A stretch of DNA of 64,000 nucleotides from the NCBI RefSeq assembly GCF_027214005.1, contig NZ_JAPWGY010000002.1:124001-188000 (forward strand). The letters are read 5' to 3'. This DNA comes from Kiloniella laminariae. GTDB taxonomy: Bacteria > Pseudomonadota > Alphaproteobacteria > Kiloniellales > Kiloniellaceae. Both the position numbers and the translations under genes were made by a program. A model generated the notes under the pieces. The model was not told the DNA's origin. It saw nothing but the letters and a program-made list of their open reading frames with translations, and made no database searches. This document shows positions 1 to 64,000 of this stretch, piece after piece. Numbering within the stretch: position 1 is the first letter of the stretch; each line of letters starts with the position of its first letter.

Positions 1-420
1 GCGCTTATCGACGGATTTTTTACCCCGGGCAAAGCCAAGATTGATTTTAGCAATACCACGGTCGTTGAAGTACAGTGACAAGGGCACAATGGTATAGCCA
101 TCCCGCCGACAGAGACCGATCATCTTGGTCAGCTCTTTTTTGTGCACCAGCAATTTACGCGGACGTTTCGGCTCGTGATTAAAGCGGTTGGCTGCGCCGT
201 ATTCGGGAATATTGGCATTGATCAAATAGAACGCGCCATTCTCCTCGCTGGCATAGGCCTCCTGAATGGAGGCCTTGCCGGAACGAAGGGATTTGACCTC
301 GGTGCCCACCAGCATCATGCCAGCTTCGAGGGTATCCTCGATCTGGTAATCATAACGCGCACGGCGGTTAACCGCCACGGTGGTTCCTGTATGGTCGCTT
401 TTCTTTTTGGTCTTGGCCAT
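1..420 (-). CDS. smpB: SsrA-binding protein SmpB (C-terminus cut by window edge)
   Basis: SmpB binds tmRNA (SsrA) and delivers it to stalled ribosomes for trans-translation in the cytoplasm. The 140 visible residues run from a clear ATG and show the family landmarks in order: an N-terminal [10 protein letters not shown] stretch, [16 protein letters not shown] with the conserved G-T-E-V-K-S-R pattern, a [10 protein letters not shown] strand, and a basic [11 protein letters not shown] segment. The family is about 150-160 residues, so only the basic C-terminal tail is missing beyond position 1. The start codon lies 4 nt after the dapA stop, with GGATAGAG as a weak ribosome site, so it is probably co-transcribed with dapA. 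Identification is firm. Confidence 0.96.
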
Positions 421-424
421 AACT

Positions 425-1318
425 CTATCCGTTGAGAAGCCCGGCGTGAACCATGGCATCGCGCACCCGCACCTCGGTCTGCTTGCTCACCGACAGAAGC
501 GGCAGGCGCAGACGGTTCGCCCCCCAACCCAACAGGCTCAGGCCGTATTTGACCGGGCCTGGACTGGATTCAATAAAGAGAACCTCATGCAGAGGCGTCA
601 AAAGATCATTGATCTTGCTGACTTTTTCATAATCGCCAGCCCACCAGGCTTCGTGCAGATCAGCGCAAAGGCGCGGCGCCAGGTTTGCCGTCACCGAAAT
701 ACAGCCGTGCCCGCCCAATGACAGGAAGGGAACGATGGTTGCATCCTCACCACTGAGCAAGGTGAAATCATCACCACAGGCCAGACGGGTCCGCACTGGC
801 AACGCCAGATCGGCGGTCGCATCCTTGACACCACAAATGCGGGGCAGCTCGGACAGACGCTGCATGGTGTCCACGGTCACGTGAACGATACTGCGCCCGG
901 GCACATCGTAGACGATGATCGGAATATCGGTGCTGTCATGGATCGCCTTGTAGTGCTGATACAGACCTTCCTGAGAAGGTTTGTTGTAATAAGGTGCGAC
1001 AATCAACGCAGCATCGGCGCCCGCTTTCTGGGCGTGCAGGGTGAAGTCAATCGCCTCACGGGTCGAGTTGGACCCGGTCCCGGCAATCACCGGCACCTTG
1101 CCCTTGGCGACTTCCAGGCAAAGCTCTGTTATACGTTTATGTTCGTCGTGACCCAGGGTCGGCGATTCCCCCGTAGTACCGACGGGGCAAACCGCATGAC
1201 TTCCTTGATCGATCTGCCATTCAACAAAGTTCTGGAACCGCTTCTCGTCAACGTCACCATTTTCCAACATGGGCGTTGCGAGCGCGGGAAAAGAACCTTT
1301 AAAAAGCGGGCCGGTCAT
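425..1318 (-). CDS. dapA: 4-hydroxy-tetrahydrodipicolinate synthase
   Basis: Condenses pyruvate with aspartate semialdehyde, the first committed step of the diaminopimelate/lysine pathway, in the cytoplasm. The 297-residue length is normal for the family. Visible motifs are GTTGESPTL near residues 47-55 (substrate-binding loop), the YYNKP segment near 110-114, and [10 protein letters not shown], in which K165 is the expected Schiff-base lysine. The start is supported by GAGG about 8 nt upstream. It sits head-to-head with the lytic transglycosylase gene and directly upstream of smpB, an arrangement common in Alphaproteobacteria. Diaminopimelate also feeds peptidoglycan synthesis, which fits the cell-wall gene across the divergent promoter region. 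Identification is firm. Confidence 0.96.
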
Positions 1319-1645
1319 AGCGATACCTCAAATATCATCGTGTGGTTGTCAAAAAAGAGCCAAATGCCTTTAATTTACGTGCGGGAGAATAACGAGAGTT
1401 TCGCACTGCGAAAAGATAAAAGAAAAGATCACAAGACATTTATTGCCTTTGCCCTGATTCGGGCCATATATATCAGGTGTTAAAAGCGGATGTTCAACCA
1501 AGGTGTTCCAGATTGTTCCTGCCAGAAATTCGCCCCAGAAACAGCCTTCTTAAATCCACTTTTTTTGGATAATATTTTCGTTATCAACGATTGATTGACC
1601 TTTCCACTGTAGCATCACTAACAACAGGCTGATAGAATTCGGACC
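1319..1645. other. Divergent intergenic region between dapA and the lytic transglycosylase gene
   Basis: This 327-nt AT-rich spacer must hold the promoters for both flanking genes. I see an inverted repeat TTTCGC-ACT-GCGAAA at 1399-1413 on the dapA side and an AT-rich tract around 1560-1585, but no convincing -35/-10 pair, RNA gene or protein-coding frame. Any ORF reading into it from 881 is an antisense shadow of dapA. Confidence 0.5.
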
Positions 1646-3727
1646 ATGACCCCAAAAACGCGCCCGTCGCTTGCCTTATCCTTATGCAGAGCCACTCTGT
1701 TTTGCGGAGCGCTGACTGCTGCCCAGATTTTGCCCACAGCACTGTCCTCTGTACTCGCTGATCCTGCGGTGGCCGCAACCCCGCCAGCGAACAAGGTTCC
1801 GGACGCCAAAAGCTTTAAAGCTGACAAGACGATTTTCAAATCCGTTGATCAGCATATCAAACAAAAGCAGTACGACCGGGCGGCAAGTCTGGCCGACAGC
1901 ATCAAGGACCCGCTGATGAAAGAGCTGGCCCAATGGCTGATCCACAGCAGCGACGTCGGACTGGGCAGCTATGAAACCCTGAACGGCTACATTGCCGAGC
2001 CGGACAACTGGCCCCGTCAGGAAGTCTTGCGGCGGACTGCCGAAGCCAAGTTACCTGACAATCTGACAACAAATGAGATCATAACCTGGTTCCGTGAAAA
2101 CCCTCCGTCTTCACTTGGGGGAATCAACAGCTATGCCAGCGCACTTGAAAAGTCAGGAAAGAAGACTGAATCTATTCAGGCCATTCGCAATTTCTGGCGA
2201 GAAGGATACCTGGGCAAAACAGACGAAACAGCCTTTCTCAAAACCCATAAGGCTGTTTTGCAGAAAGAAGATCATGACAAAAGGCTCGATGGCCTGATCT
2301 GGAACAGACAGTACAGTGCCGCTGAACGCCAGCTTGCCCGTGTTTCCAAAGACATTAAAGCCCTTGGCGAAGCTCGTCTTGGTCTCCTCAAGAAAGAAGG
2401 CAATGTTGACGGTCTGATCAACAAGGTCCCCAAAGCCTTGAAAAAAGATCCGGGCCTGATCTATGCCCGGGCCAGATGGCGCCTGAATGCGGATCGAAAC
2501 GACGACGTAATCGAACTGCTGGATCCTCCGATCTCGACCGCACCTGAGCCAGAAAAATGGTGGTCACTCCGGCACTGGGCTGCGCGCAAGCTCCTGATCA
2601 GCAAGGATTATGAAAAGTCCTATCGCATTGCTGCCGGACACGGCATGACCAGCGGCGAAGGTTTCGCCGAAGGGGAATGGTTGGCAGGTTGGATCGCTCT
2701 GCGCAAACTCAAGATGCCCAAAAGAGCCTATACTCATTTCCATACGCTCTATGAAGGCGTTGGCTCACCAATCAGCAAGGCGCGCGCAGCCTATTGGGCT
2801 GGCCGTGCAGCCAAGGATATTGGCCATGACGACTGGGCAAAGAGCTGGTTCGAGATTTCGGCCAAATTCCCCACCACCTTCTATGGACAGCAAGCAGGAT
2901 ACATGCTGGGTCAGAGCCCTGATGTTTCCCTCTTTCAAAGTCCAGACATCACCGACAGCAGACGCAGTTCCTTTGAGGATAAAAAGATTGTCCGCATTAT
3001 CAGGCTTCTGGATAAAATGGACGAAACAGACCTTGAAGTCATCTTTCTGACCCGTCTGCGTCTCGACGCCCAGACTGCAGAAGACTATACCCTGGCTGCA
3101 AACCTTGCCATTGATACCGGACATCCCAATCTGGCTCTGCGCGCCGCAAAATCTGCCCGCCAGAAAGATATTCTTCTGCCGGATATTCTTTTCCCCGAAG
3201 TCACAGTGAAGGCCAACAACAAACAGGACCCCGAGAAGGCGCTTGTGCTTGCCGTCATTCGCCAGGAAAGCGAATTCAAGCAGAATGCGATCAGCCATGC
3301 CGGAGCGCGCGGACTGATGCAGCTGATGCCCGCCACGGCACAGGGGGTCGCCAAAAAAGAAAACCTCAAGTACACCAAACAGCGCCTGACCGATGATCCA
3401 GCCTATAATGTCCGTCTGGGTTCGGCCTATCTGTCAGAACTTCTTGGCTCTTTTGACGGTTCCTATGTCATGGCTCTTGCCGGTTACAATGCTGGCCCCT
3501 ACCGGGTCAGGCAGTGGGTCAAAGAATACGGTGATCCGCGAGATCCCGATGTAGACATCATCGACTGGATGGAACAGATCCCCTTCAATGAGACCAGGAA
3601 CTATGTCCAAAGGATACTGGAAAGTCATCTGATCTACAGAAACAAACTGAATACAGGCGCTCCCTCGACCAAGGTTGTGGCGACAGAACTTCCCTTCACC
3701 CTTTGGGGACATCAGCCCAAAGGATAG
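1646..3727 (+). CDS. slt: Soluble lytic murein transglycosylase (Slt family)
   Basis: Periplasmic enzyme cleaving the MurNAc-GlcNAc bond of peptidoglycan with formation of 1,6-anhydro-MurNAc. The 693-residue protein has an N-terminal signal-like segment (about residues 8-40, hydrophobic with Ala-rich end), a long alpha-helical superhelical region (about 60-500), and a C-terminal SLT goose-lysozyme-like domain (about 525-660). In the catalytic domain E541 of the ESEF motif is the expected acid, followed by GARGLMQLMPATA and ALAGYNAGPYRV, all diagnostic of the family. Length and domain order match Slt70-like enzymes. Its ribosome site is weak (CGGA). It transcribes away from dapA and is followed after 99 nt by the HAD dehalogenase gene, with which it may be co-transcribed. 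Confidence 0.94.
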   Translation: MTPKTRPSLALSLCRATLFCGALTAAQILPTALSSVLADPAVAATPPANKVPDAKSFKADKTIFKSVDQHIKQKQYDRAASLADSIKDPLMKELAQWLIHSSDVGLGSYETLNGYIAEPDNWPRQEVLRRTAEAKLPDNLTTNEIITWFRENPPSSLGGINSYASALEKSGKKTESIQAIRNFWREGYLGKTDETAFLKTHKAVLQKEDHDKRLDGLIWNRQYSAAERQLARVSKDIKALGEARLGLLKKEGNVDGLINKVPKALKKDPGLIYARARWRLNADRNDDVIELLDPPISTAPEPEKWWSLRHWAARKLLISKDYEKSYRIAAGHGMTSGEGFAEGEWLAGWIALRKLKMPKRAYTHFHTLYEGVGSPISKARAAYWAGRAAKDIGHDDWAKSWFEISAKFPTTFYGQQAGYMLGQSPDVSLFQSPDITDSRRSSFEDKKIVRIIRLLDKMDETDLEVIFLTRLRLDAQTAEDYTLAANLAIDTGHPNLALRAAKSARQKDILLPDILFPEVTVKANNKQDPEKALVLAVIRQESEFKQNAISHAGARGLMQLMPATAQGVAKKENLKYTKQRLTDDPAYNVRLGSAYLSELLGSFDGSYVMALAGYNAGPYRVRQWVKEYGDPRDPDVDIIDWMEQIPFNETRNYVQRILESHLIYRNKLNTGAPSTKVVATELPFTLWGHQPKG

Positions 3728-3826
3728 TTTTGCTCTGCTATCAATCTTCAGCAACAGGATCTTCGGGGCAGTATCATCAAAAAAACCAAGGAACTTGATC
3801 ACGGATCAGCAGAAGGATAATCGAGG

Positions 3827-4534
3827 ATGAAACAATTGGACCCGCAGGTTCAGAAGCCTGCAATCAAAGCCTTTGTTTTTGATGCCTATGGCACCCTTCT
3901 TGATGTTCATTCTACTGTATCGAGATCCCTTGATGATCTCGGTGACGCTGCCCCTGCAGTTTCTGAAACCTGGCGCACCAAACAGCTCGAGTACAGCTGG
4001 CTGCGCAGTCTGATGGGCAAACATGCAGACTTCTGGCAGGTTACTGCTGATGCCCTGACTTATGCTCTGCGCTGTCATGATATGGAAGATCAAGCACGTC
4101 ATGACCGTTTGATGAATCTCTACCGAGAGCTCCTGGCCTATAGTGATGCTCTTGAAACGCTTGAGTTCCTGAAAGAAAAACAACACACGACCCTGGTACT
4201 CAGCAACGGATCTCAAGGAATGTTGGGGGAAGCCCTGACCTTCGCTGGGCTGGACAAATACCTTGATGCTGCCCTGAGTATCGACAAGATTGGAATCTAC
4301 AAACCCAGTCCCAATGTCTATCGGCTGGTACTGGATTACATGAGCCGACAACACAAAACGTGTCGTGCCGAAGAAATTCTTTTTGTCTCTGCCAATGCCT
4401 GGGACGTTGCAGGAGCAAACTCATTTGGCTTCCGGGTAGCCTGGATAAATCGCTTCAACCACCCGGCAGAAGTACTCCCTGGTGGACCGGACCTGACCAT
4501 TAAAAGCCTCTCGGAACTCATACCCCTTGGTTAA
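3827..4534 (+). CDS. HAD-superfamily type II haloacid dehalogenase
   Basis: Predicted cytoplasmic L-2-haloacid dehalogenase, which hydrolyses the C-halogen bond of 2-haloalkanoic acids through an aspartyl-ester intermediate. Seen in the 235-residue sequence: motif I FDAYGTLLDVHS with D19 as nucleophile, motif II LSNGSQGML with its serine, a lysine in the IYKPSPNVY segment, and the SANAWDVAGANSFGF segment typical of dehalogenases rather than generic HAD phosphatases. Length matches the family. Start: AAGGA lies about 9 nt upstream of the ATG. The true substrate cannot be read from sequence, and many genomic members act on small phosphorylated or halogenated acids. Its neighbours give no pathway hint. 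Confidence 0.85.
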   Translation: MKQLDPQVQKPAIKAFVFDAYGTLLDVHSTVSRSLDDLGDAAPAVSETWRTKQLEYSWLRSLMGKHADFWQVTADALTYALRCHDMEDQARHDRLMNLYRELLAYSDALETLEFLKEKQHTTLVLSNGSQGMLGEALTFAGLDKYLDAALSIDKIGIYKPSPNVYRLVLDYMSRQHKTCRAEEILFVSANAWDVAGANSFGFRVAWINRFNHPAEVLPGGPDLTIKSLSELIPLG

Positions 4535-4601
4535 AATTACACGAATGTTTTTTATCCCCTGATCAAAAATTCGCACACCCCGGAAACAAGGATCAAACAA
4601 C

Positions 4602-5585
4602 ATGCATCAGAATATGCTTCCCGGCTTCAGTGACGTGCTCGAGGCATCAGAGCGCCTGAAAGGCAAAGCCGTGCGGACACCGCTTCTGGAAAATGCCGAG
4701 CTGAACCGGATCACTGGGGGGCGTATTCTGATCAAACCTGAAGTGTTGCAGCACACAGGCTCCTTTAAATTCCGTGGTGCTTACAACTTTATCAGTCAAC
4801 TGGATGAAACAGCCCAGAAATCCGGGCTTGTGGCCTATTCATCCGGCAATCATGCGCAGGGGGTTGCCTATTCTGCCCAGTTATTCGGGATCAAATCCAC
4901 CATTATCATGCCCAAGGATGCCCCACAGATCAAAATCGAGAATACCCGCGAGTTTGGCGCAGAGGTTATTCTCTATGATCGTTTTCGGGATTCCCGCGAA
5001 GAAATTGGCAACAAGGTTCTGCAGGAAACCGGCGCCATATTTGTTCCCCCTTATGACCACCGGAATATTATTGCCGGGCAAGGTACCTGTGGACTTGAGA
5101 TTGCCGAGCAAGCAGCAGAACTCGACCTTGAATTGGATTCTGCCATTGTCTGCTGTGGCGGTGGAGGGTTTGTTTCTGGTGTTGCCCTGGCATTAAACGA
5201 GCTGTCGCCCTTTACCAAGATCTATAGCGCCGAACCGGAAAATTTCGATGATATGGCCAAGTCCCTCACCGCGGCCAGAAGGGTAGAAAACTCTCCCGAA
5301 GCCCGGTCCATTTGCGATGCGATCCTCACCCCAACACCTGGCAAATTGACCTTTCAGCTCAGTTTGGGATTACTCGACCGGGGGTTATCTGTATCGGAAA
5401 TGGAAGTCCGTGCCGCCATGACCTTTGCTTTTCGCACCCTCAAACTGGTTGTTGAACCAGGCGGTGCCGTTGCACTCGCCTGTGTTCTAAGCAACAAGAT
5501 CGATACCAGGGGAAAGGCGATTGCCCTCACCCTTTCGGGAGGAAATGTCGATACGGAAACCTTTAAGAAACTGTTGCTTGTCTAG
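4602..5585 (+). CDS. PLP-dependent threonine/serine dehydratase family enzyme
   Basis: Fold-type II PLP enzyme predicted to deaminate L-threonine or L-serine to 2-oxoacids; serine racemase-like activity is an alternative. The 327 residues contain HTGSFKFRGAYNF with K56 as PLP lysine, the SSGNHAQGVAYSA asparagine loop, and the CGGGGFVSG phosphate-binding glycine loop. There is no C-terminal ACT-type regulatory domain, so this is the short, catabolic or ectoine-utilisation-type form rather than feedback-controlled IlvA. AAGGATC sits at suitable spacing before the ATG. It is convergent with the bactofilin gene, with only 25 nt between the two stop codons. The dehydratase family is certain; substrate preference is inferred. 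Confidence 0.86.
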   Translation: MHQNMLPGFSDVLEASERLKGKAVRTPLLENAELNRITGGRILIKPEVLQHTGSFKFRGAYNFISQLDETAQKSGLVAYSSGNHAQGVAYSAQLFGIKSTIIMPKDAPQIKIENTREFGAEVILYDRFRDSREEIGNKVLQETGAIFVPPYDHRNIIAGQGTCGLEIAEQAAELDLELDSAIVCCGGGGFVSGVALALNELSPFTKIYSAEPENFDDMAKSLTAARRVENSPEARSICDAILTPTPGKLTFQLSLGLLDRGLSVSEMEVRAAMTFAFRTLKLVVEPGGAVALACVLSNKIDTRGKAIALTLSGGNVDTETFKKLLLV

Positions 5586-5610
5586 AAGCAAAACAGAGCA
5601 GAACCCGATC

Positions 5611-6333
5611 TTAGCTTGAGCTGCCCCAAGAAGAAGAGCTGACCACAGATGATTTCTTTTCGGGCGACTTGTCGTCCGTTTTTTCTGTACCAGAAGACAC
5701 AGAACCAGAAGACACAGAAGAGGACGAGGATCCACTATAGCCTGCGTTTTCGCCGAGCTTGACAGAAGACGTCCCTGATCCGTTACTCCCGGTCGCAAAA
5801 GATGAAGTGCCGGTTGCCCCGCCAGAATTTGAAGAAACTTCCGCTGGCTTGGCTGGCGATACAAACGCATCTTTTGTCTGATCTGAATTTCCAAGCTGGG
5901 CCATGGACTGATGCGAGATCGCTGTAACCTTCTGATCTTCAGCTTTTGTGTCTTCAGAAACTCTCCGGAACTGCCCTTCAACGTGAGCACCGGCTTCTAT
6001 TTCTATCGACTTGTGAAGAATGTCACCAACAACCTTGGCCGTGCTGGCAAGGGAAATGACATCAGCATTAAGTTGGCCCTGGACCATCCCGCAGACACGG
6101 ATTTCCTCAGCTTTAACAGACCCTTTGACGACGGCCTTTTCGCCAATCGTGGCAAAACGGCAAACAATATCACCCTGAACAGTGCCATCAATCTGAAGGT
6201 CTCCGGATGAGGTCAGATCACCAACCAAATTCAAATCAGGACTAAGAATTGAGGGAATACCCGATGTTTCCAGTCTTTTCGAGGAATCTGCTTTTCCGGT
6301 TTTAACATTAGCCTTACTGGACTTTGAAAACAT
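5611..6333 (-). CDS. Bactofilin (polymer-forming cytoskeletal protein)
   Basis: Bactofilins assemble without nucleotides into membrane-associated beta-helical filaments that position cell-wall enzymes. The 240-residue protein has a short charged N-terminus, a bactofilin domain at about residues 26-125 with repeating G-x-hydrophobic beta-helix turns (DLTSSGDLQIDGTVQGDI, then AVVKGSVKAEEIRVCG and STAKVVGDILHKSIEI), and a long Ser/Gly/Thr-rich low-complexity tail from about 150 onward. The ATG lies inside the 3' end of the upstream M23 peptidase gene (20-nt overlap), implying translational coupling. Pairing with an M23 peptidase is a recurrent arrangement for cell-shape modules. The tail is longer and more serine-rich than in many homologues. 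Confidence 0.93.
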   Translation of the reverse strand: MFSKSSKANVKTGKADSSKRLETSGIPSILSPDLNLVGDLTSSGDLQIDGTVQGDIVCRFATIGEKAVVKGSVKAEEIRVCGMVQGQLNADVISLASTAKVVGDILHKSIEIEAGAHVEGQFRRVSEDTKAEDQKVTAISHQSMAQLGNSDQTKDAFVSPAKPAEVSSNSGGATGTSSFATGSNGSGTSSVKLGENAGYSGSSSSSVSSGSVSSGTEKTDDKSPEKKSSVVSSSSWGSSS

Positions 6334-7903
6334 TTTTACCTGCCAATAGAAATTTACGGGGGTCTACAGGGTTGCCATTAAAAAGTATCTCATAATGTAC
6401 ATGTGGCCCGGTGCTGCGGCCAGAATTGCCCAAAAGAGCGATCTTTTCATTATGAGCCACTTCCTGCCCCTGGGTAACCAGCAGCTTTCTCAGGTGACCA
6501 TAACGCGTTCTGATACCATTACCGTGATCAATTTCAACCATACGGCCATAGCGTCCTCGCCAGCCAGCATACACGACTTTGCCTGGTGCGGGAGCATAAA
6601 TAGACGATTTCATTGGCGCAGCCATATCAAGGCCATTGTGCACCGAGGTTTTGCCCGTCACCGGATCGCGGCGTTTGCCAAAAGAGCTGGTAACCCGATA
6701 CTGATCCAATGGCGTCGTCAAGGGCAGCTTGCCAACAACATCCTGCAAGGCTTCCCAGCGAACGAGCTGCATGTCCAGCAAAGCAACAGAGGCTTCAAGC
6801 TCGGCAGTTTCCTGATTGTCCTCAAGCGGGATATAAGGACCTCCCTGCCCGGTTTCGAGATTGTCAGATCCTAACAGTGTTTCCAGATTAAGCCCGGTCA
6901 TGGCCACCGTCTTCTCGATCACATCCACGCTTGATTTTGAACGTTCAGTCAGGCGCTCAACCAGCTCGAGCTGGATATTTGAAACTTCAACAAGAGAATT
7001 TTTAAGAGAATCAACTTCATTAGCCAGTTCGGTATTTTCATTTTCCAGCTGTTCAGAATACAAGGCTGTTTCATGCAGTTTCTGGCCAACTTTCTCAGCT
7101 TCTTGCAGGGCGACACGTTTGCCTTCCAGCAAAGAGGTCATCTGGGCCTGTTGTTCTGCGACAAGTTCTGCCCGTTCAGAAAGTTGCCCTTTTAAACTTG
7201 CCAGCTCATCATTCAGCTCATCAAGACTGTTATCGAGAGCCTGCTTTTCATCTTCCAGCAATGCATTTTTCTGAACAAATCGCTCAAGTTCTGTCTGAAC
7301 TTCAGCGAGTTTCTCACTCATCATCTTTTTCGCCAGCGCGGCTTTACTGCGTTCTTCTTCCGAGGTTTCAAGAACCTGCCTCAGCTGTTTTGCCTGTGTT
7401 TCCAAAGCAAGGTTTTTTCCTGCGATCGATTCCAGGTCCCCTTCAAACTGCTTGAATTTATCTTCCAGTGCCTGACGCGCCAGTGCAACCCGCGCCCGCT
7501 CATCTTCCGAGCTTTTCAGATGGACCTGCTCAGCAGCAGTTTCTTCACTGATGTGATCGCCATCGAGTAAACTCAGGAGCTGTTCCTGATTTTCCTGCAA
7601 GTTTTTTGTAATCTTGGAAAATTCGTTATGATATTCACCAACCTGCTGCAGAAGGCTGAAATATTCAATCTTCTGTTCCTCTATGGCACTGTCCTTGTCA
7701 GCCAGGCGTTGCTCCGTTGCCAGCATAGTGCCTGAAGTAAACATGACCCAGCTGGACAAAACGAGAGCACAGACAGTGATGCTCTTCTGGAAACCGGAAG
7801 TAAGTCGAATGAACCGGACCCGATCATGAGATCGAATATGAATCTCGCGTGGTGCGAAAAATCGGTCTATTACTGAACTGACCCTATGTGTGAAAGCCTT
7901 CAC
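6314..7903 (-). CDS. Membrane-anchored coiled-coil M23 family metallopeptidase
   Basis: Predicted inner-membrane-anchored, periplasmic peptidoglycan endopeptidase (LytM/M23). From the chosen GTG at 7903 the protein is 529 residues: a basic cytoplasmic N-terminus, one membrane segment (about 39-58), a long heptad-rich coiled coil (about 65-310), then the M23 domain (about 405-520). The domain carries SVHNGLDMAAP (zinc His/Asp), a central RYGHL and GPHVHYE, so the catalytic ligands look intact. Start choice: the frame also opens at ATG 7981 without a ribosome site, whereas GAGGGGG precedes GTG codons at 7909 and 7903. It overlaps the downstream bactofilin gene by 20 nt. The pair probably sets cell curvature, stalk or septum morphology. 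Confidence 0.9.
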   Translation of the reverse strand: MKAFTHRVSSVIDRFFAPREIHIRSHDRVRFIRLTSGFQKSITVCALVLSSWVMFTSGTMLATEQRLADKDSAIEEQKIEYFSLLQQVGEYHNEFSKITKNLQENQEQLLSLLDGDHISEETAAEQVHLKSSEDERARVALARQALEDKFKQFEGDLESIAGKNLALETQAKQLRQVLETSEEERSKAALAKKMMSEKLAEVQTELERFVQKNALLEDEKQALDNSLDELNDELASLKGQLSERAELVAEQQAQMTSLLEGKRVALQEAEKVGQKLHETALYSEQLENENTELANEVDSLKNSLVEVSNIQLELVERLTERSKSSVDVIEKTVAMTGLNLETLLGSDNLETGQGGPYIPLEDNQETAELEASVALLDMQLVRWEALQDVVGKLPLTTPLDQYRVTSSFGKRRDPVTGKTSVHNGLDMAAPMKSSIYAPAPGKVVYAGWRGRYGRMVEIDHGNGIRTRYGHLRKLLVTQGQEVAHNEKIALLGNSGRSTGPHVHYEILFNGNPVDPRKFLLAGKNVFKVQ

Positions 7904-8587
7904 CTTCACTACCCCCTCATCTGATACCCCGACGTCTCCCCAGGCAACAAATCCTGCAAGGGCGAAAGGAACAAAAAACATTTCAAAAAGAATTATGGGA
8001 CGAATTTATACCCGATCATGCGCCAGCTTTCAAAGAGAAAGCAATAGTGTGCCAGGATGTCTCAATATCCAGGACCCGGACGTAGTTTAATTTTGTGACG
8101 TAAAAAAGGCTGTTTTCAAAAAACCTGGCTGCGTATTCAGGCTCTTTCCAAAAGTTCATTTCATAAAATTTGGCTTTTCCTTGAGGCAGGCATAAGTATT
8201 TCAGGCTATCTATAATAGATACTGCAACTTTTTATTACCCTCACATTACAGCATGACTGCCTCTGCCCGGATAACTCATCCCGGATTCGACCAGGCCTCT
8301 CTGATTCTGCTGATAATCCTCGAAAATCAATATAGCCAATCCCCTTAAATTCTGTAATATTTTACAGCAGTTCACCAAGATCCAGCAAAACAAGAGATCG
8401 ATCAGGACAAACCAAACTCCTCTCTATTTACGACCAATAATGTTCCATGCAACCACAAAAATAACCAATAAGCTGCATAACCATCTTCAATATATGCACT
8501 AGGTAAACTTATTTACCTTATCGCAACACTTGTATGAACAAATTTGCAGCATAAGAAATCACGTGCAACCAGCAGAGGTAAAATTCC
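7904..8587. other. Long divergent intergenic region before the chemoreceptor gene
   Basis: About 680 nt between the M23 peptidase start and the chemoreceptor ATG, AT-rich for most of its length, with no plausible coding frame on either strand and no recognisable RNA gene. It must hold promoters for both genes. The only strong structure I see is the AGGTAAA-CTTA-TTTACCT palindrome at 8501-8518, annotated separately. Confidence 0.5.
8501..8518. promoter_or_regulatory. Palindrome upstream of chemoreceptor gene (possible operator)
   Basis: Perfect 7-bp inverted repeat AGGTAAA with a 4-nt centre CTTA and arm TTTACCT, about 70 nt upstream of the chemoreceptor ATG. Size and position suit a dimeric repressor or activator site. 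The cognate regulator is unknown, and chance occurrence in AT-rich DNA is possible. Confidence 0.35.
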
Positions 8588-10948
8588 ATGCCCGAGTCCA
8601 GTCATCCGTCAAAAACAACCATCTGGACTTTGCGGAAGATCCTCCTGATTATCGGACTGTTGGCTTCAGCAGCAATCGTAGCTGCTCAGTTCTGGTCTTT
8701 TGAGAAGTATAAAAACTTTTCACTCGAGACCCTGAACAGAGAGAATGCCAGCCAGTTTCGTCTGATGATCCAAGAGCGTATTCGCCAAAAATACGAACCG
8801 TTCCTCTATACGGCAGGTTCAGACTGGGCGCGGGAATCCCGCCTGGTTAAAGCGATTGCCGGAAAAGACCCTGCTGAAGTTGCCCTGTTTGACAAATGGT
8901 ACCGGGATAACAAAGAAATACAGAACGGTGAGATCTCGCTGATCTCCACTCATTTTTACACACCCGAGATGGACCTGATTGTTTCCTCACAGAACGGCAG
9001 CGTTACAGATACAGCACTCATTCTTGAGGAACTTAAAAACCGCGACAAGGGCGCACAACGAAAGCCCGTCAGCTATATCTGGGCCGACGCGAATGGCAGA
9101 CCACTTCATTCAACGATCTTTCCCGTTGGCGGTTTCAAGGTTACCGGTTTTGTTGAACTGGTTACCGACCCGATGCAATACTTGAGTGGGCTGAGTGAAA
9201 CTCTTGGCGCTGATATAACCATTTACGACCCATCCAACAAGGACACTGGCTACGCCTTCCATGAAGAACGGCCAAAGCCTGAGGTCGTAGAGACGGAAAC
9301 AGCAGAAGAGGTAAACACAGAAGAAAGTACTGCCGAAGCAACGACTGGTGCTGAGAATGGGGCTGAACCAGCGACGGATCCTGCTGTAGCAACAGATGAG
9401 TCGACAAACAAAACAGTAGAATTCGAAGATGGTCTTACACTGGTCGGCTCGATTGCAAACATCACCATCACGATCCCCGGCAATAATGGAAAAACCTGGG
9501 CCCGGGCAACACTGGTTCGAGACGTCAGTGATTTTGCAGAGGGAACCAGTGACCTTACCGAAGACGCGATCAAGGTGCTCGCAGGTGTCTTCCTGATTAC
9601 CTGGCTTCTTGCCTTTCTCATGCTTAGATTTGCCGTGTTTGGCAAGCTCAAGGCTTTTGCCAAAGCCATGACCAGTATCAGTGATGGCAATGTCGATGTT
9701 GCCCCTCCCACTGTTGGCCCCGATGAATTCCGGACCATGGCAAACGCTTTGGCACGGCTGAGCAACAGCGTATCCCAGGTTTTTCAGCTCCAGAACATGG
9801 TTGAGACCAGCCCGATGGCTACCGTCATGATTGACCTGGAAGGACGTATTTCCTTTGCTAACCTTAAGGCCCGCCAGTTTATCAACACGGATAACCCCGA
9901 TCAGGACATCAGCGGGGCAGATGGTAATTTCTTTGGCCTGGAGAACGCAGCTTATGCCGAGATTATTAATCCTGAAAACCTGCCAACAACCCAGCTTGTC
10001 AAAGTCCGGAATCAACAGCTTGAAGTCTCAGCGTCTTCAGTAGCAGACAGCTCCGGTGACATCAAAGCCAGTATGCTAACCTGGGTTGATGTGACGGATC
10101 GGGAAACCAACCGTGAAGCAGCCAGCCATCTGATCAATAACGTCCGACGGGTCGCAGATCGGGTCAGCGCCCTGTCACAAAATCTTGAACAAACATCAAC
10201 GTCCCTTAACAATCAGTCTAATACAGTAACGGAACAGGCTAAAAACGCCCAGGACCTTGCCCAAAACGGTTATGATTCTGCTCAGGGTGTGACCAAAACC
10301 ACAGAAACAATGTCTCTGGATATCCGCACGATAAACTCGGAATCAGATCGCGCTCGCAATACGTCGAACGAGGCGATTGGGCACCTGAGCAAGGCCTCGG
10401 AAACTGTTTCCGAATTGAAAAATTCCAGTGACCGGATCAACCAGATCAACGAACTTATTACCAAGATCACCAACCAGACAAAAATACTGGCCATGAACGC
10501 CACAATCGAAGCAGCCCGGGCAGGTGAAGCCGGACGCGGCTTTGGTGTTGTCGCATCCGAAGTCAAAGCCCTGGCAGAACAGACCGCTTCGGCCACAGAT
10601 CAGGTGGCTGCAATGATCCGCGAACTGCAGGAACATGCCCAGGCAACAACCGACACCATGAAGAACATCGATACTGTTATGAAACAGGTCGGCCAGACCC
10701 AGAACAAGATTTCAGATTCAATTAATGAACAGGACCGTGCTGCTGGCGAAATTGCCCAGAACATTGAAAGTATGGCTCAGGGCTCCCACCAGATTGTCGA
10801 GCTTGTAAATGCCGTCCACAGCCAGTCCCTTAATACCGGCACCTCGGCGCAAAGCCTGCTCGGTACCTCAAAGGAACTTGGCGAAGAAGCAACCAAACTC
10901 AACGAACGTCTCACCGAATACCAGAATCTGCTCGACAAGACCTCCTGA
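8588..10948 (+). CDS. Methyl-accepting chemotaxis protein with HAMP and PAS domains
   Basis: Inner-membrane chemoreceptor relaying a periplasmic signal to CheW/CheA. The 786 residues show TM1 at about 15-37, a periplasmic sensor region about 40-325, TM2 about 331-350, HAMP about 351-403, a PAS-like domain about 405-505 ([19 protein letters not shown]), and the signalling helices 520-786. The hairpin tip reads [27 protein letters not shown], closely matching the kinase-control consensus. Unusually, the periplasmic part is interrupted by an acidic Thr/Glu/Ala-rich linker at about residues 225-277. A GAGG site precedes the ATG. It is a single gene, not embedded in a che operon, and the ligand is unknown. 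No CheB/CheR-binding NWETF-like pentapeptide is seen at the C-terminus. Confidence 0.94.
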
Positions 10949-10968
10949 CGGGAACACGCACGCGCCCA

Positions 10969-12531
10969 TCAAATCCGGCTATACTGCCTGTTGATCATCC
11001 CCTGAGTGGTGATCTGCATGTGGCTCATGCCCCGTGCGGCATAGTTCTGACGCCAGCTCAGCATTTTTTGAGCGTAGCGTAAAACGACCTCAAAGTGTCC
11101 GGGATCTTTTGCCAGATTGACACTCTCCTCAGGATCTTTCTTGAGGTCGAAAAGAAGGGGTGGCAAGGCTGTAAAGTGAACATACTTATAGCAGTCATCC
11201 CGGATAATTGTCATGACACACTGGTCGCTGGTCAGATCAAATTTCTGCTCAAGGCTAAAGTTCTTGAGATCGCGGAAATCGTATTCCCAATGTACTTCCG
11301 AACGCCATTTCTCAGGCTGTTTCCCTTCAATAAAACATCTCAGGGAGTGCCCGTCACATTGCATCGGTACTGTGCTGCCGATCAGATCAAGAACTGTCGG
11401 CATAATATCAACCGCTTCGGTGAAATGGCTTTCGACAGTCTGGCCTCTTGAGGCATCTGCCTCTTTGCGTGGGTCACGAATAATCAGGGGAATATGGCAG
11501 CTCTCGTCAAAATACCCCAACTTGCCCCAGAGCCAGTGATCCCCCAGCTGTTCTGCATGATCAGAAGTAAAGATAATCAGGGTATTGTCATATTGCCCCG
11601 TATCTTTGAGAGTTTGAATCACCCGTCCGAGCTGATCGTCCACCTCAGAAATCAAACCATAATATGCTGCGCGCATCTGCTGGATCTCGTGATCAGGCAG
11701 GTCCCGCACATTGTATTCATGTCCCATATAATTGCCGCTCTCGGCCATTTTCTCCAGTGCCTGTTCAAGATAGGGATGCTGTTCCTGTTCTTTTGCAACC
11801 GTTTCTGCCCGGTGTGGCAAAGCCACATCTGCAGGGTCGTACATTGCGTTATAAGGCTCCGGTGCAAAAAGCGGGGGATGTGGCCGAAGGAATACCCCAT
11901 GAACAAACCAGGGTTGCCTGTAGACCTTGATAAAATCGACCAATTTGTCCGCAATGAAAGCCGTATCGCTGTTTTCCTTGCCGTACCCGGGGGGGGCATA
12001 AGAGTGCCCTCTGGCCTTTGTTCCCGGATAATCATGGCTGCCAATTGTGATATCGAACTGGTTTTCAGGCAGGCTGATACCTTCTCGCTCCAGCTGGCCA
12101 AACCAGTCAATCGCCAGCTCTTCGCTCACCAGTGATCCAACTCGGAAACCAGGCATCACTCCTGCATAAGTCAGAAGATCCGGATCACTCTCGGCACGAC
12201 CACGGGGGTCCGCTGGCGTATCTGTATAGCCATAAAGAATGGGGTCATAGCCCTTCTTGCGGGCTTCCTTGGCAATATTGGTAAAGTTTGCATCCAATGG
12301 TGTCCCGTTCTGAACATGTCGATGGTTCATCGCATACATGCTGGTCAACAAAGAGGTTCGGGAAGGACCACAGGGCAGACATTGGGTAAAATGCTTGCGA
12401 AAGGCCAAACCATCGGCAGCCAGTTTGTCCAGATTGGGTGTCTGCACCATGTGTCCGGCTGAAGAAAGACAGTCAGCCCGCCATTGATCCGCTGTTATCA
12501 ACAGGATGTTTCTGATCTCGTTTTTTGCCAT
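10969..12531 (-). CDS. Sulfatase / phosphonate monoester hydrolase-type alkaline phosphatase superfamily enzyme
   Basis: Type I formylglycine-dependent hydrolase, 520 residues. The C-x-P-S-R core is present as CGPSRTSLLTS, with C54 as the residue expected to be oxidised to formylglycine. Metal-site motifs include ITADQWRAD near the N-terminus and FTSDHAEQLGDH in the second half. Several blocks (MNHRHVQNGTPLD, YGLISEVDDQLGRV, WEYDFRDL, YKYVHFTALPPLLFDL) resemble rhizobial/Burkholderia phosphonate monoester hydrolases from memory, which hydrolyse phosphodiesters, phosphonate monoesters and sulfate esters. No signal peptide is evident, so a cytoplasmic location is likely. An AGAGG site precedes the ATG. 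It is convergent with the chemoreceptor gene, with 20 nt between the stops. The physiological substrate is open; an organophosphate is as plausible as a sulfate ester. Confidence 0.85.
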   Translation of the reverse strand: MAKNEIRNILLITADQWRADCLSSAGHMVQTPNLDKLAADGLAFRKHFTQCLPCGPSRTSLLTSMYAMNHRHVQNGTPLDANFTNIAKEARKKGYDPILYGYTDTPADPRGRAESDPDLLTYAGVMPGFRVGSLVSEELAIDWFGQLEREGISLPENQFDITIGSHDYPGTKARGHSYAPPGYGKENSDTAFIADKLVDFIKVYRQPWFVHGVFLRPHPPLFAPEPYNAMYDPADVALPHRAETVAKEQEQHPYLEQALEKMAESGNYMGHEYNVRDLPDHEIQQMRAAYYGLISEVDDQLGRVIQTLKDTGQYDNTLIIFTSDHAEQLGDHWLWGKLGYFDESCHIPLIIRDPRKEADASRGQTVESHFTEAVDIMPTVLDLIGSTVPMQCDGHSLRCFIEGKQPEKWRSEVHWEYDFRDLKNFSLEQKFDLTSDQCVMTIIRDDCYKYVHFTALPPLLFDLKKDPEESVNLAKDPGHFEVVLRYAQKMLSWRQNYAARGMSHMQITTQGMINRQYSRI

Positions 12532-12662
12532 GACACGACCTCTGCTTCTGGTCTCTTGGGTTTGGAAAGAGCTTTATTACTGAATTACCGAGTTGGGAAT
12601 TTAACACCATGCGATAAAGCAGAGTATAGATCCACTTTGGTACGGCTATACTGTCCACCAGT

Positions 12663-12690
12663 AAAAAAGGGTGGCTCATCGCCACCCTTT
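12663..12690 (-). terminator. Rho-independent terminator of the nucleoside hydrolase operon
   Basis: Perfect 10-bp stem (AAAGGGTGGC and its complement) around a 5-nt loop, followed on the minus strand by a run of six T. It lies 28 nt beyond the nucleoside hydrolase stop codon, the expected place for an intrinsic terminator. Confidence 0.9.
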
Positions 12691-12717
12691 CAACTCGACA
12701 ATTATCGTAAAAGTTAA

Positions 12718-13671
12718 TCAGTCTGCATATCTGGCAATCGTGCCGAGAACTTCTTCCTTCACACGCTTTTCGTCTACCTGCATGCAGATCTTGTGCAGAC
12801 GGCAGCCGTCCCATTCCGTTGAGGGACTTGGATGCCCGGCAGGCTTGATAATTGTCTGCCCGAAAGCCGGGCCTTCACAACTGACCCGGACAGAAGCTGC
12901 AACTGTGCCAAACAGCTCAGGATTTACATAATAGGCTGTTGCACAGGGATCGTGAAAATAGCAGCCATCAATGCCGAATATTCCCTGATAAAACCGGAAA
13001 TAAAGATCAGCGGCATTAAGCAGAAAGCCACCAATGCGGGGGGTTGTCTTTGCCAGTGCTTCCGCATCTTTACGCAGCAGCATAACCTGATGGGTGACAT
13101 CAAGCCCTGCCATTACCATCGGCCAGTCAGCTCTGAAAACGATATCGGCCGCATGAGGATCATTAAAAATGTTCGCTTCAGCCACGGCAGACATGTTGCC
13201 ATATTCCTTGGCTGTCCCCCCCATAATGATCACTTCCTTGACCAAGGGGGCAATACCCGGATCCATGCGCAGTGCCATGGCCAGATTTGTCAGTGGGCCG
13301 ACAGCGATAATGGTAACTTCGCCCGGCTGCTTCCGGACTGAATCAATAATGAACTGCGGGGCAAAGGTTTTCTCTATCGATCCCTTGGGATCGGGAAGAT
13401 TGATATCGCCGAAACCATCTGCGCCATGAATAAAATCAGGGAACCCCTTATGTTTTGCCACAAGCGGGCCAGCAGCGCCCTTGAACACAGGAATATCCTG
13501 CCCAGCCATCTCAACAAGAATTCTGGCATTCTTCGCGGCAATCTCAACGGGTACATTTCCAAAGACGGTTGTCAGACCTATCAGATTGATCTCGGGGTGA
13601 TACAGGGCATGATGAATGGAAAAAGCATCGTCTATACCGGGATCTGTATCAAAAATTACTGGATTTTTCAT
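12718..13671 (-). CDS. Nucleoside hydrolase (inosine/uridine-preferring family)
   Basis: Predicted to cleave the N-glycosidic bond of ribonucleosides to base plus ribose in the cytoplasm. The 317-residue product starts MKNPVIFDTDPGIDDAF, where DTDPGIDDA is the hallmark calcium/ribose-binding Asp cluster. TVFGNVPVE and the IIAVGPLTNLA block follow in the expected order, and a FHDPCATAYY segment supplies the late His-Asp. Start: an earlier ATG at 13731 lies inside the upstream kinase gene and would add a non-homologous leader. ATG 13671 is 1 nt past the kinase stop and gives the family N-terminus. Coupled with the PfkB kinase, it forms a nucleoside salvage pair: hydrolase releases ribose, kinase phosphorylates it. 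Confidence 0.92.
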   Translation of the reverse strand: MKNPVIFDTDPGIDDAFSIHHALYHPEINLIGLTTVFGNVPVEIAAKNARILVEMAGQDIPVFKGAAGPLVAKHKGFPDFIHGADGFGDINLPDPKGSIEKTFAPQFIIDSVRKQPGEVTIIAVGPLTNLAMALRMDPGIAPLVKEVIIMGGTAKEYGNMSAVAEANIFNDPHAADIVFRADWPMVMAGLDVTHQVMLLRKDAEALAKTTPRIGGFLLNAADLYFRFYQGIFGIDGCYFHDPCATAYYVNPELFGTVAASVRVSCEGPAFGQTIIKPAGHPSPSTEWDGCRLHKICMQVDEKRVKEEVLGTIARYAD

Positions 13672-13672
13672 C

Positions 13673-14572
13673 TTAGGCCTCGTTCTGCTTATCAATAAAT
13701 GCCTGGACTTCTGCAGAAGTCGGGATTGCAACGGAAGCTCCAGGTTTGGTCACGGCAAGAGCTGATGCCGCACTGGCGCGCTGCATGGCATTGGCAATAT
13801 TCATCCCGCTTGCCAGTGACGAAAGTATATATCCGACAAATGTATCCCCGGCCCCGGTCGTATCAACAGCCTCGACAACAAAAGCGGGAACTTCAATGTT
13901 TTCTCCAGCAGAATGGCAAATTGCCCCCTTTGTACCCCGGGTTATTATGACCAGCGGACAAAGACGGGTCAGAGCTTGCTCGTCACCACCAGGGAGAGAA
14001 GCTGCCAGTTCTTCGGCTTCGATGTCATTGACGATTAGAAGATCGATCTTGTCAAAAGGGATATCCCGCGCCGCCGTGTCAAAAGGCGCCGGATTCACAG
14101 CAACCTTGGCTCCGGCAGCCTTGGCCAGAACAATCATCTCGCCAAGGTTGGGCATTTCATTCTGGAACAAAACCCAGCTATCCGGTTCTGCCGTTTTGAA
14201 AATTCCCCCGATATCATCCAGCGCCAGCGCATGGTTAGCCCCCGGATAAAGCAGAATACAGTTTTCCGCATTATCGTCGACCTGAATAAGCGCATGGCCT
14301 GTTGGGACATCAGCAACAGTGATGTCATCAACAGCAACCGCGGCTTTGGACAATTCATCAAGAATCCAGCGATGGTCCTCACCAATCGCCCCGACATGCC
14401 TTACCTTCTCTCCAGCCCGAGCCAGAGCAACTGACTGGTTGGCTCCTTTTCCGCCCAAAACCCGTTGATAGGAAATAGTGGGAAGTGTCTCTCCGGGCTT
14501 CACAAAATAAGGGACCCGGTATACGTGATCGACGTTAATAGACCCCACATTAATAATGGTCTTTTTTTGCAC
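13673..14572 (-). CDS. PfkB-family carbohydrate kinase, ribokinase-like
   Basis: ATP-dependent sugar kinase of the ribokinase family, 299 residues. It begins with a GTG (QKKTIINVGSINVDHVY), contains the N-terminal GGKGANQSVALARAG substrate loop, and ends with VDTTGAGDTFVGYI, where the GAGD Asp is the catalytic base. These features and the length fit ribokinase best. Directly coupled to the nucleoside hydrolase, it would convert released ribose to ribose-5-phosphate. It diverges from the TIM-barrel/CUT2 transporter operon, sharing an intergenic region with an IolR-like palindrome at 14835. The exact sugar (ribose, deoxyribose or other) is inferred from context. Confidence 0.88.
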   Translation of the reverse strand: MQKKTIINVGSINVDHVYRVPYFVKPGETLPTISYQRVLGGKGANQSVALARAGEKVRHVGAIGEDHRWILDELSKAAVAVDDITVADVPTGHALIQVDDNAENCILLYPGANHALALDDIGGIFKTAEPDSWVLFQNEMPNLGEMIVLAKAAGAKVAVNPAPFDTAARDIPFDKIDLLIVNDIEAEELAASLPGGDEQALTRLCPLVIITRGTKGAICHSAGENIEVPAFVVEAVDTTGAGDTFVGYILSSLASGMNIANAMQRASAASALAVTKPGASVAIPTSAEVQAFIDKQNEA

Positions 14573-14806
14573 AGTAAGCTTTCTCGTAAATAACAGATTT
14601 CAATTTTGCCGATCATACACAGCCTTGCCCCAGAGAAACAACAAATTACCTTTTCTCCTGTCTGACCTGCCCCGAATTTCATCATTTCCCAGTTTTTATG
14701 AAGGAAATCCGGCAACAATCGCCTTTGTATCCAGCTGCCACAAGACCACAAAGACATGCTCATTTTGATCGAAAATCACAATAATGAATTTTTTCAACTA
14801 AAGATC

Positions 14807-14834
14807 TTGACTTCCATCTGCAAAACATCATTAT
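14807..14834 (+). promoter_or_regulatory. Putative sigma-70-type promoter of the CUT2 transporter operon
   Basis: TTGACT at 14807-14812 and CATTAT at 14829-14834 with 16-nt spacing. The palindrome GGAATAAATATTCT begins at the next base, so a bound repressor would block transcription start. Assignment is by eye and the -10 is imperfect. Confidence 0.5.
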
Positions 14835-14848
14835 GGAATAAATATTCT
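14835..14848. promoter_or_regulatory. IolR-like operator GGAA-N6-TTCT
   Basis: GGAATAAATATTCT matches the GGAA-N6-TTCC palindrome of rhizobial RpiR-type IolR with one mismatch. It lies immediately downstream of the predicted -10 of the TIM-barrel/CUT2 operon, a repressor position. Related sites occur at 21670, 29148 and 35971. Confidence 0.55.
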
Positions 14849-14912
14849 AAATAATAAGAATAAAATAAAATCATTCCAATATGCGTTGATGCGGGCAACG
14901 GGGAATAAAAAA

Positions 14913-15740
14913 ATGCTCAGAAAAATCGGGGCGTGCAGCTGGATTTTTGGTGACACAGACATTCGGAAAATTGCACAGGTCTGGCAATCTGCCGGACTTG
15001 ATGGTGTGGAATATAATCCGGTGATGGGTGTGGAAAATGCCCGGGAAGCCTGTGAGATCTTTGCAGATCATGGGCTCATGGTTTTTTCCCTGACTCCCCC
15101 CGATGCCGATATCTCGATTGCGGACAATTTTATCAGAAACAAAGCCCTTGATTGTTATTACTGGCTGATTGATTACGCCTGTCAGATTGGCGCCCCTGTT
15201 ATTTCCTGCCATGGTCTGGTCGGACGGATTACCGCAAAAACCGACGGGGCAGAGGAAGACCGGCTCCTCCTGTCTTCTCTCATATCCATCTGTAAACGGG
15301 CAAAGAGTTCAGGCATCTCCGTCGTATTTGAGGTTCTGAACCGATACGAAACCCACCAGATCAGAAACTATAAAGAGGCTGAGACCCTGCTCTTGTCAGC
15401 CGAGCAGGAAAACCTCGCACTTTTACTCGACTCCTATCACATGAACATAGAAGAACCTGATCCGGCCAGAAGCCTTCATCAGGCTGGTGCATCACTGAGG
15501 CTATACCATATCGCAGATTCTAACCGGGAAGTTCCCGGTCGCGGACATATCGACTTTGTTTCACAATTCAGGGCACTTGATGACATTTCCTATCAAGGTC
15601 CTGTCATTCTTGAAATAAATGCACCAGGACCAAATCCTTTTTCGCCAATAAAAGGCACGAACACTCAAGGTATCGTTGCCTCCGATCTCTCAGAAAGCGT
15701 CTCTTACCTGAGGAAACTCATGAAAGATAAAGCCGCCTGA
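14913..15740 (+). CDS. Sugar phosphate isomerase/epimerase family TIM-barrel protein (IolE/IolI-like fold)
   Basis: Member of the xylose-isomerase-like TIM barrel superfamily, which includes inosose dehydratase/isomerase and hydroxypyruvate isomerase. The 275-residue product starts MLRKIGACSWIFGD and contains VISCHGLVG, VVFEVLNRYETH (metal-binding Glu), LLLDSYHMN (Asp/His) and VILEINAPG (final Glu), so the four metal ligands of the family appear present. Start: ATG 14913 has GGGGA at good spacing; the frame extends to 14886 without a ribosome site. It is the first gene of an operon with a CUT2 ABC transporter and a Gfo/Idh/MocA dehydrogenase, a set typical of polyol or inositol isomer catabolism. 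Exact reaction unknown. Confidence 0.83.
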   Translation: MLRKIGACSWIFGDTDIRKIAQVWQSAGLDGVEYNPVMGVENAREACEIFADHGLMVFSLTPPDADISIADNFIRNKALDCYYWLIDYACQIGAPVISCHGLVGRITAKTDGAEEDRLLLSSLISICKRAKSSGISVVFEVLNRYETHQIRNYKEAETLLLSAEQENLALLLDSYHMNIEEPDPARSLHQAGASLRLYHIADSNREVPGRGHIDFVSQFRALDDISYQGPVILEINAPGPNPFSPIKGTNTQGIVASDLSESVSYLRKLMKDKAA

Positions 15741-15821
15741 ACAAACCGCTTGCCCCAGACAGAACAGCAAAATCATAACCGGGCCAAGCAAACCAAGTAT
15801 AAACCTAACAGGGAGCAAGAC

Positions 15822-16760
15822 ATGTTTAGTACCTTCAAGAAAACCATCGCAGCTACGGCGATACTGGGAGCCGCAACCACTGCCGCCTTTGCCCAGGATG
15901 TAAATATTATTGTTGTCAGTCATGGTCAGGCAAATGACCCTTTCTGGTCTGTTGTTAAAAACGGCGTCATCAAAGCAGCCGAAGATATGGAAGTCACCGT
16001 TGATTACCGGGCACCGGAAACCTTTGATATGGTTGCGATGAGCCAGTTAATCGAAGCAGCCGTCAATCAGGAGCCAGATGGCCTGATTGTCTCCATTCCT
16101 GACGCTGATGCCCTTGGTGATGCGATCAGAAAAGCCGTCGCGGCTGGTATTCCTGTTATCTCCATGAACTCGGGCTCCGACGTTTCCAAGTCCCTCGGTG
16201 CATTGCTTCATGTCGGGCAGGAAGAGTTCGACGCCGGCAAGGCCGCTGGTGAAAAGCTGGCCGAGCTTGGCGGAAAAAAAGGCATCTGCGTCAACCAGGA
16301 AGTCGGTAACGTTTCCCTTGATCAGCGTTGCGCCGGTTTTACAGAAGGTTTCGGCGGAGCTGTAACAGTATTGCCAACTTCCAACGATCCTGCGGAAATT
16401 TCTGCCAAGGTCCGTGCCGCAATTGATTCAGACGAAGCCATTGATACGATCCTTGCCCTCGGGGCAGCAACGGCAGGCGAACCTTCAATCCTCGCAGTTG
16501 AAGAAGCCGGAAAACTGGGTTCAATCAACGTTGCGACCTTCGATATGTCTGCTGGCTTCCTTCAGTATATTGCAGATGGGAAAGCAGCCTTTGCTATCGA
16601 TCAGCAACAGTTTCTTCAGGGATACCTTCCGGTTTCATTCCTTGCATTGAACGCCCGATACGGCCTGATTCCAGGCGGTAACGTTCCTTCTGGTCCAAAT
16701 CTGATCACCAAGGATAAAGCCGCTCAGGTTGTTGACCTCAGTGCCGTTGGCATTCGTTAA
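15822..16760 (+). CDS. CUT2-type sugar/polyol ABC transporter substrate-binding protein
   Basis: Periplasmic binding protein of the RbsB-like family (peripla_BP_4). The 312-residue precursor has a signal peptide MFSTFKKTIAATAILGAATTAAFAQ with cleavage expected after AFA. The mature protein opens with an NIIVVSHGQANDPFWSVVKNG block typical of this family, and GLIVSIPDADAL and IPVISMNSGSD follow in order. Start: an upstream frame from 15750 is not preceded by a ribosome site, while AGGGAG lies about 9 nt before ATG 15822. A stem-loop after the stop (16778-16807) separates it from the permease gene, as is common for highly expressed binding proteins. Ligand unknown; inositol or a related polyol is inferred from the operator and neighbours. 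Confidence 0.9.
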   Translation: MFSTFKKTIAATAILGAATTAAFAQDVNIIVVSHGQANDPFWSVVKNGVIKAAEDMEVTVDYRAPETFDMVAMSQLIEAAVNQEPDGLIVSIPDADALGDAIRKAVAAGIPVISMNSGSDVSKSLGALLHVGQEEFDAGKAAGEKLAELGGKKGICVNQEVGNVSLDQRCAGFTEGFGGAVTVLPTSNDPAEISAKVRAAIDSDEAIDTILALGAATAGEPSILAVEEAGKLGSINVATFDMSAGFLQYIADGKAAFAIDQQQFLQGYLPVSFLALNARYGLIPGGNVPSGPNLITKDKAAQVVDLSAVGIR

Positions 16761-16777
16761 TCCTGGTTAAGCCAAAA

Positions 16778-16807
16778 AGAAAGGGGCTGTGCAAGCGGTC
16801 CCTTTCT
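16778..16807 (+). terminator. Intercistronic hairpin after the binding-protein gene
   Basis: Perfect 8-bp stem AGAAAGGG/CCCTTTCT with a 14-nt loop, starting 18 nt after the binding-protein stop and lacking a long T run. More likely an mRNA-stabilising or partial-termination element than a full terminator, since the permease follows 53 nt later. Confidence 0.55.
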
Positions 16808-16860
16808 CTAATCTGTAGCAGCGTTCTCTGAAGAAGGAGCGTCTGCGGGAGGAAATATTA

Positions 16861-17994
16861 ATGCCCAAGGCAGCACAAAATGAACTCGATCAGGCTATTA
16901 CAGCCCACATTGCTGATGAAAGAGTTATCAAAGTCAGCCTGATCACCCGCTTGATGCGACGTCCGGAACTGGGTGCGCTCGCAGGTCTGATCCTTGTCAC
17001 AGTGTTTTTTATGATCGCCGGGAAGTCGTCCATGTTCACACTGGCCGGGATTATGAACTTCCTTGCCCCTGCTGCCCAACTTGGAATTTTGGCTATTGGC
17101 GCCGCACTTTTGATGGTTGGTGGAGAATTTGATCTTTCTGTCGGTTCAATGGTTGCTTTTGCCGGATTGATCTTTGCCACCGCTCTGGTTGTTTTCCAGC
17201 TTCCTCTTGCTGTTTCAATCGTGATCACTTTTGCCTTTGCAGCTGCAATGGGCGCAATCAACGGTCAAATCGTGCTCAAGACCGGATTGCCCTCTTTTAT
17301 TGTCACACTCGCCTTTCTCTTTATTTTGCGAGGTCTCACCCTGGTTGGCCTCAAATGGGCCACGGGTGGTTCCACCCAGCTCCGCGGCGTCAAGGAAGCC
17401 ATAGAAGGCTCTTCACTTGCCGAGTTTTTCTCTGGAGACGTCCTTGAAGCTCCTTTTCTCTGGTTTGCAGAAATGGGTTTGATCGACACCTTTAAAACTG
17501 GTCTGCCAAAGGTTACAGGTGTTCCTGTCGAAATTATCTGGTTTGTTCTCCTTGCCGGCGTTGCAACCTGGGTTCTTGTGCGGACCCGCTTTGGCAACTG
17601 GATTTTTGCATCGGGAGGAGACGCAGCCTCTGCCCGTAACTCCGGTGTTCCGGTTAACCGGGTCAAGACCACCCTCTTCATTTTTACCGCCTGTGCGGCT
17701 GCACTGGTTGCCATCCTGACCGTTCTTGATGCCGGTTCTACCGATGCCCGTCGAGGATTTCAGAAAGAGTTCGAAGCCATTATCGCCGCTGTTATCGGTG
17801 GTTGTCTGTTAACAGGCGGCTATGGCTCTGCCATCGGGGCCTTCTTCGGATCAATTATCTTCGGCATGGTCCTGATCGGGCTGACCTACACCAACATTGA
17901 CCAGGACTGGTATCTGGTTTTCCTCGGCGGCATGCTTTTGATCGCGGTGCTGTTCAATAACTATGTCCGCAAACGCGTAACCGGGGAGCGATAA
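16861..17994 (+). CDS. CUT2-type sugar/polyol ABC transporter permease
   Basis: Inner-membrane permease of the RbsC/BPD_transp_2 family, 377 residues and predominantly hydrophobic with about 8-10 membrane segments. The [19 protein letters not shown] block is the family's signature, and [25 protein letters not shown] follows as expected. The [22 protein letters not shown] loop is the usual cytoplasmic ATPase-contact region. The start follows GGAGGAAATATT. It is 1 nt from the ATPase ATG, so the two are translationally coupled. The roughly 40-residue loop with [20 protein letters not shown] is longer than in RbsC but seen in related polyol systems. Partner of the upstream binding protein. Confidence 0.9.
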
Positions 17995-17995
17995 G

Positions 17996-18781
17996 ATGAC
18001 AAACACAACACCCCTGATTGAAGTCAACGATCTGGTCAAACACTTCGGACTGGTGATCGCCCTCAATGGTATTTCTCTCTCCGTCAGCCCTGGCGAAGTA
18101 CTCTGCCTCCTTGGTGATAACGGCGCGGGAAAATCCACCCTGATCAAAACCCTTTCGGGGGTTCACAAGCCTACAGGCGGAGAATTCAAGGTAGAGGGCA
18201 GGCCTGTAAACTTTGACTCTCCCCGCGAAGCCCTTGATGCCGGTATTGCCACCGTCTACCAGGATCTGGCTATGATCCCCCTGATGTCAATTACCCGGAA
18301 TTTCTTCATGGGTCGTGAACCTCTCAAGGGATTTGGCCCCTTCAAGTCAATTGATTTTGATCACGCCAACAAGGTGACCCGTGAAGAGATGCTCAAGATC
18401 GGCATTGATATCCGTGATCCGCAACAGGCAGTAGGAACCCTCTCGGGTGGGGAACGTCAATGTGTTGCCATCGCCCGCGCGGTTTATTTTGGTGCCAAGG
18501 TTCTCATTTTGGACGAACCGACCTCAGCACTTGGTGTCGCCCAGACTTCCATGGTCCTGAAGTATATTCATCAGGTACGGCAAAAAGGGCTCGGGGTAAT
18601 CTTTATCACGCACAACGTCCGCCATGCCTATGCTGTCGGCAATCGCTTTACCGTGTTGAACCGCGGAAAAACACTCGGCACCTATAGCAAAGAGGAAATC
18701 GAAATCGATGCCCTCCAGAACCTGATGGCAGGAGGCAAGGAGCTGCAGGAGCTTTCGGATGAACTCGGAGGCATGATCTGA
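17996..18781 (+). CDS. CUT2-type ABC transporter ATP-binding protein (single NBD)
   Basis: ATPase of the sugar/polyol importer. At 261 residues it has one nucleotide-binding domain only, whereas RbsA/XylG-type partners usually carry two, so it probably functions as a homodimer. Walker A is [17 protein letters not shown], the signature [15 protein letters not shown], Walker [13 protein letters not shown], and the switch His is in [11 protein letters not shown]. The cysteine in the signature (RQCVA) is a minor variation. The start is 1 nt after the permease stop. The dehydrogenase gene follows with 43 nt between. Confidence 0.92.
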
Positions 18782-18824
18782 GAGTCAAATGGTACTGGGC
18801 AGCAGCTTTTTAAGGAACCGGAGT

Positions 18825-19961
18825 ATGGATAGTATCGGAGTAGGCCTGATCGGAACGGGCTATATGGGCAAGTGCCATGCAACTGCATGGGGCGGCGTCA
18901 AAGCCCGCTTTGCATCCGTCATCCGCCCTCGACTGGAGGTCCTTTGCGATGCAAATGAGGACGTCGCCAGGGATTGTGCCAGCGCTTTTGGCTTTTTATC
19001 CAGTACCACTGACTGGCGCGATCTCATCAATAATCCCGCCATTGATGTCATTTCGATTACCACCCCCAACGGCCTGCATCCGGAAATTGCCATTGCCGCG
19101 CTGGAAGCAGGAAAACATGTCTGGTGTGAAAAGCCGATGGGCCTGACATTGGGACATGCAGCAGATATGACAAAAGCCGCCGAGAAGGCCGCGCTTTCTG
19201 GTGTAAAATCCCAACTCGGTTATAACTATGTACACAATCCTGCAATCCTGCATGCAAAGAAACTGATAGATGACGGGGCTATTGGTCGGATTATCCACTT
19301 TCGGGGTCAGGTCGACGAAGATTACATGGCCGATCCCCAGCTTCCCTGGACCTGGCGCTGTAAAATTGAAAACGGCGGACTGGGTACTCTTGGTGATCTT
19401 ACCTGCCATCTCATCAGTCTGGCACATTTTCTGATCGGGGATATTGCCCGGGTTCTGGCCGATCAGGACACCGTTCACAAAGAACGCCCCCTGCCCGGTG
19501 GCAAAACAGGCGAAACCGGAACAGTGGAAAACGAAGATATGGCCCAAGCCATCATTCGTTTCGGTAATGGCACCAGCGGGCTGGTCAGCTCCAGTCGGGT
19601 GGCCTGGGGCCGCAAGAGCATGATCCGCATGGAGATCCATGGCGACAAAGGCATGATCGTTTTTGATCAGGAACGCATGAATGAGCTGGAACTTTTTCAA
19701 GCAACTGGCGATAAAGCCACCAGAGGATTTACCCGTATTCTCACCGGACCGGAGCACTCTCCTTATCGGGAATTTTGCCCGGCAGCCGGGCATCAGCTCG
19801 GTTTCAATGAGCTTAAGATCATCGAGGCGGCTCAACTTCTTGATTCTATCGCTGGTAAAGGGTCTAACTGGCCTGACTTTGCTGCAGGACAAAAGATAGA
19901 GCGGGTTATCCACGGAATTGCTATCTCAGCTACCAAAGGGCAGTGGGTGGAAACATCCTGA
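18825..19961 (+). CDS. Gfo/Idh/MocA family NAD(P)-dependent oxidoreductase
   Basis: Rossmann-fold sugar/polyol dehydrogenase, 378 residues. Begins MDSIGVGLIGTGYMGKCHA with the GxGxxG nucleotide loop; the ISITTPNGLHPEIAIAALEAGKHVWCEKPMGLT block holds the EKP lysine of the family. Downstream the GDLTCHLISLAHFLIG segment carries the catalytic-region His. Start: ATG 18825 follows an AAGGAACCGGAG site; the frame extends upstream to 18789 without support. As last gene of the TIM-barrel/CUT2 operon it probably oxidises the imported polyol, for example an inositol isomer or related cyclitol, before isomerisation. The specific substrate is not recognisable from sequence. Confidence 0.88.
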   Translation: MDSIGVGLIGTGYMGKCHATAWGGVKARFASVIRPRLEVLCDANEDVARDCASAFGFLSSTTDWRDLINNPAIDVISITTPNGLHPEIAIAALEAGKHVWCEKPMGLTLGHAADMTKAAEKAALSGVKSQLGYNYVHNPAILHAKKLIDDGAIGRIIHFRGQVDEDYMADPQLPWTWRCKIENGGLGTLGDLTCHLISLAHFLIGDIARVLADQDTVHKERPLPGGKTGETGTVENEDMAQAIIRFGNGTSGLVSSSRVAWGRKSMIRMEIHGDKGMIVFDQERMNELELFQATGDKATRGFTRILTGPEHSPYREFCPAAGHQLGFNELKIIEAAQLLDSIAGKGSNWPDFAAGQKIERVIHGIAISATKGQWVETS

Positions 19962-20083
19962 TCGGGTTGCTGGATATTCTCTTTCCAGCCCCCAATTTTC
20001 CCCTTGGGAAAAGTGGAAGCCCACTTCGCTATTTACAGTAAAGAATCAAGCTAAAAAATTTCAAAAAAGATGAAAACTCCCCT

Positions 20084-20111
20084 CTTGATATCATGTTTCC
20101 CCTACCTAGAT
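20084..20111 (+). promoter_or_regulatory. Putative RpoH (heat-shock sigma factor) promoter
   Basis: CTTGAT at 20084-20089, 15-nt spacer, CCTAGAT at 20105-20111. This resembles alphaproteobacterial RpoH promoters (CTTGAA with CCTATAT-like -10) and leaves a leader of about 90 nt before the hsp20 ATG. An alternative reading as sigma-70 TTGATA/TAGATT with 16-nt spacing overlaps it. Confidence 0.6.
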
Positions 20112-20117
20112 TTTAGA

Positions 20118-20210
20118 TATCGGGTGCTTGATAAAGGCCCGACATCAAGACCCTAAGAGACTTTTCCTAGGGTTCTAGATCGTGTTTACATTGCTTTTGG
20201 AGGATGTTCC
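20118..20210 (+). ncRNA. ROSE-like RNA thermometer in the hsp20 leader
   Basis: The leader forms successive hairpins. The first is GGGTGCTTGAT paired with ATCAAGACCC (20122-20153, one bulged G). The second is ACCCTA with TAGGGT (20150-20173), partly exclusive with the first. The 3' hairpin at 20187-20206 pairs ACATTGCT with GGAGGATGT, so the Shine-Dalgarno GGAGGA is sequestered opposite TTGCT. The TTGCT/GGAGGA pairing next to the start codon is the conserved core of ROSE elements of alphaproteobacterial small heat-shock genes. Size and location fit. Structure is inferred by eye. Confidence 0.75.
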
Positions 20211-20705
20211 ATGACTAGGTACGACTTTACCCCCCTGTTCCATTCCACCGTCGGATTTGACCGACTGGCAAGAATGATCGACTCAGCTCTGGAAACAGCT
20301 GACTCGTCCCAGAATTACCCCCTGTACAATATTGAGGCTGATGGTGAAGACCGCTATCGCATCAGTATCGCCGCTGCCGGTTTTTCTGAAGAAGAGCTCA
20401 CCATTGAAACGAACGAGCAAACCCTGACAATCTCGGGGCAGAAATCGGAAAAAACACCCGAAACACTTTTCCTTCACCGGGGAATTGCAAATCGGGATTT
20501 TGTAAGGAAATTCCAGCTGGCAGACCATGTCAAAGTGACGGGTGCAAATCTGGTAAACGGTCTCTTGACCATTGATCTTGTTCGAGAAATTCCTGAAGAG
20601 AAAAAACCACGAACGATCGAGATCAGGAAATCGGCCCCAAAAACCCTGATCGCCAAGGCAAAACAGCTGATCGAAGGTGAAAAGAAAAACAAACCTGCCG
20701 CTTAA
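20211..20705 (+). CDS. Hsp20/alpha-crystallin family small heat-shock protein (IbpA-like)
   Basis: ATP-independent holdase chaperone that binds unfolding proteins in the cytoplasm. The 164-residue protein has an IbpA-type N-terminus (YDFTPLFHSTVGFDRLARMID), an alpha-crystallin domain at about residues 38-130 beginning PLYNIEADGEDRYRISIAAAGF with the ELTIETNEQTLTISGQK strand pair and a GIANRDFVRKFQLADHV segment, and the usual A-x-x-x-NGLLTIDL motif (GANLVNGLLTIDL). The C-terminal tail is lysine-rich. Expression is likely heat-controlled twice: by an RpoH-type promoter and by a ROSE-like leader hiding the ribosome site. Monocistronic, with a strong terminator. Confidence 0.95.
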   Translation: MTRYDFTPLFHSTVGFDRLARMIDSALETADSSQNYPLYNIEADGEDRYRISIAAAGFSEEELTIETNEQTLTISGQKSEKTPETLFLHRGIANRDFVRKFQLADHVKVTGANLVNGLLTIDLVREIPEEKKPRTIEIRKSAPKTLIAKAKQLIEGEKKNKPAA

Positions 20706-20711
20706 TCGCCC

Positions 20712-20739
20712 ACAAGGGCCGGAGTACTCCGGCCCTTGT
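20712..20739 (+). terminator. Strong palindromic terminator after hsp20
   Basis: Perfect 28-bp palindrome (14-bp arms, core GGAGTACTCC) starting 7 nt after the hsp20 stop. GC-rich stem with a following T-rich stretch. It may act in both directions, but the rpiR gene also ends nearby (20784), so it could serve both convergent transcripts. Confidence 0.8.
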
Positions 20740-20783
20740 CCTCTTGTCTATCTGGGGAAGCCACTTGAAGAGCTCGCCACTAT

Positions 20784-21617
20784 CTATTTCTGTAGCTCGC
20801 GCCCCAGCGCAACAACAAGCGTAAGCGCCAGAGTCATGGTCGCACTCAATGACCGGAAGGCGTGAACCTCCACCTCTTCAACCTCAAGAGAGACATCCGA
20901 ATTCTGACTTAAGGGACTGAGCAGACCATCACTGATCGAGACAACAGGGATGGCTTTTTCCCGGGTCTCCTTGACCAGTTGAATCACTTCGGGGGAATAG
21001 CTTTTGAAGCTGATTGCCAAAAGAGCATCTCCTGACCGGATTGAATGCCCTTGCTGGAAAAACATTCCCCCATTGCCATCCACCAGAACGCAACGTTTAT
21101 CCAGCTGGGCAAAGGCATAAGCCAGATAACTCGCGACCGGAAAAGCGCGGCGTTGGGCAGCCAGATAGATCACATCAGCCTTGCCGAGAATTTTGATCGC
21201 CGCCTCGAACTGATCGGGATCGACCACATCCCGCAAATTTTTCAGCGCGGCAATCCCGCCATCAATAAAATCATCCAGAACGATGTTGCGGGGCGCACCA
21301 TCCTGATCATGCTCATTGCGAAAAGAACGGATCCGGTCTTTATAGTTGGTCCCGCTCTCGACCAGATAACTGCGAAATACCCTTTGCATCTCGCTGAAAC
21401 CTGAATAGCCAAACGCTTTGGCAAAGCGGATCAGGCTGGAAGGTTGGACCGAGGCGCGTTCAGCAATCCCGGAAACGGTCTCCAGCGCCATGTCGTTGGG
21501 ATTATCAAGCGCATATTCGGCTATCTGTTTAAGCCGCTTGCTGAGCCCCTCATGTTTTTCAGCCAGTTCATTACGCAGCTCTTCATAGCTCGCCGGAGGA
21601 ATAGTCGGAACAGTCAT
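20784..21617 (-). CDS. iolR: RpiR/MurR family transcriptional regulator, probable IolR
   Basis: 277-residue regulator with an N-terminal HTH_6 domain (about residues 10-85, containing MALETVSGIAERASVQPSSLIRFAKAFGYSGFSEMQ) and a C-terminal SIS sugar-phosphate isomerase domain (about 125-260) that would bind a phosphorylated effector. The N-terminal layout resembles the RpiR-type inositol repressor IolR of rhizobia, in contrast to the DeoR-type IolR of Bacillus. GAGG precedes the ATG. A perfect GGAA-N6-TTCC palindrome (21670-21683) lies about 53 nt upstream of its start, implying autoregulation, and related palindromes precede the CUT2 operon, the Afu-type transporter and iolG. The family is certain; the IolR name is inferred. 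Confidence 0.82.
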   Translation of the reverse strand: MTVPTIPPASYEELRNELAEKHEGLSKRLKQIAEYALDNPNDMALETVSGIAERASVQPSSLIRFAKAFGYSGFSEMQRVFRSYLVESGTNYKDRIRSFRNEHDQDGAPRNIVLDDFIDGGIAALKNLRDVVDPDQFEAAIKILGKADVIYLAAQRRAFPVASYLAYAFAQLDKRCVLVDGNGGMFFQQGHSIRSGDALLAISFKSYSPEVIQLVKETREKAIPVVSISDGLLSPLSQNSDVSLEVEEVEVHAFRSLSATMTLALTLVVALGRELQK

Positions 21618-21669
21618 ACAAGCCTCATGATTTTCTTCTGCTCAAGGAATAGCAGACTACAAGAAAAAT

Positions 21670-21683
21670 GGAATAAAAATTCC
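21670..21683. promoter_or_regulatory. IolR-like operator GGAA-N6-TTCC (exact match)
   Basis: GGAATAAAAATTCC is an exact match to the GGAA-N6-TTCC motif reported for Sinorhizobium IolR. It lies in the 107-nt gap upstream of the rpiR gene. Likely autoregulatory site. Confidence 0.65.
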
Positions 21684-21724
21684 GTTTCGAGAATACACAG
21701 ACCAATTCTACTCCTGAGACCCGC

Positions 21725-22459
21725 CTAAAGGATGATGATTTCACCGGCAGAGGCTACTCTTACGTTATCCGTCTCGGCGACAATCGCTTCAACCTGACCG
21801 ATAAGATCATCCCGAATATGATACAAGCGCATTAAGGGGATGGTCATCTCAACGGCAATTTTCAGGCAAGACCTGGCATCAAAATGTCCCGGCTCCAGGT
21901 TTTCCGGTCCATCGGCCCAGCTTTCCTGAAACACAAGGTCTGCCCCCTTCATCAACTCAAGGCTCGCTTTTGTCGCAGCACCATCACCACTGTAAAACAG
22001 GCTTTTCCCTGCCGCATCCAGCCGAATGGCATGGTTGATCACAGAATGGGCTGTTGGCGCAATTCGGCACTGCATGGGGCCTATCGTTCTGCACGTCCTC
22101 ACATCATGCCACCGGACAGGAAAAGGACAAGCCTCAGGGCGCGGCCAGAGGCCAAAATCCAAGGCAGCTTTCAGACGTTCGACACCCTGCGGTAAACAGT
22201 AGATATCCAGGGCTTTTGTCCGCCCTCGGCTCTCAAGCTGGTTAGCCAAAGGTCCAAGCCCGGCACAGTGATCCGAATGCAGATGCGTAATATAAATGGC
22301 ATCAATCGTATCCGGTGACAGATCCCGGCTCCAGAGTTGCTGAGGCACCGTAGGACCACAGTCAATCAACAGGCAAAACCCCTCTTCCCTGACCAGGACA
22401 GAAGCATTCGGATCACGGGGAGAAAAAGCCTCTCCCGCTCCAAGAACATCGATTTCCAT
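21725..22459 (-). CDS. MBL-fold metallohydrolase coupled to an ABC transporter
   Basis: Metallo-beta-lactamase-fold hydrolase of the RNase Z/PhnP-like branch, 244 residues. The zinc motif THLHSDHCAGL (HxHxDH) is intact; a later HSVINHAIRL segment, SGDGA and a distal HIRDD segment supply further candidate ligands. No signal peptide is seen, so it should act in the cytoplasm. Its ATG lies 3 nt past the stop of the transporter permease, with GGGGTATAG as ribosome site, so it is the last gene of the LacI-controlled transporter operon and likely acts on the imported compound. Family members include phosphodiesterases (PhnP, RNase Z), making a phosphodiester substrate plausible. No closer relative is recognised. 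Confidence 0.83.
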   Translation of the reverse strand: MEIDVLGAGEAFSPRDPNASVLVREEGFCLLIDCGPTVPQQLWSRDLSPDTIDAIYITHLHSDHCAGLGPLANQLESRGRTKALDIYCLPQGVERLKAALDFGLWPRPEACPFPVRWHDVRTCRTIGPMQCRIAPTAHSVINHAIRLDAAGKSLFYSGDGAATKASLELMKGADLVFQESWADGPENLEPGHFDARSCLKIAVEMTIPLMRLYHIRDDLIGQVEAIVAETDNVRVASAGEIIIL

Positions 22460-22462
22460 TAT

Positions 22463-23269
22463 CTATACCCCGATCTTGGAAACCACATTGGATTTCAGAA
22501 ATCTTTCGACAACCAGCATAAAACCGACCGAGGGAATCAGCAGGAACAACGCCGTAATCGACGCGATCTGATAGTTTCCTTCCATGCTTGCCGTGTACAT
22601 CATCAATGGCAGTGTCGTGATATCGGGCACCCCGACAAAGAAGGTCCCGGTAAATTCATCCAGTGAATTGAGGAAGACAAAAATCGCACTGGCCATAATG
22701 CCTGGCGCAGCAATTGGCAGACTGACCGTCCGAAAACTCAGCAAAGGAGAAGAACCAAGATCCCGTGCCGCCAGCTCCAGATCCCGGTCTACCGCTGAAA
22801 AAGCAGCTGTAGAGATCCAGACAGCATAAACCAACCCCTGAACCGAATGCACCATTACCACACCAAAGATCGTGCCATTCAGTCCTATGTCATAAAAGAT
22901 ACGCCCGATATTGATAAAGACCGCTACCGAAGGGAAGGCCTGTGGGATCAGAAAAGTCAACATGATCAGGGTTCGCACCGGCAGGGATCTTCTGGCCAGT
23001 GCATAGCCTGCAGGAATAGCCACCATAAGCGAGACCACAACTGTCCAGGCAGCAATATGAACCGAGGTCAAAAGGCTGTCTATGGCACCGGCCTGGGGCC
23101 TGAATACACGCTCCCAGTATTTAAAGCCCCAAACCGTAGGCAACTTGGCCGGAAAGAACCAGCTTTCGGTAAAGGCCCAGATCAGCATGTTGAGCAACGG
23201 TCCAAAAATCACCCAGGCAAACAGAGCAATAAGAAGGATATGCGGCAGGTTTTTAATCGAAAGGCGCAT
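22463..23269 (-). CDS. ABC transporter permease (Pot/Fbp-type, second subunit)
   Basis: Inner-membrane permease, 268 residues, about six membrane segments, with the EAA loop (ELAARDLGSSPLLSFRTVSLPIAAPGI) near residues 160-190. Resembles PotC/PhnV-like permeases that pair with a PotB-type partner. The ATG overlaps the stop of the preceding permease gene and has AAGGAGGG upstream, so translational coupling is near certain. It forms an importer with the neighbouring permease, binding protein and ATPase. Substrates of this family include polyamines, iron, 2-aminoethylphosphonate and various organophosphates, so sequence alone does not fix the cargo. Confidence 0.88.
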   Translation of the reverse strand: MRLSIKNLPHILLIALFAWVIFGPLLNMLIWAFTESWFFPAKLPTVWGFKYWERVFRPQAGAIDSLLTSVHIAAWTVVVSLMVAIPAGYALARRSLPVRTLIMLTFLIPQAFPSVAVFINIGRIFYDIGLNGTIFGVVMVHSVQGLVYAVWISTAAFSAVDRDLELAARDLGSSPLLSFRTVSLPIAAPGIMASAIFVFLNSLDEFTGTFFVGVPDITTLPLMMYTASMEGNYQIASITALFLLIPSVGFMLVVERFLKSNVVSKIGV

Positions 23270-24117
23270 CAGTTCTGCCCTCCTTCTTTTACAGCCTGTT
23301 TGAGGTAAATCCAGGCAACCGTGCCCGCCATGGCCATTGAAATGAAACCGAGAGCATTGGCTACGCCATAATCCGAATACCCATTGATGCGCCAGGCCAT
23401 ATCAACCGTCATCATGGTCGGCGTTCCGGTACCGATCATCATTGGAACAGACAGCACTGAGAGCATGGTTACAAAAGAAAGTATCAGAGAGACCATCAAT
23501 GTGGTCTTGATCTGTGGCACAATAATCTCCCCCAGTATACGCCAGGGAGACGCCCCCAGGTCGCGTCCTGCCTCGATCGTCGAACGATCCAGAGCAGCCA
23601 TCGCACCGCTTACCAGCAATGCTGCAAAAGCGGTCTGTTTCCAGACAAAAGCAATAATAATGCCTCGCCAATCAAGGTAACCAGAGGCCGTAAGGCCATC
23701 AATCAGTCCGATCGCCTCAAAAGAATTGTTCATAAAGCCGTTTTTGGCCAGAAAGGTACGCATCATCTGCCCGACAACAACAAACGGAATAAACAGGGGC
23801 CAGCGATAAAGCCATTTCAGAGCAGCAACCATCACCGGACGGCCACAAAGTGTAATGTATCCCCCGATACCTACGGAAATCAGCCCGACCAGCAAAGTCG
23901 CGACAGTCACGATCCCCACGGTATAAAGAACATCCTGTCCATAGAGCGAAAAGGCCTTGATAAAGTTGTCTATGCCGATCCGGGATGCCACTTCCCCGTC
24001 AGGCTCGATAACAAACGCACCGATTAACGATTTTCCCAACGGCCAAAGAAAAAGGCCTGCGACAAGAAAAAGCGCCGGTGCAACAAGTGTCATCGACACA
24101 AATCTGGACTCGCGCAT
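23269..24117 (-). CDS. ABC transporter permease (Pot/Fbp-type, first subunit)
   Basis: Inner-membrane permease, 282 residues, about six membrane segments. N-terminal SMTLVAPALFLVAGLFLWPLGKSLIGAF is the typical first helix of PotB-like permeases, and the EAA loop is IEAGRDLGASPWRILGEIIVPQIK at about residues 180-205. GAGG precedes the ATG at suitable spacing. It lies 73 nt after the binding-protein stop and overlaps the next permease by one base. Together they would form the heterodimeric channel of a LacI-controlled importer. Confidence 0.88.
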   Translation of the reverse strand: MRESRFVSMTLVAPALFLVAGLFLWPLGKSLIGAFVIEPDGEVASRIGIDNFIKAFSLYGQDVLYTVGIVTVATLLVGLISVGIGGYITLCGRPVMVAALKWLYRWPLFIPFVVVGQMMRTFLAKNGFMNNSFEAIGLIDGLTASGYLDWRGIIIAFVWKQTAFAALLVSGAMAALDRSTIEAGRDLGASPWRILGEIIVPQIKTTLMVSLILSFVTMLSVLSVPMMIGTGTPTMMTVDMAWRINGYSDYGVANALGFISMAMAGTVAWIYLKQAVKEGGQN

Positions 24118-24190
24118 GGAAACACCTCACTCAACGAACAGGACAAAGCCGAGGTGATGTCCTGACGACCTCACCTCGTTCTCAATTTAA

Positions 24191-25342
24191 TCAGTTACTT
24201 ACCTGAGCTTCATAAGCTTCGCGGATTTCATCCAGATGCTTAGCTACGGGAAAAGCCTTGCCCTTGGTCGCCAGATCTTCTGGGGTCACATCGACAAAAA
24301 GCTTGTTCCAGACAGAAGCATCCAGATCATCTTTCACATGCTCGGCATCAATACCGGGATACCAGGAAAACCGGCTGACAATCCCCTCGGCCTGTACGGT
24401 TGGGCTGGTTGCCAGCTCAATAAACTCCCGTGCCAGATCGCCATGAGCCGCCTTCTTTGGCACCACATAATACATCGGCTGCCCCGGCATTCCGGGACCA
24501 ATCAGCTTCAGCTTGGTATTGGGATCAAGCTTGCCTTCATCCCGCCACTGATAAAACATATCAACCCAGACTGGCCCCATGGCAATTTCACCCCGTCCCA
24601 GCATATCAAGCGTTCCCGCATTCCCTGGTGTGAAGGTGACGTTTTCATTAAATTGCTTCAGGCGCGCCAAGGCAGGTTCCCAGGTCTGGGCGGTTCCAGC
24701 ATCATACCCGGCTATAATTTTTTCACCTTCCGGGGCAAAATTATAGATCCAGCCAGTGACAAAACTGACTCCGGACATTCCATTCTTAATGCCGTTATAC
24801 CCAAACTGCCCCGGATGTTCTCCGGCCCAGGCTTCCAACTCGTCATAACTCGAAGGGGCGTCCTTGACCAACAGCGGATTATAGGCGATGGCTGTCTGGC
24901 TGTGGAACATCGGAATTACATATCCGCTCACATCCGCCCCAAGCGCATTGACCGAACTGTCCCGGGTTGCCAGCTTCCCGGTAGAGATCTCGTCCTTGTA
25001 GCGCGCCAGCAACCCTTCTTCGACCAGTTCTCCCGCTTTGAGCTGATGTACAACGGCAACATCAATATCCCAGCTGTCCTGATCTTTCTGAGCTGATAGC
25101 TTTTCGTAAATCGCCTGACTTCCGGCAGAACCTGCACCGGTTGAAACCGCCCGGACTTTAACTCCGGGGTGGCTTTCCTCAAATTTTGGTCCCAGATAAT
25201 CAGTCACGTAATCGAGCATATTCTGTGCCCCGGCGGTGACAACATTTAGGACAACCTCTTCTGCCTGAGCTGGCACAACAGCCCAGACAGATCCCCCCAG
25301 AACCAGCGCACTTGACCAGTTTTTGAAAACATTCTTCTTCAT
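24191..25342 (-). CDS. ABC transporter extracellular solute-binding protein
   Basis: Periplasmic binding protein of the PotD/AfuA-like solute-binding class, 383 residues, with a signal peptide (MKKNVFKNWSSALVLGGSVWAVVPAQAEE; cleavage probably after AQA). The body shows VVTAGAQNMLDYVTDYLGPKFEESHPG, a typical opening for this class, and later IAYNPLLVKDAPSSYDELEAW and EIAMGPVWVDMFYQW, which line the ligand cleft in relatives. An AGGAGA site precedes the ATG. Order in the operon is ATPase, binding protein, permease, permease, MBL hydrolase. Ligand unknown; phosphate-ester or polyamine-type compounds are both possible. Confidence 0.88.
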   Translation of the reverse strand: MKKNVFKNWSSALVLGGSVWAVVPAQAEEVVLNVVTAGAQNMLDYVTDYLGPKFEESHPGVKVRAVSTGAGSAGSQAIYEKLSAQKDQDSWDIDVAVVHQLKAGELVEEGLLARYKDEISTGKLATRDSSVNALGADVSGYVIPMFHSQTAIAYNPLLVKDAPSSYDELEAWAGEHPGQFGYNGIKNGMSGVSFVTGWIYNFAPEGEKIIAGYDAGTAQTWEPALARLKQFNENVTFTPGNAGTLDMLGRGEIAMGPVWVDMFYQWRDEGKLDPNTKLKLIGPGMPGQPMYYVVPKKAAHGDLAREFIELATSPTVQAEGIVSRFSWYPGIDAEHVKDDLDASVWNKLFVDVTPEDLATKGKAFPVAKHLDEIREAYEAQVSN

Positions 25343-25429
25343 AACTGTCTCCTGTAATCATAAGCGAGAGTTGATATAGGTGTTACAAGTCCTGCTCTTC
25401 GTTGACTTATCCCGAGCAAGTTCAGTGAA

Positions 25430-26503
25430 TCAGGCCGCAAAAAGATGCACCCGATGTGTAGGAATCTCGAGATGGACCATTGCGCCCTGTCCAAAAGCAG
25501 CCCCGTGATCAACGAGAAAAGTTTGTTCGCCGACCCGAACCGCATGTCGATAAAAACCGCCAGGATAAGTAATCTGCTCAACTTTTCCCTTGAGGACAAA
25601 ACTGTTCTCGGCTGGTTGGGTGCCTGCTTCCACCAGCATGGCTGCTTCACTGCGGAAGAAAAGCGTGCCCTTCCCTGCTGGCGCCGATAGCCCGTTTTCC
25701 TCTCCCGACTTCAAAGCAACGGGCTCCCCATAAACCGAGCTGATCTGACAGCCGTTTTTGTCTTTACGCCACTCCACCGAGATCTGATTGTCCGCCCCCA
25801 TGAAGTCAGCGACAAATGCTGTAGCAGGACGATTATAAAGCTCCTCCGGAGAACCGATCTGCTCGATCTTCCCCTTGTTCATCACCACGATCCGGTCAGC
25901 CATCACCATGGCCTCTTCGCGATCGTGGGTGACCATAACAGCGGTAATACCCAGGCGGTTCTGAATTGCCTTGATCTCATGACGTACGTGCTGGCGAATA
26001 CGCGCATCAAGGTTGGAAAGGGGTTCATCCAGCAACAGCAATGAAGGGTTCACTGCCAGAGCCCGTCCCAAAGCTACACGTTGCCGCTGTCCACCGGAAA
26101 GGTTTGCCACCAGGCGATCGCCAAATTCGGAAAGGCCAAGAAGATCAAGGGTATCGGAAACTGTTTTTGTGATTTCAGCTTTACTTTTTTTGCGCAACCT
26201 CAACCCATAGGCAATATTTTCAAAAGCCGTCATATGCGGCCAGAGCGCATAGGACTGAAAGACCATTGCCGTATCGCGCTTTTCAGGCGGTTGAAAGGTT
26301 ATATCCTCGCCTTCCAGCCTGATTTGTCCCTTTTCTGCTTCGATAAAGCCGGAGATTGTTCGTAACAAGGTTGTCTTGCCACAGCCCGATGCCCCTAACA
26401 GGGCCACCAGTTCTCCCTTCTCTACAGACAAGGATGTTCCATGAAGCACACGGACTGCCCCATACGATACCGACAGATTTTCAATTTGCAGAAAAACACT
26501 CAT
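25430..26503 (-). CDS. ABC transporter ATP-binding protein (PotA/FbpC-like)
   Basis: ATPase subunit, 357 residues. Walker A GASGCGKTTLLRTISGF, signature NLSGGQRQRVALGRAL, Walker B LLLLDEPLSNLD and the H-loop MVTHDREEAM are all intact. A C-terminal TOBE domain (about 280-355) follows, as in PotA, FbpC and 2-aminoethylphosphonate ATPases. It is the first gene of the operon; upstream are two identical LacI-type palindromes (26537 and 26654), so this promoter is probably the LacI target. The ribosome site (GGGGCGGTCGG) is moderate. Confidence 0.92.
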   Translation of the reverse strand: MSVFLQIENLSVSYGAVRVLHGTSLSVEKGELVALLGASGCGKTTLLRTISGFIEAEKGQIRLEGEDITFQPPEKRDTAMVFQSYALWPHMTAFENIAYGLRLRKKSKAEITKTVSDTLDLLGLSEFGDRLVANLSGGQRQRVALGRALAVNPSLLLLDEPLSNLDARIRQHVRHEIKAIQNRLGITAVMVTHDREEAMVMADRIVVMNKGKIEQIGSPEELYNRPATAFVADFMGADNQISVEWRKDKNGCQISSVYGEPVALKSGEENGLSAPAGKGTLFFRSEAAMLVEAGTQPAENSFVLKGKVEQITYPGGFYRHAVRVGEQTFLVDHGAAFGQGAMVHLEIPTHRVHLFAA

Positions 26504-26536
26504 TCCGACCGCCCCAGTTTACGCAAACACCTTCAC

Positions 26537-26550
26537 TGAAATCGATTTCA
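26537..26550. promoter_or_regulatory. LacI-type operator TGAAATCGATTTCA (proximal)
   Basis: Perfect 14-bp palindrome with a central CG, the hallmark of LacI-family sites, 34 nt upstream of the ATPase ATG. An identical copy lies at 26654-26667. Confidence 0.75.
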
Positions 26551-26653
26551 TTTTTTATTGTAAATCCATCTCTGTTTCAGCCTTAGCCTTCGTTATCCTC
26601 AGGCTTATCTCAAGAGAATGTGAATTTCAGACGCAATATTTGTTATGATTTTG

Positions 26654-26667
26654 TGAAATCGATTTCA
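26654..26667. promoter_or_regulatory. LacI-type operator TGAAATCGATTTCA (distal)
   Basis: Second identical 14-bp palindrome, 117 bp from the first, which is close to 11 helical turns and so in phase for looping. It lies between the stop of the lacI-type gene (26739) and the ATPase operon. Confidence 0.75.
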
Positions 26668-26738
26668 GTTAGTATGAAAGAGAAGAGATAAATCTGTCAA
26701 TAGGCCATGACGAATTTTGATAAGAAGGACCTCTTGAA

Positions 26739-27758
26739 CTAGCCCAGGCGAACCGAATTCCTGACAATCAACTCTGTGGGAATGCGCTGGAGAACAGGTT
26801 GTTTCTCGCCGGGGACTGACCAGTAATCAATCCGCTCCAGAACGAACTCAGCGATTTTGTTGACCGGCTGACGAATAGTGGTCAAACCGTAACCCGGCCA
26901 GGAAGACATTGGCACATCATCCATTCCGATAACAGAAAGATCGTGAGGAATCTTGAGCCCGAGATGATCACGGACAGCATCCATAACCCCAAAAGCCAGC
27001 GAGTCACTCGCACAAAAAATTCCATCTATCTTTTTATCCAAAGCCAGCATGGACAGAGCTGCTTCATACCCGGCCTGATAACTATAGGATCCACAAAATA
27101 CCTTTTGGGTCAGCCCAACCCCCATGTTATCCAGCGCCAGAACAAAACCTTCCCCACGCTCTTTAGAAGCAAGACGACCTTCGCTTCCCCCAACATAAGC
27201 CAAACTCTTGTGGCCACTGTTGATCAATATCGTGGCTGCCTGGGCCCCAGCCATGTGATTATCAGACAGCACAACATCCACGATGTCAGTCTCGACCGAT
27301 CGCCCCAGCATAATCACCGGCACACCAGATTCTATACAGGCAGCGACAGATTCATCCGGCAATGACCCCGCAGCCACAACCAGAACATCAACCCGAAAAT
27401 CAAGGGCGCGATAAATCGGTTCGACCGGATCGCCTGCCAGATCGACCGTCACCAGCATCGGCATTTTCCCACCCCGATGCAGATGACGGGTCAGCGCATC
27501 AAACATCCAGGGCTGAAAGGGGTTATCAAACTCCCCCATTACGATAGCAACTATATTGGTATGACTCTGGGTCAGGCTTCGCGCCAGTGCATTTGGCCGA
27601 TAGCCCAGTTCCTTGGCCGCAGAGAGAACCCTCTCTCTGGTACCAGCTGAAACAGGAGCACCCGGCGTAAAGGTTCGGGATACAGCAGATCTGGAGACAC
27701 CCGCCAACTTGGCCACATCACCAACAGTTACCCGAATTACATTCTTTACACGCGCCAT
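26739..27758 (-). CDS. LacI family transcriptional regulator of the Pot/Fbp-type transporter operon
   Basis: 339-residue repressor with an N-terminal HTH (about residues 8-55, VTVGDVAKLAGVSRSAVSRTFTPG) and hinge RPNALARSL, followed by a periplasmic-binding-like effector domain (CASDSLAFGVMDAV, VIGMDDVPMSSWPGYGLTTI). Start: ATG 27758 (MARVKNVIRVTV) has AGGTGG upstream; the frame extends to 27803 with a non-homologous leader. It is transcribed in the same direction as the transporter operon, with the two TGAAATCGATTTCA palindromes immediately downstream, so it probably binds them. It diverges from a second LacI-family gene at 28016. Effector unknown. Confidence 0.93.
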   Translation of the reverse strand: MARVKNVIRVTVGDVAKLAGVSRSAVSRTFTPGAPVSAGTRERVLSAAKELGYRPNALARSLTQSHTNIVAIVMGEFDNPFQPWMFDALTRHLHRGGKMPMLVTVDLAGDPVEPIYRALDFRVDVLVVAAGSLPDESVAACIESGVPVIMLGRSVETDIVDVVLSDNHMAGAQAATILINSGHKSLAYVGGSEGRLASKERGEGFVLALDNMGVGLTQKVFCGSYSYQAGYEAALSMLALDKKIDGIFCASDSLAFGVMDAVRDHLGLKIPHDLSVIGMDDVPMSSWPGYGLTTIRQPVNKIAEFVLERIDYWSVPGEKQPVLQRIPTELIVRNSVRLG

Positions 27759-27958
27759 CAACAACCACCTGCCCAAGGAAAGGGAAAGACAGGAGATTAA
27801 CATCTATGAAATCGGTTCCACAACAAAACAGATAAATAAAATCCGGAGAATAAACGACCGCACTTTCAGGCAACCCTTTCAGATAATGAAAAATATACTT
27901 TCCTCCCCAACCAGAAACACACAAACCCAACCTCGTAAAAATGCTCAAAATATTTCCT

Positions 27959-27978
27959 TTGCGCAAACGATTGCACAG
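27959..27978. promoter_or_regulatory. LacI-type operator upstream of the second lacI gene
   Basis: TTGCGCAAACGATTGCACAG matches 16 of 20 positions of the stronger palindrome at 29260-29279 upstream of the Afu-type transporter. It is 37 nt before the ATG of the lacI-type gene at 28016, consistent with autoregulation. Confidence 0.6.
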
Positions 27979-28015
27979 CGTCATTATTTAGGCTAGAGGG
28001 CAAGCTTCTTTCACC

Positions 28016-29113
28016 ATGGCTGAAGAATTGCTCCAAAAGCCGGAGCAGAAAACACCACTTCGAGACAGGAACGATCAAGTGACCCACAAGAACATCACCT
28101 CTGCCGATGTCGCCAGAATGGCCGGGGTTTCCAGATCTACGGTTTCACGATGCTTCAAGGCAGACAGCCGCATTTCAAAAAAGACCCGGGAACGCGTGAT
28201 CGAGATCGCCGATCAGCTTGGTTATCAGGTCAACAAGATTGCGCGCTCAATGATCACCCGTCAAAGCGATCTGGTCGGGCTTGTATCTGCAGGACTGCAC
28301 GATCCTTTTGCTGTCGTCCTGATCAATCAGCTCATACAAAAGCTGCAAAAAATGGGACTTCACCCCATTTTACTTGATGCCTCCAACACACAACAGCTCG
28401 AACTTTCTATCAAAAAACTTGCCCAGTACCAGGTTCGCAGCATCATTATCACCTCGGGAAGCCCCTCTTCCTCTATCGGCGCGGAATTTATCCGCCTTAA
28501 TATTCCCGTCATCTTGCTCAACCGGGCGGGACAGCTGGACGCAGCGCACCTGATCAATTGCGACAACAAAACCGGCAGTACGCTGGCAGCCAAAACATTA
28601 CTTGATGCCGGCCACCGTCGACTGGCTTTTGTCAACAGCATCAACAGCACTTACAGCGGTAATTCCAGGGGTGCATTTTTTGAACAGGCACTGGCGCTCA
28701 AACTGGCCTCTGGCGAGATCTCACTCCAAAATATCCCCTGCAGGAGTTCTGATTACCAGGGCGGATTCCAGGCCGCACTCGATCTCTTCGCCAACCGCCC
28801 TCCCTCAGACCAAAGCCGGTCGCCAACCGGGATTTACTGTGCCAACGACAACGTTGCCCTCGGATTCATGGATGCCTTACGCCACGAGCTTGGCCTGAGA
28901 GTCCCAGAAGATCTTTCCGTCATTGGATTTGATGACATACCGCTGGCGGGACAACCTGCCTACAGATTGACGACACTGCGCCAATGCCCCGAGGCCATAG
29001 CTGAAGCAACGGCAAAATGCATTCAGGACATTCCTTCCTCTACCAGCCCCCAGCGCATTACCATCCCTGTCAAGCTCATTACACGCCACAGCGTTGCACC
29101 CGCAGCCAACTAA
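28016..29113 (+). CDS. LacI family transcriptional regulator of the Afu-type transporter operon
   Basis: 365-residue repressor. HTH at about residues 28-80 (ITSADVARMAGVSRSTVSRCFKAD) with hinge region QVNKIARSM; effector domain downstream with IYCANDNVALGFMDALRHELG and VIGFDDIPLAGQPAYRLTTLRQ. A 25-residue polar N-terminal extension precedes the HTH. The ATG lacks a strong ribosome site, so a slightly different start is possible. It is adjacent to and upstream of the Afu-type transporter operon, whose promoter region carries a 20-bp palindrome of LacI type (29260), with a weaker copy before this gene. Probably a repressor responsive to the transported compound or a product of it. Confidence 0.93.
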   Translation: MAEELLQKPEQKTPLRDRNDQVTHKNITSADVARMAGVSRSTVSRCFKADSRISKKTRERVIEIADQLGYQVNKIARSMITRQSDLVGLVSAGLHDPFAVVLINQLIQKLQKMGLHPILLDASNTQQLELSIKKLAQYQVRSIIITSGSPSSSIGAEFIRLNIPVILLNRAGQLDAAHLINCDNKTGSTLAAKTLLDAGHRRLAFVNSINSTYSGNSRGAFFEQALALKLASGEISLQNIPCRSSDYQGGFQAALDLFANRPPSDQSRSPTGIYCANDNVALGFMDALRHELGLRVPEDLSVIGFDDIPLAGQPAYRLTTLRQCPEAIAEATAKCIQDIPSSTSPQRITIPVKLITRHSVAPAAN

Positions 29114-29147
29114 AATCAGGCCTCAAAACAGATTTCGAAAATATTTT

Positions 29148-29161
29148 GGAAATATAATTCC
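29148..29161. promoter_or_regulatory. IolR-like operator GGAA-N6-TTCC upstream of the Afu-type transporter
   Basis: GGAAATATAATTCC is an exact match to the GGAA-N6-TTCC palindrome, lying 184 nt before the start of the Afu-type binding-protein gene and 35 nt after the lacI stop. It suggests that this transporter belongs to the inositol regulon. Confidence 0.55.
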
Positions 29162-29259
29162 ATTTCTTTATTTTTTTGAAATTATTCTTTCATTTATTTT
29201 TCAACCTCTCTATCATCCCTGAAAGCTCGATTGTGTGGAGTGAGTTTTTTTTACACATT

Positions 29260-29279
29260 TTGTGCAAACGTGTGCACAA
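29260..29279. promoter_or_regulatory. LacI-type operator of the Afu-type transporter operon
   Basis: TTGTGCAAACGTGTGCACAA has perfect 7-bp arms around a 6-nt centre containing the ACG core of LacI-family sites. It is 66 nt upstream of the binding-protein ATG; TTTACA at 29250-29255 may be the -35 of the overlapping promoter. Confidence 0.75.
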
Positions 29280-29344
29280 TCTAAAGACAATTGAGAAACA
29301 ATCGGGAAAATCCGACTAAACGACCAAAACGGGAGGTCAAGGGT

Positions 29345-30376
29345 ATGAAGACAAAACAATTTGCTTTCGGTATCGCCGTTGCCACAGCTTGCGCTCTAAC
29401 GGGCACCCCTTCACAGGCAGCAGAGAAACTCAATGTCCTCTGCGCGGCAGATGATCAGTGGTGCAACCTGATGGAATCGACATTTGAGAAAGAAACCGGC
29501 GTTGATGTTTCAATGGTCCGCAAAAGCTCAGGTGAGATTTTTGCCCAGATCAAGGCAGAATCAAGAAATCCAAAAGTCGACATCTGGTGGGGTGGTACAG
29601 GCGATCCGCATCTTCAGGCAGCTGCCGAAGATCTGACGGTTGAATACAAGTCACCACAACTGGATTCCCTGCTCGACTGGGCCAAGAACCAGGCAAAAGA
29701 TGGAAGCTACAAAACCGTTGGTATCTATGCCGGCGCACTTGGTATCGGTTATAATGAAGAACTTCTCAAATCCAAAGGCCTGCCCGCCCCCAAGTGCTGG
29801 GCTGATCTGACCAACCCCGCCTACAAAGGCGAAATCCAGATGGCAAACCCCAATTCTTCAGGAACGGCCTACACTACACTGGCAACTGTGGTTCAACTGT
29901 TTGGTGAAGAAAAAGGCTTTGAATTCCTCGCCGGACTGCACGGCAACATCAACCAGTACACCAAATCCGGATCAGCTCCGATCAAGGCAGCAGCAAGAGG
30001 AGAAACCACCCTTGCAATCACCTTCATGCACGACATGGTCAAGCAGGTTAAAAAAGGCTTCCCGATCAAAGTGGTCGCCCCCTGTGAAGGCACAGGATAT
30101 GAAGTTGGCTCCATGAGCATTGTTAAAGGGGCCAGAAATCCTGAAACGGCACAGAAATTTGCCGAGTTTGCTTTGCGTGCCGACATCCAGTCCCTGGCTG
30201 CGGATGCAGAAGCCTACCAGGTTCCTTCTAACGCGAGTGCTACTGTCCCCGATGAGGCGCCCAAGCTCTCGGATCTCAAACTGATTGAATATGATTTCGC
30301 CACCTATGGCTCCAGCGACACCCGCAAGCGTCTGCTGAAGCGCTGGGATGACGAAATCAAGTCCCTGCCCCGCTAA
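29345..30376 (+). CDS. Afu/Fbp-type ABC transporter substrate-binding protein
   Basis: Periplasmic binding protein, 343 residues, signal peptide MKTKQFAFGIAVATACALTG... with cleavage likely after SQA. The mature part begins LNVLCAADDQWCNLMESTFEKETG and contains the VDIWWGGTGDPHLQAAAEDL block seen in AfuA/FbpA-like proteins, some of which bind sugar phosphates rather than iron. No obvious twin-tyrosine ferric site (YY) near the C-terminus is seen, which argues against an iron role. Start: ATG 29345 follows GGGAGGTCAAGG; the frame opens earlier at 29291 without a ribosome site. First gene of an operon with a double permease, ATPase and inositol-monophosphatase. Expression is probably governed by LacI and IolR-like operators upstream. 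Confidence 0.88.
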   Translation: MKTKQFAFGIAVATACALTGTPSQAAEKLNVLCAADDQWCNLMESTFEKETGVDVSMVRKSSGEIFAQIKAESRNPKVDIWWGGTGDPHLQAAAEDLTVEYKSPQLDSLLDWAKNQAKDGSYKTVGIYAGALGIGYNEELLKSKGLPAPKCWADLTNPAYKGEIQMANPNSSGTAYTTLATVVQLFGEEKGFEFLAGLHGNINQYTKSGSAPIKAAARGETTLAITFMHDMVKQVKKGFPIKVVAPCEGTGYEVGSMSIVKGARNPETAQKFAEFALRADIQSLAADAEAYQVPSNASATVPDEAPKLSDLKLIEYDFATYGSSDTRKRLLKRWDDEIKSLPR

Positions 30377-30387
30377 AAGCAGGGACT
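30360..30387 (+). terminator. Intercistronic hairpin overlapping the binding-protein stop
   Basis: Perfect 9-bp stem AGTCCCTGC/GCAGGGACT with a 10-nt loop. The stop codon (30374-30376) lies in the loop. No T run follows and the permease start is close, so it probably protects the binding-protein mRNA or partly terminates, favouring excess of binding protein over permease. Confidence 0.55.
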
Positions 30388-30411
30388 ATGGGGGCCGAAG
30401 GAGGAAAATTC

Positions 30412-32631
30412 GTGCGTGCTGCTTTCTTGCCATGGCTGATACTCGGCTGGGTCGGCTTTGCTGTCCTGCCCTGGTATCTGGTCGAAGACGGGTTCTGGGC
30501 TTTTCAATGGTTGATAGATGGCTATCCGCTGGATAGTGACTATGCACCAGCTCTGGTCCAGGCTGCTCTGGGAAATGTGTGGTTATTCCCATTGCTGCTT
30601 CCACTTCTGGCCCCCCTTTTTATTATTAGAAAAACCAAGACCGACCCGGATTATGCCCGCGTTCTAATTATCTCCGGCGGTTTTGGTTTTGCCTATCTTC
30701 TGGCACAAGGCTTCATTGTCGGGATAAGTGGCTGGGAATACACCGCTCTTGAAAATCTGTTTGGCCCGATGAACAGTCGCCAATATGGTATGGGCTATGG
30801 CGCACTTCTGACGGCGACCGGCTTTCTGGTACTCTTTACCAGTGGCCTTGCGGCAGCGGGGAGCCTGCGCGGGGATGTTTTTGTAACTTCGGCCATCGGT
30901 ATTGTTATTGCCCTCGTCGCAACGTTCGTTTTCTTACCCGTCGGCAAGGTACTGATATCCGCCTTCATCAGTGAAAGCGGAACTTACGCCTTCGCCGCCT
31001 TTGGCGAGAATTTCTTTACCAGAAAAATCTGGGGCCTTGCCTGCATTACCACAACGGCCTCTTGCGGCGTAGCCTGGAATTCTCTTTTCCTGGCCCTGCT
31101 AACCGGTGTCTCGACCACCTTGCTGGGACTTGCCTTTGCCCTGGTGGCAACCCGAACCGATTTTCGCTGGAAAAAATCCTTAAGAACCCTCACGGTTCTT
31201 CCTATTATCACACCACCATTTGTTATTGGCCTTGCCCTGATCCTGTTGTTTGGCCGGGCGGGTACAATTACACAGTTCGTGTCAGATCTGCTGGGTGTTG
31301 AACCCGGGCGGTGGCTCTATGGTTTGCCGGGGATCTGGCTGGCTCAAACACTCTCCTTTACCCCCATTGCCTTTCTCGTACTTATCGGCGTGGTTGAAGG
31401 GGTCAGCCCTTCAATGGAAGAAGCCTCACAAACACTCGGTGCCAGCCGCTGGAACACCTTCAAACGGGTTTCTCTACCGCTCATGCGTCCCGGCCTCGCC
31501 AATGCCTTTCTGATCGGATTCATCGAAAGCATGGCTGACTTCGGCAACCCGATGGTGCTGGGAGGAAACTATGAAGTACTCTCGACCGAAATCTTTTTTG
31601 CAATTGTTGGTGCACAGAACGATCAGGGCCGTGCTGCGGTTCTCGCAATCCTGTTGCTTTGCTTCACTCTCAGTGCCTTCTTTGCTCAACGGGTCTGGCT
31701 CGGGAAAAAATCCTACACCACCGTGGCAGGTAAAGCGGAATCCGGGGCTCATGCAGGAATGAACCCCTTGCTGCGAAACATATGCCTGGGAGTCACCCTT
31801 CCCTGGGCAGCGTTTACTCTGGCCATTTACGGAATGATTTTATTTGGTGGTTTTGTCATCAGCTGGGGCCGTGATCACAGCCTGACCCTTCAGCACTACA
31901 GCAATGCCTTTTCTGTGGACTGGGCTGAACATGGTCTCCATTGGGAAGGTACGGCCTGGGACTCTTTCTGGACCACAATAACCATTTCGGCAATTGCCGC
32001 CCCACTGACCGCTGCCCTGGGGCTCCTCACCAGCTTTTTGCTGGTTCGCCAGAAATTCCGGGGCAAGAACCTGTTCGAATTTGGCACCATGCTCAGCTTT
32101 GCCATCCCCGGAACAGTCATCGGTGTCAGCTATATCCTGGCCTTCAACGTCCCTCCTTTTGAACTTACCGGAACCGGCGTAATTCTTGTACTGTGCTTTG
32201 TTTTCCGCAACATGCCCGTTGGCGTGCGTGGCGGAATTGCCGCCATGACCCAGTTGGACAAAAGTCTGGATGAAGCTTCTCTTACCCTCGGAGCCAACAG
32301 CCTGACCACCTTGCGCCGGGTTATTCTTCCCCTGTTGCGCCCGGCGATTGTAGCCGCTCTGGTCTACAGTTTTGTCAGGGCCATTACATCGGTCAGTGCC
32401 GTTATCTTTCTTGTCAGTGCCGACCATAACATGGCGACATCCTATATCATTGGCCTGGTCGAAAATGGCCAGTACGGCATTGCCATTGCCTATTCATCCG
32501 TCCTGATCATCGTAATGCTTCTGGCAATATTCCTGGTCCAGCGTGCAGTTGGCGAACGGAAGCTGCGACGCGACAACCGTCTGGAAGCCACCTCCGCAAA
32601 ATCAAAGTCTCTCAAGGAGAAACAAGCATGA
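30412..32631 (+). CDS. Fused double-domain ABC transporter permease (AfuB/FbpB-like)
   Basis: Inner-membrane permease of 739 residues containing two BPD_transp_1 domains, about 12-14 membrane segments. The EAA loops are MEEASQTLGASRWNTFKRVSLPLMRPGLA (first half) and LDEASLTLGANSLTTLRRVILPLLRPAIVAA (second half). FbpB/AfuB-type permeases have this fused architecture. Start: GTG 30412 has GGAGGA at good spacing; an in-frame ATG at 30388 lies immediately after the intercistronic hairpin and lacks a site. Its stop overlaps the ATPase start (ATGA), so the two are coupled. The N-terminal 160 residues form extra hydrophobic helices before the first transport domain. Confidence 0.9.
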   Translation: MRAAFLPWLILGWVGFAVLPWYLVEDGFWAFQWLIDGYPLDSDYAPALVQAALGNVWLFPLLLPLLAPLFIIRKTKTDPDYARVLIISGGFGFAYLLAQGFIVGISGWEYTALENLFGPMNSRQYGMGYGALLTATGFLVLFTSGLAAAGSLRGDVFVTSAIGIVIALVATFVFLPVGKVLISAFISESGTYAFAAFGENFFTRKIWGLACITTTASCGVAWNSLFLALLTGVSTTLLGLAFALVATRTDFRWKKSLRTLTVLPIITPPFVIGLALILLFGRAGTITQFVSDLLGVEPGRWLYGLPGIWLAQTLSFTPIAFLVLIGVVEGVSPSMEEASQTLGASRWNTFKRVSLPLMRPGLANAFLIGFIESMADFGNPMVLGGNYEVLSTEIFFAIVGAQNDQGRAAVLAILLLCFTLSAFFAQRVWLGKKSYTTVAGKAESGAHAGMNPLLRNICLGVTLPWAAFTLAIYGMILFGGFVISWGRDHSLTLQHYSNAFSVDWAEHGLHWEGTAWDSFWTTITISAIAAPLTAALGLLTSFLLVRQKFRGKNLFEFGTMLSFAIPGTVIGVSYILAFNVPPFELTGTGVILVLCFVFRNMPVGVRGGIAAMTQLDKSLDEASLTLGANSLTTLRRVILPLLRPAIVAALVYSFVRAITSVSAVIFLVSADHNMATSYIIGLVENGQYGIAIAYSSVLIIVMLLAIFLVQRAVGERKLRRDNRLEATSAKSKSLKEKQA

Positions 32632-33701
32632 GCCTGCACCTTCGGCCGGGATCTGTTGTCTTTGAAAACATCACCAAAAAATATGGTGTGGTCACCGCAA
32701 TCGACGATGTGTCCTTTTCTATCGAACCCGGGCATCTGGTTACGCTTCTCGGGCCAAGTGGCTGTGGAAAGACCACAACCTTGCGGATGATTGCTGGCCT
32801 GGAGCATCCAACCAACGGACGGGTTATCATCGGGGGCAAGGATGTGACCAGCCTGCCCGCCACGGATCGTGATGTCAGTATGGTTTTTCAGTCCTACGCC
32901 CTGTTCCCCCATATGACTGTGGCAGAAAATGTCGGTTATGGCCTCAGCGTTTCCGGATTGGGCAAACAGGAAACAGGCGAGCGTGTTGAAGAGGGTCTCG
33001 AGCTGGTAGGCCTTGCCGGTTATGGCCAGCGTCTTCCCAGTGAGCTTTCCGGAGGCCAGCAACAGCGCGTCGCGGTGGCGCGGGCCCTTGTACTCGAACC
33101 TGAGGTCCTTCTCCTGGACGAGCCGCTCTCGAATCTGGATGCAAAATTACGCCGCAAGGTCCGGGAAGAAATCCGCGACCTGCAACAAAAATTGGGTTTA
33201 ACAGCTGTTTATGTCACCCACGACCAGGAAGAAGCTCTGGCCGTCTCGGATCGCATAATCGTTATGAACCGTTCTGTGATTGCCCAGGAAGGCACTCCGC
33301 GTGAACTTTATGAAAAACCGGCTTCCAGCTTTATCGCTGACTTTATCGGCGACGCCAATCTGGTTGAGGGAGAAATTGTGGCCACTCACAGCCCCAACGA
33401 AGCCACCGTACGCATTGCCTCTCTCCAGTGCAATTTACCAGACAGAGGGCTGGCAGCTGGTCCGGTCAAGATAGCGATACGCCCAGATTGCGTACTCCTG
33501 GAAAAAGCCTCTCCCGAACTTAAGGGAATAAAGGGGAACATCATTCATGCCACCTATCTGGGCAATCAAATTCACTACACCATTGATAGTGCCCTGGGTG
33601 AACTCTTTGTCGTTGATTACAGAATTGACCGGGCCATTACCGCAGGCAGTGATATCTCCATGACCTTCGCTAGCAGAGGCATGGCTCTCCTTGCATCATG
33701 A
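32628..33701 (+). CDS. Afu/Fbp-type ABC transporter ATP-binding protein
   Basis: ATPase subunit, 357 residues: Walker A LGPSGCGKTTTLRMIAG, signature LSGGQQQRVAVARAL, Walker B VLLLDEPLSNLD, H-loop YVTHDQEEALAVSD. The C-terminal TOBE region (about 280-355) is present. The start codon overlaps the permease stop by four bases. The phosphatase gene follows with a 23-nt gap. All catalytic motifs are intact. Confidence 0.93.
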   Translation: MSLHLRPGSVVFENITKKYGVVTAIDDVSFSIEPGHLVTLLGPSGCGKTTTLRMIAGLEHPTNGRVIIGGKDVTSLPATDRDVSMVFQSYALFPHMTVAENVGYGLSVSGLGKQETGERVEEGLELVGLAGYGQRLPSELSGGQQQRVAVARALVLEPEVLLLDEPLSNLDAKLRRKVREEIRDLQQKLGLTAVYVTHDQEEALAVSDRIIVMNRSVIAQEGTPRELYEKPASSFIADFIGDANLVEGEIVATHSPNEATVRIASLQCNLPDRGLAAGPVKIAIRPDCVLLEKASPELKGIKGNIIHATYLGNQIHYTIDSALGELFVVDYRIDRAITAGSDISMTFASRGMALLAS

Positions 33702-33724
33702 TATTTATATAAAGGAATAACAGC

Positions 33725-34537
33725 GTGTATCTTGACGCTCAAGACATTACCCCTGAACTGAAACAACGCTTTGAACATGCCCAGAAGGTCATTCGGGCTG
33801 CTGGCGAAAAAGCTTTGGACTACTTTAACCGTCGGGATGAACTGACGATTGAAACCAAAGCAGATCCCCAGGATGTTGTCAGTATTGCTGACAAGGATGT
33901 TGAAACCATTATCCGGGGTATGACGCGGGAACTTTTCCCTGACGACGGTTTTATGGGCGAAGAACACGGTCAGGAAACAGGCAAGAATGACTTTCTCTGG
34001 GTGATAGACCCTATTGATGGCACAGCCTGTTTTCTCACAGGAATGCGCCCCTGGTGTATTTCTGTTGCCTTGATGAAAGGCGACAGAATTGCTGCAGGTC
34101 TGGTCTATGACCCCAATACTGATGAACTCTTCGCTGCTCTTGCAGGACACGGAGCTCATTTGAACGGGGCCCCTATCCACAGCCAGAAATCAAAATCAGT
34201 AACCGAAGGTGTTATGGGCGTTGGCATATCTCACCGTGTGCCTGCTGCGGAACTGTTACCCTTTCTCGATAAACTTTTGTCCTCTGGAGGCATGTTCATT
34301 CGTAATGGTTCCTGCGCACTCATGATGTCTTATGTCGCGGCAGGCCGCTTGATAGGGTATTTTGAACCCCACATTAATGGCTGGGATTGCCTTGCAGGAA
34401 TTATTCTTATCAAAGAGGCAGGCGGCTGGTGTTCCGCTTTTCTCGATAACGATGGCCTGAACAAGGGCAATCCCATTCTTGCTTCTGCCAGCGGGGTTGC
34501 AGCAGATCTGCGCGTAATGACGGGATTGACCTCCTAG
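33725..34537 (+). CDS. Inositol monophosphatase family protein
   Basis: Mg-dependent phosphatase of the IMPase/FBPase fold, 270 residues from a GTG start (AAGGAAT upstream). Metal-binding motifs are all visible: GEEHGQE near residue 80, WVIDPIDGTACF (DPIDGT signature) and GWDCLAG near the C-terminus. The family dephosphorylates inositol phosphates, histidinol phosphate, PAP or sugar phosphates. It lacks a signal peptide and is the last gene of the Afu-type transporter operon, so it likely acts on imported phosphate esters in the cytoplasm. Proximity to iol genes suggests that inositol 1-phosphate or a related isomer is a substrate; this is inference. Histidinol-phosphatase activity is an alternative. 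Confidence 0.9.
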   Translation: MYLDAQDITPELKQRFEHAQKVIRAAGEKALDYFNRRDELTIETKADPQDVVSIADKDVETIIRGMTRELFPDDGFMGEEHGQETGKNDFLWVIDPIDGTACFLTGMRPWCISVALMKGDRIAAGLVYDPNTDELFAALAGHGAHLNGAPIHSQKSKSVTEGVMGVGISHRVPAAELLPFLDKLLSSGGMFIRNGSCALMMSYVAAGRLIGYFEPHINGWDCLAGIILIKEAGGWCSAFLDNDGLNKGNPILASASGVAADLRVMTGLTS

Positions 34538-34644
34538 AACAGACGGTTTTTCATCTGATTTAATCGACTCTTCTGGTTACAAATGACAATAATGCGTTTC
34601 TACTCGGAATAAATCAGCCTTATAAATACAGACGGAGTTACTTC

Positions 34645-34899
34645 ATGGGTATTGAAAGTCTTATTGTTTTCCTTCTTGTCGGAGCCATCGCAGGCTTCCT
34701 GGCAGGAAAGCTTGTCTCAGGTTTCGGTTTTGGCCTGGTCGGCAACATTGTTGTCGGGGTGATTGGTGCATTTATTGCCGGTTTTATTTTCCCGGCTGTG
34801 GGACTGTCCCTTGGCTCAGGATTCCTGGCTGCAATCATCCATTCGACCATAGGCGCCGTCATTCTTCTGTTTGTAATCAAGCTGGTCAAACGGGCGTAA
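34645..34899 (+). CDS. GlsB/YeaQ/YmgE family stress-response membrane protein
   Basis: Small inner-membrane protein, 84 residues, three predicted membrane segments rich in glycine (LLVGAIAGFLAGKLV, LVGNIVVGVIGAFIAGFIF, AIIHSTIGAVILLFVI). The G-x-x-x-G-rich pattern and length are typical of the transglycosylase-associated/YeaQ family, whose molecular role is unclear and which often respond to stress. It is a single gene between the phosphatase and iolG. It ends just before a strong bidirectional hairpin. A GGAG site precedes the ATG. Confidence 0.9.
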   Translation: MGIESLIVFLLVGAIAGFLAGKLVSGFGFGLVGNIVVGVIGAFIAGFIFPAVGLSLGSGFLAAIIHSTIGAVILLFVIKLVKRA

Positions 34900-34925
34900 A
34901 TTCCTCGACATACATCGAAGAACTG

Positions 34926-34961
34926 AATAAGGGAGAGCAAACCTGACAGCTCTCCCTTATT
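34926..34961. terminator. Bidirectional terminator between yeaQ-like gene and iolG
   Basis: Perfect 13-bp stem (AATAAGGGAGAGC and complement) with a 10-nt loop. T- or A-rich flanks on both sides allow it to end the rightward yeaQ-like transcript and the leftward iolG transcript (stop at 34969). Confidence 0.9.
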
Positions 34962-34968
34962 TCGTCGC

Positions 34969-35958
34969 TTAAAGCGTAACTGGCAGGCCTGTCATCAGAG
35001 ACTCAGTGGCTGCATCAGCCAAAACCTGGGCCATCAGGCCATCATATCCACTTGGCGCCGGAGCATTCTTCGCTTCAACAACATCAATAAAGGCGTTCAA
35101 CTCATCCCGGTATGCGGCGCTGTAACGCTCCAGAAAAAAATGCTGGACCGGATCAGCCCTGAAACCATCACATGTTGCAACCTCCACTGTGGTCTCATGT
35201 ACATTTCCTGCCCGCAACATCCCCTTGGAACCATGAACCTCGATCCGTTGATCATAACCATAGCTGGCCCGGCGGGAGTTGGAAATCTGGCACACCTTGC
35301 CACTGGCAGTTTTCAACACAGCAATCGCGGTATCAATGTCACCTGCCGCACCGATCGCAGGATCAACCAGCGCAGAACCTGTCGCGTAAACAGAAACCGG
35401 CTCTTCACCCAGCAGAAAACGCGCCATGTCCAGATCATGGATCATCATGTCCCTGAACAGCCCGCCAGAACGGCTGATATAGGAAACCGGTGGTGGCGCA
35501 GGATCCCTGGACTGAATGGTCACGATCTCCACTTCCCCGATCTCCCCGGCGGAAAGGCGTTTTTGCAAAGCAGAGAAGTTGGGATCAAAACGCCGGTTAA
35601 AACCGATCATCAGAGGCTGGCCACTGGCATCTACAACCTTAAGGCAATCACGGATACGCCCGGCATCCATATCAACCGGTTTTTCGCAGAAAACCGCTTT
35701 GCCCGCCCGCACACCAGCTTCAATAAAACCAGCATGGGTATCAGTCGAAGATGCAACGAAAACCGCCTGAACATCATCCCGCGCAAGCATTTCTTCGACC
35801 GAAGAAACCACTGCCCCCGTCTTGTCAGCCAAGGTCTGTGCCGCATCAGCAAATACATCAGATACCGTCACAAGTCTGGCCCGGGGATTTGAAACAATAT
35901 TCTCGGCATGAAGCTGACCTATACGGCCTGCTCCGATTAATCCAAAACCAATCAACAC
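34969..35958 (-). CDS. iolG: Inositol 2-dehydrogenase
   Basis: NAD-dependent myo-inositol 2-dehydrogenase, converting myo-inositol to scyllo-inosose, the first step of inositol catabolism. Gfo/Idh/MocA fold: LIGFGLIGAGRIGQLHAENI at the N-terminus, VFCEKPVDMDAGRIRDCL (catalytic Lys), GFNRRFDPNF and MIHDLDMARFLLGEEPVSVYATGS, the block seen in IolG. The 329-residue length fits. Start: an ATG at 35979 exists but a GGAGG site sits at 35962-35966, between it and the GTG at 35958 (or TTG 35955), so translation probably starts at a non-ATG codon. Its promoter (TTGTGA/TATATT, 17-nt spacing) overlaps palindromes. Divergent from iolC. Confidence 0.92.
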   Translation of the reverse strand: MLIGFGLIGAGRIGQLHAENIVSNPRARLVTVSDVFADAAQTLADKTGAVVSSVEEMLARDDVQAVFVASSTDTHAGFIEAGVRAGKAVFCEKPVDMDAGRIRDCLKVVDASGQPLMIGFNRRFDPNFSALQKRLSAGEIGEVEIVTIQSRDPAPPPVSYISRSGGLFRDMMIHDLDMARFLLGEEPVSVYATGSALVDPAIGAAGDIDTAIAVLKTASGKVCQISNSRRASYGYDQRIEVHGSKGMLRAGNVHETTVEVATCDGFRADPVQHFFLERYSAAYRDELNAFIDVVEAKNAPAPSGYDGLMAQVLADAATESLMTGLPVTL

Positions 35959-35970
35959 AACCTCCAAAAA

Positions 35971-35984
35971 GGAATACATATTCT
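35971..35984. promoter_or_regulatory. IolR-like operator in the iolG-iolC divergent region
   Basis: GGAATACATATTCT matches GGAA-N6-TTCC with one mismatch. It lies just downstream of the predicted iolG transcription start, 13-26 nt before the iolG GTG. Confidence 0.6.
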
Positions 35985-35995
35985 GAATTGACTTA

Positions 35996-36024
35996 AATAT
36001 AGAATATGTGTTTCATATTCACAA
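35996..36024 (-). promoter_or_regulatory. Predicted iolG promoter containing a palindrome
   Basis: On the minus strand TTGTGA (36019-36024) and TATATT (35996-36001) are 17 nt apart. The spacer holds a perfect inverted repeat GAATATG-N5-CATATTC (36002-36020), a second potential regulator site. Confidence 0.55.
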
Positions 36025-36131
36025 GATAAAGATTTCGCGAGAACTTACTCTTCTCCGATTCCCCTTCTCCACATAACACTGTGTCGAGAAGCCACCCTGA
36101 AGCCAAGAACCGGGAAAGCCAAGACAGGGAT

Positions 36132-38048
36132 ATGACGAATAAACATGATCTGGATGTAATCACCATCGGCCGTGCCTCCGTTGACCTCTATGGTCAGCAA
36201 ATAGGCGGACGCCTTGAGGACATGGCAAGCTTCGCCAAATCGGTGGGCGGGTGCCCGGCCAACATTGCCATTGGAACCTCCCGACTTGGATTAAAATCCG
36301 GGTTTATCAGCCGTGTGGGTGATGAACAGATGGGCCGCTATATCTGCGAACAGATGCAGCGCGAAGGAGTTGTAACAGAGGGCATCACAACAGATCCCGA
36401 ACGCCTGACCGCCCTTGTGCTGCTCGGTGTGCGGAACGACGAGACATTCCCTCTGATTTTCTATCGTGAAAACTGTGCCGACATGGCGCTTTGTGAGGCA
36501 GATATCGACCCCGATTATATAAAGCGGGCCCGTTCTGTTCTGATCAGCGGCACCCATCTTTCCACGACAACCGTTGCAGCAGCCAGTAAAAAAGCGATCA
36601 CCCTTGCAAAGGCACAGGGGAACAAGGTTATTCTTGATATCGACTATCGGCCCAATCTCTGGGGGTTGGCCGGACACGAAGCCGGAGAAGAACGTTATAT
36701 TCGTTCAGACAAGGTAACAGAACACCTTCAATCCATCCTGCCCGACTGTGACCTTATCGTCGGGACCGAGGAAGAGGTGCACATTGCCGGAGGGTCAGAA
36801 AACACCCTGGAAGCCTTGTCCCGCATCCGCTCTCTCAGTAATGCTGTCATTGTGCTTAAACGCGGCCCCATGGGATGTGTGGTTTTCCCCACGACTATTC
36901 CTGACAATCTCGACAAAGGGATCACAGGCTCCGGATTTCCGGTTGAGGTATATAATGTGCTTGGTGCGGGTGACTCCTTTATGTCGGGCTTTCTGCGTGG
37001 CTGGCTACGCGGCGAACCCTATGAGACCTGTGCCAAATGGGCCAATGCCTGTGGTGCTTTTGCCGTTTCCCGTTTGCTCTGCTCCCCCGAAATTCCCACC
37101 TGGGACGAGTTACAGTACTTCCTGAAGAATGGAAGCAAACACACGGCTCTCCGCAAGGACGCAGAGATCAATCATGTCCATTGGGCAACCACGCGCCGTC
37201 CAGCTGACGAAATGCTGATGGCTTTTGCCATTGATCACCGTTCCCAGCTGGAGGAAATGGCTGAACGTGCTGGCGTTTCCGTCGACAAAATTTCTGAAAT
37301 AAAAAAATTGGCTGTCCGTGCTGCCGCTCGTGTGGCTGACGGACGCCCCAACTACGGTATGTTGCTCGACAGCACCTATGGCACCAAGGCCCTTTACGAA
37401 GCAGCCAAGCATCCTCTCTGGATTGGCCGCCCGGTTGAACTGCCCGGCTCGCGTCCCCTCGACTTTGACCAGATCATGGATCTCGGATCGCATTTGAGTG
37501 AATGGCCTGTCAATCATGTTATCAAGTGTCTCTGTTTCTATCATCCAGATGATCCTGTTGAGCTTCGCGAACAGCAGGAACAGTCCCTCTTGCGTCTTTA
37601 CGAAGCGGCCAGACGTGTTGGGCGTGAACTGCTGATCGAAATCATTGCCGGGAAACATGGTCCCTTGACGGATCAGACAATCCCGCTTGCCATGCGCCGC
37701 TTTTATGCTCTGGGCATCAAACCCGACTGGTGGAAACTGGAACCACAGACCAGCGAGACAGCCTGGCAAAATATCGGCAAGGTAATCGACGAAAATGACC
37801 GCTATTGCCGCGGCATCGTTCTTCTCGGACTTGAAGCGCCGGAAGAAGAGTTGAAGAGCGCGTTTGCCTCGGCGATTTCCTCTCCCTGGGTCAAAGGCTT
37901 TGCTGTTGGCCGGACAATTTTTGCCCAGGCTGCAGAGGCCTGGCTAAAAGGCGAAATAAGTGATGAAGAGGCCGTCAACGACATGGAAAACCGGTTTCGC
38001 CGCTTGACCTATGCCTGGCTGGAAGTGTGGAATACCCGTGGCGAGTGA
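36132..38048 (+). CDS. iolC: 5-dehydro-2-deoxygluconokinase fused to DUF2090 (IolC)
   Basis: Bifunctional inositol catabolism protein, 638 residues. Residues 1-320 form a PfkB-family kinase (ITIGRASVDLYGQQIGGRLEDM and VLGAGDSFMSGFLRGWLRG, GAGD base), phosphorylating 5-dehydro-2-deoxygluconate (DKG). Residues about 330-638 are the DUF2090 domain with an aldolase-like barrel (AFAIDHRSQLEEMAERAG; ELLIEIIAGKHGPL), which in the family may supply DKGP aldolase (IolJ-like) activity. Length fits the fused alphaproteobacterial form. Start: ATG 36132 (MTNKHDLDVITIG) is chosen; an AGGGA motif lies close, and the frame extends upstream to a GTG at 36081 without a site. First gene of the iolCDEB operon. 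Confidence 0.93.
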   Translation: MTNKHDLDVITIGRASVDLYGQQIGGRLEDMASFAKSVGGCPANIAIGTSRLGLKSGFISRVGDEQMGRYICEQMQREGVVTEGITTDPERLTALVLLGVRNDETFPLIFYRENCADMALCEADIDPDYIKRARSVLISGTHLSTTTVAAASKKAITLAKAQGNKVILDIDYRPNLWGLAGHEAGEERYIRSDKVTEHLQSILPDCDLIVGTEEEVHIAGGSENTLEALSRIRSLSNAVIVLKRGPMGCVVFPTTIPDNLDKGITGSGFPVEVYNVLGAGDSFMSGFLRGWLRGEPYETCAKWANACGAFAVSRLLCSPEIPTWDELQYFLKNGSKHTALRKDAEINHVHWATTRRPADEMLMAFAIDHRSQLEEMAERAGVSVDKISEIKKLAVRAAARVADGRPNYGMLLDSTYGTKALYEAAKHPLWIGRPVELPGSRPLDFDQIMDLGSHLSEWPVNHVIKCLCFYHPDDPVELREQQEQSLLRLYEAARRVGRELLIEIIAGKHGPLTDQTIPLAMRRFYALGIKPDWWKLEPQTSETAWQNIGKVIDENDRYCRGIVLLGLEAPEEELKSAFASAISSPWVKGFAVGRTIFAQAAEAWLKGEISDEEAVNDMENRFRRLTYAWLEVWNTRGE

Positions 38049-38099
38049 TGAATAAAAGTCCTGACACACTCTTCGTCGGACAGGTAGAAAGCTAAAAAC

Positions 38100-39947
38100 A
38101 TGAAGACAATCAGATTAACAATGGCACAGGCTCTGGCGCGGTTCCTTTGCGCCCAGAAGACCGAGATAAACGGCAAGATCACTCCTGTTTTTGGTGGCGT
38201 TTGGGCAATTTTTGGCCACGGGAATGTCTCGGGCCTGGGCGAAGCCCTCTACCACGTACAGGAAGACCTGCCAACATATCGGGCGCACAACGAACAGGGA
38301 ATGGCCCATGCAGCGATCGCATTTGCCAAGGCTTCAAACCGCCGACGGATGATGGCCTGTACAACCTCGATCGGCCCCGGAGCGACGAACATGGTAACAG
38401 CAGCTGCGCTGGCCCATGTCAATCGTCTGCCCATTCTTCTCTTGCCGGGTGATGTCTTTGCCAACCGCAATCCCGACCCTGTGTTACAGCAGATCGAATG
38501 CTTTGGCGACGGAACGGTTTCCGCCAATGACTGCTTCAAAGCTGTTTCGCGTTATTTTGACCGCATCACCAGACCCGAACAGATCATCCCGGCTCTCAAT
38601 CGGGCTATGGCTGTTTTGACTGATCCCGCCGATTGTGGCCCGGTAACACTGGCGCTATGTCAGGATACTCAGGCAGAGGCTTATGATTACCCTGAAAGCT
38701 TCTTTGCTGAAAAAATCTGGCGTATCCGCCAGCCCTTGCCTGATCTGCGTGAGCTTGATGAAGCTCTGGCGGCCCTTAAAATAGCCCAGAAACCACTGAT
38801 CATTGCCGGGGGTGGTGTACACTATGCCCAGGCAACAGAACATCTCCGCAGTTTTGCCGAAAAACACGCCATTCCCATCGCCGAAACCCAGGCAGGCAAA
38901 TCCGCCCTGCCCCACGATCATCCTCTGAATATGGGCGCGATAGGGGTAACCGGAACTTCCGCGGCCAACACTCTGGCTGAACAGGCTGATCTTGTTTTGG
39001 CAGTTGGTACCCGACTGCAAGATTTCACAACCGGCTCCTGGTCCCTTTTCCAAAATCCTGATCGCAAGTTTGTCGGCATCAACATACAGACTTTCGACGC
39101 AACCAAACATCGCTCCCTGCCTGTTGTAGGGGATGCCGCCGTTATCCTTGAACTGCTTGATCAAAAACTCGCTGACTGGTCTGCTCCATCCGACTGGACA
39201 CTGCAAGCCGCCGCCGGGTTCAAGCAATGGCAACTTGCCGCTGACAGGGTTACAGCAGCCAGCTCGCACCCTTACCCCAGTGATGCACAGGTGATAGGCG
39301 CAGTCCAACGCCACAGCACAAAAGAAAGTATTGTTGTCTGTGCTGCGGGTGGTTTGCCCGGTGAACTTCACAAACTCTGGCAGGCACAAAAACCGGGGGG
39401 CTATCACGTTGAGTATGGGTATTCCTGCATGGGATACGAGATAGCAGGTGGTCTTGGGGTCAAGATGGCAGATCCCGACCGGGAGGTGATCGTGATGGTT
39501 GGCGATGGCTCCTATCTCATGATGAATTCGGAAATCGCCACATCTGTTCTGCTCGACCTTCCCCTGACCATTGTCCTGCTCGACAACCGGGGGTACGGCT
39601 GTATCAATCGCCTGCAACAGGGTACAGGTGGAGAATCATTTAACAACCTGCTGCAACATACCCACCATCAGTCCCTGCCTGACATAGACTTTCGTGCTCA
39701 TGCACAAAGTCTTGGCGCAGAAGCAACCAAGGTATCCGGCATCGCAGAACTCGAAAAAGCTCTTGCCAAAGCACGGGCCAGCAATCGCACCAACGTGATT
39801 GTCATCGACACAGATCCACTGGTCTCAACCGCAGAAGGCGGATGCTGGTGGGATGTTGCAGTGCCTGAGGTATCGGTTCGCAAGGAAGTCGTATCCGCGC
39901 ATGAGAATTACCTCACTGCGCTCAAGAAACAACGTATCGGAGATTAA
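38100..39947 (+). CDS. iolD: 3D-(3,5/4)-trihydroxycyclohexane-1,2-dione acylhydrolase
   Basis: Thiamine-diphosphate enzyme cleaving the ring diketone (THcHDO) to 5-deoxyglucuronate in inositol catabolism. 615 residues. N-terminal TPP-binding part with TYRAHNEQGMAHAAIAFAKA (catalytic Glu) and CTTSIGPGATNM; C-terminal TPP-binding VMVGDGSYLMMNSEIAT with the GDG...N metal motif and the following LLDNRGYGCINRLQQ. Length and these IolD-specific blocks are diagnostic. It follows iolC by 51 nt and precedes iolE by 5 nt, so it is part of one operon. Confidence 0.95.
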   Translation: MKTIRLTMAQALARFLCAQKTEINGKITPVFGGVWAIFGHGNVSGLGEALYHVQEDLPTYRAHNEQGMAHAAIAFAKASNRRRMMACTTSIGPGATNMVTAAALAHVNRLPILLLPGDVFANRNPDPVLQQIECFGDGTVSANDCFKAVSRYFDRITRPEQIIPALNRAMAVLTDPADCGPVTLALCQDTQAEAYDYPESFFAEKIWRIRQPLPDLRELDEALAALKIAQKPLIIAGGGVHYAQATEHLRSFAEKHAIPIAETQAGKSALPHDHPLNMGAIGVTGTSAANTLAEQADLVLAVGTRLQDFTTGSWSLFQNPDRKFVGINIQTFDATKHRSLPVVGDAAVILELLDQKLADWSAPSDWTLQAAAGFKQWQLAADRVTAASSHPYPSDAQVIGAVQRHSTKESIVVCAAGGLPGELHKLWQAQKPGGYHVEYGYSCMGYEIAGGLGVKMADPDREVIVMVGDGSYLMMNSEIATSVLLDLPLTIVLLDNRGYGCINRLQQGTGGESFNNLLQHTHHQSLPDIDFRAHAQSLGAEATKVSGIAELEKALAKARASNRTNVIVIDTDPLVSTAEGGCWWDVAVPEVSVRKEVVSAHENYLTALKKQRIGD

Positions 39948-39952
39948 TCTGC

Positions 39953-40849
39953 ATGACCATTCGTATCGGTGCCAATCCTATTGGCTGGTCAAATGATGAC
40001 ATGACTGAACTTGGGGGGCATATCTCTCTGGAACAATGCCTGAGCGAAGCACAGGAGGCCGGGTTTGTCGGCATGGAACTTGGCAACAAGTTCCCGCGTG
40101 AAGCAGCCGCCTTGCAACAGGTTCTCTCGGCCCATGGCCAGGTCTTGGTTTCCGGCTGGTATTCTTCTGAATTGCTGACCCGCTCGGTTGCAGAAGAACT
40201 CAACAATCTCCGCCCCCATCTTGATCTTCTCAAGGCCTGTGGCTCCAACGTGCTGGTTTTCGCCGAGACTTCCAACGCAATCCACGGTGATATTGACAAG
40301 CCCCTGTCGCAACGTCCTGTCATGGCTGCCAAAGATTGGATCGAGTTCGGCCGCAAGATCACTGAAGTTGCCGATGCTGCCCTGGCCGAAGGTGTTCGGC
40401 TGGTTTACCACCATCACATGGGAACCATCGTACAGTCTGCCGAAGACATCCATGCTTTCATGGCCTGTACCGGACCGTCAGTTCATCTGCTGCTTGATGC
40501 CGGGCATGCCACCTGGGGCGGAGCAGATCCGGCAGAGCTCGCCCGTCGTTACCGTACCCGGATCAGCCATGTCCACACCAAGGATGTACGCAAGAACGTC
40601 ATGGAGAAAGCTGCCGCCGAAGACTATAGCTTCCTCAAGGCCATTATCGCAGGTGTCTATACCGTACCCGGCGATGGCATGATCGATTTTGTTTCTGTCC
40701 TCAAAGAACTCCCGGGTTACAGTGGCTGGGTTATTGTCGAGGCAGAACAGTACTCTGATAAAATCAGCGCCCTCGATTTTGCCAAGCTTGGCTATAACAA
40801 TCTCTCTCGCTATCTGAGAGAGGCTGGCCTCATCGAAGCCCCGGCCTGA
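39953..40849 (+). CDS. iolE: Inosose dehydratase / myo-inosose-2 dehydratase
   Basis: Dehydrates scyllo-inosose (2-keto-myo-inositol) to the trihydroxycyclohexane dione that IolD hydrolyses. 298-residue TIM barrel: IGANPIGWSNDDMTELGGHISLEQCLSEAQEAGF, an IolE-typical N-terminus; LVYHHHMGTIVQ and LLLDAGHATWGG (metal-binding His/Asp), VHTKDVR and a VIVEAEQYSD segment near the C-terminus carrying the last Glu. Five nt after iolD and 19 nt before iolB. Confidence 0.95.
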   Translation: MTIRIGANPIGWSNDDMTELGGHISLEQCLSEAQEAGFVGMELGNKFPREAAALQQVLSAHGQVLVSGWYSSELLTRSVAEELNNLRPHLDLLKACGSNVLVFAETSNAIHGDIDKPLSQRPVMAAKDWIEFGRKITEVADAALAEGVRLVYHHHMGTIVQSAEDIHAFMACTGPSVHLLLDAGHATWGGADPAELARRYRTRISHVHTKDVRKNVMEKAAAEDYSFLKAIIAGVYTVPGDGMIDFVSVLKELPGYSGWVIVEAEQYSDKISALDFAKLGYNNLSRYLREAGLIEAPA

Positions 40850-40868
40850 GTACATACAGGAAAATATT

Positions 40869-41675
40869 ATGAGCAAGCTTCTGGTAAAACCTACTGCCCC
40901 CGACGCGCAGGGCCGCGTCCTCAACATCACCCCGGAAACTGCAGGCTGGACCTATGTTGGTTTTGATCTGCACAAGCTTGAGAAAGATCAGGTTGCCTCG
41001 GGCGAAACGGGCGAACGGGAAATTTGTCTGGTGTTTGTTTCCGGCAAAGGACAGGTCGTGATTGAGGATCAGGACTTTGGCCTGGTCGGAGAACGCATGT
41101 CTCCCTTTGAAGGCAAACCCTGGTCGGTTTACATCCCCGCCGGAAGTTCCTGGAGTGTCAGAGGACAAACATCTGTCGAGCTTGCCGTTTGTTCTGCCCC
41201 TGGCAATCCTGGCAAGGATAAACTCCCAGCACGTATCATAGGCCCGGAACAGGCCGGAATGGAGAAACGCGGGGTCGGCACCAACGTGCGGCATGTCGCC
41301 AACATCCTGCCGGAAACGGACCCAGCCGAAAGTCTGTTGGTGGTTGAGGTGATCACCCCTGGGGGGCACTGGTCATCCTATCCGCCGCACAAGCATGATC
41401 GCGATGCCCTGCCGGATGAATCCCTGTTGGAAGAGACCTACTATCACCGGATAAATCCATCCCAGGGCTTCGCTTTCCAACGGGTTTACACCGATGACCG
41501 CTCCCTTGATGAAACCCTCGCAGTCGAAGACGGTAACGTCGTATTGGTACCAGAAGGCTATCATCCCTGTGGTGCCCCACACGGATACGACCTCTATTAT
41601 CTGAATGTCATGGCTGGACCAAAACGGATCTGGAAATTCCATAACGATCCGGCCCATGAATGGATGCTGAAGTAA
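40869..41675 (+). CDS. iolB: 5-deoxy-glucuronate isomerase
   Basis: Converts 5-deoxyglucuronate to 5-dehydro-2-deoxygluconate (DKG), the IolC substrate. 268-residue cupin: VLNITPETAGWTYVGFDLHKLEKDQ, SYPPHKHDRDALPDESLLEETYYHRI with His/Glu metal ligands, GFAFQRVYTDDRSLDETLAV and GYHPCGAPHGYDLYYLNVMAGP. Last gene of the operon, followed after about 17 nt by a strong terminator. iolA/mmsA (malonate-semialdehyde dehydrogenase) is not in this window, so the pathway must finish elsewhere on the chromosome. Confidence 0.95.
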   Translation: MSKLLVKPTAPDAQGRVLNITPETAGWTYVGFDLHKLEKDQVASGETGEREICLVFVSGKGQVVIEDQDFGLVGERMSPFEGKPWSVYIPAGSSWSVRGQTSVELAVCSAPGNPGKDKLPARIIGPEQAGMEKRGVGTNVRHVANILPETDPAESLLVVEVITPGGHWSSYPPHKHDRDALPDESLLEETYYHRINPSQGFAFQRVYTDDRSLDETLAVEDGNVVLVPEGYHPCGAPHGYDLYYLNVMAGPKRIWKFHNDPAHEWMLK

Positions 41676-41691
41676 CGCTGGATCCAATACC

Positions 41692-41735
41692 CAAAACGGG
41701 CAGGTTGTTTTTCTACAGCCTGCCCGTTTTGTTTT
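41692..41735 (+). terminator. Rho-independent terminator after iolB
   Basis: Stem of CAAAACGGGCAGG pairing with CCTGCCCGTTTTG (13 bp) around a 14-nt loop, followed by TTTT. Located 17 nt past iolB and directly before the stop of the convergent SHMT-like gene, so it may serve both. Confidence 0.9.
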
Positions 41736-41736
41736 A

Positions 41737-43059
41737 TCAGTTCCGGATAAAGTGCAACTGGTTAAACTTGGCCCGTAGCGCCGAAACTTCGGGCAACAGA
41801 GTTTCCGGCCTGTCACTTTTCAGCGCTGCGACAACCAGCCCTGCAATCTGTTCCACCTCTTTGACACCCACACCCCAGCGCACCAGCTCTGGTGTCCCGA
41901 TACGAAGACCATTCATATCCCCGGAAACAGGCTCTATAGGCAATCCAATCCCACAGGCCAGAAATCCTGCCTTACGTAATTTCTTTGATGCCGCCTGACC
42001 ACCACCATAGACAGCGGCTTCAATGGCAAACTGGTGCGATGTCGTAAAACCTTTGGACCTGGCAAAGACAGGAATACCCGCAGCATCCAGAGAGCTGGCA
42101 AAACTCCGGGCGACCTCGATCATGGTTCGGGCATAATCTGCCCCATAATCGCGCCAGTCCAGCATCGTCAGTGCCAAAGCCGCTGACTTTCCGGCATCAA
42201 AATTCGCCGTCATACCAGGAAAGGCAATTGCATCAAGATGTTCTGCAATCTCGGGGTCGTTGGAAACGATCAGCCCACCTGCCGGGCCAGCAAGACTTTT
42301 GTAGGTACTCATCGTCATAAGATGCGCCCCTTCGTCCAGGGGGTTTTTCCATGCTTTGCCTGCGATGATTCCGCATTGATGCGCGGCATCAAACAGCACC
42401 TTGGCTCCGACTTCATCCGCAATTTCCCGCACTTTACTGACCGGGTGAGTAAAAAGATTGAGGCTGCCGCCAATGGTAATCAGTTTGGGTTTCACCTCAT
42501 GCGCCAATTTACGCAAGGCATCGATATCGACGCTATAGCCATCCCGGTCAACCGGGGCCGGATGGCTCTTGAGCCCATAGAGACCCGCACAGCCAGCCTG
42601 ATGATGGGTCACATGCCCACCAATTGCCCCTGGTGGCGCAATGATAGAATCTCCTGGCTGACAGGTGGCCATAAAACCATAGAGGTTGGCCAACGCACCT
42701 GAACCAACACGAATTTCAGCATACCGTGCCTGAAAGACTTCAGCACAGAGTTCCGCCGCAATAACCTCGATCTTTTCAACAGCTTCGAGACCCATCTCGT
42801 ATTTGTCACCGGGATAACCAAGCGACGGGCGGGAAGACAATCCCTGGGCGAGTACCGCCTCAGCTTTAGGGTTCATCAAGTTCGTGGCAGGGTTGAGGTT
42901 AAAACATTCCTTTTCGTGGATCACACGATTCTGCTCAACCAGATCTGCAATCCGGCTGGTCAGCTCATCTGAAGCAGAATGCGAGGTTTGCTCTGCAAGG
43001 CCTTGAATATACTCTTCACAATGTTTTGGAACCCAGGGCCGTGAAGACAGTGCAGTCAT
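41737..43059 (-). CDS. Serine hydroxymethyltransferase-like PLP enzyme (divergent paralogue)
   Basis: Fold-type I PLP enzyme of the SHMT family, 440 residues from ATG 43059 (GGAGATC upstream); the frame reads back to 43311 but that part overlaps the divergent LysR gene. Family blocks are SLGYPGDKYEMGLEAVEKIE, VGSGALANLYGFMATCQPGD, LFDAAHQCGIIAGKAW and the PLP-lysine segment MSTYKSLAGPAGGLIVS. In canonical GlyA this last reads TTTHKTLRGPRGG; here the His before the lysine and the two Arg after it are replaced. Changes at the active site suggest a different aldol acceptor or a folate-independent reaction, for example an alpha-methylserine-type or beta-hydroxy amino acid aldolase. Divergent from a LysR regulator. 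Confidence 0.8.
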   Translation of the reverse strand: MTALSSRPWVPKHCEEYIQGLAEQTSHSASDELTSRIADLVEQNRVIHEKECFNLNPATNLMNPKAEAVLAQGLSSRPSLGYPGDKYEMGLEAVEKIEVIAAELCAEVFQARYAEIRVGSGALANLYGFMATCQPGDSIIAPPGAIGGHVTHHQAGCAGLYGLKSHPAPVDRDGYSVDIDALRKLAHEVKPKLITIGGSLNLFTHPVSKVREIADEVGAKVLFDAAHQCGIIAGKAWKNPLDEGAHLMTMSTYKSLAGPAGGLIVSNDPEIAEHLDAIAFPGMTANFDAGKSAALALTMLDWRDYGADYARTMIEVARSFASSLDAAGIPVFARSKGFTTSHQFAIEAAVYGGGQAASKKLRKAGFLACGIGLPIEPVSGDMNGLRIGTPELVRWGVGVKEVEQIAGLVVAALKSDRPETLLPEVSALRAKFNQLHFIRN

Positions 43060-43118
43060 GATTGATCTCCAGAATAAATGTTGTTTCATTAAAAATGTTG
43101 CAGGGAATTCTGTTAATC

Positions 43119-43133
43119 GCAAACCAGATTTGC
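43119..43133. promoter_or_regulatory. Putative LysR box between SHMT-like and lysR genes
   Basis: GCAAA-N5-TTTGC inverted repeat (within T-N11-A-like context) midway in the 112-nt divergent region. Position and symmetry fit a LysR-type regulator site; the match is short. Confidence 0.45.
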
Positions 43134-43171
43134 TATTTATTAGGCCTAGGAAAACTATGGCATCATAAAAT

Positions 43172-44074
43172 ATGACTGTTTCGCCACCTCGCCCCAAAGG
43201 CCCACCATTAAATGCACTGCGTGCCTTCGAAGCAGCGGCCCGGCTGAATGGCTTCTCAAACGCAGCAGAAGAACTCTGCGTGACACCCGGTGCGATCGCC
43301 CAGCACATCAAATCGCTGGAGGCCTGGGCAGGGTCAGATCTCTTTGTCCGTCAGTCACAAGGTGTTCGACTGACACCTCTGGGAGCTGGTGTTATAGAAG
43401 ATTTTTCAAACGCGTTTGACAAGCTGGGCGAGGCTGTCCAAAACCTGCGCCTGCGCGCGGCTCCCAAACACATCCGGATCGCGGCACTTCCGTCAGTCGC
43501 GCAGCTCTGGCTCTCTCCCCGTCTCCCGGAAATCAGACGGGAAATCGCTGATATAACGGTCTCAATCACGGCCATGGAAACAGCACCAAATCTGCTTCGT
43601 GAACCATATGATCTCAGTATATTTTTTGAGGATCATCCTCTATTGCCAGAAGGGATCGAGATATGCCGGGACAGTATCTTCCCGGTTTGCACAGCTGAAT
43701 TGGCAAAGGAATTAAACAATCCATCCGACTTGATAAATTTCCCCTTGATCCAGGACACAAGCTGGTCTGAAGACTGGAAATACTGGACCGAAGCCAACTA
43801 TCCCGATCAAAAAATCAAACTTGAAGGGCCTGTTTTTTCTCTCTACAGTCTTGCTCTGGAGGAAACACGAAACAGTGCCGGTATCCTTATCGGACATGAG
43901 CCTCTGGTTCGCCGGCTGTTAGATCTTGGTGAACTGGTCGCCCCTCTTCCCGGAGCACTGCCTCTTAAACGTTCTCTTATGGCCAGGATCGCAAAACCGG
44001 CTACAAAAAATCAGGCTTTGAAAAAAATCATGGCCGTGCTTCTCGGCTCAGACAAACCCAAACCTCAGGCTTGA
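43172..44074 (+). CDS. LysR family transcriptional regulator, GcvA-like
   Basis: 300-residue LysR-type regulator with N-terminal HTH (about 8-65: PLNALRAFEAAARLNGFSNAAEELCVTPGAIAQHIKSLE) and a periplasmic-binding-like effector domain (about 90-290). The PPLNALRAFEAAAR opening and AIAQHIK recognition helix are typical of GcvA-type regulators of glycine and amino-acid genes, consistent with its position divergent to an SHMT-like gene, which it probably controls. Its 3' end overlaps the convergent histidine kinase gene by 10 nt. Confidence 0.93.
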   Translation: MTVSPPRPKGPPLNALRAFEAAARLNGFSNAAEELCVTPGAIAQHIKSLEAWAGSDLFVRQSQGVRLTPLGAGVIEDFSNAFDKLGEAVQNLRLRAAPKHIRIAALPSVAQLWLSPRLPEIRREIADITVSITAMETAPNLLREPYDLSIFFEDHPLLPEGIEICRDSIFPVCTAELAKELNNPSDLINFPLIQDTSWSEDWKYWTEANYPDQKIKLEGPVFSLYSLALEETRNSAGILIGHEPLVRRLLDLGELVAPLPGALPLKRSLMARIAKPATKNQALKKIMAVLLGSDKPKPQA

Positions 44075-45450
44075 GAGAAGAACAATAGGAAGCTCGCACC
44101 CTGCCCCTTTTTTCGCCCCCTGCACTCCACCTGCCCGCCATGCTGCTCCATGATTTCCTTCACAATCGGCAACCCCAGGCCGCAGCCTTCATCATCTTGC
44201 CCGGGCGTACGGTAAAAACGCTCAAAAACCCGGGTTCTCTCCTCTTCAGGAATACCAGGACCATTATCGTCAACCGAGAGCAAAATCTGCTTATCCATTG
44301 CCTCTAGACCGACGGTTACCGCGGCACCCGGAGGACAATAACGCAAGGCGTTGTCGATCAGATTTTTAAGTGCTTCGATGATTAAATCCCGATTACCCAT
44401 GATTTTGAACGAAGCATCGGGACATTCAAATCCAAGATCAATATCCCGAGCAACAGCCTGCGGTACCAGATTTGTCGTTACCTCGATACTCAGCTGTTTG
44501 AGATCGATGACATCGTTCAAAAAATTTTGCTTGCCCTGATGCGCACGGGCCAAGCTGAGAAGTTGATTCACCAGTCGCGAGGTTTGCCGTGTACTGCGAC
44601 TAAGGTGTTCCAGCCTTTTCCGTTGTTCCTTGGGATCAAGTTCATCAATCGCCAACTCGGCCTGGGTTTGGATTGCCGCCAGGGGTGTCCGTAGCTGATG
44701 GGCCGCATTAGAGGTAAAACGCTGCATCGCCCCCAGACTTGCACCAAGTCGGTACATCAAGTCATTGATCGCCTCGATCAGATGACGGACTTCCCGGGGG
44801 ACTTCATGCTCAATTGGACGTAGATCATGCGGTGTCCTTCGATTTAACGCAGCCTCAAGACGCAGCAACGGCTTTAACCCCCAGCCGATACCTATCCAGA
44901 GCACCACGCCAGCAACAAGGATCAGAATAAGCTGTCGAATCAGCGCCCCCGTGACCATTTCACGGATCAGGATATTTCTGGCCTCGAGGGTCTCGGCAAC
45001 CATAACAGTAAAACGAGCGGAGAGCCGGGGGCTGGAAAGGTGCCTGGAGATCGCGCCAACACGAATTTTATCTCCCCTGTACTCTGCATCAAAAAAAACC
45101 GGCTCTTCTGAGGCCAGATCTTCCTCATGCGGTACAGAAGGCAGGTCATTATAGCCGGTAATAAAGCTGCCGCCGGGGCCACTGATCTGATAAAAAACCC
45201 GGTCCTGTGCCGCAGAAGTCAACATTTCAAGTGCGACATAAGGAACATCGACTTCCAGTTCATCCCCGACAATAACGACCCTTTCGGCAATCGCCAAAGC
45301 CGAGCCGAGCAACACCCTGTCATATGCCTTGTTCGCGGCTTTGTTGGCACTGGAATGAACATCAAACAGCATCAACAGGCTGATTAAAGCCAAGGCTCCC
45401 ATGAGCCAGAGCAATAAACGTCGGCGCAGGGATTTTCGCTGCCAGCTCAT
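44065..45450 (-). CDS. tctE: Two-component sensor histidine kinase, TctE-like
   Basis: Membrane histidine kinase, 461 residues. TM1 near 11-28 (LLLWLMGALALISLLMLF), a periplasmic 2CSK-type sensor domain (about 30-165), TM2 near 170-190 (LILILVAGVVLWIGIGWGL), HAMP-like linker, HisKA with the NAAHQLRTPLAAIQTQAE H-box, and an HATPase_c domain (NLIDNALRYCPPGAAV, VDDNGPGIPEEERTRVFERFYR, GCGLGLPIVKEI). The AHQLRTPLAAIQTQAELA block resembles TctE sensors of tricarboxylate transport. Start overlaps the regulator gene's stop by 1 nt. Gene context (tctCBA downstream of the divergent gene) supports the TctE name. Confidence 0.93.
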   Translation of the reverse strand: MSWQRKSLRRRLLLWLMGALALISLLMLFDVHSSANKAANKAYDRVLLGSALAIAERVVIVGDELEVDVPYVALEMLTSAAQDRVFYQISGPGGSFITGYNDLPSVPHEEDLASEEPVFFDAEYRGDKIRVGAISRHLSSPRLSARFTVMVAETLEARNILIREMVTGALIRQLILILVAGVVLWIGIGWGLKPLLRLEAALNRRTPHDLRPIEHEVPREVRHLIEAINDLMYRLGASLGAMQRFTSNAAHQLRTPLAAIQTQAELAIDELDPKEQRKRLEHLSRSTRQTSRLVNQLLSLARAHQGKQNFLNDVIDLKQLSIEVTTNLVPQAVARDIDLGFECPDASFKIMGNRDLIIEALKNLIDNALRYCPPGAAVTVGLEAMDKQILLSVDDNGPGIPEEERTRVFERFYRTPGQDDEGCGLGLPIVKEIMEQHGGQVECRGRKKGQGASFLLFFSQA

Positions 45451-46112
45451 TATTTTTCCATAAGGTAGCCCAGCCCCCGAACCGTTTTAATGGTCACCCC
45501 GGCAGCGACAAGCCGTTTCCGCAAACGACTGATATAAAGTTCTATTGCATTCGGGCTGATATCATCATCAAAATTAGCCAGACCGTCCGCGATCTGCTCT
45601 TTGCTTATCACCTGCCCAACCCTGCTGATCATCAGCTCGAGCAAACAGAATTCACGACGCGGAATGTCCAGTGGTTCTCCCCTGAGCAGAACCCGGCGAG
45701 AAATGCTGTCAAATACCAGCTCTCCTACCCTGATTTCCGGGGATTTGAGACCACTGTGTCGCCGGAGCAAAGCCCGGATCCTTGCTTCAAATTCTCCCAG
45801 TTCAAAGGGTTTCGTCAGATAATCGTCCGCCCCAAGATCCAGTCCCTTGACCCGATCCTGAAGTTCGTCCCTCGCGGTGAGGATCAACACCTGAGCCTGA
45901 CCATTGTTTTGTCGATAGCGCTTGAGGACCTCCAGACCATCATAACCCGGTAAATTCAGATCCATCACCACCAGATCAAATATCTGGGTCCGCAGAATAT
46001 GATCGGCCTCACAACCGTCCCCCACAACGTCGACAGCCATTTCCATGCGCTTGAGCGCACTCGAAATACCATCTGCTAGGGCAGCATTATCTTCAACAAC
46101 CAGTATTCTCAT
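45450..46112 (-). CDS. tctD: Two-component response regulator, OmpR family, TctD-like
   Basis: 220-residue regulator with receiver domain (RILVVEDNAALADGISSAL, VMDLNLPGYDG with phospho-Asp, LILTARDE, GADDYLTKPFE conserved Lys) and a C-terminal winged helix (about 130-218, RREFCLLELMI... NAIELYISRLRKRL). Overlaps the sensor gene by one base, and the pair diverges from the orphan solute-binding protein and the tct operon, its likely target. Together they form a TctDE-type system sensing a tricarboxylate or similar organic acid. Confidence 0.94.
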   Translation of the reverse strand: MRILVVEDNAALADGISSALKRMEMAVDVVGDGCEADHILRTQIFDLVVMDLNLPGYDGLEVLKRYRQNNGQAQVLILTARDELQDRVKGLDLGADDYLTKPFELGEFEARIRALLRRHSGLKSPEIRVGELVFDSISRRVLLRGEPLDIPRREFCLLELMISRVGQVISKEQIADGLANFDDDISPNAIELYISRLRKRLVAAGVTIKTVRGLGYLMEK

Positions 46113-46298
46113 ACCAGCAGCTTAGCGCTGTCCCGGGGCTTTTGGAAAGGTACCAGTTTTAAAAATCAAGCTCCTGATAAATAAATCTGTTATGACAGGT
46201 AAACGACAGCTTTCCGGACCAGACTGTCCTGTTAAACCATCACTAGGGAAAACCAGCAGTCATAAAAAAATGCGGCCCCCTATACCCAGGAATGAAAT

Positions 46299-47396
46299 AT
46301 GAAACACCTCAGGAAATTATTTGTACTCCTGATAATTATCGCAGGCTCCCTGCCAACCCAGGTCAATGCCAAGGTGTTCTCCTTTCCTGCAACAAACCAG
46401 AGCTCGAACAACACCGCCTCTGCTCCAGCTGAAATCATCATTTACAGCTCAACAGATGTTGACATTTTCCAAGGTGTTATCGAAGACTTTCAATCCACTC
46501 TTCCAGGTATTTCAGTCACTTACCATGAACTTCAGTCGCTGGAGCTTTACGAGCGCATACAAGAAGAAAGTAACGCCGGACAAAAGACTGCTGATCTGGC
46601 GATTTCCTCTGCGATGGATCTTCAGATGAAACTCGCTAACGATGGTTTTGCCCAACCGGTTGATCTGTCTTCTGCCCAGAACATGCCCTCATGGTCCATC
46701 TGGCGCAACGAAGCATTTGGCGTCACCTTTGAGCCTTCCGTCATTATCTACAACAAAAAATATTTCACTCCGCAAACCCTTCCAAGAAACCGAACCGAGT
46801 TATTGAATTTCCTCGAAAAACGTCCGGCAGATCTCTTTGGTCGTATCGCCACTTACGATATAGAGCGGAGCGGATTGGGCTATCTCTTCCTCGCCGTAGA
46901 TGCAGAGAAATACAGCGCAACCTGGGATCTGGTCAGGGCTATGGGCCTCAATGGGGTGAAACTCTATAGCAGCAGTTCTGCGATTATCGAAAACGTCAGC
47001 AGTGGAAAGTTTGTACTGGGGTATAATGTGTTGGGGTCTTACGCCCTGTCCCGGCTGGAAAGCTCCCCGGATCTCGGAATACTCCTGCCCGAAGACTATA
47101 CTGTGGTTTTCTCGCGCATTGCATTGATCCCAAAAGCGGCAAAGACCTCCTCTCTCGGTGTGATCTTCCTTGATTATCTCTTATCTGAACATGGACAGAG
47201 AGTGATGGTCGAGACAGCCAAACTCAACGCCATTCACCCAGACATCAATCTCCCGCTGGGACAAATGAACCTCAGCGATACATCGAAAAACAATATGATT
47301 CCCATCAAGGTTGGCCCCGGATTGCTGGTTTATCTGGATCAGGCCAAGCGAGGCAGAATTATCAGAAAATGGAATAGCACGTTGCGGGGAAATTGA
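46299..47396 (+). CDS. Orphan ABC-type extracellular solute-binding protein next to TctDE
   Basis: Periplasmic binding protein of the family that includes iron/2-aminoethylphosphonate binding proteins (AfuA/FbpA-like), 365 residues with signal peptide MKHLRKLFVLLIIIAGSLPTQVNA. The body has AEIIIYSSTDVDIFQGVIEDFQ, VTYHELQSLELYERIQ and VTFEPSVIIYNKKYF. No permease or ATPase gene is adjacent, and it lies divergent from the kinase/regulator genes and before the tct operon. A ligand-sensing partner of the TctE sensor is possible, as in HptA-HptS systems; otherwise a stand-alone binder. Start: AGGAATGAAAT before ATG. Confidence 0.85.
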   Translation: MKHLRKLFVLLIIIAGSLPTQVNAKVFSFPATNQSSNNTASAPAEIIIYSSTDVDIFQGVIEDFQSTLPGISVTYHELQSLELYERIQEESNAGQKTADLAISSAMDLQMKLANDGFAQPVDLSSAQNMPSWSIWRNEAFGVTFEPSVIIYNKKYFTPQTLPRNRTELLNFLEKRPADLFGRIATYDIERSGLGYLFLAVDAEKYSATWDLVRAMGLNGVKLYSSSSAIIENVSSGKFVLGYNVLGSYALSRLESSPDLGILLPEDYTVVFSRIALIPKAAKTSSLGVIFLDYLLSEHGQRVMVETAKLNAIHPDINLPLGQMNLSDTSKNNMIPIKVGPGLLVYLDQAKRGRIIRKWNSTLRGN

Positions 47397-47680
47397 TTTC
47401 ATCAAAATAAACAGGTCAAAACAATCACTTGAATATATAATTTCAAAAAATCTTTATATTATGAAAATTAATTCCCGATGCGACAGGAAGGTGACAGCTT
47501 CCGCCTGTAATGTATCTGCAATGGATAGCAGACCGCGCTTAAAAAAATAATAAAGCGGTCCGGGAGGAATGAACATAGGTCGGAAAGGTAACTTTCTGGC
47601 GACATCTGCCTCTACGGCTGGGACAAGGTTCCAGCGGTCTGATGTTCATCAAACAGAACAAACAGAACCGGAGGCCTTTT

Positions 47681-48679
47681 ATGTTTGGCAAGAAATCAAA
47701 AATATCACGACGCTTCATGCTTTCAGCTGCCGCAGCAGTCATCAGCCTTGGAGCTGCTCTCCCCGTATCTACTCTTTCTGCCGCAGAAGTTGAACAGATC
47801 CACTTTCTTATCCCCGGCGGTGCCGGCGGCGGTTGGGATGGCACGGCTAGAGGTGTTGGTGAAGCCCTGACAAAATCAGGCCTGCTTGGCTCAGCGTCTT
47901 ATGAGAACATGTCCGGTGGTGGTGGCGGGAAAGCCATTGCCCATCTGATCGAAACAGCCGAACGTCAGGGCGACACCCTGATGGTCAACTCGACACCAAT
48001 CGTTATTCGTTCCCTGACCAAAGTCTTTCCTCAGTCCTTCCGCGACCTGACATCTGTTGCTGGTGTGATCGGTGATTATGCTGCTTTTGCCGTTGCTGCA
48101 GATTCAAAGTACCAGTCTTTCACTGAAGTTGTTGCTGATTTCAAAGCCGATCCGAACTCAGTGAAAATTGGTGGTGGTTCAACCCGTGGCAGCATGGACC
48201 ATCTCGTTGCCGCGCAGGCTTTCAAGGCCGCTGGCGGCGATCCAAATGCTGTTAAGTACATCGCCTATGATGCAGGCGGCAAGGCCATGGCCGGATTGCT
48301 CTCGGGTGAAACGACAATTCTTTCCACAGGCCTTTCCGAAGCGCTCGAACTCGAAAGAAGTGGCCAGATCCGTATTCTTGGTATGACGGGACAAAACCGG
48401 ATCAGCGATGCACCTGACGTACCAACACTGGCAGAACAGGGTATTGATTCCGTGTTTGTTAACTGGCGCGGCTTCTTTGCAGCTCCCGGAACGTCTCCAG
48501 AGAAGGTCAAAATCTACACTGACATGCTCGAAAAAATGTACGAGACAGCCGATTGGGAAACCGTCCGTTCCCGTAACGGTTGGGTCGAGTTTTATCGCCC
48601 AGGTACCGAGTTCACGACCTTCCTCGAAGAGCAAGAAGGTATTATTGGCAATCTGATGAAAGAACTCGGCTTCCTTTAA
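47681..48679 (+). CDS. tctC: Tripartite tricarboxylate transporter substrate-binding protein TctC
   Basis: Periplasmic Bug-family receptor, 332 residues. Signal: MFGKKSKISRRFMLSAAAAVISLGAALPVSTLSAAEV, with a twin Arg before the hydrophobic stretch. Body: IHFLIPGGAGGGWDGTARGVGEAL (Bug signature), SYENMSGGGGGKAIAHL, and GGSTRGSMDHLVAAQAFKAAGG. Start: ATG 47681 with GGAGG 7 nt before; the longer frame from 47642 has no site. Upstream 284 nt from the orphan binding protein; likely TctD target promoter in between. Works with TctA/TctB for symport of citrate or another dicarboxylate/tricarboxylate. Confidence 0.92.
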   Translation: MFGKKSKISRRFMLSAAAAVISLGAALPVSTLSAAEVEQIHFLIPGGAGGGWDGTARGVGEALTKSGLLGSASYENMSGGGGGKAIAHLIETAERQGDTLMVNSTPIVIRSLTKVFPQSFRDLTSVAGVIGDYAAFAVAADSKYQSFTEVVADFKADPNSVKIGGGSTRGSMDHLVAAQAFKAAGGDPNAVKYIAYDAGGKAMAGLLSGETTILSTGLSEALELERSGQIRILGMTGQNRISDAPDVPTLAEQGIDSVFVNWRGFFAAPGTSPEKVKIYTDMLEKMYETADWETVRSRNGWVEFYRPGTEFTTFLEEQEGIIGNLMKELGFL

Positions 48680-48719
48680 GTCTTTACTGGCTTAAAAGTT
48701 GACTGGAAGGAATGGAGAC

Positions 48720-49202
48720 ATGACTCTTAGTAAAGAAAAGCTCGGCGCCTTGTGCTTTTTTGTTCTGGCTATTGCTTATGGACTGCAAGCACAACAGATC
48801 AAGCTCTTGCCCGGCGATCAGTTTGAGGCATTTACCGCGCGTACAATGCCCTATGCACTGGCTTGGCTCACGGGTCTTGTCTCCTTTCTCGTCCTGATCC
48901 TTCCCCAAAAGGGATCAGGCGAGACCTTTAGCAAGGTTTTTAAAGGCCTGAACTGGGCACCAACGATCGTGATGATGATCCTGATGATCCTTTACGGCCT
49001 TGCCCTCACACCTTTGGGTTTTCTGCTGTCCACAGTTCTGTTTCTTGTTGCCGGCATTTATACGCTTGGTGAAAAACGCTGGAAAATCATCCTGTTGACA
49101 GCAGTTCCTTCAGCCGTCGGATTCTGGTTCATTCTTGTAAAACTTCTCAATGTTTATCTCGCTCCTGGTGAGATATTCCTTGCGCTCAATATAGGGGCAT
49201 AA
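48720..49202 (+). CDS. tctB: Tripartite tricarboxylate transporter small membrane subunit TctB
   Basis: Small membrane subunit, 160 residues, four predicted membrane segments (LGALCFFVLAIAYGLQ, ALAWLTGLVSFLVLIL, TIVMMILMILYGLALTPLGFLLSTVLFLVAGIYTL and IILLTAVPSAVGFWFILVKLL). Length and topology match the family, and the low conservation of TctB means it is called mostly from topology and its place between tctC and tctA. Start: ATG 48720 with GGAAGGAATGGAG upstream; the frame extends to 48699. tctA starts 2 nt after it. Confidence 0.9.
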   Translation: MTLSKEKLGALCFFVLAIAYGLQAQQIKLLPGDQFEAFTARTMPYALAWLTGLVSFLVLILPQKGSGETFSKVFKGLNWAPTIVMMILMILYGLALTPLGFLLSTVLFLVAGIYTLGEKRWKIILLTAVPSAVGFWFILVKLLNVYLAPGEIFLALNIGA

Positions 49203-49204
49203 TC

Positions 49205-50740
49205 ATGCTGGACGGTATTTTACAAGGTCTGAGCACCGCCGTTTCCCCCGTCAATCTTCTGATGGTTTTTGTTGGCTGCTTTGCCGGGACATTTATTGGA
49301 ATGCTCCCCGGTCTGGGACCAATCTCTGCGATTGCCTTGATGATTCCAATCACTTATGGCTTTGACCCTTCAACTGGCATGATCCTGATGGCTGGAGTTT
49401 ATTATGGTGCGATTTTTGGCGGCTCAACCTCATCTATTCTGATCAACGCTCCGGGTGTTGCCGGAACAGTTGCGACATCATTTGATGGCTATCCTCTCGC
49501 CAAACAAGGGCATGCAGGCAAAGCTTTGGCTATTGCTGCCTACAGTTCTTTCAGCGGTGGAACCATCGCAGCAATCTTTCTTCTCATTGCCGCCCCGGCT
49601 TTGGCGTCTGTCTCACTTAGCTTTCAATCGGCTGATTATTTTGCACTAATGGTTCTTGGCCTGACCGCTGTTTCAGCCTTTGCCGGCAAAGGAAAGTTCC
49701 TGATCGCTGTCCTCATGACCCTGCTGGGTTTGATGCTGTCTACTATCGGAATTGATGAAACAGCCGGGCTTCAGCGCTTCACTTTCGGATCTCTAGACTT
49801 GATGGATGGTATCAGCTTCCTGCTGCTTGCCATGGCAACCTTTGCCCTGTCCGAAGCTCTTATGGTCATCCTTAAACCAGCAGCCCGCTCCAAAGAAGCG
49901 GAAGAAGCTACACGAGGCAAGCTCGGCAGCATGAAAGTGACAAAGGACGAGATCAAGGATATCGCCCCGGTTGTTGCACGAAGTTCGGTTCTTGGCTTTT
50001 TCATCGGGGTTCTGCCTGGAGCAGGAGCCACCATCGCATCTTTCCTCGCCTATGGCATGGAACGTAACTTTGCCAGTGCAAAAGAAAAATTGAAATTCGG
50101 CAAGGGCAGCCTGCGTGGATTGGCGGCCCCTGAAACGGCGAATAATGCTGCTTGTTCCGGTTCTTTTGTCCCCTTGTTAACGCTTGGTATTCCTGGGTCT
50201 GGCACCACTGCCGTTATGCTTGGCGCACTGATTTCCTATGGGGTTCAGCCTGGTCCGCGCCTGTTTGTCGAAAACCCGGCAGTGTTCTGGTCTGTGATCA
50301 TTTCCATGTATATTGGTAATATCATTCTATTGGTGTTGAATCTTCCTTTGATTCCCTACATTGCAAGACTTCTGGCCTTACCCAAACAATTGCTAACGCC
50401 GCTGATCCTGTTTTTCTCTCTCGTTGGTGTCTACCTTGTCTCCAACAATACCTTTGATATTCACATCATGGTTTTTGTTGCAGCAATAGCAATTTTCTTC
50501 CGCCTGATCGATTTTCCGCTCGCGCCAATGCTCTTGGGTTTCATCCTGGGTGGCATGATGGAAGAAAACCTGAGACGGGCCCTGAACATCAACAATGGTG
50601 AACTGTCTTTCCTCTGGGAACGCCCTATTACAGCAGGAATTCTGGCGATTACCTTGTTAATCCTGCTCGCTCCGCTAGTTAAAAACATAAGGGACCTTCG
50701 CAACCAAAAGGCAAGTACTGCCAATGATGGCGAAGGTTAG
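49205..50740 (+). CDS. tctA: Tripartite tricarboxylate transporter large membrane subunit TctA
   Basis: Main permease of the TTT system, 511 residues, about 11-12 membrane segments. Conserved blocks include FVGCFAGTFIGMLPGLGPISAIALMIP, GAIFGGSTSSILINAPG, APETANNAACSGSFVPLLTLGIPGSGTTAVMLGAL and FGRALNIN-like FRRALNINNG (here RRALNINNGELS). All are hallmarks of TctA. Follows tctB by 2 nt; the next gene begins 3 nt after its stop. Confidence 0.95.
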   Translation: MLDGILQGLSTAVSPVNLLMVFVGCFAGTFIGMLPGLGPISAIALMIPITYGFDPSTGMILMAGVYYGAIFGGSTSSILINAPGVAGTVATSFDGYPLAKQGHAGKALAIAAYSSFSGGTIAAIFLLIAAPALASVSLSFQSADYFALMVLGLTAVSAFAGKGKFLIAVLMTLLGLMLSTIGIDETAGLQRFTFGSLDLMDGISFLLLAMATFALSEALMVILKPAARSKEAEEATRGKLGSMKVTKDEIKDIAPVVARSSVLGFFIGVLPGAGATIASFLAYGMERNFASAKEKLKFGKGSLRGLAAPETANNAACSGSFVPLLTLGIPGSGTTAVMLGALISYGVQPGPRLFVENPAVFWSVIISMYIGNIILLVLNLPLIPYIARLLALPKQLLTPLILFFSLVGVYLVSNNTFDIHIMVFVAAIAIFFRLIDFPLAPMLLGFILGGMMEENLRRALNINNGELSFLWERPITAGILAITLLILLAPLVKNIRDLRNQKASTANDGEG

Positions 50741-50743
50741 AAA

Positions 50744-51835
50744 ATGACAAGTTATGGAGCGATGCTCCGTTTCTTCCTGACCCTGCTGGTCGGGCTGATG
50801 GGGAGCCTGCTGTTCAAGTTAGCAGGTCTCCCCCTTCCCTGGTTGCTCGGTGCCTTGTCGGCAAGCGCTCTGGCTTCCCTTGCCGGAGCGCCTGTGGGAG
50901 TAACGAAACCAATCCGTCTCTGTATCATGGTTATCCTGGGTGTCATGCTGGGCGGCGCTTTCTCGCCGGAAGTTCTCGCTCATATCGGCGAATGGATTCC
51001 GACCTTGATTGCTGCAGTCTTTTACCTGGGGCTGATAACTTTCGTCGCCCAGATCTATTGTCGAAAAATTTTGGGGATGGACCGGATTACGGCCATTTTT
51101 TCCGGTTTTCCCGGTGGTCTTTCAGAGATGACCCTGCTTGGGGAGGAGGCTGGAGCCAATGTACAGGCCTTGACACTCACCCATGCCTGTCGCGTCGCCA
51201 CCATCCTCCTTGCCATCCCCTTGTTTCTTACTTACTGGGCGGGCCTTGAACCAATAGCGCCAATACAAACCGGACCATTCTGGAACCTGCAGGATATTGC
51301 TTTCCTGATCATCACAGCCTTGGCGGGACTGGGTCTGGGTAGAGTATTTGGTTTCCCTGCCCACCACCTGACAGGGCCTCTGTTAATCAGTGCGATCGTC
51401 CATACAACCGGTTTGATTGATAACGAACCTTATGATCTTGTAAAAATAATCCTGCAGCTGACCCTCGGCAGCGCTCTTGGGGCTCGTTTTTCCGGTTACT
51501 CCTTCAGGCAGATCGGACGGATCATGCTCCTGGCAGTCGGTATGGCCTTTGTAATGATGGGCGTTACATTGCTTGTATCCGCCCTCTTGTCTCAGATTAC
51601 CGATGCCAGTTTTGAAGCCCTTATCCTTGCGCTATCTCCCGGGGGGTTCGCCGAGATGACACTCGCCGCCCTTTCAATGGGAATTGATCCTGCCTTTGTC
51701 ACAACACACCATGCTCTCCGGCTTTTGGTGATTGTCTTTATCGTGCCAGTCTTTCTGGCGAGGCTGTTAAAAAAACAAGCCCCGCCAGAAAAAATCCCTG
51801 AAGAAACCCCTGAAAACCGCAGGGAAAAACTCTAA
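50744..51835 (+). CDS. AbrB family membrane protein (duplicated AbrB domain)
   Basis: Integral membrane protein with two repeats of the Gneg_AbrB_dup type, 363 residues, about 10 membrane segments. Repeat 1 contains GLPLPWLLGALSASALASL and FPGGLSEMTLLGEEAGAN; repeat 2 GFPAHHLTGPLLISAIVHTTG and ALSPGGFAEMTLAALSMGIDPAFV. The SEMTLLGEE/AEMTLAALS symmetry marks the internal duplication. The name does not imply a DNA-binding protein; no HTH is seen. It is 3 nt from tctA, making it a fifth gene of the transporter operon. Role unknown: accessory transporter or exporter of the same acid. Confidence 0.87.
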   Translation: MTSYGAMLRFFLTLLVGLMGSLLFKLAGLPLPWLLGALSASALASLAGAPVGVTKPIRLCIMVILGVMLGGAFSPEVLAHIGEWIPTLIAAVFYLGLITFVAQIYCRKILGMDRITAIFSGFPGGLSEMTLLGEEAGANVQALTLTHACRVATILLAIPLFLTYWAGLEPIAPIQTGPFWNLQDIAFLIITALAGLGLGRVFGFPAHHLTGPLLISAIVHTTGLIDNEPYDLVKIILQLTLGSALGARFSGYSFRQIGRIMLLAVGMAFVMMGVTLLVSALLSQITDASFEALILALSPGGFAEMTLAALSMGIDPAFVTTHHALRLLVIVFIVPVFLARLLKKQAPPEKIPEETPENRREKL

Positions 51836-51854
51836 CCCTGCGGAATTGGAGATC

Positions 51855-52817
51855 TCATACGCGGCTGACATCAACCCCTTTACCATAACGTTTCTCGATC
51901 CTTGACTGTACGACTTCAAAGGTAACAGACAAGGCCCAGTAAATAAGGGCAGCCGAGATCAACATCTCCATATACTTGAACTCTGCCCGCCCGTGGGTAC
52001 GTGCCATATACATCAGCTCCCAGGCTCCCAGTACCGACACCAGAGAGCTATCCTTGAGCATGGCGATGAACTGATTACCTGTTGGCGGGATAATCAGCCT
52101 GATCGCTTGGGGCAAGACCACCAGACGCATGACCTGCCCATCTTTAAGACCAAGGGCCTTGGCTGCTTCACGTTGCCCGGCCGGGATGGCCTGGATACCC
52201 GCTCTGAAAATTTCGGCCATGTAAGCGCCGTAACAAAGAGACAGAGCAATAATAGCAGCCGGGATCGGATTGATAATAACACCGATCTGGGGTAGGCCGA
52301 GGTAAATCAGAAGGATCTGCAGCAGAAGAGGCGTTCCGCGGAAAAAAGAGATGTAGAAGGTTGAAATCCCTAGGGCCATGCCACTGCTGGACAAGCGGGC
52401 CAGAGCGGCAAGCAAAGCCAGAATTGTCGAAGCAAAAATCGCAACAGCACAGATAAACACGGTCAGAGCCGCCCCCATCAGGAAATTGCTTTTCAGCCCC
52501 AGACCAAGAAGATGCGGCAAACGGGCCCAGATGTACTCATATGACAGATCAAAACTGTAGAAAAAGTACATGAACAAGGCGAACAGCTGTACCCAGGTCA
52601 CAATCAACTGGGTACGGTGCGGGAATGTATTCACAAGGATGAAGTTACCGACAACCGCAGCCGCAATGGCAACACGCAACAGGCCACCCATCATATCTGG
52701 GCCTAAGGCAAGATCCGTATCTTTAAACAGATTGGAAAAATCAAAGCTCAATAAAACCAGATAAGCCCCAGCGAACAAAAACGACCGTCTTATCGACGGT
52801 CGTTCCAGTATTTCCAT
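51855..52817 (-). CDS. Amino acid ABC transporter permease with N-terminal extension
   Basis: Inner-membrane permease of the HisM/GltK family (HEQRo/PAAT importers), 320 residues. The C-terminal part has the EAA loop (GQREAAKALGLKDGQVMRLVVLPQAIRLIIPPTGNQ) and the SFFRGTPLLLQILLIYLGLPQIG block of this family. Residues 1 to about 100 form extra helices (FLFAGAYLVLLSF, LLRVAIAAAVVGNFIL, VTWVQLFALFMYFFY), making it longer than single-subunit relatives. No ATPase or second permease is next to it. Start uncertain: ATG 52817 or a TTG at 52832, 10 nt after the binding-protein stop. It likely works with the upstream binding protein for arginine or a related amino acid. Confidence 0.87.
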   Translation of the reverse strand: MEILERPSIRRSFLFAGAYLVLLSFDFSNLFKDTDLALGPDMMGGLLRVAIAAAVVGNFILVNTFPHRTQLIVTWVQLFALFMYFFYSFDLSYEYIWARLPHLLGLGLKSNFLMGAALTVFICAVAIFASTILALLAALARLSSSGMALGISTFYISFFRGTPLLLQILLIYLGLPQIGVIINPIPAAIIALSLCYGAYMAEIFRAGIQAIPAGQREAAKALGLKDGQVMRLVVLPQAIRLIIPPTGNQFIAMLKDSSLVSVLGAWELMYMARTHGRAEFKYMEMLISAALIYWALSVTFEVVQSRIEKRYGKGVDVSRV

Positions 52818-52842
52818 AAGGATATAATTCAAAGCTCAAAAC

Positions 52843-53667
52843 TCACTGTGTCAGATCGCCGCCGTACCACTTCTCGGAAATTTTCGAAAGCGTACCGTCT
52901 GCATGCAAAGAAGAAACCGCTTCTTTGATCTTAGCGTTAAACTCTGCATCCCCCTTGTCTGTCGCAATAGCAAGTGGCTCCATGAACAGCGCTTCCGGGC
53001 CAATAATCTTAATCGGGTAACCGTTTTTCTGTGCTTCAAGAATTGTTGGCAGCGCTGTAAACGCCGCATCAAGACGTACACCATCACCTAGACGTAAATC
53101 ATCCAGGGCCAAAACATCAGAATCGTAGGTACGAATGTCCGCATCATCGATGATATAGGAGAATTCAGGAACATCTTCAGCGTCAATCACGAGATCTTTT
53201 TTAAGATAGCTTTCATAGGTTGTCGAAACCCCGACACCGATCTTTTTACCCGAGGCATCGCTGGATTGAAGGATGGTCTCGTTCTTCTCATGCACGACCA
53301 GGGCAGCCGGTGTAAAATAATACACGACAGGAAAATCCAGCGCCTGAGCACGTTCTTTGGTCGGTGTCATAGAGCCAACAGACATATCCCAACGTCCAGC
53401 CCAACGTCCGGCTGTAATCACGTCCCAGCCCGGCGTTACGAATTCAGCTTCAACGCCCATTCTCTCGGCTATTGCGCGGCCAACATCAACATCAAAACCA
53501 ACCAGGTTATTGTCAGCATCAATGGATGACTGCGGTGGGTATTCCGCATCGGTGGCAATAACCAGTTTTTTATTGCCCATTACCCGGTCCAGCGACTCTC
53601 CGGCAAAGGCAGAGGTTGCACTCAGAGCAACAGCACCAGCCAATAGTGCATACTTGAAAAGTTTCAT
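52843..53667 (-). CDS. Amino acid ABC transporter substrate-binding protein
   Basis: Periplasmic binding protein of the SBP_bac_3 family (ArgT/HisJ-like), 274 residues, signal peptide MKLFKYALLAGAVALSATSAFAGE. Body: VIATDAEYPPQSSIDADNNLVGFDVDVGRAIAERMGVEAEFV, with the conserved D-x-x-G-F-D-V-D block that recognises the amino-acid carboxylate and amino groups. A GGGAGGAAAC site precedes the ATG. First gene of an operon with the permease; a TetR-type palindrome (53785-53800) lies upstream, shared in sequence with the aruH promoter, so its cargo is probably arginine. Basic/acidic selectivity cannot be read directly. Confidence 0.9.
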   Translation of the reverse strand: MKLFKYALLAGAVALSATSAFAGESLDRVMGNKKLVIATDAEYPPQSSIDADNNLVGFDVDVGRAIAERMGVEAEFVTPGWDVITAGRWAGRWDMSVGSMTPTKERAQALDFPVVYYFTPAALVVHEKNETILQSSDASGKKIGVGVSTTYESYLKKDLVIDAEDVPEFSYIIDDADIRTYDSDVLALDDLRLGDGVRLDAAFTALPTILEAQKNGYPIKIIGPEALFMEPLAIATDKGDAEFNAKIKEAVSSLHADGTLSKISEKWYGGDLTQ

Positions 53668-53784
53668 TCCGTTTCCTCCCTGTGGATTTCCGGGACAGAC
53701 GGGTTTTCCCGCTCTTTCGTCCTCAGCCCTCTCGCATGTTGTCAGCCAAAACTTTGATGTTCAGCCAGACAAACGATAGCATAG

Positions 53785-53800
53785 CTGAACGCACGTTCAA
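53785..53800. promoter_or_regulatory. TetR-type operator upstream of the amino-acid ABC operon
   Basis: CTGAACGCACGTTCAA contains TGAAC-N4-GTTCA, the same spaced inverted repeat as the site at 54568. It is 118 nt upstream of the binding-protein ATG, on the transporter side of the TetR gene. Confidence 0.65.
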
Positions 53801-53838
53801 CTAATAATTTTTTGAAGATCAAATATTGGTACATATTT

Positions 53839-54462
53839 CTAAAGATCAAAAGCACCTGAAACCAGACCGTCCACCCAGGCCTCACAGATACGAAGCCCCT
53901 CCTCAGGGGCAAAGGTCGCCGGATTCAGACACCATTCAAGCCATAACCCATCCAGCATCGCTGATAATCCAATCGCAGCCAGACGATGGTTAAAATCCGG
54001 GATGCCGGGATGATTAACCAAATCACACAGCATCTGTTCCAGCTGGGCACGAAACCCGGCATAGGTGCGATCATGCGATTGCCGAACTTTTTCCGATTTC
54101 TCTGACATGTTCCAGAAGACCACCCAGACCCTGAGTATTTTCTGATCCAGAATTTCTGAAGAAAAATATCCTTTGAAAAAAGCACTCATCCGTTCGCGTG
54201 GAGTACCTCCACTTTGTTCTACCAGCCGAACAACATACTGCAACAGATCTGTCGCCAGCTTTTCATAGGCGGCAGCAACAAGATCATCCTTGCTGGGATA
54301 ATGATGATTGATCAAACCAATCGATATTCCCGCTTCAGCACTGATATTCCTTACTGAAAGTCCTTCACTCCCCTTCTGTTCCAGACAGCGCAGGGTGGCT
54401 TCTACCATTTCTTTTTTTCGTTCTTCGGGAATTTGACGGCGAAATTTTGGAGTATCAGTCAT
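53839..54462 (-). CDS. TetR/AcrR family transcriptional regulator (BetI-like)
   Basis: 207-residue repressor: HTH at about residues 15-60 (RKKEMVEATLRCLEQKGSEGLSVRNISAEAGISIGLINHHYPSKDDLVAAAYEKL), with a BetI-type C-terminal ligand domain (LVEQSGGTPRERMSAFFKGYFSSEILDQ; WLEWCLNPATFAPEEGLRICEAWVDG). It sits between the amino-acid transporter operon and the divergent aruHI operon. Two palindromes of the form TTGAAC-N4-GTTCAA flank it, at 54568 (shared by its own promoter and aruH) and 53785 (transporter). Probably a repressor relieved by arginine or a derivative. Confidence 0.92.
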   Translation of the reverse strand: MTDTPKFRRQIPEERKKEMVEATLRCLEQKGSEGLSVRNISAEAGISIGLINHHYPSKDDLVAAAYEKLATDLLQYVVRLVEQSGGTPRERMSAFFKGYFSSEILDQKILRVWVVFWNMSEKSEKVRQSHDRTYAGFRAQLEQMLCDLVNHPGIPDFNHRLAAIGLSAMLDGLWLEWCLNPATFAPEEGLRICEAWVDGLVSGAFDL

Positions 54463-54567
54463 GCTGTCCAGAAAATTTGATCTTAACTGCCGCCAGTGTA
54501 TTCACCATCCCCTGTAAAAAGAAAGGCTTGATGACAAGGAATTTACACCCGAGGGACAATTCAACTG

Positions 54568-54583
54568 TTGAACATTCGTTCAA
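54568..54583. promoter_or_regulatory. TetR-type operator in the tetR-aruH divergent region
   Basis: TTGAACATTCGTTCAA, perfect 6-bp arms with a 4-nt centre, between the tetR and aruH start codons. Matches the site at 53785 at 13 of 16 positions, including both TGAAC/GTTCA half-sites. Confidence 0.7.
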
Positions 54584-54680
54584 TTATGATATTTTCATCT
54601 GGAACCAGCGATCAACACCATAAAAGCGGTACAGAACAAAACACCTTGAGGCCCAGGACTTTTATAAAGGATTTTGAGAT

Positions 54681-55862
54681 ATGCGTCTTTCTCCCCTGAC
54701 TGATCGGGTCACAGGTTCAGGAGCCTCCGCCTGGGATCTTCATAGCACGGCCTTACGCGAACAGGCTGCTGGAAAAGATGTCATCATCATGAGCGTGGGT
54801 GACCCGGACTTTGCAACACCAGACCAAATTTCTGATGCAGCCTGTAATGCCCTAAAATCAGGCGATACACATTATAGCGAAATCGTTGGGCGCGCCCCTC
54901 TGCGAGAGATCATTGCCAGAAAACACCAGGAGCAATCTGGCCAGCTCGTCACCGCAGACAATGTCATTGTTCTTGCTGGTGCCCAGTGTGGTCTTTTCAC
55001 CGCTTCTCTCTGTCTTGCAACCGCTGGTGACGAAGTCATCGCTCTGGAGCCGATGTATATCACCTATGAAGCCAGCATCAGGGTCACAGGAGCAACGCTT
55101 GTTCCCGTTGCCCAAAAAGCAGAACAGGGTTTTCGGCCTGATATTCCCGCCATAGAAGCCGCGATCACGCCAAGAACCAGAGCAATTTTTCTGACGACCC
55201 CCAACAATCCAACCGGGGTTGTTTTGAAAAAAGATGAACTCGAGGCGATTGCGGATATTGCCAGGCGCCACGATCTCTGGGTGATTTCCGACGAGGTTTA
55301 TGCCGATCTTATTTTCTCAGGCCAACACATCTCAATCGCTTCCCTCCCCGGTATGGCCGAACGCACCGTTACAATCAGCAGTCTGTCAAAATCCCATGCC
55401 ATGACAGGCTGGCGGGTCGGCTGGGCCATCGGCCCGGTCAAGCTTATCCAGGCAATGGAAAAGGTTGCTCTGTGCATGCTTTACGGTTTACCCGGCTTTT
55501 CCCAACAAGCTGCATTTGTTGCTCTGACGGACATGGCGGATGAACCTGCACGTATGAAAGCCATATACCAGCGCCGCCGCGATCTCGCGCTAGAATGCCT
55601 TGAAGCTGCTCCCGGTCTTATCAGCCACTGCCCCGAAGCAGGAATGTTCCTGCTGGTTGATATCAGATCAACCGGGATGGACAGCAATGACTTTGCCCAT
55701 CAGTTATACAAAGAACAAAATGTCTGTGTTCTGGATGCCTCACCATTTGGCCCGAGCGCAACAGGCCACATAAGACTGTCCTTCACTCTCGGAGAAGAAC
55801 AGATCGCCGAAGGCTGCCGCCGCATTGCCAGTTTTGCCAATGCTCAACAGGCTGTAGCCTGA
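54681..55862 (+). CDS. aruH: Arginine:pyruvate transaminase-like aminotransferase
   Basis: PLP fold-type I aminotransferase, 393 residues. Family blocks are IIMSVGDPDFATP, VIVLAGAQCGLFTASLCL, ITPRTRAIFLTTPNNPTGVV, WVISDEVYADLIF and the PLP-lysine segment SLSKSHAMTGWRVGWAIGP, followed by the C-terminal GHIRLSFTLG that binds the substrate carboxylate. Strong similarity in block order and wording to AruH of Pseudomonas, recalled from memory, and adjacency to the AruI homologue support arginine transamination to 5-guanidino-2-oxopentanoate. The TetR site lies upstream. AAAGGATTTTGAG precedes the ATG. Confidence 0.87.
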   Translation: MRLSPLTDRVTGSGASAWDLHSTALREQAAGKDVIIMSVGDPDFATPDQISDAACNALKSGDTHYSEIVGRAPLREIIARKHQEQSGQLVTADNVIVLAGAQCGLFTASLCLATAGDEVIALEPMYITYEASIRVTGATLVPVAQKAEQGFRPDIPAIEAAITPRTRAIFLTTPNNPTGVVLKKDELEAIADIARRHDLWVISDEVYADLIFSGQHISIASLPGMAERTVTISSLSKSHAMTGWRVGWAIGPVKLIQAMEKVALCMLYGLPGFSQQAAFVALTDMADEPARMKAIYQRRRDLALECLEAAPGLISHCPEAGMFLLVDIRSTGMDSNDFAHQLYKEQNVCVLDASPFGPSATGHIRLSFTLGEEQIAEGCRRIASFANAQQAVA

Positions 55863-55884
55863 TCACCCGGCTGGAGAAAAAAGC

Positions 55885-57492
55885 ATGATCACTCTTGGTG
55901 AGTACCTGATAAAACTTCTGGAATCCTATGATGTCGAGCGGGTTTTTGGCATCCCCGGCGTTCATACTGTAGAACTGTACCGGGGTCTGGCAAATTCCCG
56001 CATTCGCCATCACACCCCCCGACACGAACAGGGGGCAGGATTTATGGCCGACGGTTATGCCCGGATGAGCGGGAAACCCGGTGTCTGCTTTACCATCACA
56101 GGACCGGGCCTGACGAATATCGCCACGGCAATGGGACAGGCCTATGCTGATTCCATTCCCATGCTGGTTATCTCCGGGGTAAACAAGCTCAAGGATCTTG
56201 GCCACGGCAATGGTAACCTGCATGAACTGCCCAACCAGTCAGCCTTTGCAAGCCAGGTCTCTGCTTTCAGCTATACCATCACCACACCCGATGACTTGCC
56301 ACAGGTAATGGCCCGTGCTTTTGCTCTCTTCGAAGGCGCACGTCCCCGCCCTGTCCACATCGAAATCCCCGTCGACCTCATGTCCGCGTCTGCAGATCAT
56401 CTTCCCCTGCCACGACGCCAAATATTGGCCGAGCGCCCCGGTCCAGCGATATCAGGTATCAAACAGGCTGCAGAACTCTGTAGCAAAGCCAAAGCACCGC
56501 TGTTGATTGTAGGTGGTGGTGTAAAAAGCAATATTGCTGTGGTACAGGAACTGGCCGTAGCTTTGGATAGCCCGGTAATCATGACCATCAATGCCCGGGG
56601 TGTTCTTTCAGGCAATCACCCCCTCGCCGTCCCAGCCAGCCCATCTCTGAAAGCCGTCCGGGAGCTGATAAAAACCGCTGATCTGGTTGTTGTATTGGGC
56701 AGTGAAATAGGCCCCACAGATTTTGACATGTACGTAGACGGCAATTTCTCGATCCCCGGAACTCTGGTCCGGGTTGATATCGACCCCGTTCAACTCCAGC
56801 GGAATATCACCCCTGACCTGGCCCTGATCGGCGATGCAGTGCAAGCATCTAAAGACATACTTTCCTGCTTTGATAAAGGTGACATAGCCCCCAAAGATCG
56901 TTCCGGGGCAAGCAGAGCAGAAAAAGCCTGTGCAGAAGCAAGAACTGAGCTATCTCCACAGATGAACCAGCAGATCAACTTTCTGCAGAAAATCACCACC
57001 GCCTTGCCCGGTGTCGTGATTGTTGGTGATTCCACCCAAGCCGTCTATGCCGGAAATCTGTATTTTTCGCCTGATCGGTCACTTGGCTGGTTCAATTCCG
57101 CCACAGGTTTCGGCACGCTGGGCTATGCTCTGCCAGCTTCAATCGGGGCCAAACTGGCCTGTCCGGAACGCCCCGTTGTCTGTCTGACCGGTGATGGAGG
57201 TCTGCAATTTACCCTTGGCGAGTTGGGCTCGGCAATCGATGCCAATACACCAATCATCATTCTGGTCTGGAATAACAATGGTTATCAGGAGATCAAAACC
57301 TACATGGAAGACAATGCCATTGTCCCTGAAGGTGTTGAGCTGACCACCCCTGACTTTCCAGCCATTGCCAGAGCCTATGGCCTAGAGGCAGAACACCTGC
57401 ACACAGCCGTTGATCTTCCAGACAGGCTTAAAAGTGCTTTAACTTCAGGTAAGCCCACCTTGATCCAGATCGAAGAACACTTGTTTTCATAA
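55885..57492 (+). CDS. aruI: 5-guanidino-2-oxopentanoate decarboxylase (ThDP enzyme)
   Basis: Thiamine-diphosphate decarboxylase, 535 residues, converting 5-guanidino-2-oxopentanoate to 4-guanidinobutanal in the arginine transaminase pathway. N-terminal domain: VFGIPGVHTVELYRGLANSRIRHHTPRHEQGAGFMADGYARMSG (catalytic Glu in RHEQ) and GNLHELPNQSAFASQV. Central domain IVGGGVKSN. C-terminal TPP site: LTGDGGLQFTLGELGSAIDANTPIIILVWNNNGYQEIK (GDG...NN). The block RHEQGAGFMADGYAR and HELPNQ are AruI-like. Follows aruH by 22 nt and ends at a strong terminator. Specificity is inferred from context. Confidence 0.88.
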   Translation: MITLGEYLIKLLESYDVERVFGIPGVHTVELYRGLANSRIRHHTPRHEQGAGFMADGYARMSGKPGVCFTITGPGLTNIATAMGQAYADSIPMLVISGVNKLKDLGHGNGNLHELPNQSAFASQVSAFSYTITTPDDLPQVMARAFALFEGARPRPVHIEIPVDLMSASADHLPLPRRQILAERPGPAISGIKQAAELCSKAKAPLLIVGGGVKSNIAVVQELAVALDSPVIMTINARGVLSGNHPLAVPASPSLKAVRELIKTADLVVVLGSEIGPTDFDMYVDGNFSIPGTLVRVDIDPVQLQRNITPDLALIGDAVQASKDILSCFDKGDIAPKDRSGASRAEKACAEARTELSPQMNQQINFLQKITTALPGVVIVGDSTQAVYAGNLYFSPDRSLGWFNSATGFGTLGYALPASIGAKLACPERPVVCLTGDGGLQFTLGELGSAIDANTPIIILVWNNNGYQEIKTYMEDNAIVPEGVELTTPDFPAIARAYGLEAEHLHTAVDLPDRLKSALTSGKPTLIQIEEHLFS

Positions 57493-57520
57493 AAACGTCC
57501 TGCTTCCAGGAAATTTGCGC

Positions 57521-57548
57521 GAAAAGGCCCCAAACTTGGGGCCTTTTC
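57521..57548. terminator. Bidirectional terminator between aruI and the 5'-nucleotidase gene
   Basis: Perfect 13-bp inverted repeat GAAAAGGCCCCAA / TTGGGGCCTTTTC with a 2-nt centre. A- and T-rich arms on either side allow termination of the rightward aruHI transcript and the leftward nucleotidase transcript (stop at 57573). Confidence 0.9.
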
Positions 57549-57572
57549 AATTCGTCATCCGGATCTGGGTTC

Positions 57573-59195
57573 TTATTCAGAAACCAGGACACGTCCGCCA
57601 ACTGCTGGCGTTACCGGGCTGTGAGCAGTGATATAATCTGCAAGTGCATCTTCAAGATTTGGTCCAAAGTCATAAGCATCAATTGCTTTTTCAGCCAGAA
57701 CACTATAGCCATCACCGCCGTTACGGACATAATTGTTGGTCACCATGCTATAGACCTTGGCTGGGTCAAGCGGCACAAAACCATCTTTATCGTTACCAAC
57801 TTCAACTGAAACAACACGGGCACCAGGTTCTGCTTTGGGGTTCCATGTATAGCGGGCACCGGCAAGCTGAGGGAAACGTCCAGCGCCTTCCTCGACCTTG
57901 GACAGGCCATTTTCAAGGGCAGTGATAAAGTCCTCACCCTTGAGCTTGAAGGTTGCAATGGTATTCTGGAATGGCAAGACCGTCAGAACTTCGCCCATTG
58001 TTACAGGGCCCTCATCAATAGAGGCCCGAACACCACCGCCATTCTGGAGCGCAATTTCAACCGAACTGTCTTTTTCCCGTACCCGTGCCAACATCGCATC
58101 AGCAACAAGGTTGGCCATTTCGCACTCGCCTGAACGGCAGGCATTGCGATCACCGTCAATCACCTTCGAGGCAACACCAACTTCACGCTTCTGGATTTCT
58201 GCCAAAGGTTCATTGAGTTCAGCAATACGCGCCTTCATCACCGCATTTTCAGGGAAAGAACTGTCAAGCAAGACAGAATCACCTGACCAGCCAGTGACAT
58301 TCCCGGCATCATCAAATGTCAACTCCAGCTCGCCCATAAACTTTGAATAGGCATAGGCCTGAACAATCGGAACAGCCTTTCCATCGGGTGCTGTAACAAC
58401 AACCGGATAGGGACCTTCCGCTTTTTCATCGGAGTTTGACAACAAGGTGTGGCTGTGTCCGCCAACAATGACATCAACACCAGTCAACTGGCTTGCAACA
58501 ACTTTATCCCGAGGCACACCGAGGTGACTGAGCAGGATAATCTTGTTTACGCCCTGAGCTTCCATCTGGTTGACAATCGGCTGCACAGCACGGGCGGTGT
58601 CAAAAAAGCTGATTTCCGAGCCTGGGCTTGATGTTTCGTCGGTATCTTCGGCAAGAGCACCAATAATACCTATCTTTTCGCCTGCCCGGTCCAGAACGAT
58701 CGATGTCGGGAATTTTCCACGCAGTTCTGATTTCTGGGAAGCAATCGTATTGGCGCTAATCACCGGAAATTTTGCCTTGTCCAGAAATTCGAGAAAAGTT
58801 CCAGGACCATCATCAAATTCATGATTGCCGATAGTCATGGCGTCAAAACCAGTCATGTTCATCAACTCGACAGCGGCTTGCCCTTTATACTTGGTATAAA
58901 AAAGTGATCCCTGGAACTGGTCCCCTGCATCAAGGACGAGAACATTTTTACCAGCAGCCTGCAGCGCCGCTCGACGGTCATTGAGCGTCTGGGCAACGCG
59001 GGCAAACCCGCCGAAGCATTTGCCCTCGGCAAGGTCTTCTGCACCGCAGGTTGAATCATATTTGTTGACCGGCAGAATTCGGGAATGCAAATCGTTGATA
59101 TGGAGAATGCTTAAAGAGTAGTCAGCCTGTGCTGAAGCTGCAAAAAGACAAAGACCGGCAGCAAGGCTGGCAACACCGGTAAGATGCTTTTTCAT
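57573..59195 (-). CDS. Periplasmic bifunctional 5'-nucleotidase / UDP-sugar hydrolase-like
   Basis: Exported metallophosphoesterase, 540 residues, signal peptide MKKHLTGVASLAAGLCLFAASAQA. N-terminal metallophos domain (about 27-260): LHINDLHSRI (Asp, His), GDQFQGS, IGNHEFDDG, VIVGGHSHTLL. C-terminal 5_nucleotid_C domain (about 340-510): NLVADAMLARV, NGGGVRASIDEGPVTMGEVLTVLPFQN, NYVRNGGDGYSVL. All typical metal ligands are visible. It would release nucleosides and phosphate from nucleotides outside the cytoplasm, which the nucleoside hydrolase or pyrimidine pathway could then use. No regulatory signals seen except a hairpin upstream (59333). Confidence 0.93.
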   Translation of the reverse strand: MKKHLTGVASLAAGLCLFAASAQADYSLSILHINDLHSRILPVNKYDSTCGAEDLAEGKCFGGFARVAQTLNDRRAALQAAGKNVLVLDAGDQFQGSLFYTKYKGQAAVELMNMTGFDAMTIGNHEFDDGPGTFLEFLDKAKFPVISANTIASQKSELRGKFPTSIVLDRAGEKIGIIGALAEDTDETSSPGSEISFFDTARAVQPIVNQMEAQGVNKIILLSHLGVPRDKVVASQLTGVDVIVGGHSHTLLSNSDEKAEGPYPVVVTAPDGKAVPIVQAYAYSKFMGELELTFDDAGNVTGWSGDSVLLDSSFPENAVMKARIAELNEPLAEIQKREVGVASKVIDGDRNACRSGECEMANLVADAMLARVREKDSSVEIALQNGGGVRASIDEGPVTMGEVLTVLPFQNTIATFKLKGEDFITALENGLSKVEEGAGRFPQLAGARYTWNPKAEPGARVVSVEVGNDKDGFVPLDPAKVYSMVTNNYVRNGGDGYSVLAEKAIDAYDFGPNLEDALADYITAHSPVTPAVGGRVLVSE

Positions 59196-59332
59196 GAGAG
59201 ACTCCCAAAGAAAGTTATTCTTGTTTTAAGAGAGAAAGACTAGGCATCTTTGCCGCTTACGTCCATCCCTTGATATCAAATCGATCCTGAATAGATCTGC
59301 CCTCTTATAGCGAAAAGAGCTGCAACGTATCC

Positions 59333-59362
59333 GGGGCAGGCCAGTTTTTAACAGCCTGCCCC
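59333..59362 (-). terminator. Hairpin between the ABC binding-protein gene and the 5'-nucleotidase gene
   Basis: Perfect 9-bp stem GGGGCAGGC/GCCTGCCCC around a 12-nt loop, 34 nt past the stop of the NMT1-type binding protein. GC-rich but without a T run. Probably ends the leftward transcript of the transporter operon. Confidence 0.65.
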
Positions 59363-59395
59363 GAGACAACGGAACTATACGATAGCAAACTGATC

Positions 59396-60382
59396 TTATT
59401 TGATCATATCAACAACGGCGTGACTCCAGGCACCTTCCGGTTGTTTCGTTATAACCGGATCAGAACCTCCCCCCAAAAGGGTGGCAACAGTCCGTTCATA
59501 ATCAGCAGGATCAAGTTTGCCGTCAGACCCGGCTGTCAGCTTGTTGATTTCACCCATCATGCGAACCTGATGTTTTTCCGTCTGGGCGCCGGTGCCGTCG
59601 TTCTCAAGAACAATCAACGCAGCTTCTTCCGGATTTTCACGTGCCCATTCCCATCCTTTCATGCTGGCAGAAACAAAGCGCGCCATCTTGTCCACAAAGG
59701 CCGGATCTTTCAGGTTATCTTCAAGCACATACAGACCGTCTTCCAGGGTTGCAACACCCTGTTCCTCGTATTTGAAGACAACAAGTTCATCTTCGGGAAC
59801 CCCGGCATCAATAACCTGCCAGTATTCGTTATAAGTCATCGTGGAAACGCAATCAGCCTGCTTCTGGAGAAGCGGATCAACGTTGAAACCCTGCTTGAGA
59901 ACGGAAACACCATCTGCACCGCCATTGGTCGGAATGTCGAGTTTCGACATCCAGCTCAAGAATGGATACTCATTCCCGAAGAACCAAACCCCCAGTGTTT
60001 TGCCCTTGAAATCAGCAGGGCCTGTAATGCCGGTTTCCTTGCGACAGGTAAGCATCATGCCCGATGTCTTGAACGGCTGGGCAATATTGACCAGTGGCAC
60101 ACCCTTTTCACGTGACGCCAAAGCAGAAGGCATCCAGTCAACTATCACATCAGCACCACCACCTGCAATCACCTGTGGAGGGGCAATATCAGGACCACCT
60201 GGCTTGATGTTCACGTCCAGATCAACGGCTTCATAAAAGCCCTTGTCAGCCGCCACATAATAGCCGGCAAACTGGGCCTGTGTAACCCACTTGAGCTGCA
60301 GGTTTACTGTGTCAGCCGCAAATGCGGATCCTCCGGCAACCCCAACCGCCAAAGCAACCGCACCTAGTAACAGTTTTTTCAT
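59396..60382 (-). CDS. ABC transporter substrate-binding protein, NMT1/THI5-like
   Basis: Periplasmic binding protein, 328 residues, signal peptide MKKLLLGAVALAVGVAGGSAFAAD. Mature part starts NLQLKWVTQAQFAGYYVAADKGFYE, the hallmark of the nitrate/taurine/thiamine-precursor (NMT1) family. Start: ATG 60382 with GGGAGAG; the frame extends to 60412. Last of a leftward operon of ATPase, two permeases and this gene, beside a dihydropyrimidinase. Cargo likely a pyrimidine or a precursor of one; hydroxymethylpyrimidine is a known cargo of relatives. Confidence 0.9.
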   Translation of the reverse strand: MKKLLLGAVALAVGVAGGSAFAADTVNLQLKWVTQAQFAGYYVAADKGFYEAVDLDVNIKPGGPDIAPPQVIAGGGADVIVDWMPSALASREKGVPLVNIAQPFKTSGMMLTCRKETGITGPADFKGKTLGVWFFGNEYPFLSWMSKLDIPTNGGADGVSVLKQGFNVDPLLQKQADCVSTMTYNEYWQVIDAGVPEDELVVFKYEEQGVATLEDGLYVLEDNLKDPAFVDKMARFVSASMKGWEWARENPEEAALIVLENDGTGAQTEKHQVRMMGEINKLTAGSDGKLDPADYERTVATLLGGGSDPVITKQPEGAWSHAVVDMIK

Positions 60383-60446
60383 TATACTCTCCCTGTTGTT
60401 GGTTCCAGCCATTCCTCAGAATAAATCCCGCTAGATGTTGTCGGGT

Positions 60447-61577
60447 TCATCCGTTACGGAAAGATGGATGCCAGAATGTGCATGCCCGCTCAATTACGTT
60501 CATGACACCATAGAACGCAGTTCCTGCCAGAGCAGCCACTGCAATTTCAGCCCAGACCATATCAACATTCATACGGCCCACTTCGGTTGAAATACGGAAC
60601 CCCATTCCAACGATGGGTGTCCCGAAGAACTCCGCAACGATAGCACCAATCATGGCTAGGGTAGAATTGATTTTCAAAGCGTTAAAAATAAAAGGCAGGG
60701 CTGATGGCAACCGCAGCTTGATCAGACTTTGCCAATAGCCTGCTGCATAGGTTTTCATCATGTCCTTTTCCATCTGTGAAGAAATGGAAAGTCCGGCGAC
60801 GGTGTTCACCAGCATCGGGAAGAAAGTCATGATAATCACCACGGCCGCTTTCGATTGCCAGTCAAATCCGAACCACATCACCATGATCGGAGCAACCCCG
60901 ATGATCGGCAGGGCACTGACCAGATTGCCAATCGGCAACAGTCCCCGCTGCAGAAAAGGCACCCGGTCAATCAGGATTGCGGTCAGGAAAGCAGAGCCAC
61001 AGCCCAGAGCATAACCGATCAGGACTGCCTTGAGAAAGGTCTGCTGGAAATCAGCCCAGAGGATTGCTGTCGAGGCAGCAAAACGTACACCGATCATACT
61101 GGGTGGAGGCAGCAACACAGTTGGCACACCAAACCCGCGCACCAGAATTTCCCAGAGAAGAAGCAGCCAGACCCCAAACAACACAGGAACGACAACGCCA
61201 TAAAGCCGTTGCAAGGAAAGTGTCTTCGGTTTCTTGGCAGACAGCTGATCAACAAAGATCCATGCCGCCAGCCAGGAAGCCATCACCAGACACCAGTAAC
61301 CGGACTGCAGATCCTGATCAGCAATATCCAACCGCGCGAGAAGATACCACGCACCAGCGTGTGGCAGAACCAGCATAAGAATATCAGCAGCCCTCCCCGT
61401 CAGCTTTCCGCTGATTATTCCGGTTGCTGCGGCAATCAAGACCAGTGCAAAAAACAACAACCCGGTATCATCCCAAAGGGAAAGCGATATCCCTGCAACG
61501 TTGCCCATGGGCAAAACAAGCGCAAGCAGGCACAGAACAGCAGCCATCAAGGCAAGCGTATTGCGAAACGTCATCAT
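60447..61577 (-). CDS. ABC transporter permease with extra N-terminal membrane helices
   Basis: Inner-membrane permease, 376 residues, of the SsuC/TauC type (BPD_transp_1). C-terminal region includes the EAA-like loop (TYAAGYWQSLIKLRLPSALPFIFNALKI). N-terminal about 130 residues contain additional hydrophobic helices (LALMAAVLCLLALVLPM, LLFFALVLIAAATGII, ILMLVLPHAGAWYLLARL). This enlarged form is seen in pyrimidine-associated transporters. Overlaps the upstream permease gene by 4 nt. Pairs with it in the channel. Confidence 0.87.
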   Translation of the reverse strand: MMTFRNTLALMAAVLCLLALVLPMGNVAGISLSLWDDTGLLFFALVLIAAATGIISGKLTGRAADILMLVLPHAGAWYLLARLDIADQDLQSGYWCLVMASWLAAWIFVDQLSAKKPKTLSLQRLYGVVVPVLFGVWLLLLWEILVRGFGVPTVLLPPPSMIGVRFAASTAILWADFQQTFLKAVLIGYALGCGSAFLTAILIDRVPFLQRGLLPIGNLVSALPIIGVAPIMVMWFGFDWQSKAAVVIIMTFFPMLVNTVAGLSISSQMEKDMMKTYAAGYWQSLIKLRLPSALPFIFNALKINSTLAMIGAIVAEFFGTPIVGMGFRISTEVGRMNVDMVWAEIAVAALAGTAFYGVMNVIERACTFWHPSFRNG

Positions 61578-62503
61578 TGCGCCATCCCCATTCGCTTGAG
61601 AACCACCTTGTTGGCCAGACCAACCAGAGAGACCAGCACAGCAGCAAGAAGCGCCGCTGCAATCAGAGCCGACCAGATCTGTACGGTCTGCCCATAATAA
61701 GAACCGGCCAGAAGCCGGGCTCCCAGCCCCTCAACTGCGCCAGTCGGCAATTCCCCAACGATGGCACCAACGAGACTGGTCGCAATCGCCACTTTCATAC
61801 CGGTAAAGAGGAAAGGCACAGAAGAAGGCCAGCGCAGCTTCCAGAAAAGATCCCAGTTCGAAGCATTGTAGGTTCGCATCAGATCAAGGTGGATTGTTTC
61901 AGGCGACCGTAATCCCTTGACCATACCAACCGTAACCGGAAAGAAACTCAGATAGGTCGAAATAAAGGCCTTGGGCAGCAATCCCTGTATGCCAATGGCG
62001 TTGAGAACCACGATAATCATCGGGGCAATCGCGAGGATGGGAATGGTCTGGGAGGAAATAATCCAGGGCATCAGACTTTTGTCCAGGCTCCGGTTATGGA
62101 CAATACCCACCGCCAGAAGAATCCCCAGAACGGAACCGATACCAAAGCCCATCAGGGTCGAAGACAGCGTGATCCAGGCGTGATAGACAAGACTGCGCTT
62201 CGAGGTAACTTTTGTGAGTACCGTTGTCTTGTAGAGTTCAGCCGCGACTTGATGGGGAGCGGGCAATACCGGTCTTTCCTGCGCCAGAGTATCCGTAATC
62301 AGCTGACTGGTGGTCCACTCAACATTCCCCCGGGCATAGATATCTTTCTGGAAAGCTGTGTTCAGCATCACAGCCGAGCCATACCAGATCCCAATAATGG
62401 CACAAACGACCACGATCACAGGACCGGTTTTGCCCGACATCAGAGTACTCCAGATGCTCTCGCGTCTCGAGTGTCCCGAAGACAGCAAAGCATCAGTCGT
62501 CAT
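61574..62503 (-). CDS. ABC transporter permease (SsuC/TauC type)
   Basis: Inner-membrane permease, 309 residues, about six to seven membrane segments: IVVVCAIIGIWYGSAVMLNTA first, then the transport domain with the EAA-like loop (TYNASNWDLFWKLRWPSSVPFLFTGMKV) and ATSLVGAIVGELPTG. Begins inside the 3' end of the ATPase gene (11-nt overlap) and overlaps the next permease by 4 nt, so tightly coupled in the operon. Confidence 0.88.
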   Translation of the reverse strand: MTTDALLSSGHSRRESIWSTLMSGKTGPVIVVVCAIIGIWYGSAVMLNTAFQKDIYARGNVEWTTSQLITDTLAQERPVLPAPHQVAAELYKTTVLTKVTSKRSLVYHAWITLSSTLMGFGIGSVLGILLAVGIVHNRSLDKSLMPWIISSQTIPILAIAPMIIVVLNAIGIQGLLPKAFISTYLSFFPVTVGMVKGLRSPETIHLDLMRTYNASNWDLFWKLRWPSSVPFLFTGMKVAIATSLVGAIVGELPTGAVEGLGARLLAGSYYGQTVQIWSALIAAALLAAVLVSLVGLANKVVLKRMGMAQ

Positions 62504-63380
62504 AGCTGTGTCCTTCCCTCAGTCCCTCGCGTACCCGGTGGGCGATGGCCAGAAACTCTGGGCTCTCGCGAATATCCAGAGAACGATCTCGAGGGAGATT
62601 ACAGTCAATGACATCATAGATACGCCCGGGACGCGGTGACATGACTACAATCTTCGATGACAGGAATACAGCTTCGGGAATTGAATGCGTGACAAAGAGG
62701 ACCGTTTTGTTTGTCTTGTCCCACAAGCGTAACAACTGCTCATTCAGATGATCCCGGACGATCTCGTCCAGTGCCCCGAAAGGCTCATCCATCAGCAGCA
62801 GCTCCGGGTCAAAAGACAGGGCCCTGGCAATAGAAGCCCGTTGCTGCATGCCGCCCGACAACTGCCATGGAAATTTTTTTTCAAAACCGGCAAGGTTAAC
62901 CAGTTCCATATTTTTGCTAATTCTCTGTTGCCTCTCGGCTTTTGGATAGCCCATGATTTCCAATGGCAGACCAATATTCCCTGCGATTGTTCGCCAGGGA
63001 TAAAGGGCTGCGGCCTGAAAGACATATCCATAATCCCGGTTTAGCCGGGCCTCTTCCGCCGATACACCGTTAACCAGCAAACTGCCCCCGGTAGGCTGTT
63101 CAAGATCGGCAACCGCCCGTAGTAATGTCGTCTTGCCACAGCCTGAAGGGCCGATAAAAGAAACAAAATCTCCCCGCCCGATCGAAAGGTCAATCTCTGA
63201 CAAGGCGTGAACCGGACCATCATTGGTCTCGAAACTCAAAGAGAGATTTTTGATCTCGACTACCGGGGATACTGCCTTGTCTGTTGCCATTGAATTTTGT
63301 TCCATACCCATCTTGTCAAGCTGACTAAAGCCGCTGTTTTGAACGCCGTTCTTTGCGTCCGCTTGCGAAACCTGCAGCAT
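62493..63380 (-). CDS. ABC transporter ATP-binding protein (SsuB/TauB type)
   Basis: ATPase subunit, 295 residues. Walker A FIGPSGCGKTTLLRAVADL, signature LSGGMQQRASIARAL, Walker B LLLMDEPFGALDE, H-loop VLFVTHSIPEAVF. A polar N-terminal extension of about 35 residues precedes the ABC domain (VEIKNLSLSFETNDGPV); the ATG at 63380 has AGGGAG upstream, and a later ATG at 63290 lacks one. First gene of the operon. The dihydropyrimidinase gene lies upstream with a hairpin between. Confidence 0.9.
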   Translation of the reverse strand: MLQVSQADAKNGVQNSGFSQLDKMGMEQNSMATDKAVSPVVEIKNLSLSFETNDGPVHALSEIDLSIGRGDFVSFIGPSGCGKTTLLRAVADLEQPTGGSLLVNGVSAEEARLNRDYGYVFQAAALYPWRTIAGNIGLPLEIMGYPKAERQQRISKNMELVNLAGFEKKFPWQLSGGMQQRASIARALSFDPELLLMDEPFGALDEIVRDHLNEQLLRLWDKTNKTVLFVTHSIPEAVFLSSKIVVMSPRPGRIYDVIDCNLPRDRSLDIRESPEFLAIAHRVREGLREGHSYDD

Positions 63381-63436
63381 GGTTTAACTCCCTAGTTCGT
63401 TGAACTCTGCCGTTAAGCGGCAGTTATTGTTCTTTT

Positions 63437-63461
63437 GAAAGGGAACCTTCGGCTCCCTTTC
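63437..63461 (-). terminator. Hairpin with TTCG-type loop after the dihydropyrimidinase gene
   Basis: GAAAGGGAACC pairs with GGCTCCCTTTC (one mismatch) closing on a C-TTCG-G loop. Located 33 nt beyond the dihydropyrimidinase stop on the minus strand, between it and the ATPase gene. Likely terminator or RNA-stability element. Confidence 0.65.
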
Positions 63462-63493
63462 AGACCTTCTTGTACACGTCTTCCCGCCAGCAG

Positions 63494-64000
63494 TTATACC
63501 CCGGCTGGCATATTCTCTGCCTTGCGCTCAACCTTGCGTGGCGCGGTGATTTCTTTCCACTTGGACAGGGCCTTGTTCACGGCCGGGTAAGGATCACGCC
63601 CGACAAACTCACCATGTCCCGGCTCAACCTTAACAGCAGACTCTTCAATCGCCACCTTGCCGCGTGTCAGAGTGAAGCGTGGCAGTCCGGTAACCTTCTT
63701 TCCTTCAAAGACATTGTATTCGATAACTGACTGCTGTGATTTGGCCGTAATGGTTTTGGATCGGTTGGGATCCCAGACCACCAGATCAGCATCAGCACCG
63801 ACCATAACAGCACCTTTTTTCGGATACATGTTCAGGATTTTGGCAATATTGGTCGAGGTCACGGCAACAAATTCGTTCATGGTCAAACGCCCCGTTGCAA
63901 CGCCATAGGTCCAGAGCATGGGCATACGGTCTTCCAACCCACCTGTTCCGTTCGGAATCTTTGTAAAATCACCAATTCCAAAACGTTTCTGATCCACTGT
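63494..64000 (-). CDS. Dihydropyrimidinase / D-hydantoinase, C-terminal part
   Basis: Reductive pyrimidine catabolism enzyme hydrolysing dihydrouracil/dihydrothymine to N-carbamoyl-beta-amino acids. Only 168 C-terminal residues are in the window: GDFTKIPNGTGGLEDRMPMLWTYGV, the substrate-loop region of the amidohydrolase barrel, then FVAVTSTNIAKILNMYPKKGAVMVGADADLVVWDP and the C-terminal small beta domain. The amidohydrolase metal ligands lie in the missing N-terminal portion. Neighbouring NMT1-type transporter genes suggest pyrimidine uptake and degradation. Confidence 0.92.
   Translation of the reverse strand, partial: TVDQKRFGIGDFTKIPNGTGGLEDRMPMLWTYGVATGRLTMNEFVAVTSTNIAKILNMYPKKGAVMVGADADLVVWDPNRSKTITAKSQQSVIEYNVFEGKKVTGLPRFTLTRGKVAIEESAVKVEPGHGEFVGRDPYPAVNKALSKWKEITAPRKVERKAENMPAGV

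Follow-up and report, generated by a model that had tools for sequence, protein, structure and literature searches.

A two-importer locus beside the inositol catabolism genes

Which compound enters the cell through an AfuABC-type importer that, in a single genome, adjoins iolG/iolCDEB and an IolR-like RpiR gene and is accompanied by a gene of the IMPase family? Inositol phosphates make up a large pool of organic phosphorus, and a search of the open-licence literature found no description of a bacterial importer for them. The locus that raises the question spans positions 20784-41675 of a 64,000-nucleotide stretch of Kiloniella laminariae DNA, hereafter the window (GCF_027214005.1, contig NZ_JAPWGY010000002.1, 124,001-188,000), where two candidate importers lie side by side with predicted phosphate-removing enzymes and an inositol catabolic pathway. 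The transporter, phosphatase, iol and IolR-like genes named by a sequence-only reading of this DNA were all found in the places it gave them, with the correction that iolG is divergent. All five iol genes exceed the curated NCBIfam cut-offs: iolG, for inositol 2-dehydrogenase (34969..35979, minus strand; TIGR04380, 448.1 bits, cut-off 355), and, on the plus strand, iolC, a kinase fused to a DUF2090 aldolase (36081..38048; NF047869, 753.4 bits, cut-off 600; PF09863), iolD (38100..39947; TIGR04377, 968.1 bits, cut-off 715), iolE (39953..40849; TIGR04379, 373.7 bits, cut-off 290) and iolB (40869..41675; TIGR04378, 342 bits, cut-off 205).

The binding protein SBP1 and its pocket

The first importer, on the plus strand, comprises the AfuA-type binding protein SBP1, which carries a signal peptide (29345..30376), a fused two-domain permease of 747 amino acids with two BPD_transp_1 stretches (30388..32631) and an ATPase (32628..33701; PF00005 and TOBE_2). 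SBP1 most likely starts at the ATG at 29345 rather than at the TTG of the longest frame (29291). Its best solved matches are AfuA (PDB 4r72-4r75; 303 bits, 47% identity across 312 aligned positions) and a protein closely related to AfuA, and its similarity to AfuA lies about 250 bits above that to HitA, the top-scoring iron binder.

With site roles taken from the available parts of PMC4546632 and PMC8427247, the five phosphate-contacting residues of AfuA (S37, T60, S148, G149 and T150) are all identical in the window SBP1 and are kept in 117, 125, 130, 131 and 131, respectively, of 131 SBP1 relatives with at least 50% identity; the ring-contacting H205, D206 and E229 are kept in 129, 130 and 131. 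Each of S148, G149, T150, G185, Y103, H205, D206, E229 and Q269 is retained in 129-131 of these relatives. The 18 paralogues below 40% identity retain S148/G149 but have lost Y103, H205, D206 and Q269, and none of four binding proteins at 40-50% identity, set apart from the pocket counts, has H205 or D206. Positions 11, 36 and 186 are unlike AfuA in most relatives, T11 being replaced by D in 88 and by Q in 32 of the 131, and I186 by S in 101. The D/S class at positions 11/186 is IMPase-linked in 80 of 85 cases; the residue type at these two positions gives no clean prediction of iol linkage.

A phosphatase group linked to the importers

The IMPase-family phosphatase (33725-34537, plus strand) matches PF00459 with 164.7 bits against a cut-off of 27, has intact GEE, DPIDGT and WD motifs and shows no signal peptide visible by eye. 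It scores below the NCBIfam equivalog cut-offs both for HisN (TIGR02067, 146 of 275 bits) and for inositol-1-monophosphatase (NF008027, 134.5 of 332). The K. laminariae genome holds five IMPase-family members, among which the 33725 protein clusters with importer-linked phosphatases of other loci. Six of the eight phosphatases linked to SBP2, the binding protein of the sister importer, share one clade (support 0.995) with 24 SBP1-linked phosphatases and the window's own, whereas the four other K. laminariae paralogues fall outside it; the two remaining SBP2-linked phosphatases (L185 and L202) also lie outside the main importer-linked clade.

Conserved linkage and co-occurrence

Many other bacteria also possess the SBP1-type set, often under an iron-transporter annotation. 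The sequence-only reading had named conservation of the gene linkage in relatives as one check of its proposal, and the linkage is conserved: of the 80 named loci, 74 have an IMPase-family gene no more than 10 kb from SBP1 and 26 have iol genes within that distance, compared with 0 of 16 for either in control loci with a paralogous importer. In the class sample, the corresponding numbers are 21 and 10 of 31 loci. Nineteen of these 21 IMPases group with the window's own (tree support 0.87), and two that were initially within the count (L155 and L160) group with other IMPase paralogues, such that the linked group is absent at 12 of the 31 loci; iol genes are absent within 10 kb at 21. Genome-wide, iolD is carried by 27 of the 31 class-sample genomes with SBP1 (four are without it) versus 34 of 356 others. 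Parsimony places 16 changes of iol linkage on a tree built from 85 SBP1 sequences. Neither this figure nor the Fisher test is corrected for kinship, cut contigs or multiple binding proteins per locus. Across several families, the iol neighbours of SBP1 appear in varied gene orders.

Regulators and promoter boxes

The IolR-like RpiR-family regulator (20784..21617, minus strand; HTH_6 and SIS) is 39-53% identical to RpiR proteins in iol-bearing loci (L039-L042, L058, L063, L081, L148 and L150). Exact GGAA-N6-TTCC boxes stand before both rpiR (21670..21683, plus strand) and SBP1 (box 1; 29148..29161, plus strand), as had been noticed in the earlier reading. The window contains four exact copies against 1.7 expected, and, given that 11 of 100 shuffles reach at least four, the count alone is uninformative and was rejected as stand-alone evidence; in the whole genome, there are 143 sites versus 98 for the reversed pattern. 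The position of the box before SBP1 is supported because its core, GAA-N6-TTC, is preserved in all seven aligned Kiloniella SBP1 promoters and a second IolR-type box (GAAA-N6-TTTC; 29178..29191, plus strand) lies 30 bp away. Between iolG and iolC, an IolR-type box 1 with one mismatch (35971..35984, plus strand) overlaps the first codon of the longest iolG frame, and a weaker box 2 (36001..36014, plus strand), again 30 bp away, does not vary among the seven Kiloniella rows. A box pair with the same spacing occurs in the divergent SBP1/IMPase promoter of four genomes from another genus of the family. Outside these two genera, the exact box is rare before SBP1: among 121 upstream regions, it was found in seven, two of them from one K. 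litopenaei genome, with 1.5 expected. With the bar lowered to 13 of 16 matches, the 30-bp spacing (25 pairs) is slightly outnumbered by those of 25 and 60 bp (26 pairs each).

Two LacI-family regulators are present, LacI1 (28016..29113, plus strand) and LacI2 (26739..27803, minus strand). The candidate LacI1 operator, TTGTGCAAACGTGTGCACAA (29260..29279), is identical in four of seven Kiloniella rows, has a near variant in L035 and is altered at its centre in L034 and L036, the two loci that lack LacI1. A TGAAATCGATTTCA palindrome at 26537..26550, with a second identical copy at 26654..26667, is a candidate LacI2 operator read from the window itself.

The sister importer and its alternating phosphodiesterases

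The sister importer is encoded on the minus strand by genes for two permeases (22463..23269 and 23269..24117; both PF00528), the binding protein SBP2 (24191..25342; PF13416) and an ATPase (25430..26503; PF00005), next to a metallo-beta-lactamase-fold (MBL) phosphodiesterase (21725..22459, minus strand; PF12706/PF00753) with no signal peptide visible by eye. SBP2 has no match among PDB sequences at E 0.001, and a structure predicted for it from three sequences had low confidence (mean pLDDT 43.7). The top PDB match of the MBL profile is Apyc1, and H59, H61, D63, H64, H138, D159 and H214 are invariant in the four aligned sequences.

Exactly one phosphodiesterase from three unrelated families, MBL, calcineurin-like or 2H, stands beside SBP2 in 20 of 27 loci; as the three profiles were built from proteins of the SBP2 loci themselves, this figure is a tally of observations. 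Six loci have none of the three families sought. With the SBP1 and control loci as the control, the profiles' hits of at least 100 bits in the 31 and 80 SBP1 loci were limited to the window's own and the K. laminariae MBL gene, and the 16 control loci gave none. The 2H enzymes, which come from the SBP2 loci of other genomes, have two HxT/S motifs (H37-T39 and H114-S116, invariant in 6 of 6) and resemble plant CPDase (1fsi, E 1.3e-20). An IMPase-family gene lies near SBP2 in 8 of the 27 loci and iol genes in three (the window, L052 and L200), which fail to cluster in the SBP2 tree. Klebsiella carries the sister set, with the enzyme of its operon annotated as ribonuclease Z, and IMPase, MBL and SBP2 stay together in a K. 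pneumoniae record and on an E. coli plasmid. The PI-PLC-X domain was not found in the K. laminariae genome, a result that is neutral on cyclic-phosphate scavenging.

The earlier suggestion that the sister importer brings in a phosphodiester is supported by the alternation of three phosphodiesterase families, and the evidence points to an inositol phosphodiester; the example given then, glycerophosphoinositol, is perhaps the ligand, with inositol 1,2-cyclic phosphate fitting at least equally well.

A proposed route for inositol phosphoesters and its alternatives

From the gene content, the conserved linkage and pocket, the related phosphatases in both systems and the box pairs, we infer ligands, enzyme activities, cytoplasmic location and regulator binding as follows. 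The SBP1 importer would carry inositol monophosphate from the periplasm into the cell with its phosphate still in place, the 33725 enzyme would strip the phosphate in the cytoplasm, and free inositol would enter the IolG-IolD-IolE-IolB-IolC(J) pathway, such that one molecule could yield both carbon and phosphate. The sister importer (21725-27803) is predicted to take up an inositol phosphodiester, which the MBL phosphodiesterase would cleave or open to inositol monophosphate for the same phosphatase and pathway, and the SBP1 operon may be under joint control of RpiR and LacI1. We consider this entire two-importer scheme probable; its core, import of inositol phosphate followed by dephosphorylation and iol catabolism, had been proposed in the sequence-only reading and is favoured by linkage, pocket, phosphatase grouping and IolR-kind boxes, with the ligand specificity itself a prediction. 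Far more tentatively, with the odds somewhat against it, Proteobacteria might share a two-armed inositol-phosphoester system: the AfuA-type arm would import a monophosphate, such as the Ins(2)P that phytases leave behind, and a second, unrelated arm would import myo-inositol 1,2-cyclic phosphate from phosphatidylinositol or GPI anchors, the ring being opened by non-homologous MBL-fold, 2H-type or calcineurin-like enzymes swapped between lineages, and the arms converging on the IMPase group and iol pathway, in Kiloniella under IolR.

For SBP1, a general role in hexose-phosphate import (glucose-6-phosphate, fructose-6-phosphate), as in AfuABC, deserves weight because the glucose-6-phosphate ring residues of AfuA (H205, D206, E229, Q269) are conserved and AfuA and its homologue lead the solved matches; the IMPase would then be a broad sugar phosphatase, and the nearness of iol genes would reflect a shared carbon regulon. 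We regard this as unlikely, given that a phosphatase would be superfluous for imported hexose phosphates, that one AfuA-like Vibrio locus has a response regulator and a MASE1 protein but, within 12 kb, nothing annotated as a phosphatase, that iol linkage and co-occurrence are strong, that three pocket positions depart from AfuA in most relatives and that the SBP2 system has related phosphatases. Ferric iron import, possibly chelated by inositol phosphates, is what the automatic annotation (rhizobial label fbpC1) implies; it was rejected on the order of similarity, AfuA above HitA, and the kept phosphate pocket, to which the phosphatase and iol linkage add, and appears scarcely credible.

Chance placement in the operon of an IMPase for histidine synthesis or other housekeeping would agree with HisN being its top NCBIfam match, albeit under the cut-off, but is very improbable in view of the nearness to SBP1 across families, its absence from the controls and the four other IMPase paralogues in the genome. 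That SBP2 carries a non-inositol phosphodiester, such as a nucleotide fragment or another glycerophosphodiester, with accidental iol adjacency, would suit the scarcity of iol genes (3 of 27 loci) and of IMPase (not seen in 19 of 27) and the action of profile-matched proteins on nucleotides or glycerophosphodiesters. The nesting of six of the eight linked phosphatases within the SBP1-linked clade, the scatter of the iol-adjacent loci in the SBP2 tree and the enterobacterial records that keep IMPase, MBL and SBP2 together make this rather unlikely, and the inositol phosphodiester is the reading we prefer.

Comparison with known systems

The earlier reading knew of no described system with this architecture, and none was found in the open-licence literature searched. 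The module supplies a candidate transporter, phosphatase, phosphodiesterase and regulator for inositol phosphates, and a predicted function for rhizobial operons labelled as iron importers and for the Klebsiella operon with its "ribonuclease Z". Import of 2-aminoethylphosphonate (PhnS2/U2/T2) was rejected, the binding-protein model TIGR03261 giving 221.4 bits versus a cut-off of 392.75. UgpBAEC/UgpQ takes up glycerophosphodiesters intact and cleaves them in the cytoplasm; the partner of the SBP2 system, by contrast, is an MBL, calcineurin-like or 2H enzyme, and some of its loci include an IMPase.

The pSymB plasmid of Sinorhizobium meliloti ml21 carries a homologous operon of binding protein, permease, ATPase and IMPase, annotated for Fe3+ import, with no iol genes within the 15 kb viewed. 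It is probably the SMb20362-SMb20365 operon, of which SMb20362, SMb20363 and SMb20365 are given in the available text of PMC12542648 as inositol-phosphate phosphatase, Fe3+ import ATPase and iron-binding protein; these homologues put a direct test in laboratory S. meliloti within reach.

According to the accessible portion of PMC2597717, the Caulobacter inositol regulon is under an RpiR-type IolR with GGAA-N6-TTCC boxes; Kiloniella has an IolR-like gene and candidate boxes of this kind, those at iolG/iolC being inexact. Its importer, IbpA-IatA-IatP, transports free inositol with an XylF-superfamily binding protein unlike SBP1, and the word "monophosphatase" is absent from that paper. Among AfuA-family importers, P5PAB (PDB 6wce), described in the available part of PMC8427247, takes another phosphorylated ligand, pyridoxal phosphate; P5PA is 40.5% identical to SBP1 and has A where AfuA and SBP1 carry D206 and E229. 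AfuABC of Actinobacillus and Citrobacter, an importer of phosphorylated cyclic sugars as far as the available part of PMC4546632 describes it, has the phosphate pocket and ring triad in common with SBP1, whereas AfuA does not group among the SBP1 sequences in the tree and differs from most of them at three pocket positions, and the SBP1 systems, unlike AfuABC, combine a conserved phosphatase with iol linkage.

Gene content of the module

The module spans positions 20784–41675 on both strands and comprises an IolR-like regulator of the RpiR family (20784–21617), two importers, a gene of the inositol monophosphatase (IMPase) family and the iol genes. The sister importer set, on the minus strand, consists of a metallo-beta-lactamase (MBL)-fold hydrolase (at 21725), two permeases, the binding protein SBP2 (24191–25342), an ATPase and a LacI regulator; the first-importer set, on the plus strand, includes a second LacI gene, the AfuA-type binding protein SBP1 (29345–30376), a fused permease, an ATPase and the IMPase-family gene (33725–34537). 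The iolG gene lies on the minus strand and is followed by iolC-iolD-iolE-iolB; all five iol proteins exceed curated cut-offs, and iolC is fused to DUF2090, a form that NCBI names kinase/aldolase. The K. laminariae copy of SBP1 is 96–97% identical to that of the window. At 41737–43311, the longest frame of a serine-hydroxymethyltransferase-like PLP protein, the start of which is uncertain, carries about 115 additional N-terminal residues, and this excess overlaps a divergent GcvA-like LysR gene (43172–44074).

SBP1 is linked to a phosphatase and to iol genes

The sequence-only reading of the module proposed import of an inositol phosphate, its dephosphorylation in the cytoplasm and iol catabolism, and the underlying gene linkage recurs in other genomes. 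Of 80 named loci, 74 have an IMPase-family gene within 10 kb of SBP1 and 26 have iol genes within this distance; the loci are the best 80 of 183 matches and hence biased to close relatives. When the class was sampled evenly, SBP1 was found in 31 genomes, with an IMPase gene over the same distance in 21, iol genes in 10 and both in 9; at least K. laminariae and K. litopenaei are common to the two sets. Nineteen of these 21 phosphatases group with the window's own (support 0.87) and two with other paralogues. Neither IMPase nor iol genes were detected at control loci of paralogous importers (30–34% identical, same family of genomes; 0/16 for each), which probably represent few independent lines and some of which are cut by contig ends. 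At the genome level, iolD occurs in 27 of the 31 SBP1 genomes vs 34 of 356 others (Fisher p 1.3e-20, kinship ignored), and the co-occurrence extends to 16 of the 19 families with SBP1.

Gene order varies among the iol-linked loci, which come from Kiloniella, another genus of the family (L039–L042), Neorhizobium (L058, L063, L081), the Ochrobactrum group (L064, L079 and others), the individual loci L038 and L052, and the class sample (L147, L148, L150–L152, L161). L052 carries the label Oceanospirillales, yet in a tree built from 85 SBP1 sequences its binding protein is placed with those of Kiloniella. On this tree, iol linkage (24 linked tips) takes 16 parsimony changes, compared with a mean of 21 and a minimum of 17 in shuffles, a count that overstates separate events because some loci contribute two tips.

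Two loci show further variants of the neighbourhood. On a plasmid of R. leguminosarum WSM1325 (L166:2814–12141), the same importer is accompanied by a HAD-family phosphatase 3' of the ATPase and a second binding protein, with an ATP-binding protein and a response regulator upstream. In L149 (6522–8885), a gene of the Na+/phosphate cotransporter family lies immediately 5' of SBP1 and perhaps handles released phosphate.

The SBP1 pocket retains phosphate and ring contacts

Among solved structures, SBP1 matches the sugar-phosphate binder AfuA (4r72–4r75, 303.4 bits), a close homologue of AfuA (8x1a, 303.1) and the pyridoxal-phosphate binder P5PA (250), with iron binders scoring at most 52.5 bits. 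The AfuA phosphate contacts described in PMC4546632 and PMC8427247 include S37, T60, S148, G149 and T150, and the sugar-ring contacts given there are Y103, H205, D206, E229 and Q269. We compared these positions (AfuA numbering) across 131 SBP1 relatives of at least 50% identity, from which exact duplicates were removed and which include several sequences per locus or species. Y103, S148, G149, T150, H205, D206, E229 and Q269 are each conserved in 129–131 of them, T60 in 125 and S37 in 117. Three other AfuA contacts are replaced in the majority of these sequences, T11 by D (88/131) or Q (32/131), G36 by S (121/131) and I186 by S (101/131). In 18 paralogues less than 40% identical to SBP1, S148 and G149 are retained, T150 is found in 17 and E229 in 11, and T60, Y103, H205, D206 and Q269 are altered; H205 and D206 are both absent from all four sequences of 40–50% identity. 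The residue comparison thus makes some phosphorylated ring compound the very likely ligand of SBP1, with a pocket that has changed at its ring end.

At eight loci (L085, L145, L150, L152, L161–L164), two or three SBP1 paralogues adjoin a single permease and ATPase, which suggests that one importer is served by several binding proteins of differing specificity. An AfuA relative encoded on a Vibrio plasmid (L207:3202–10311) is 43.5% identical to SBP1. Upstream of it lie genes for a MASE1-domain protein and a response regulator, and, in contrast to the SBP1 cassette, no annotated phosphatase was found in the stretch examined.

The sister importer is mostly paired with one of three alternative phosphodiesterase families

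SBP2 is present in 2 of 21 near relatives (own genome counted) and 6 of 398 phylum-sample genomes. Further searches yielded 18 + 2 + 3 finds, and neighbourhoods were compared for 20 of these 23 and for 5 earlier ones, making, with the window and L052, a set of 27 loci. In 20 of these, a single one of three mutually unrelated phosphodiesterase families is represented, namely MBL-fold (4), calcineurin-like (9) or 2H-type (7). L137 has PhoD and HAD phosphatases in their place, and none of these enzymes was seen in the other six (L052, L183, L186, L190, L193, L200). As a control, the three profiles were run at a threshold of at least 100 bits against the 31 + 80 SBP1 loci, where they matched only the MBL genes of the window and K. 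laminariae, and against the 16 paralogue loci, where they matched nothing; the sole other match in the controls was a weak calcineurin-like one in L146 (45 bits). The 2H profile matches the plant cyclic phosphodiesterase 1fsi (1.3e-20), the MBL profile matches Apyc1, and the calcineurin-like profile matches Rv0805 and the phosphohydrolase 2dxl, which we take to be GpdQ. By eye, no signal sequence was seen at the starts of the SBP2-linked phosphodiesterases, and therefore the diester is probably imported whole.

An IMPase gene is near 8 of the 27 SBP2 loci, counting the window, where it is part of the SBP1 operon. Only three have iol genes nearby (window, L052, L200), and these are placed apart in the SBP2 tree. 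Among 18 matching named records, four were examined: in L204 (Klebsiella pneumoniae) and L203 (an E. coli plasmid), the SBP2 importer occurs together with an IMPase and a "ribonuclease Z" gene, Azospirillum (L205) has a gene so labelled and the importer, and Phyllobacterium (L206) has a phosphodiesterase. The profiles confirmed MBL in L203–L205 and the calcineurin-like type in L206. The E. coli plasmid, pEGY2 (L203:3080–9959), is typed conjugative and carries the importer, MBL and IMPase genes near an IS1 transposase, which suggests that the SBP2 cassette is able to move between genera.

Kinship of the linked phosphatases and the proposed pathway

The genome encodes five IMPase-family proteins. 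In a tree of 46 hand-chosen phosphatases, a single clade (31 sequences, support 0.995) unites the window's own with 24 of 33 SBP1-linked and 6 of 8 SBP2-linked enzymes, and the four other own paralogues fall outside it. A neighbouring group (0.954) contains seven SBP1-linked sequences and one SBP2-linked (L185); L202, also SBP2-linked, is placed further out, past an own paralogue, and the SBP1-linked L155 and L160 group with other own paralogues. The simplest reading is that two import routes lead to one product, inositol monophosphate.

In the first arm, inositol monophosphate would be captured by SBP1, imported, dephosphorylated by the 33725 enzyme and consumed by the iol pathway, an assignment that we consider probable. 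In the second, SBP2 would capture an inositol phosphodiester, which after import would be cleaved by the MBL enzyme and passed to the same phosphatase; that this ligand contains inositol seems to us somewhat less assured, if still the better bet. The occurrence of 2H enzymes at SBP2 loci points to a cyclic phosphate with a five-membered ring, and hence to inositol 1,2-cyclic phosphate as a candidate ligand of SBP2. Glycerophosphoinositol, which the sequence-only reading named as an example, fits the 2dxl-like enzymes as well, and the cyclic form together with the complete two-armed scheme is a tentative proposal, with the balance rather against it.

Regulation

PMC2597717 describes IolR of Caulobacter together with its motif, GGAA-N6-TTCC. 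The window's RpiR protein is 39–53% identical to RpiR proteins of iol-bearing loci in other genera. Pairs of boxes spaced by 30 bp occur in the SBP1 promoter (exact box at 29148, weaker box at 29178) and the iolG/iolC promoter (weaker boxes at 35971 and 36001). In seven Kiloniella SBP1 promoters, the core GAA-N6-TTC and a GAAA-N6-TTTC element are both conserved; at iolG/iolC, all seven Kiloniella rows have an identical second box, and the first, fully visible in five, shows variants. In four genomes of another genus, a 30-bp-spaced pair lies in the promoter common to SBP1 and a divergent IMPase gene. In the scanned loci, strong pairs (14 of 16 matches) are most often 30 bp apart, with 8 pairs vs a mean of 1.5 per spacing, five of the 8 being in SBP1 promoters and four of those from one genus; at the looser threshold of 13 of 16, 30 bp is no longer the top spacing (25 pairs vs 26 at both 25 bp and 60 bp). 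The exact box was seen 5' of SBP1 in 7 of 121 loci, none outside Kiloniella and the other genus. A palindrome at 29260 is conserved, with one near variant, where LacI1 (28016–29113) is present, and its centre is altered in two loci without LacI1 (L034, L036), so that LacI1 probably acts at this site.

Relation to known systems

Searches of an open-licence subset of the literature returned no description of the combination, the reassigned ligand or the sister system. Every component is a member of a known family. In PMC12542648, the annotations given for S. meliloti SMb20362, 20363 and 20365 are an inositol-phosphate phosphatase and Fe3+ import functions, and PMC2597717 speculates that inositol phosphates might be carried by another, unrelated transporter.
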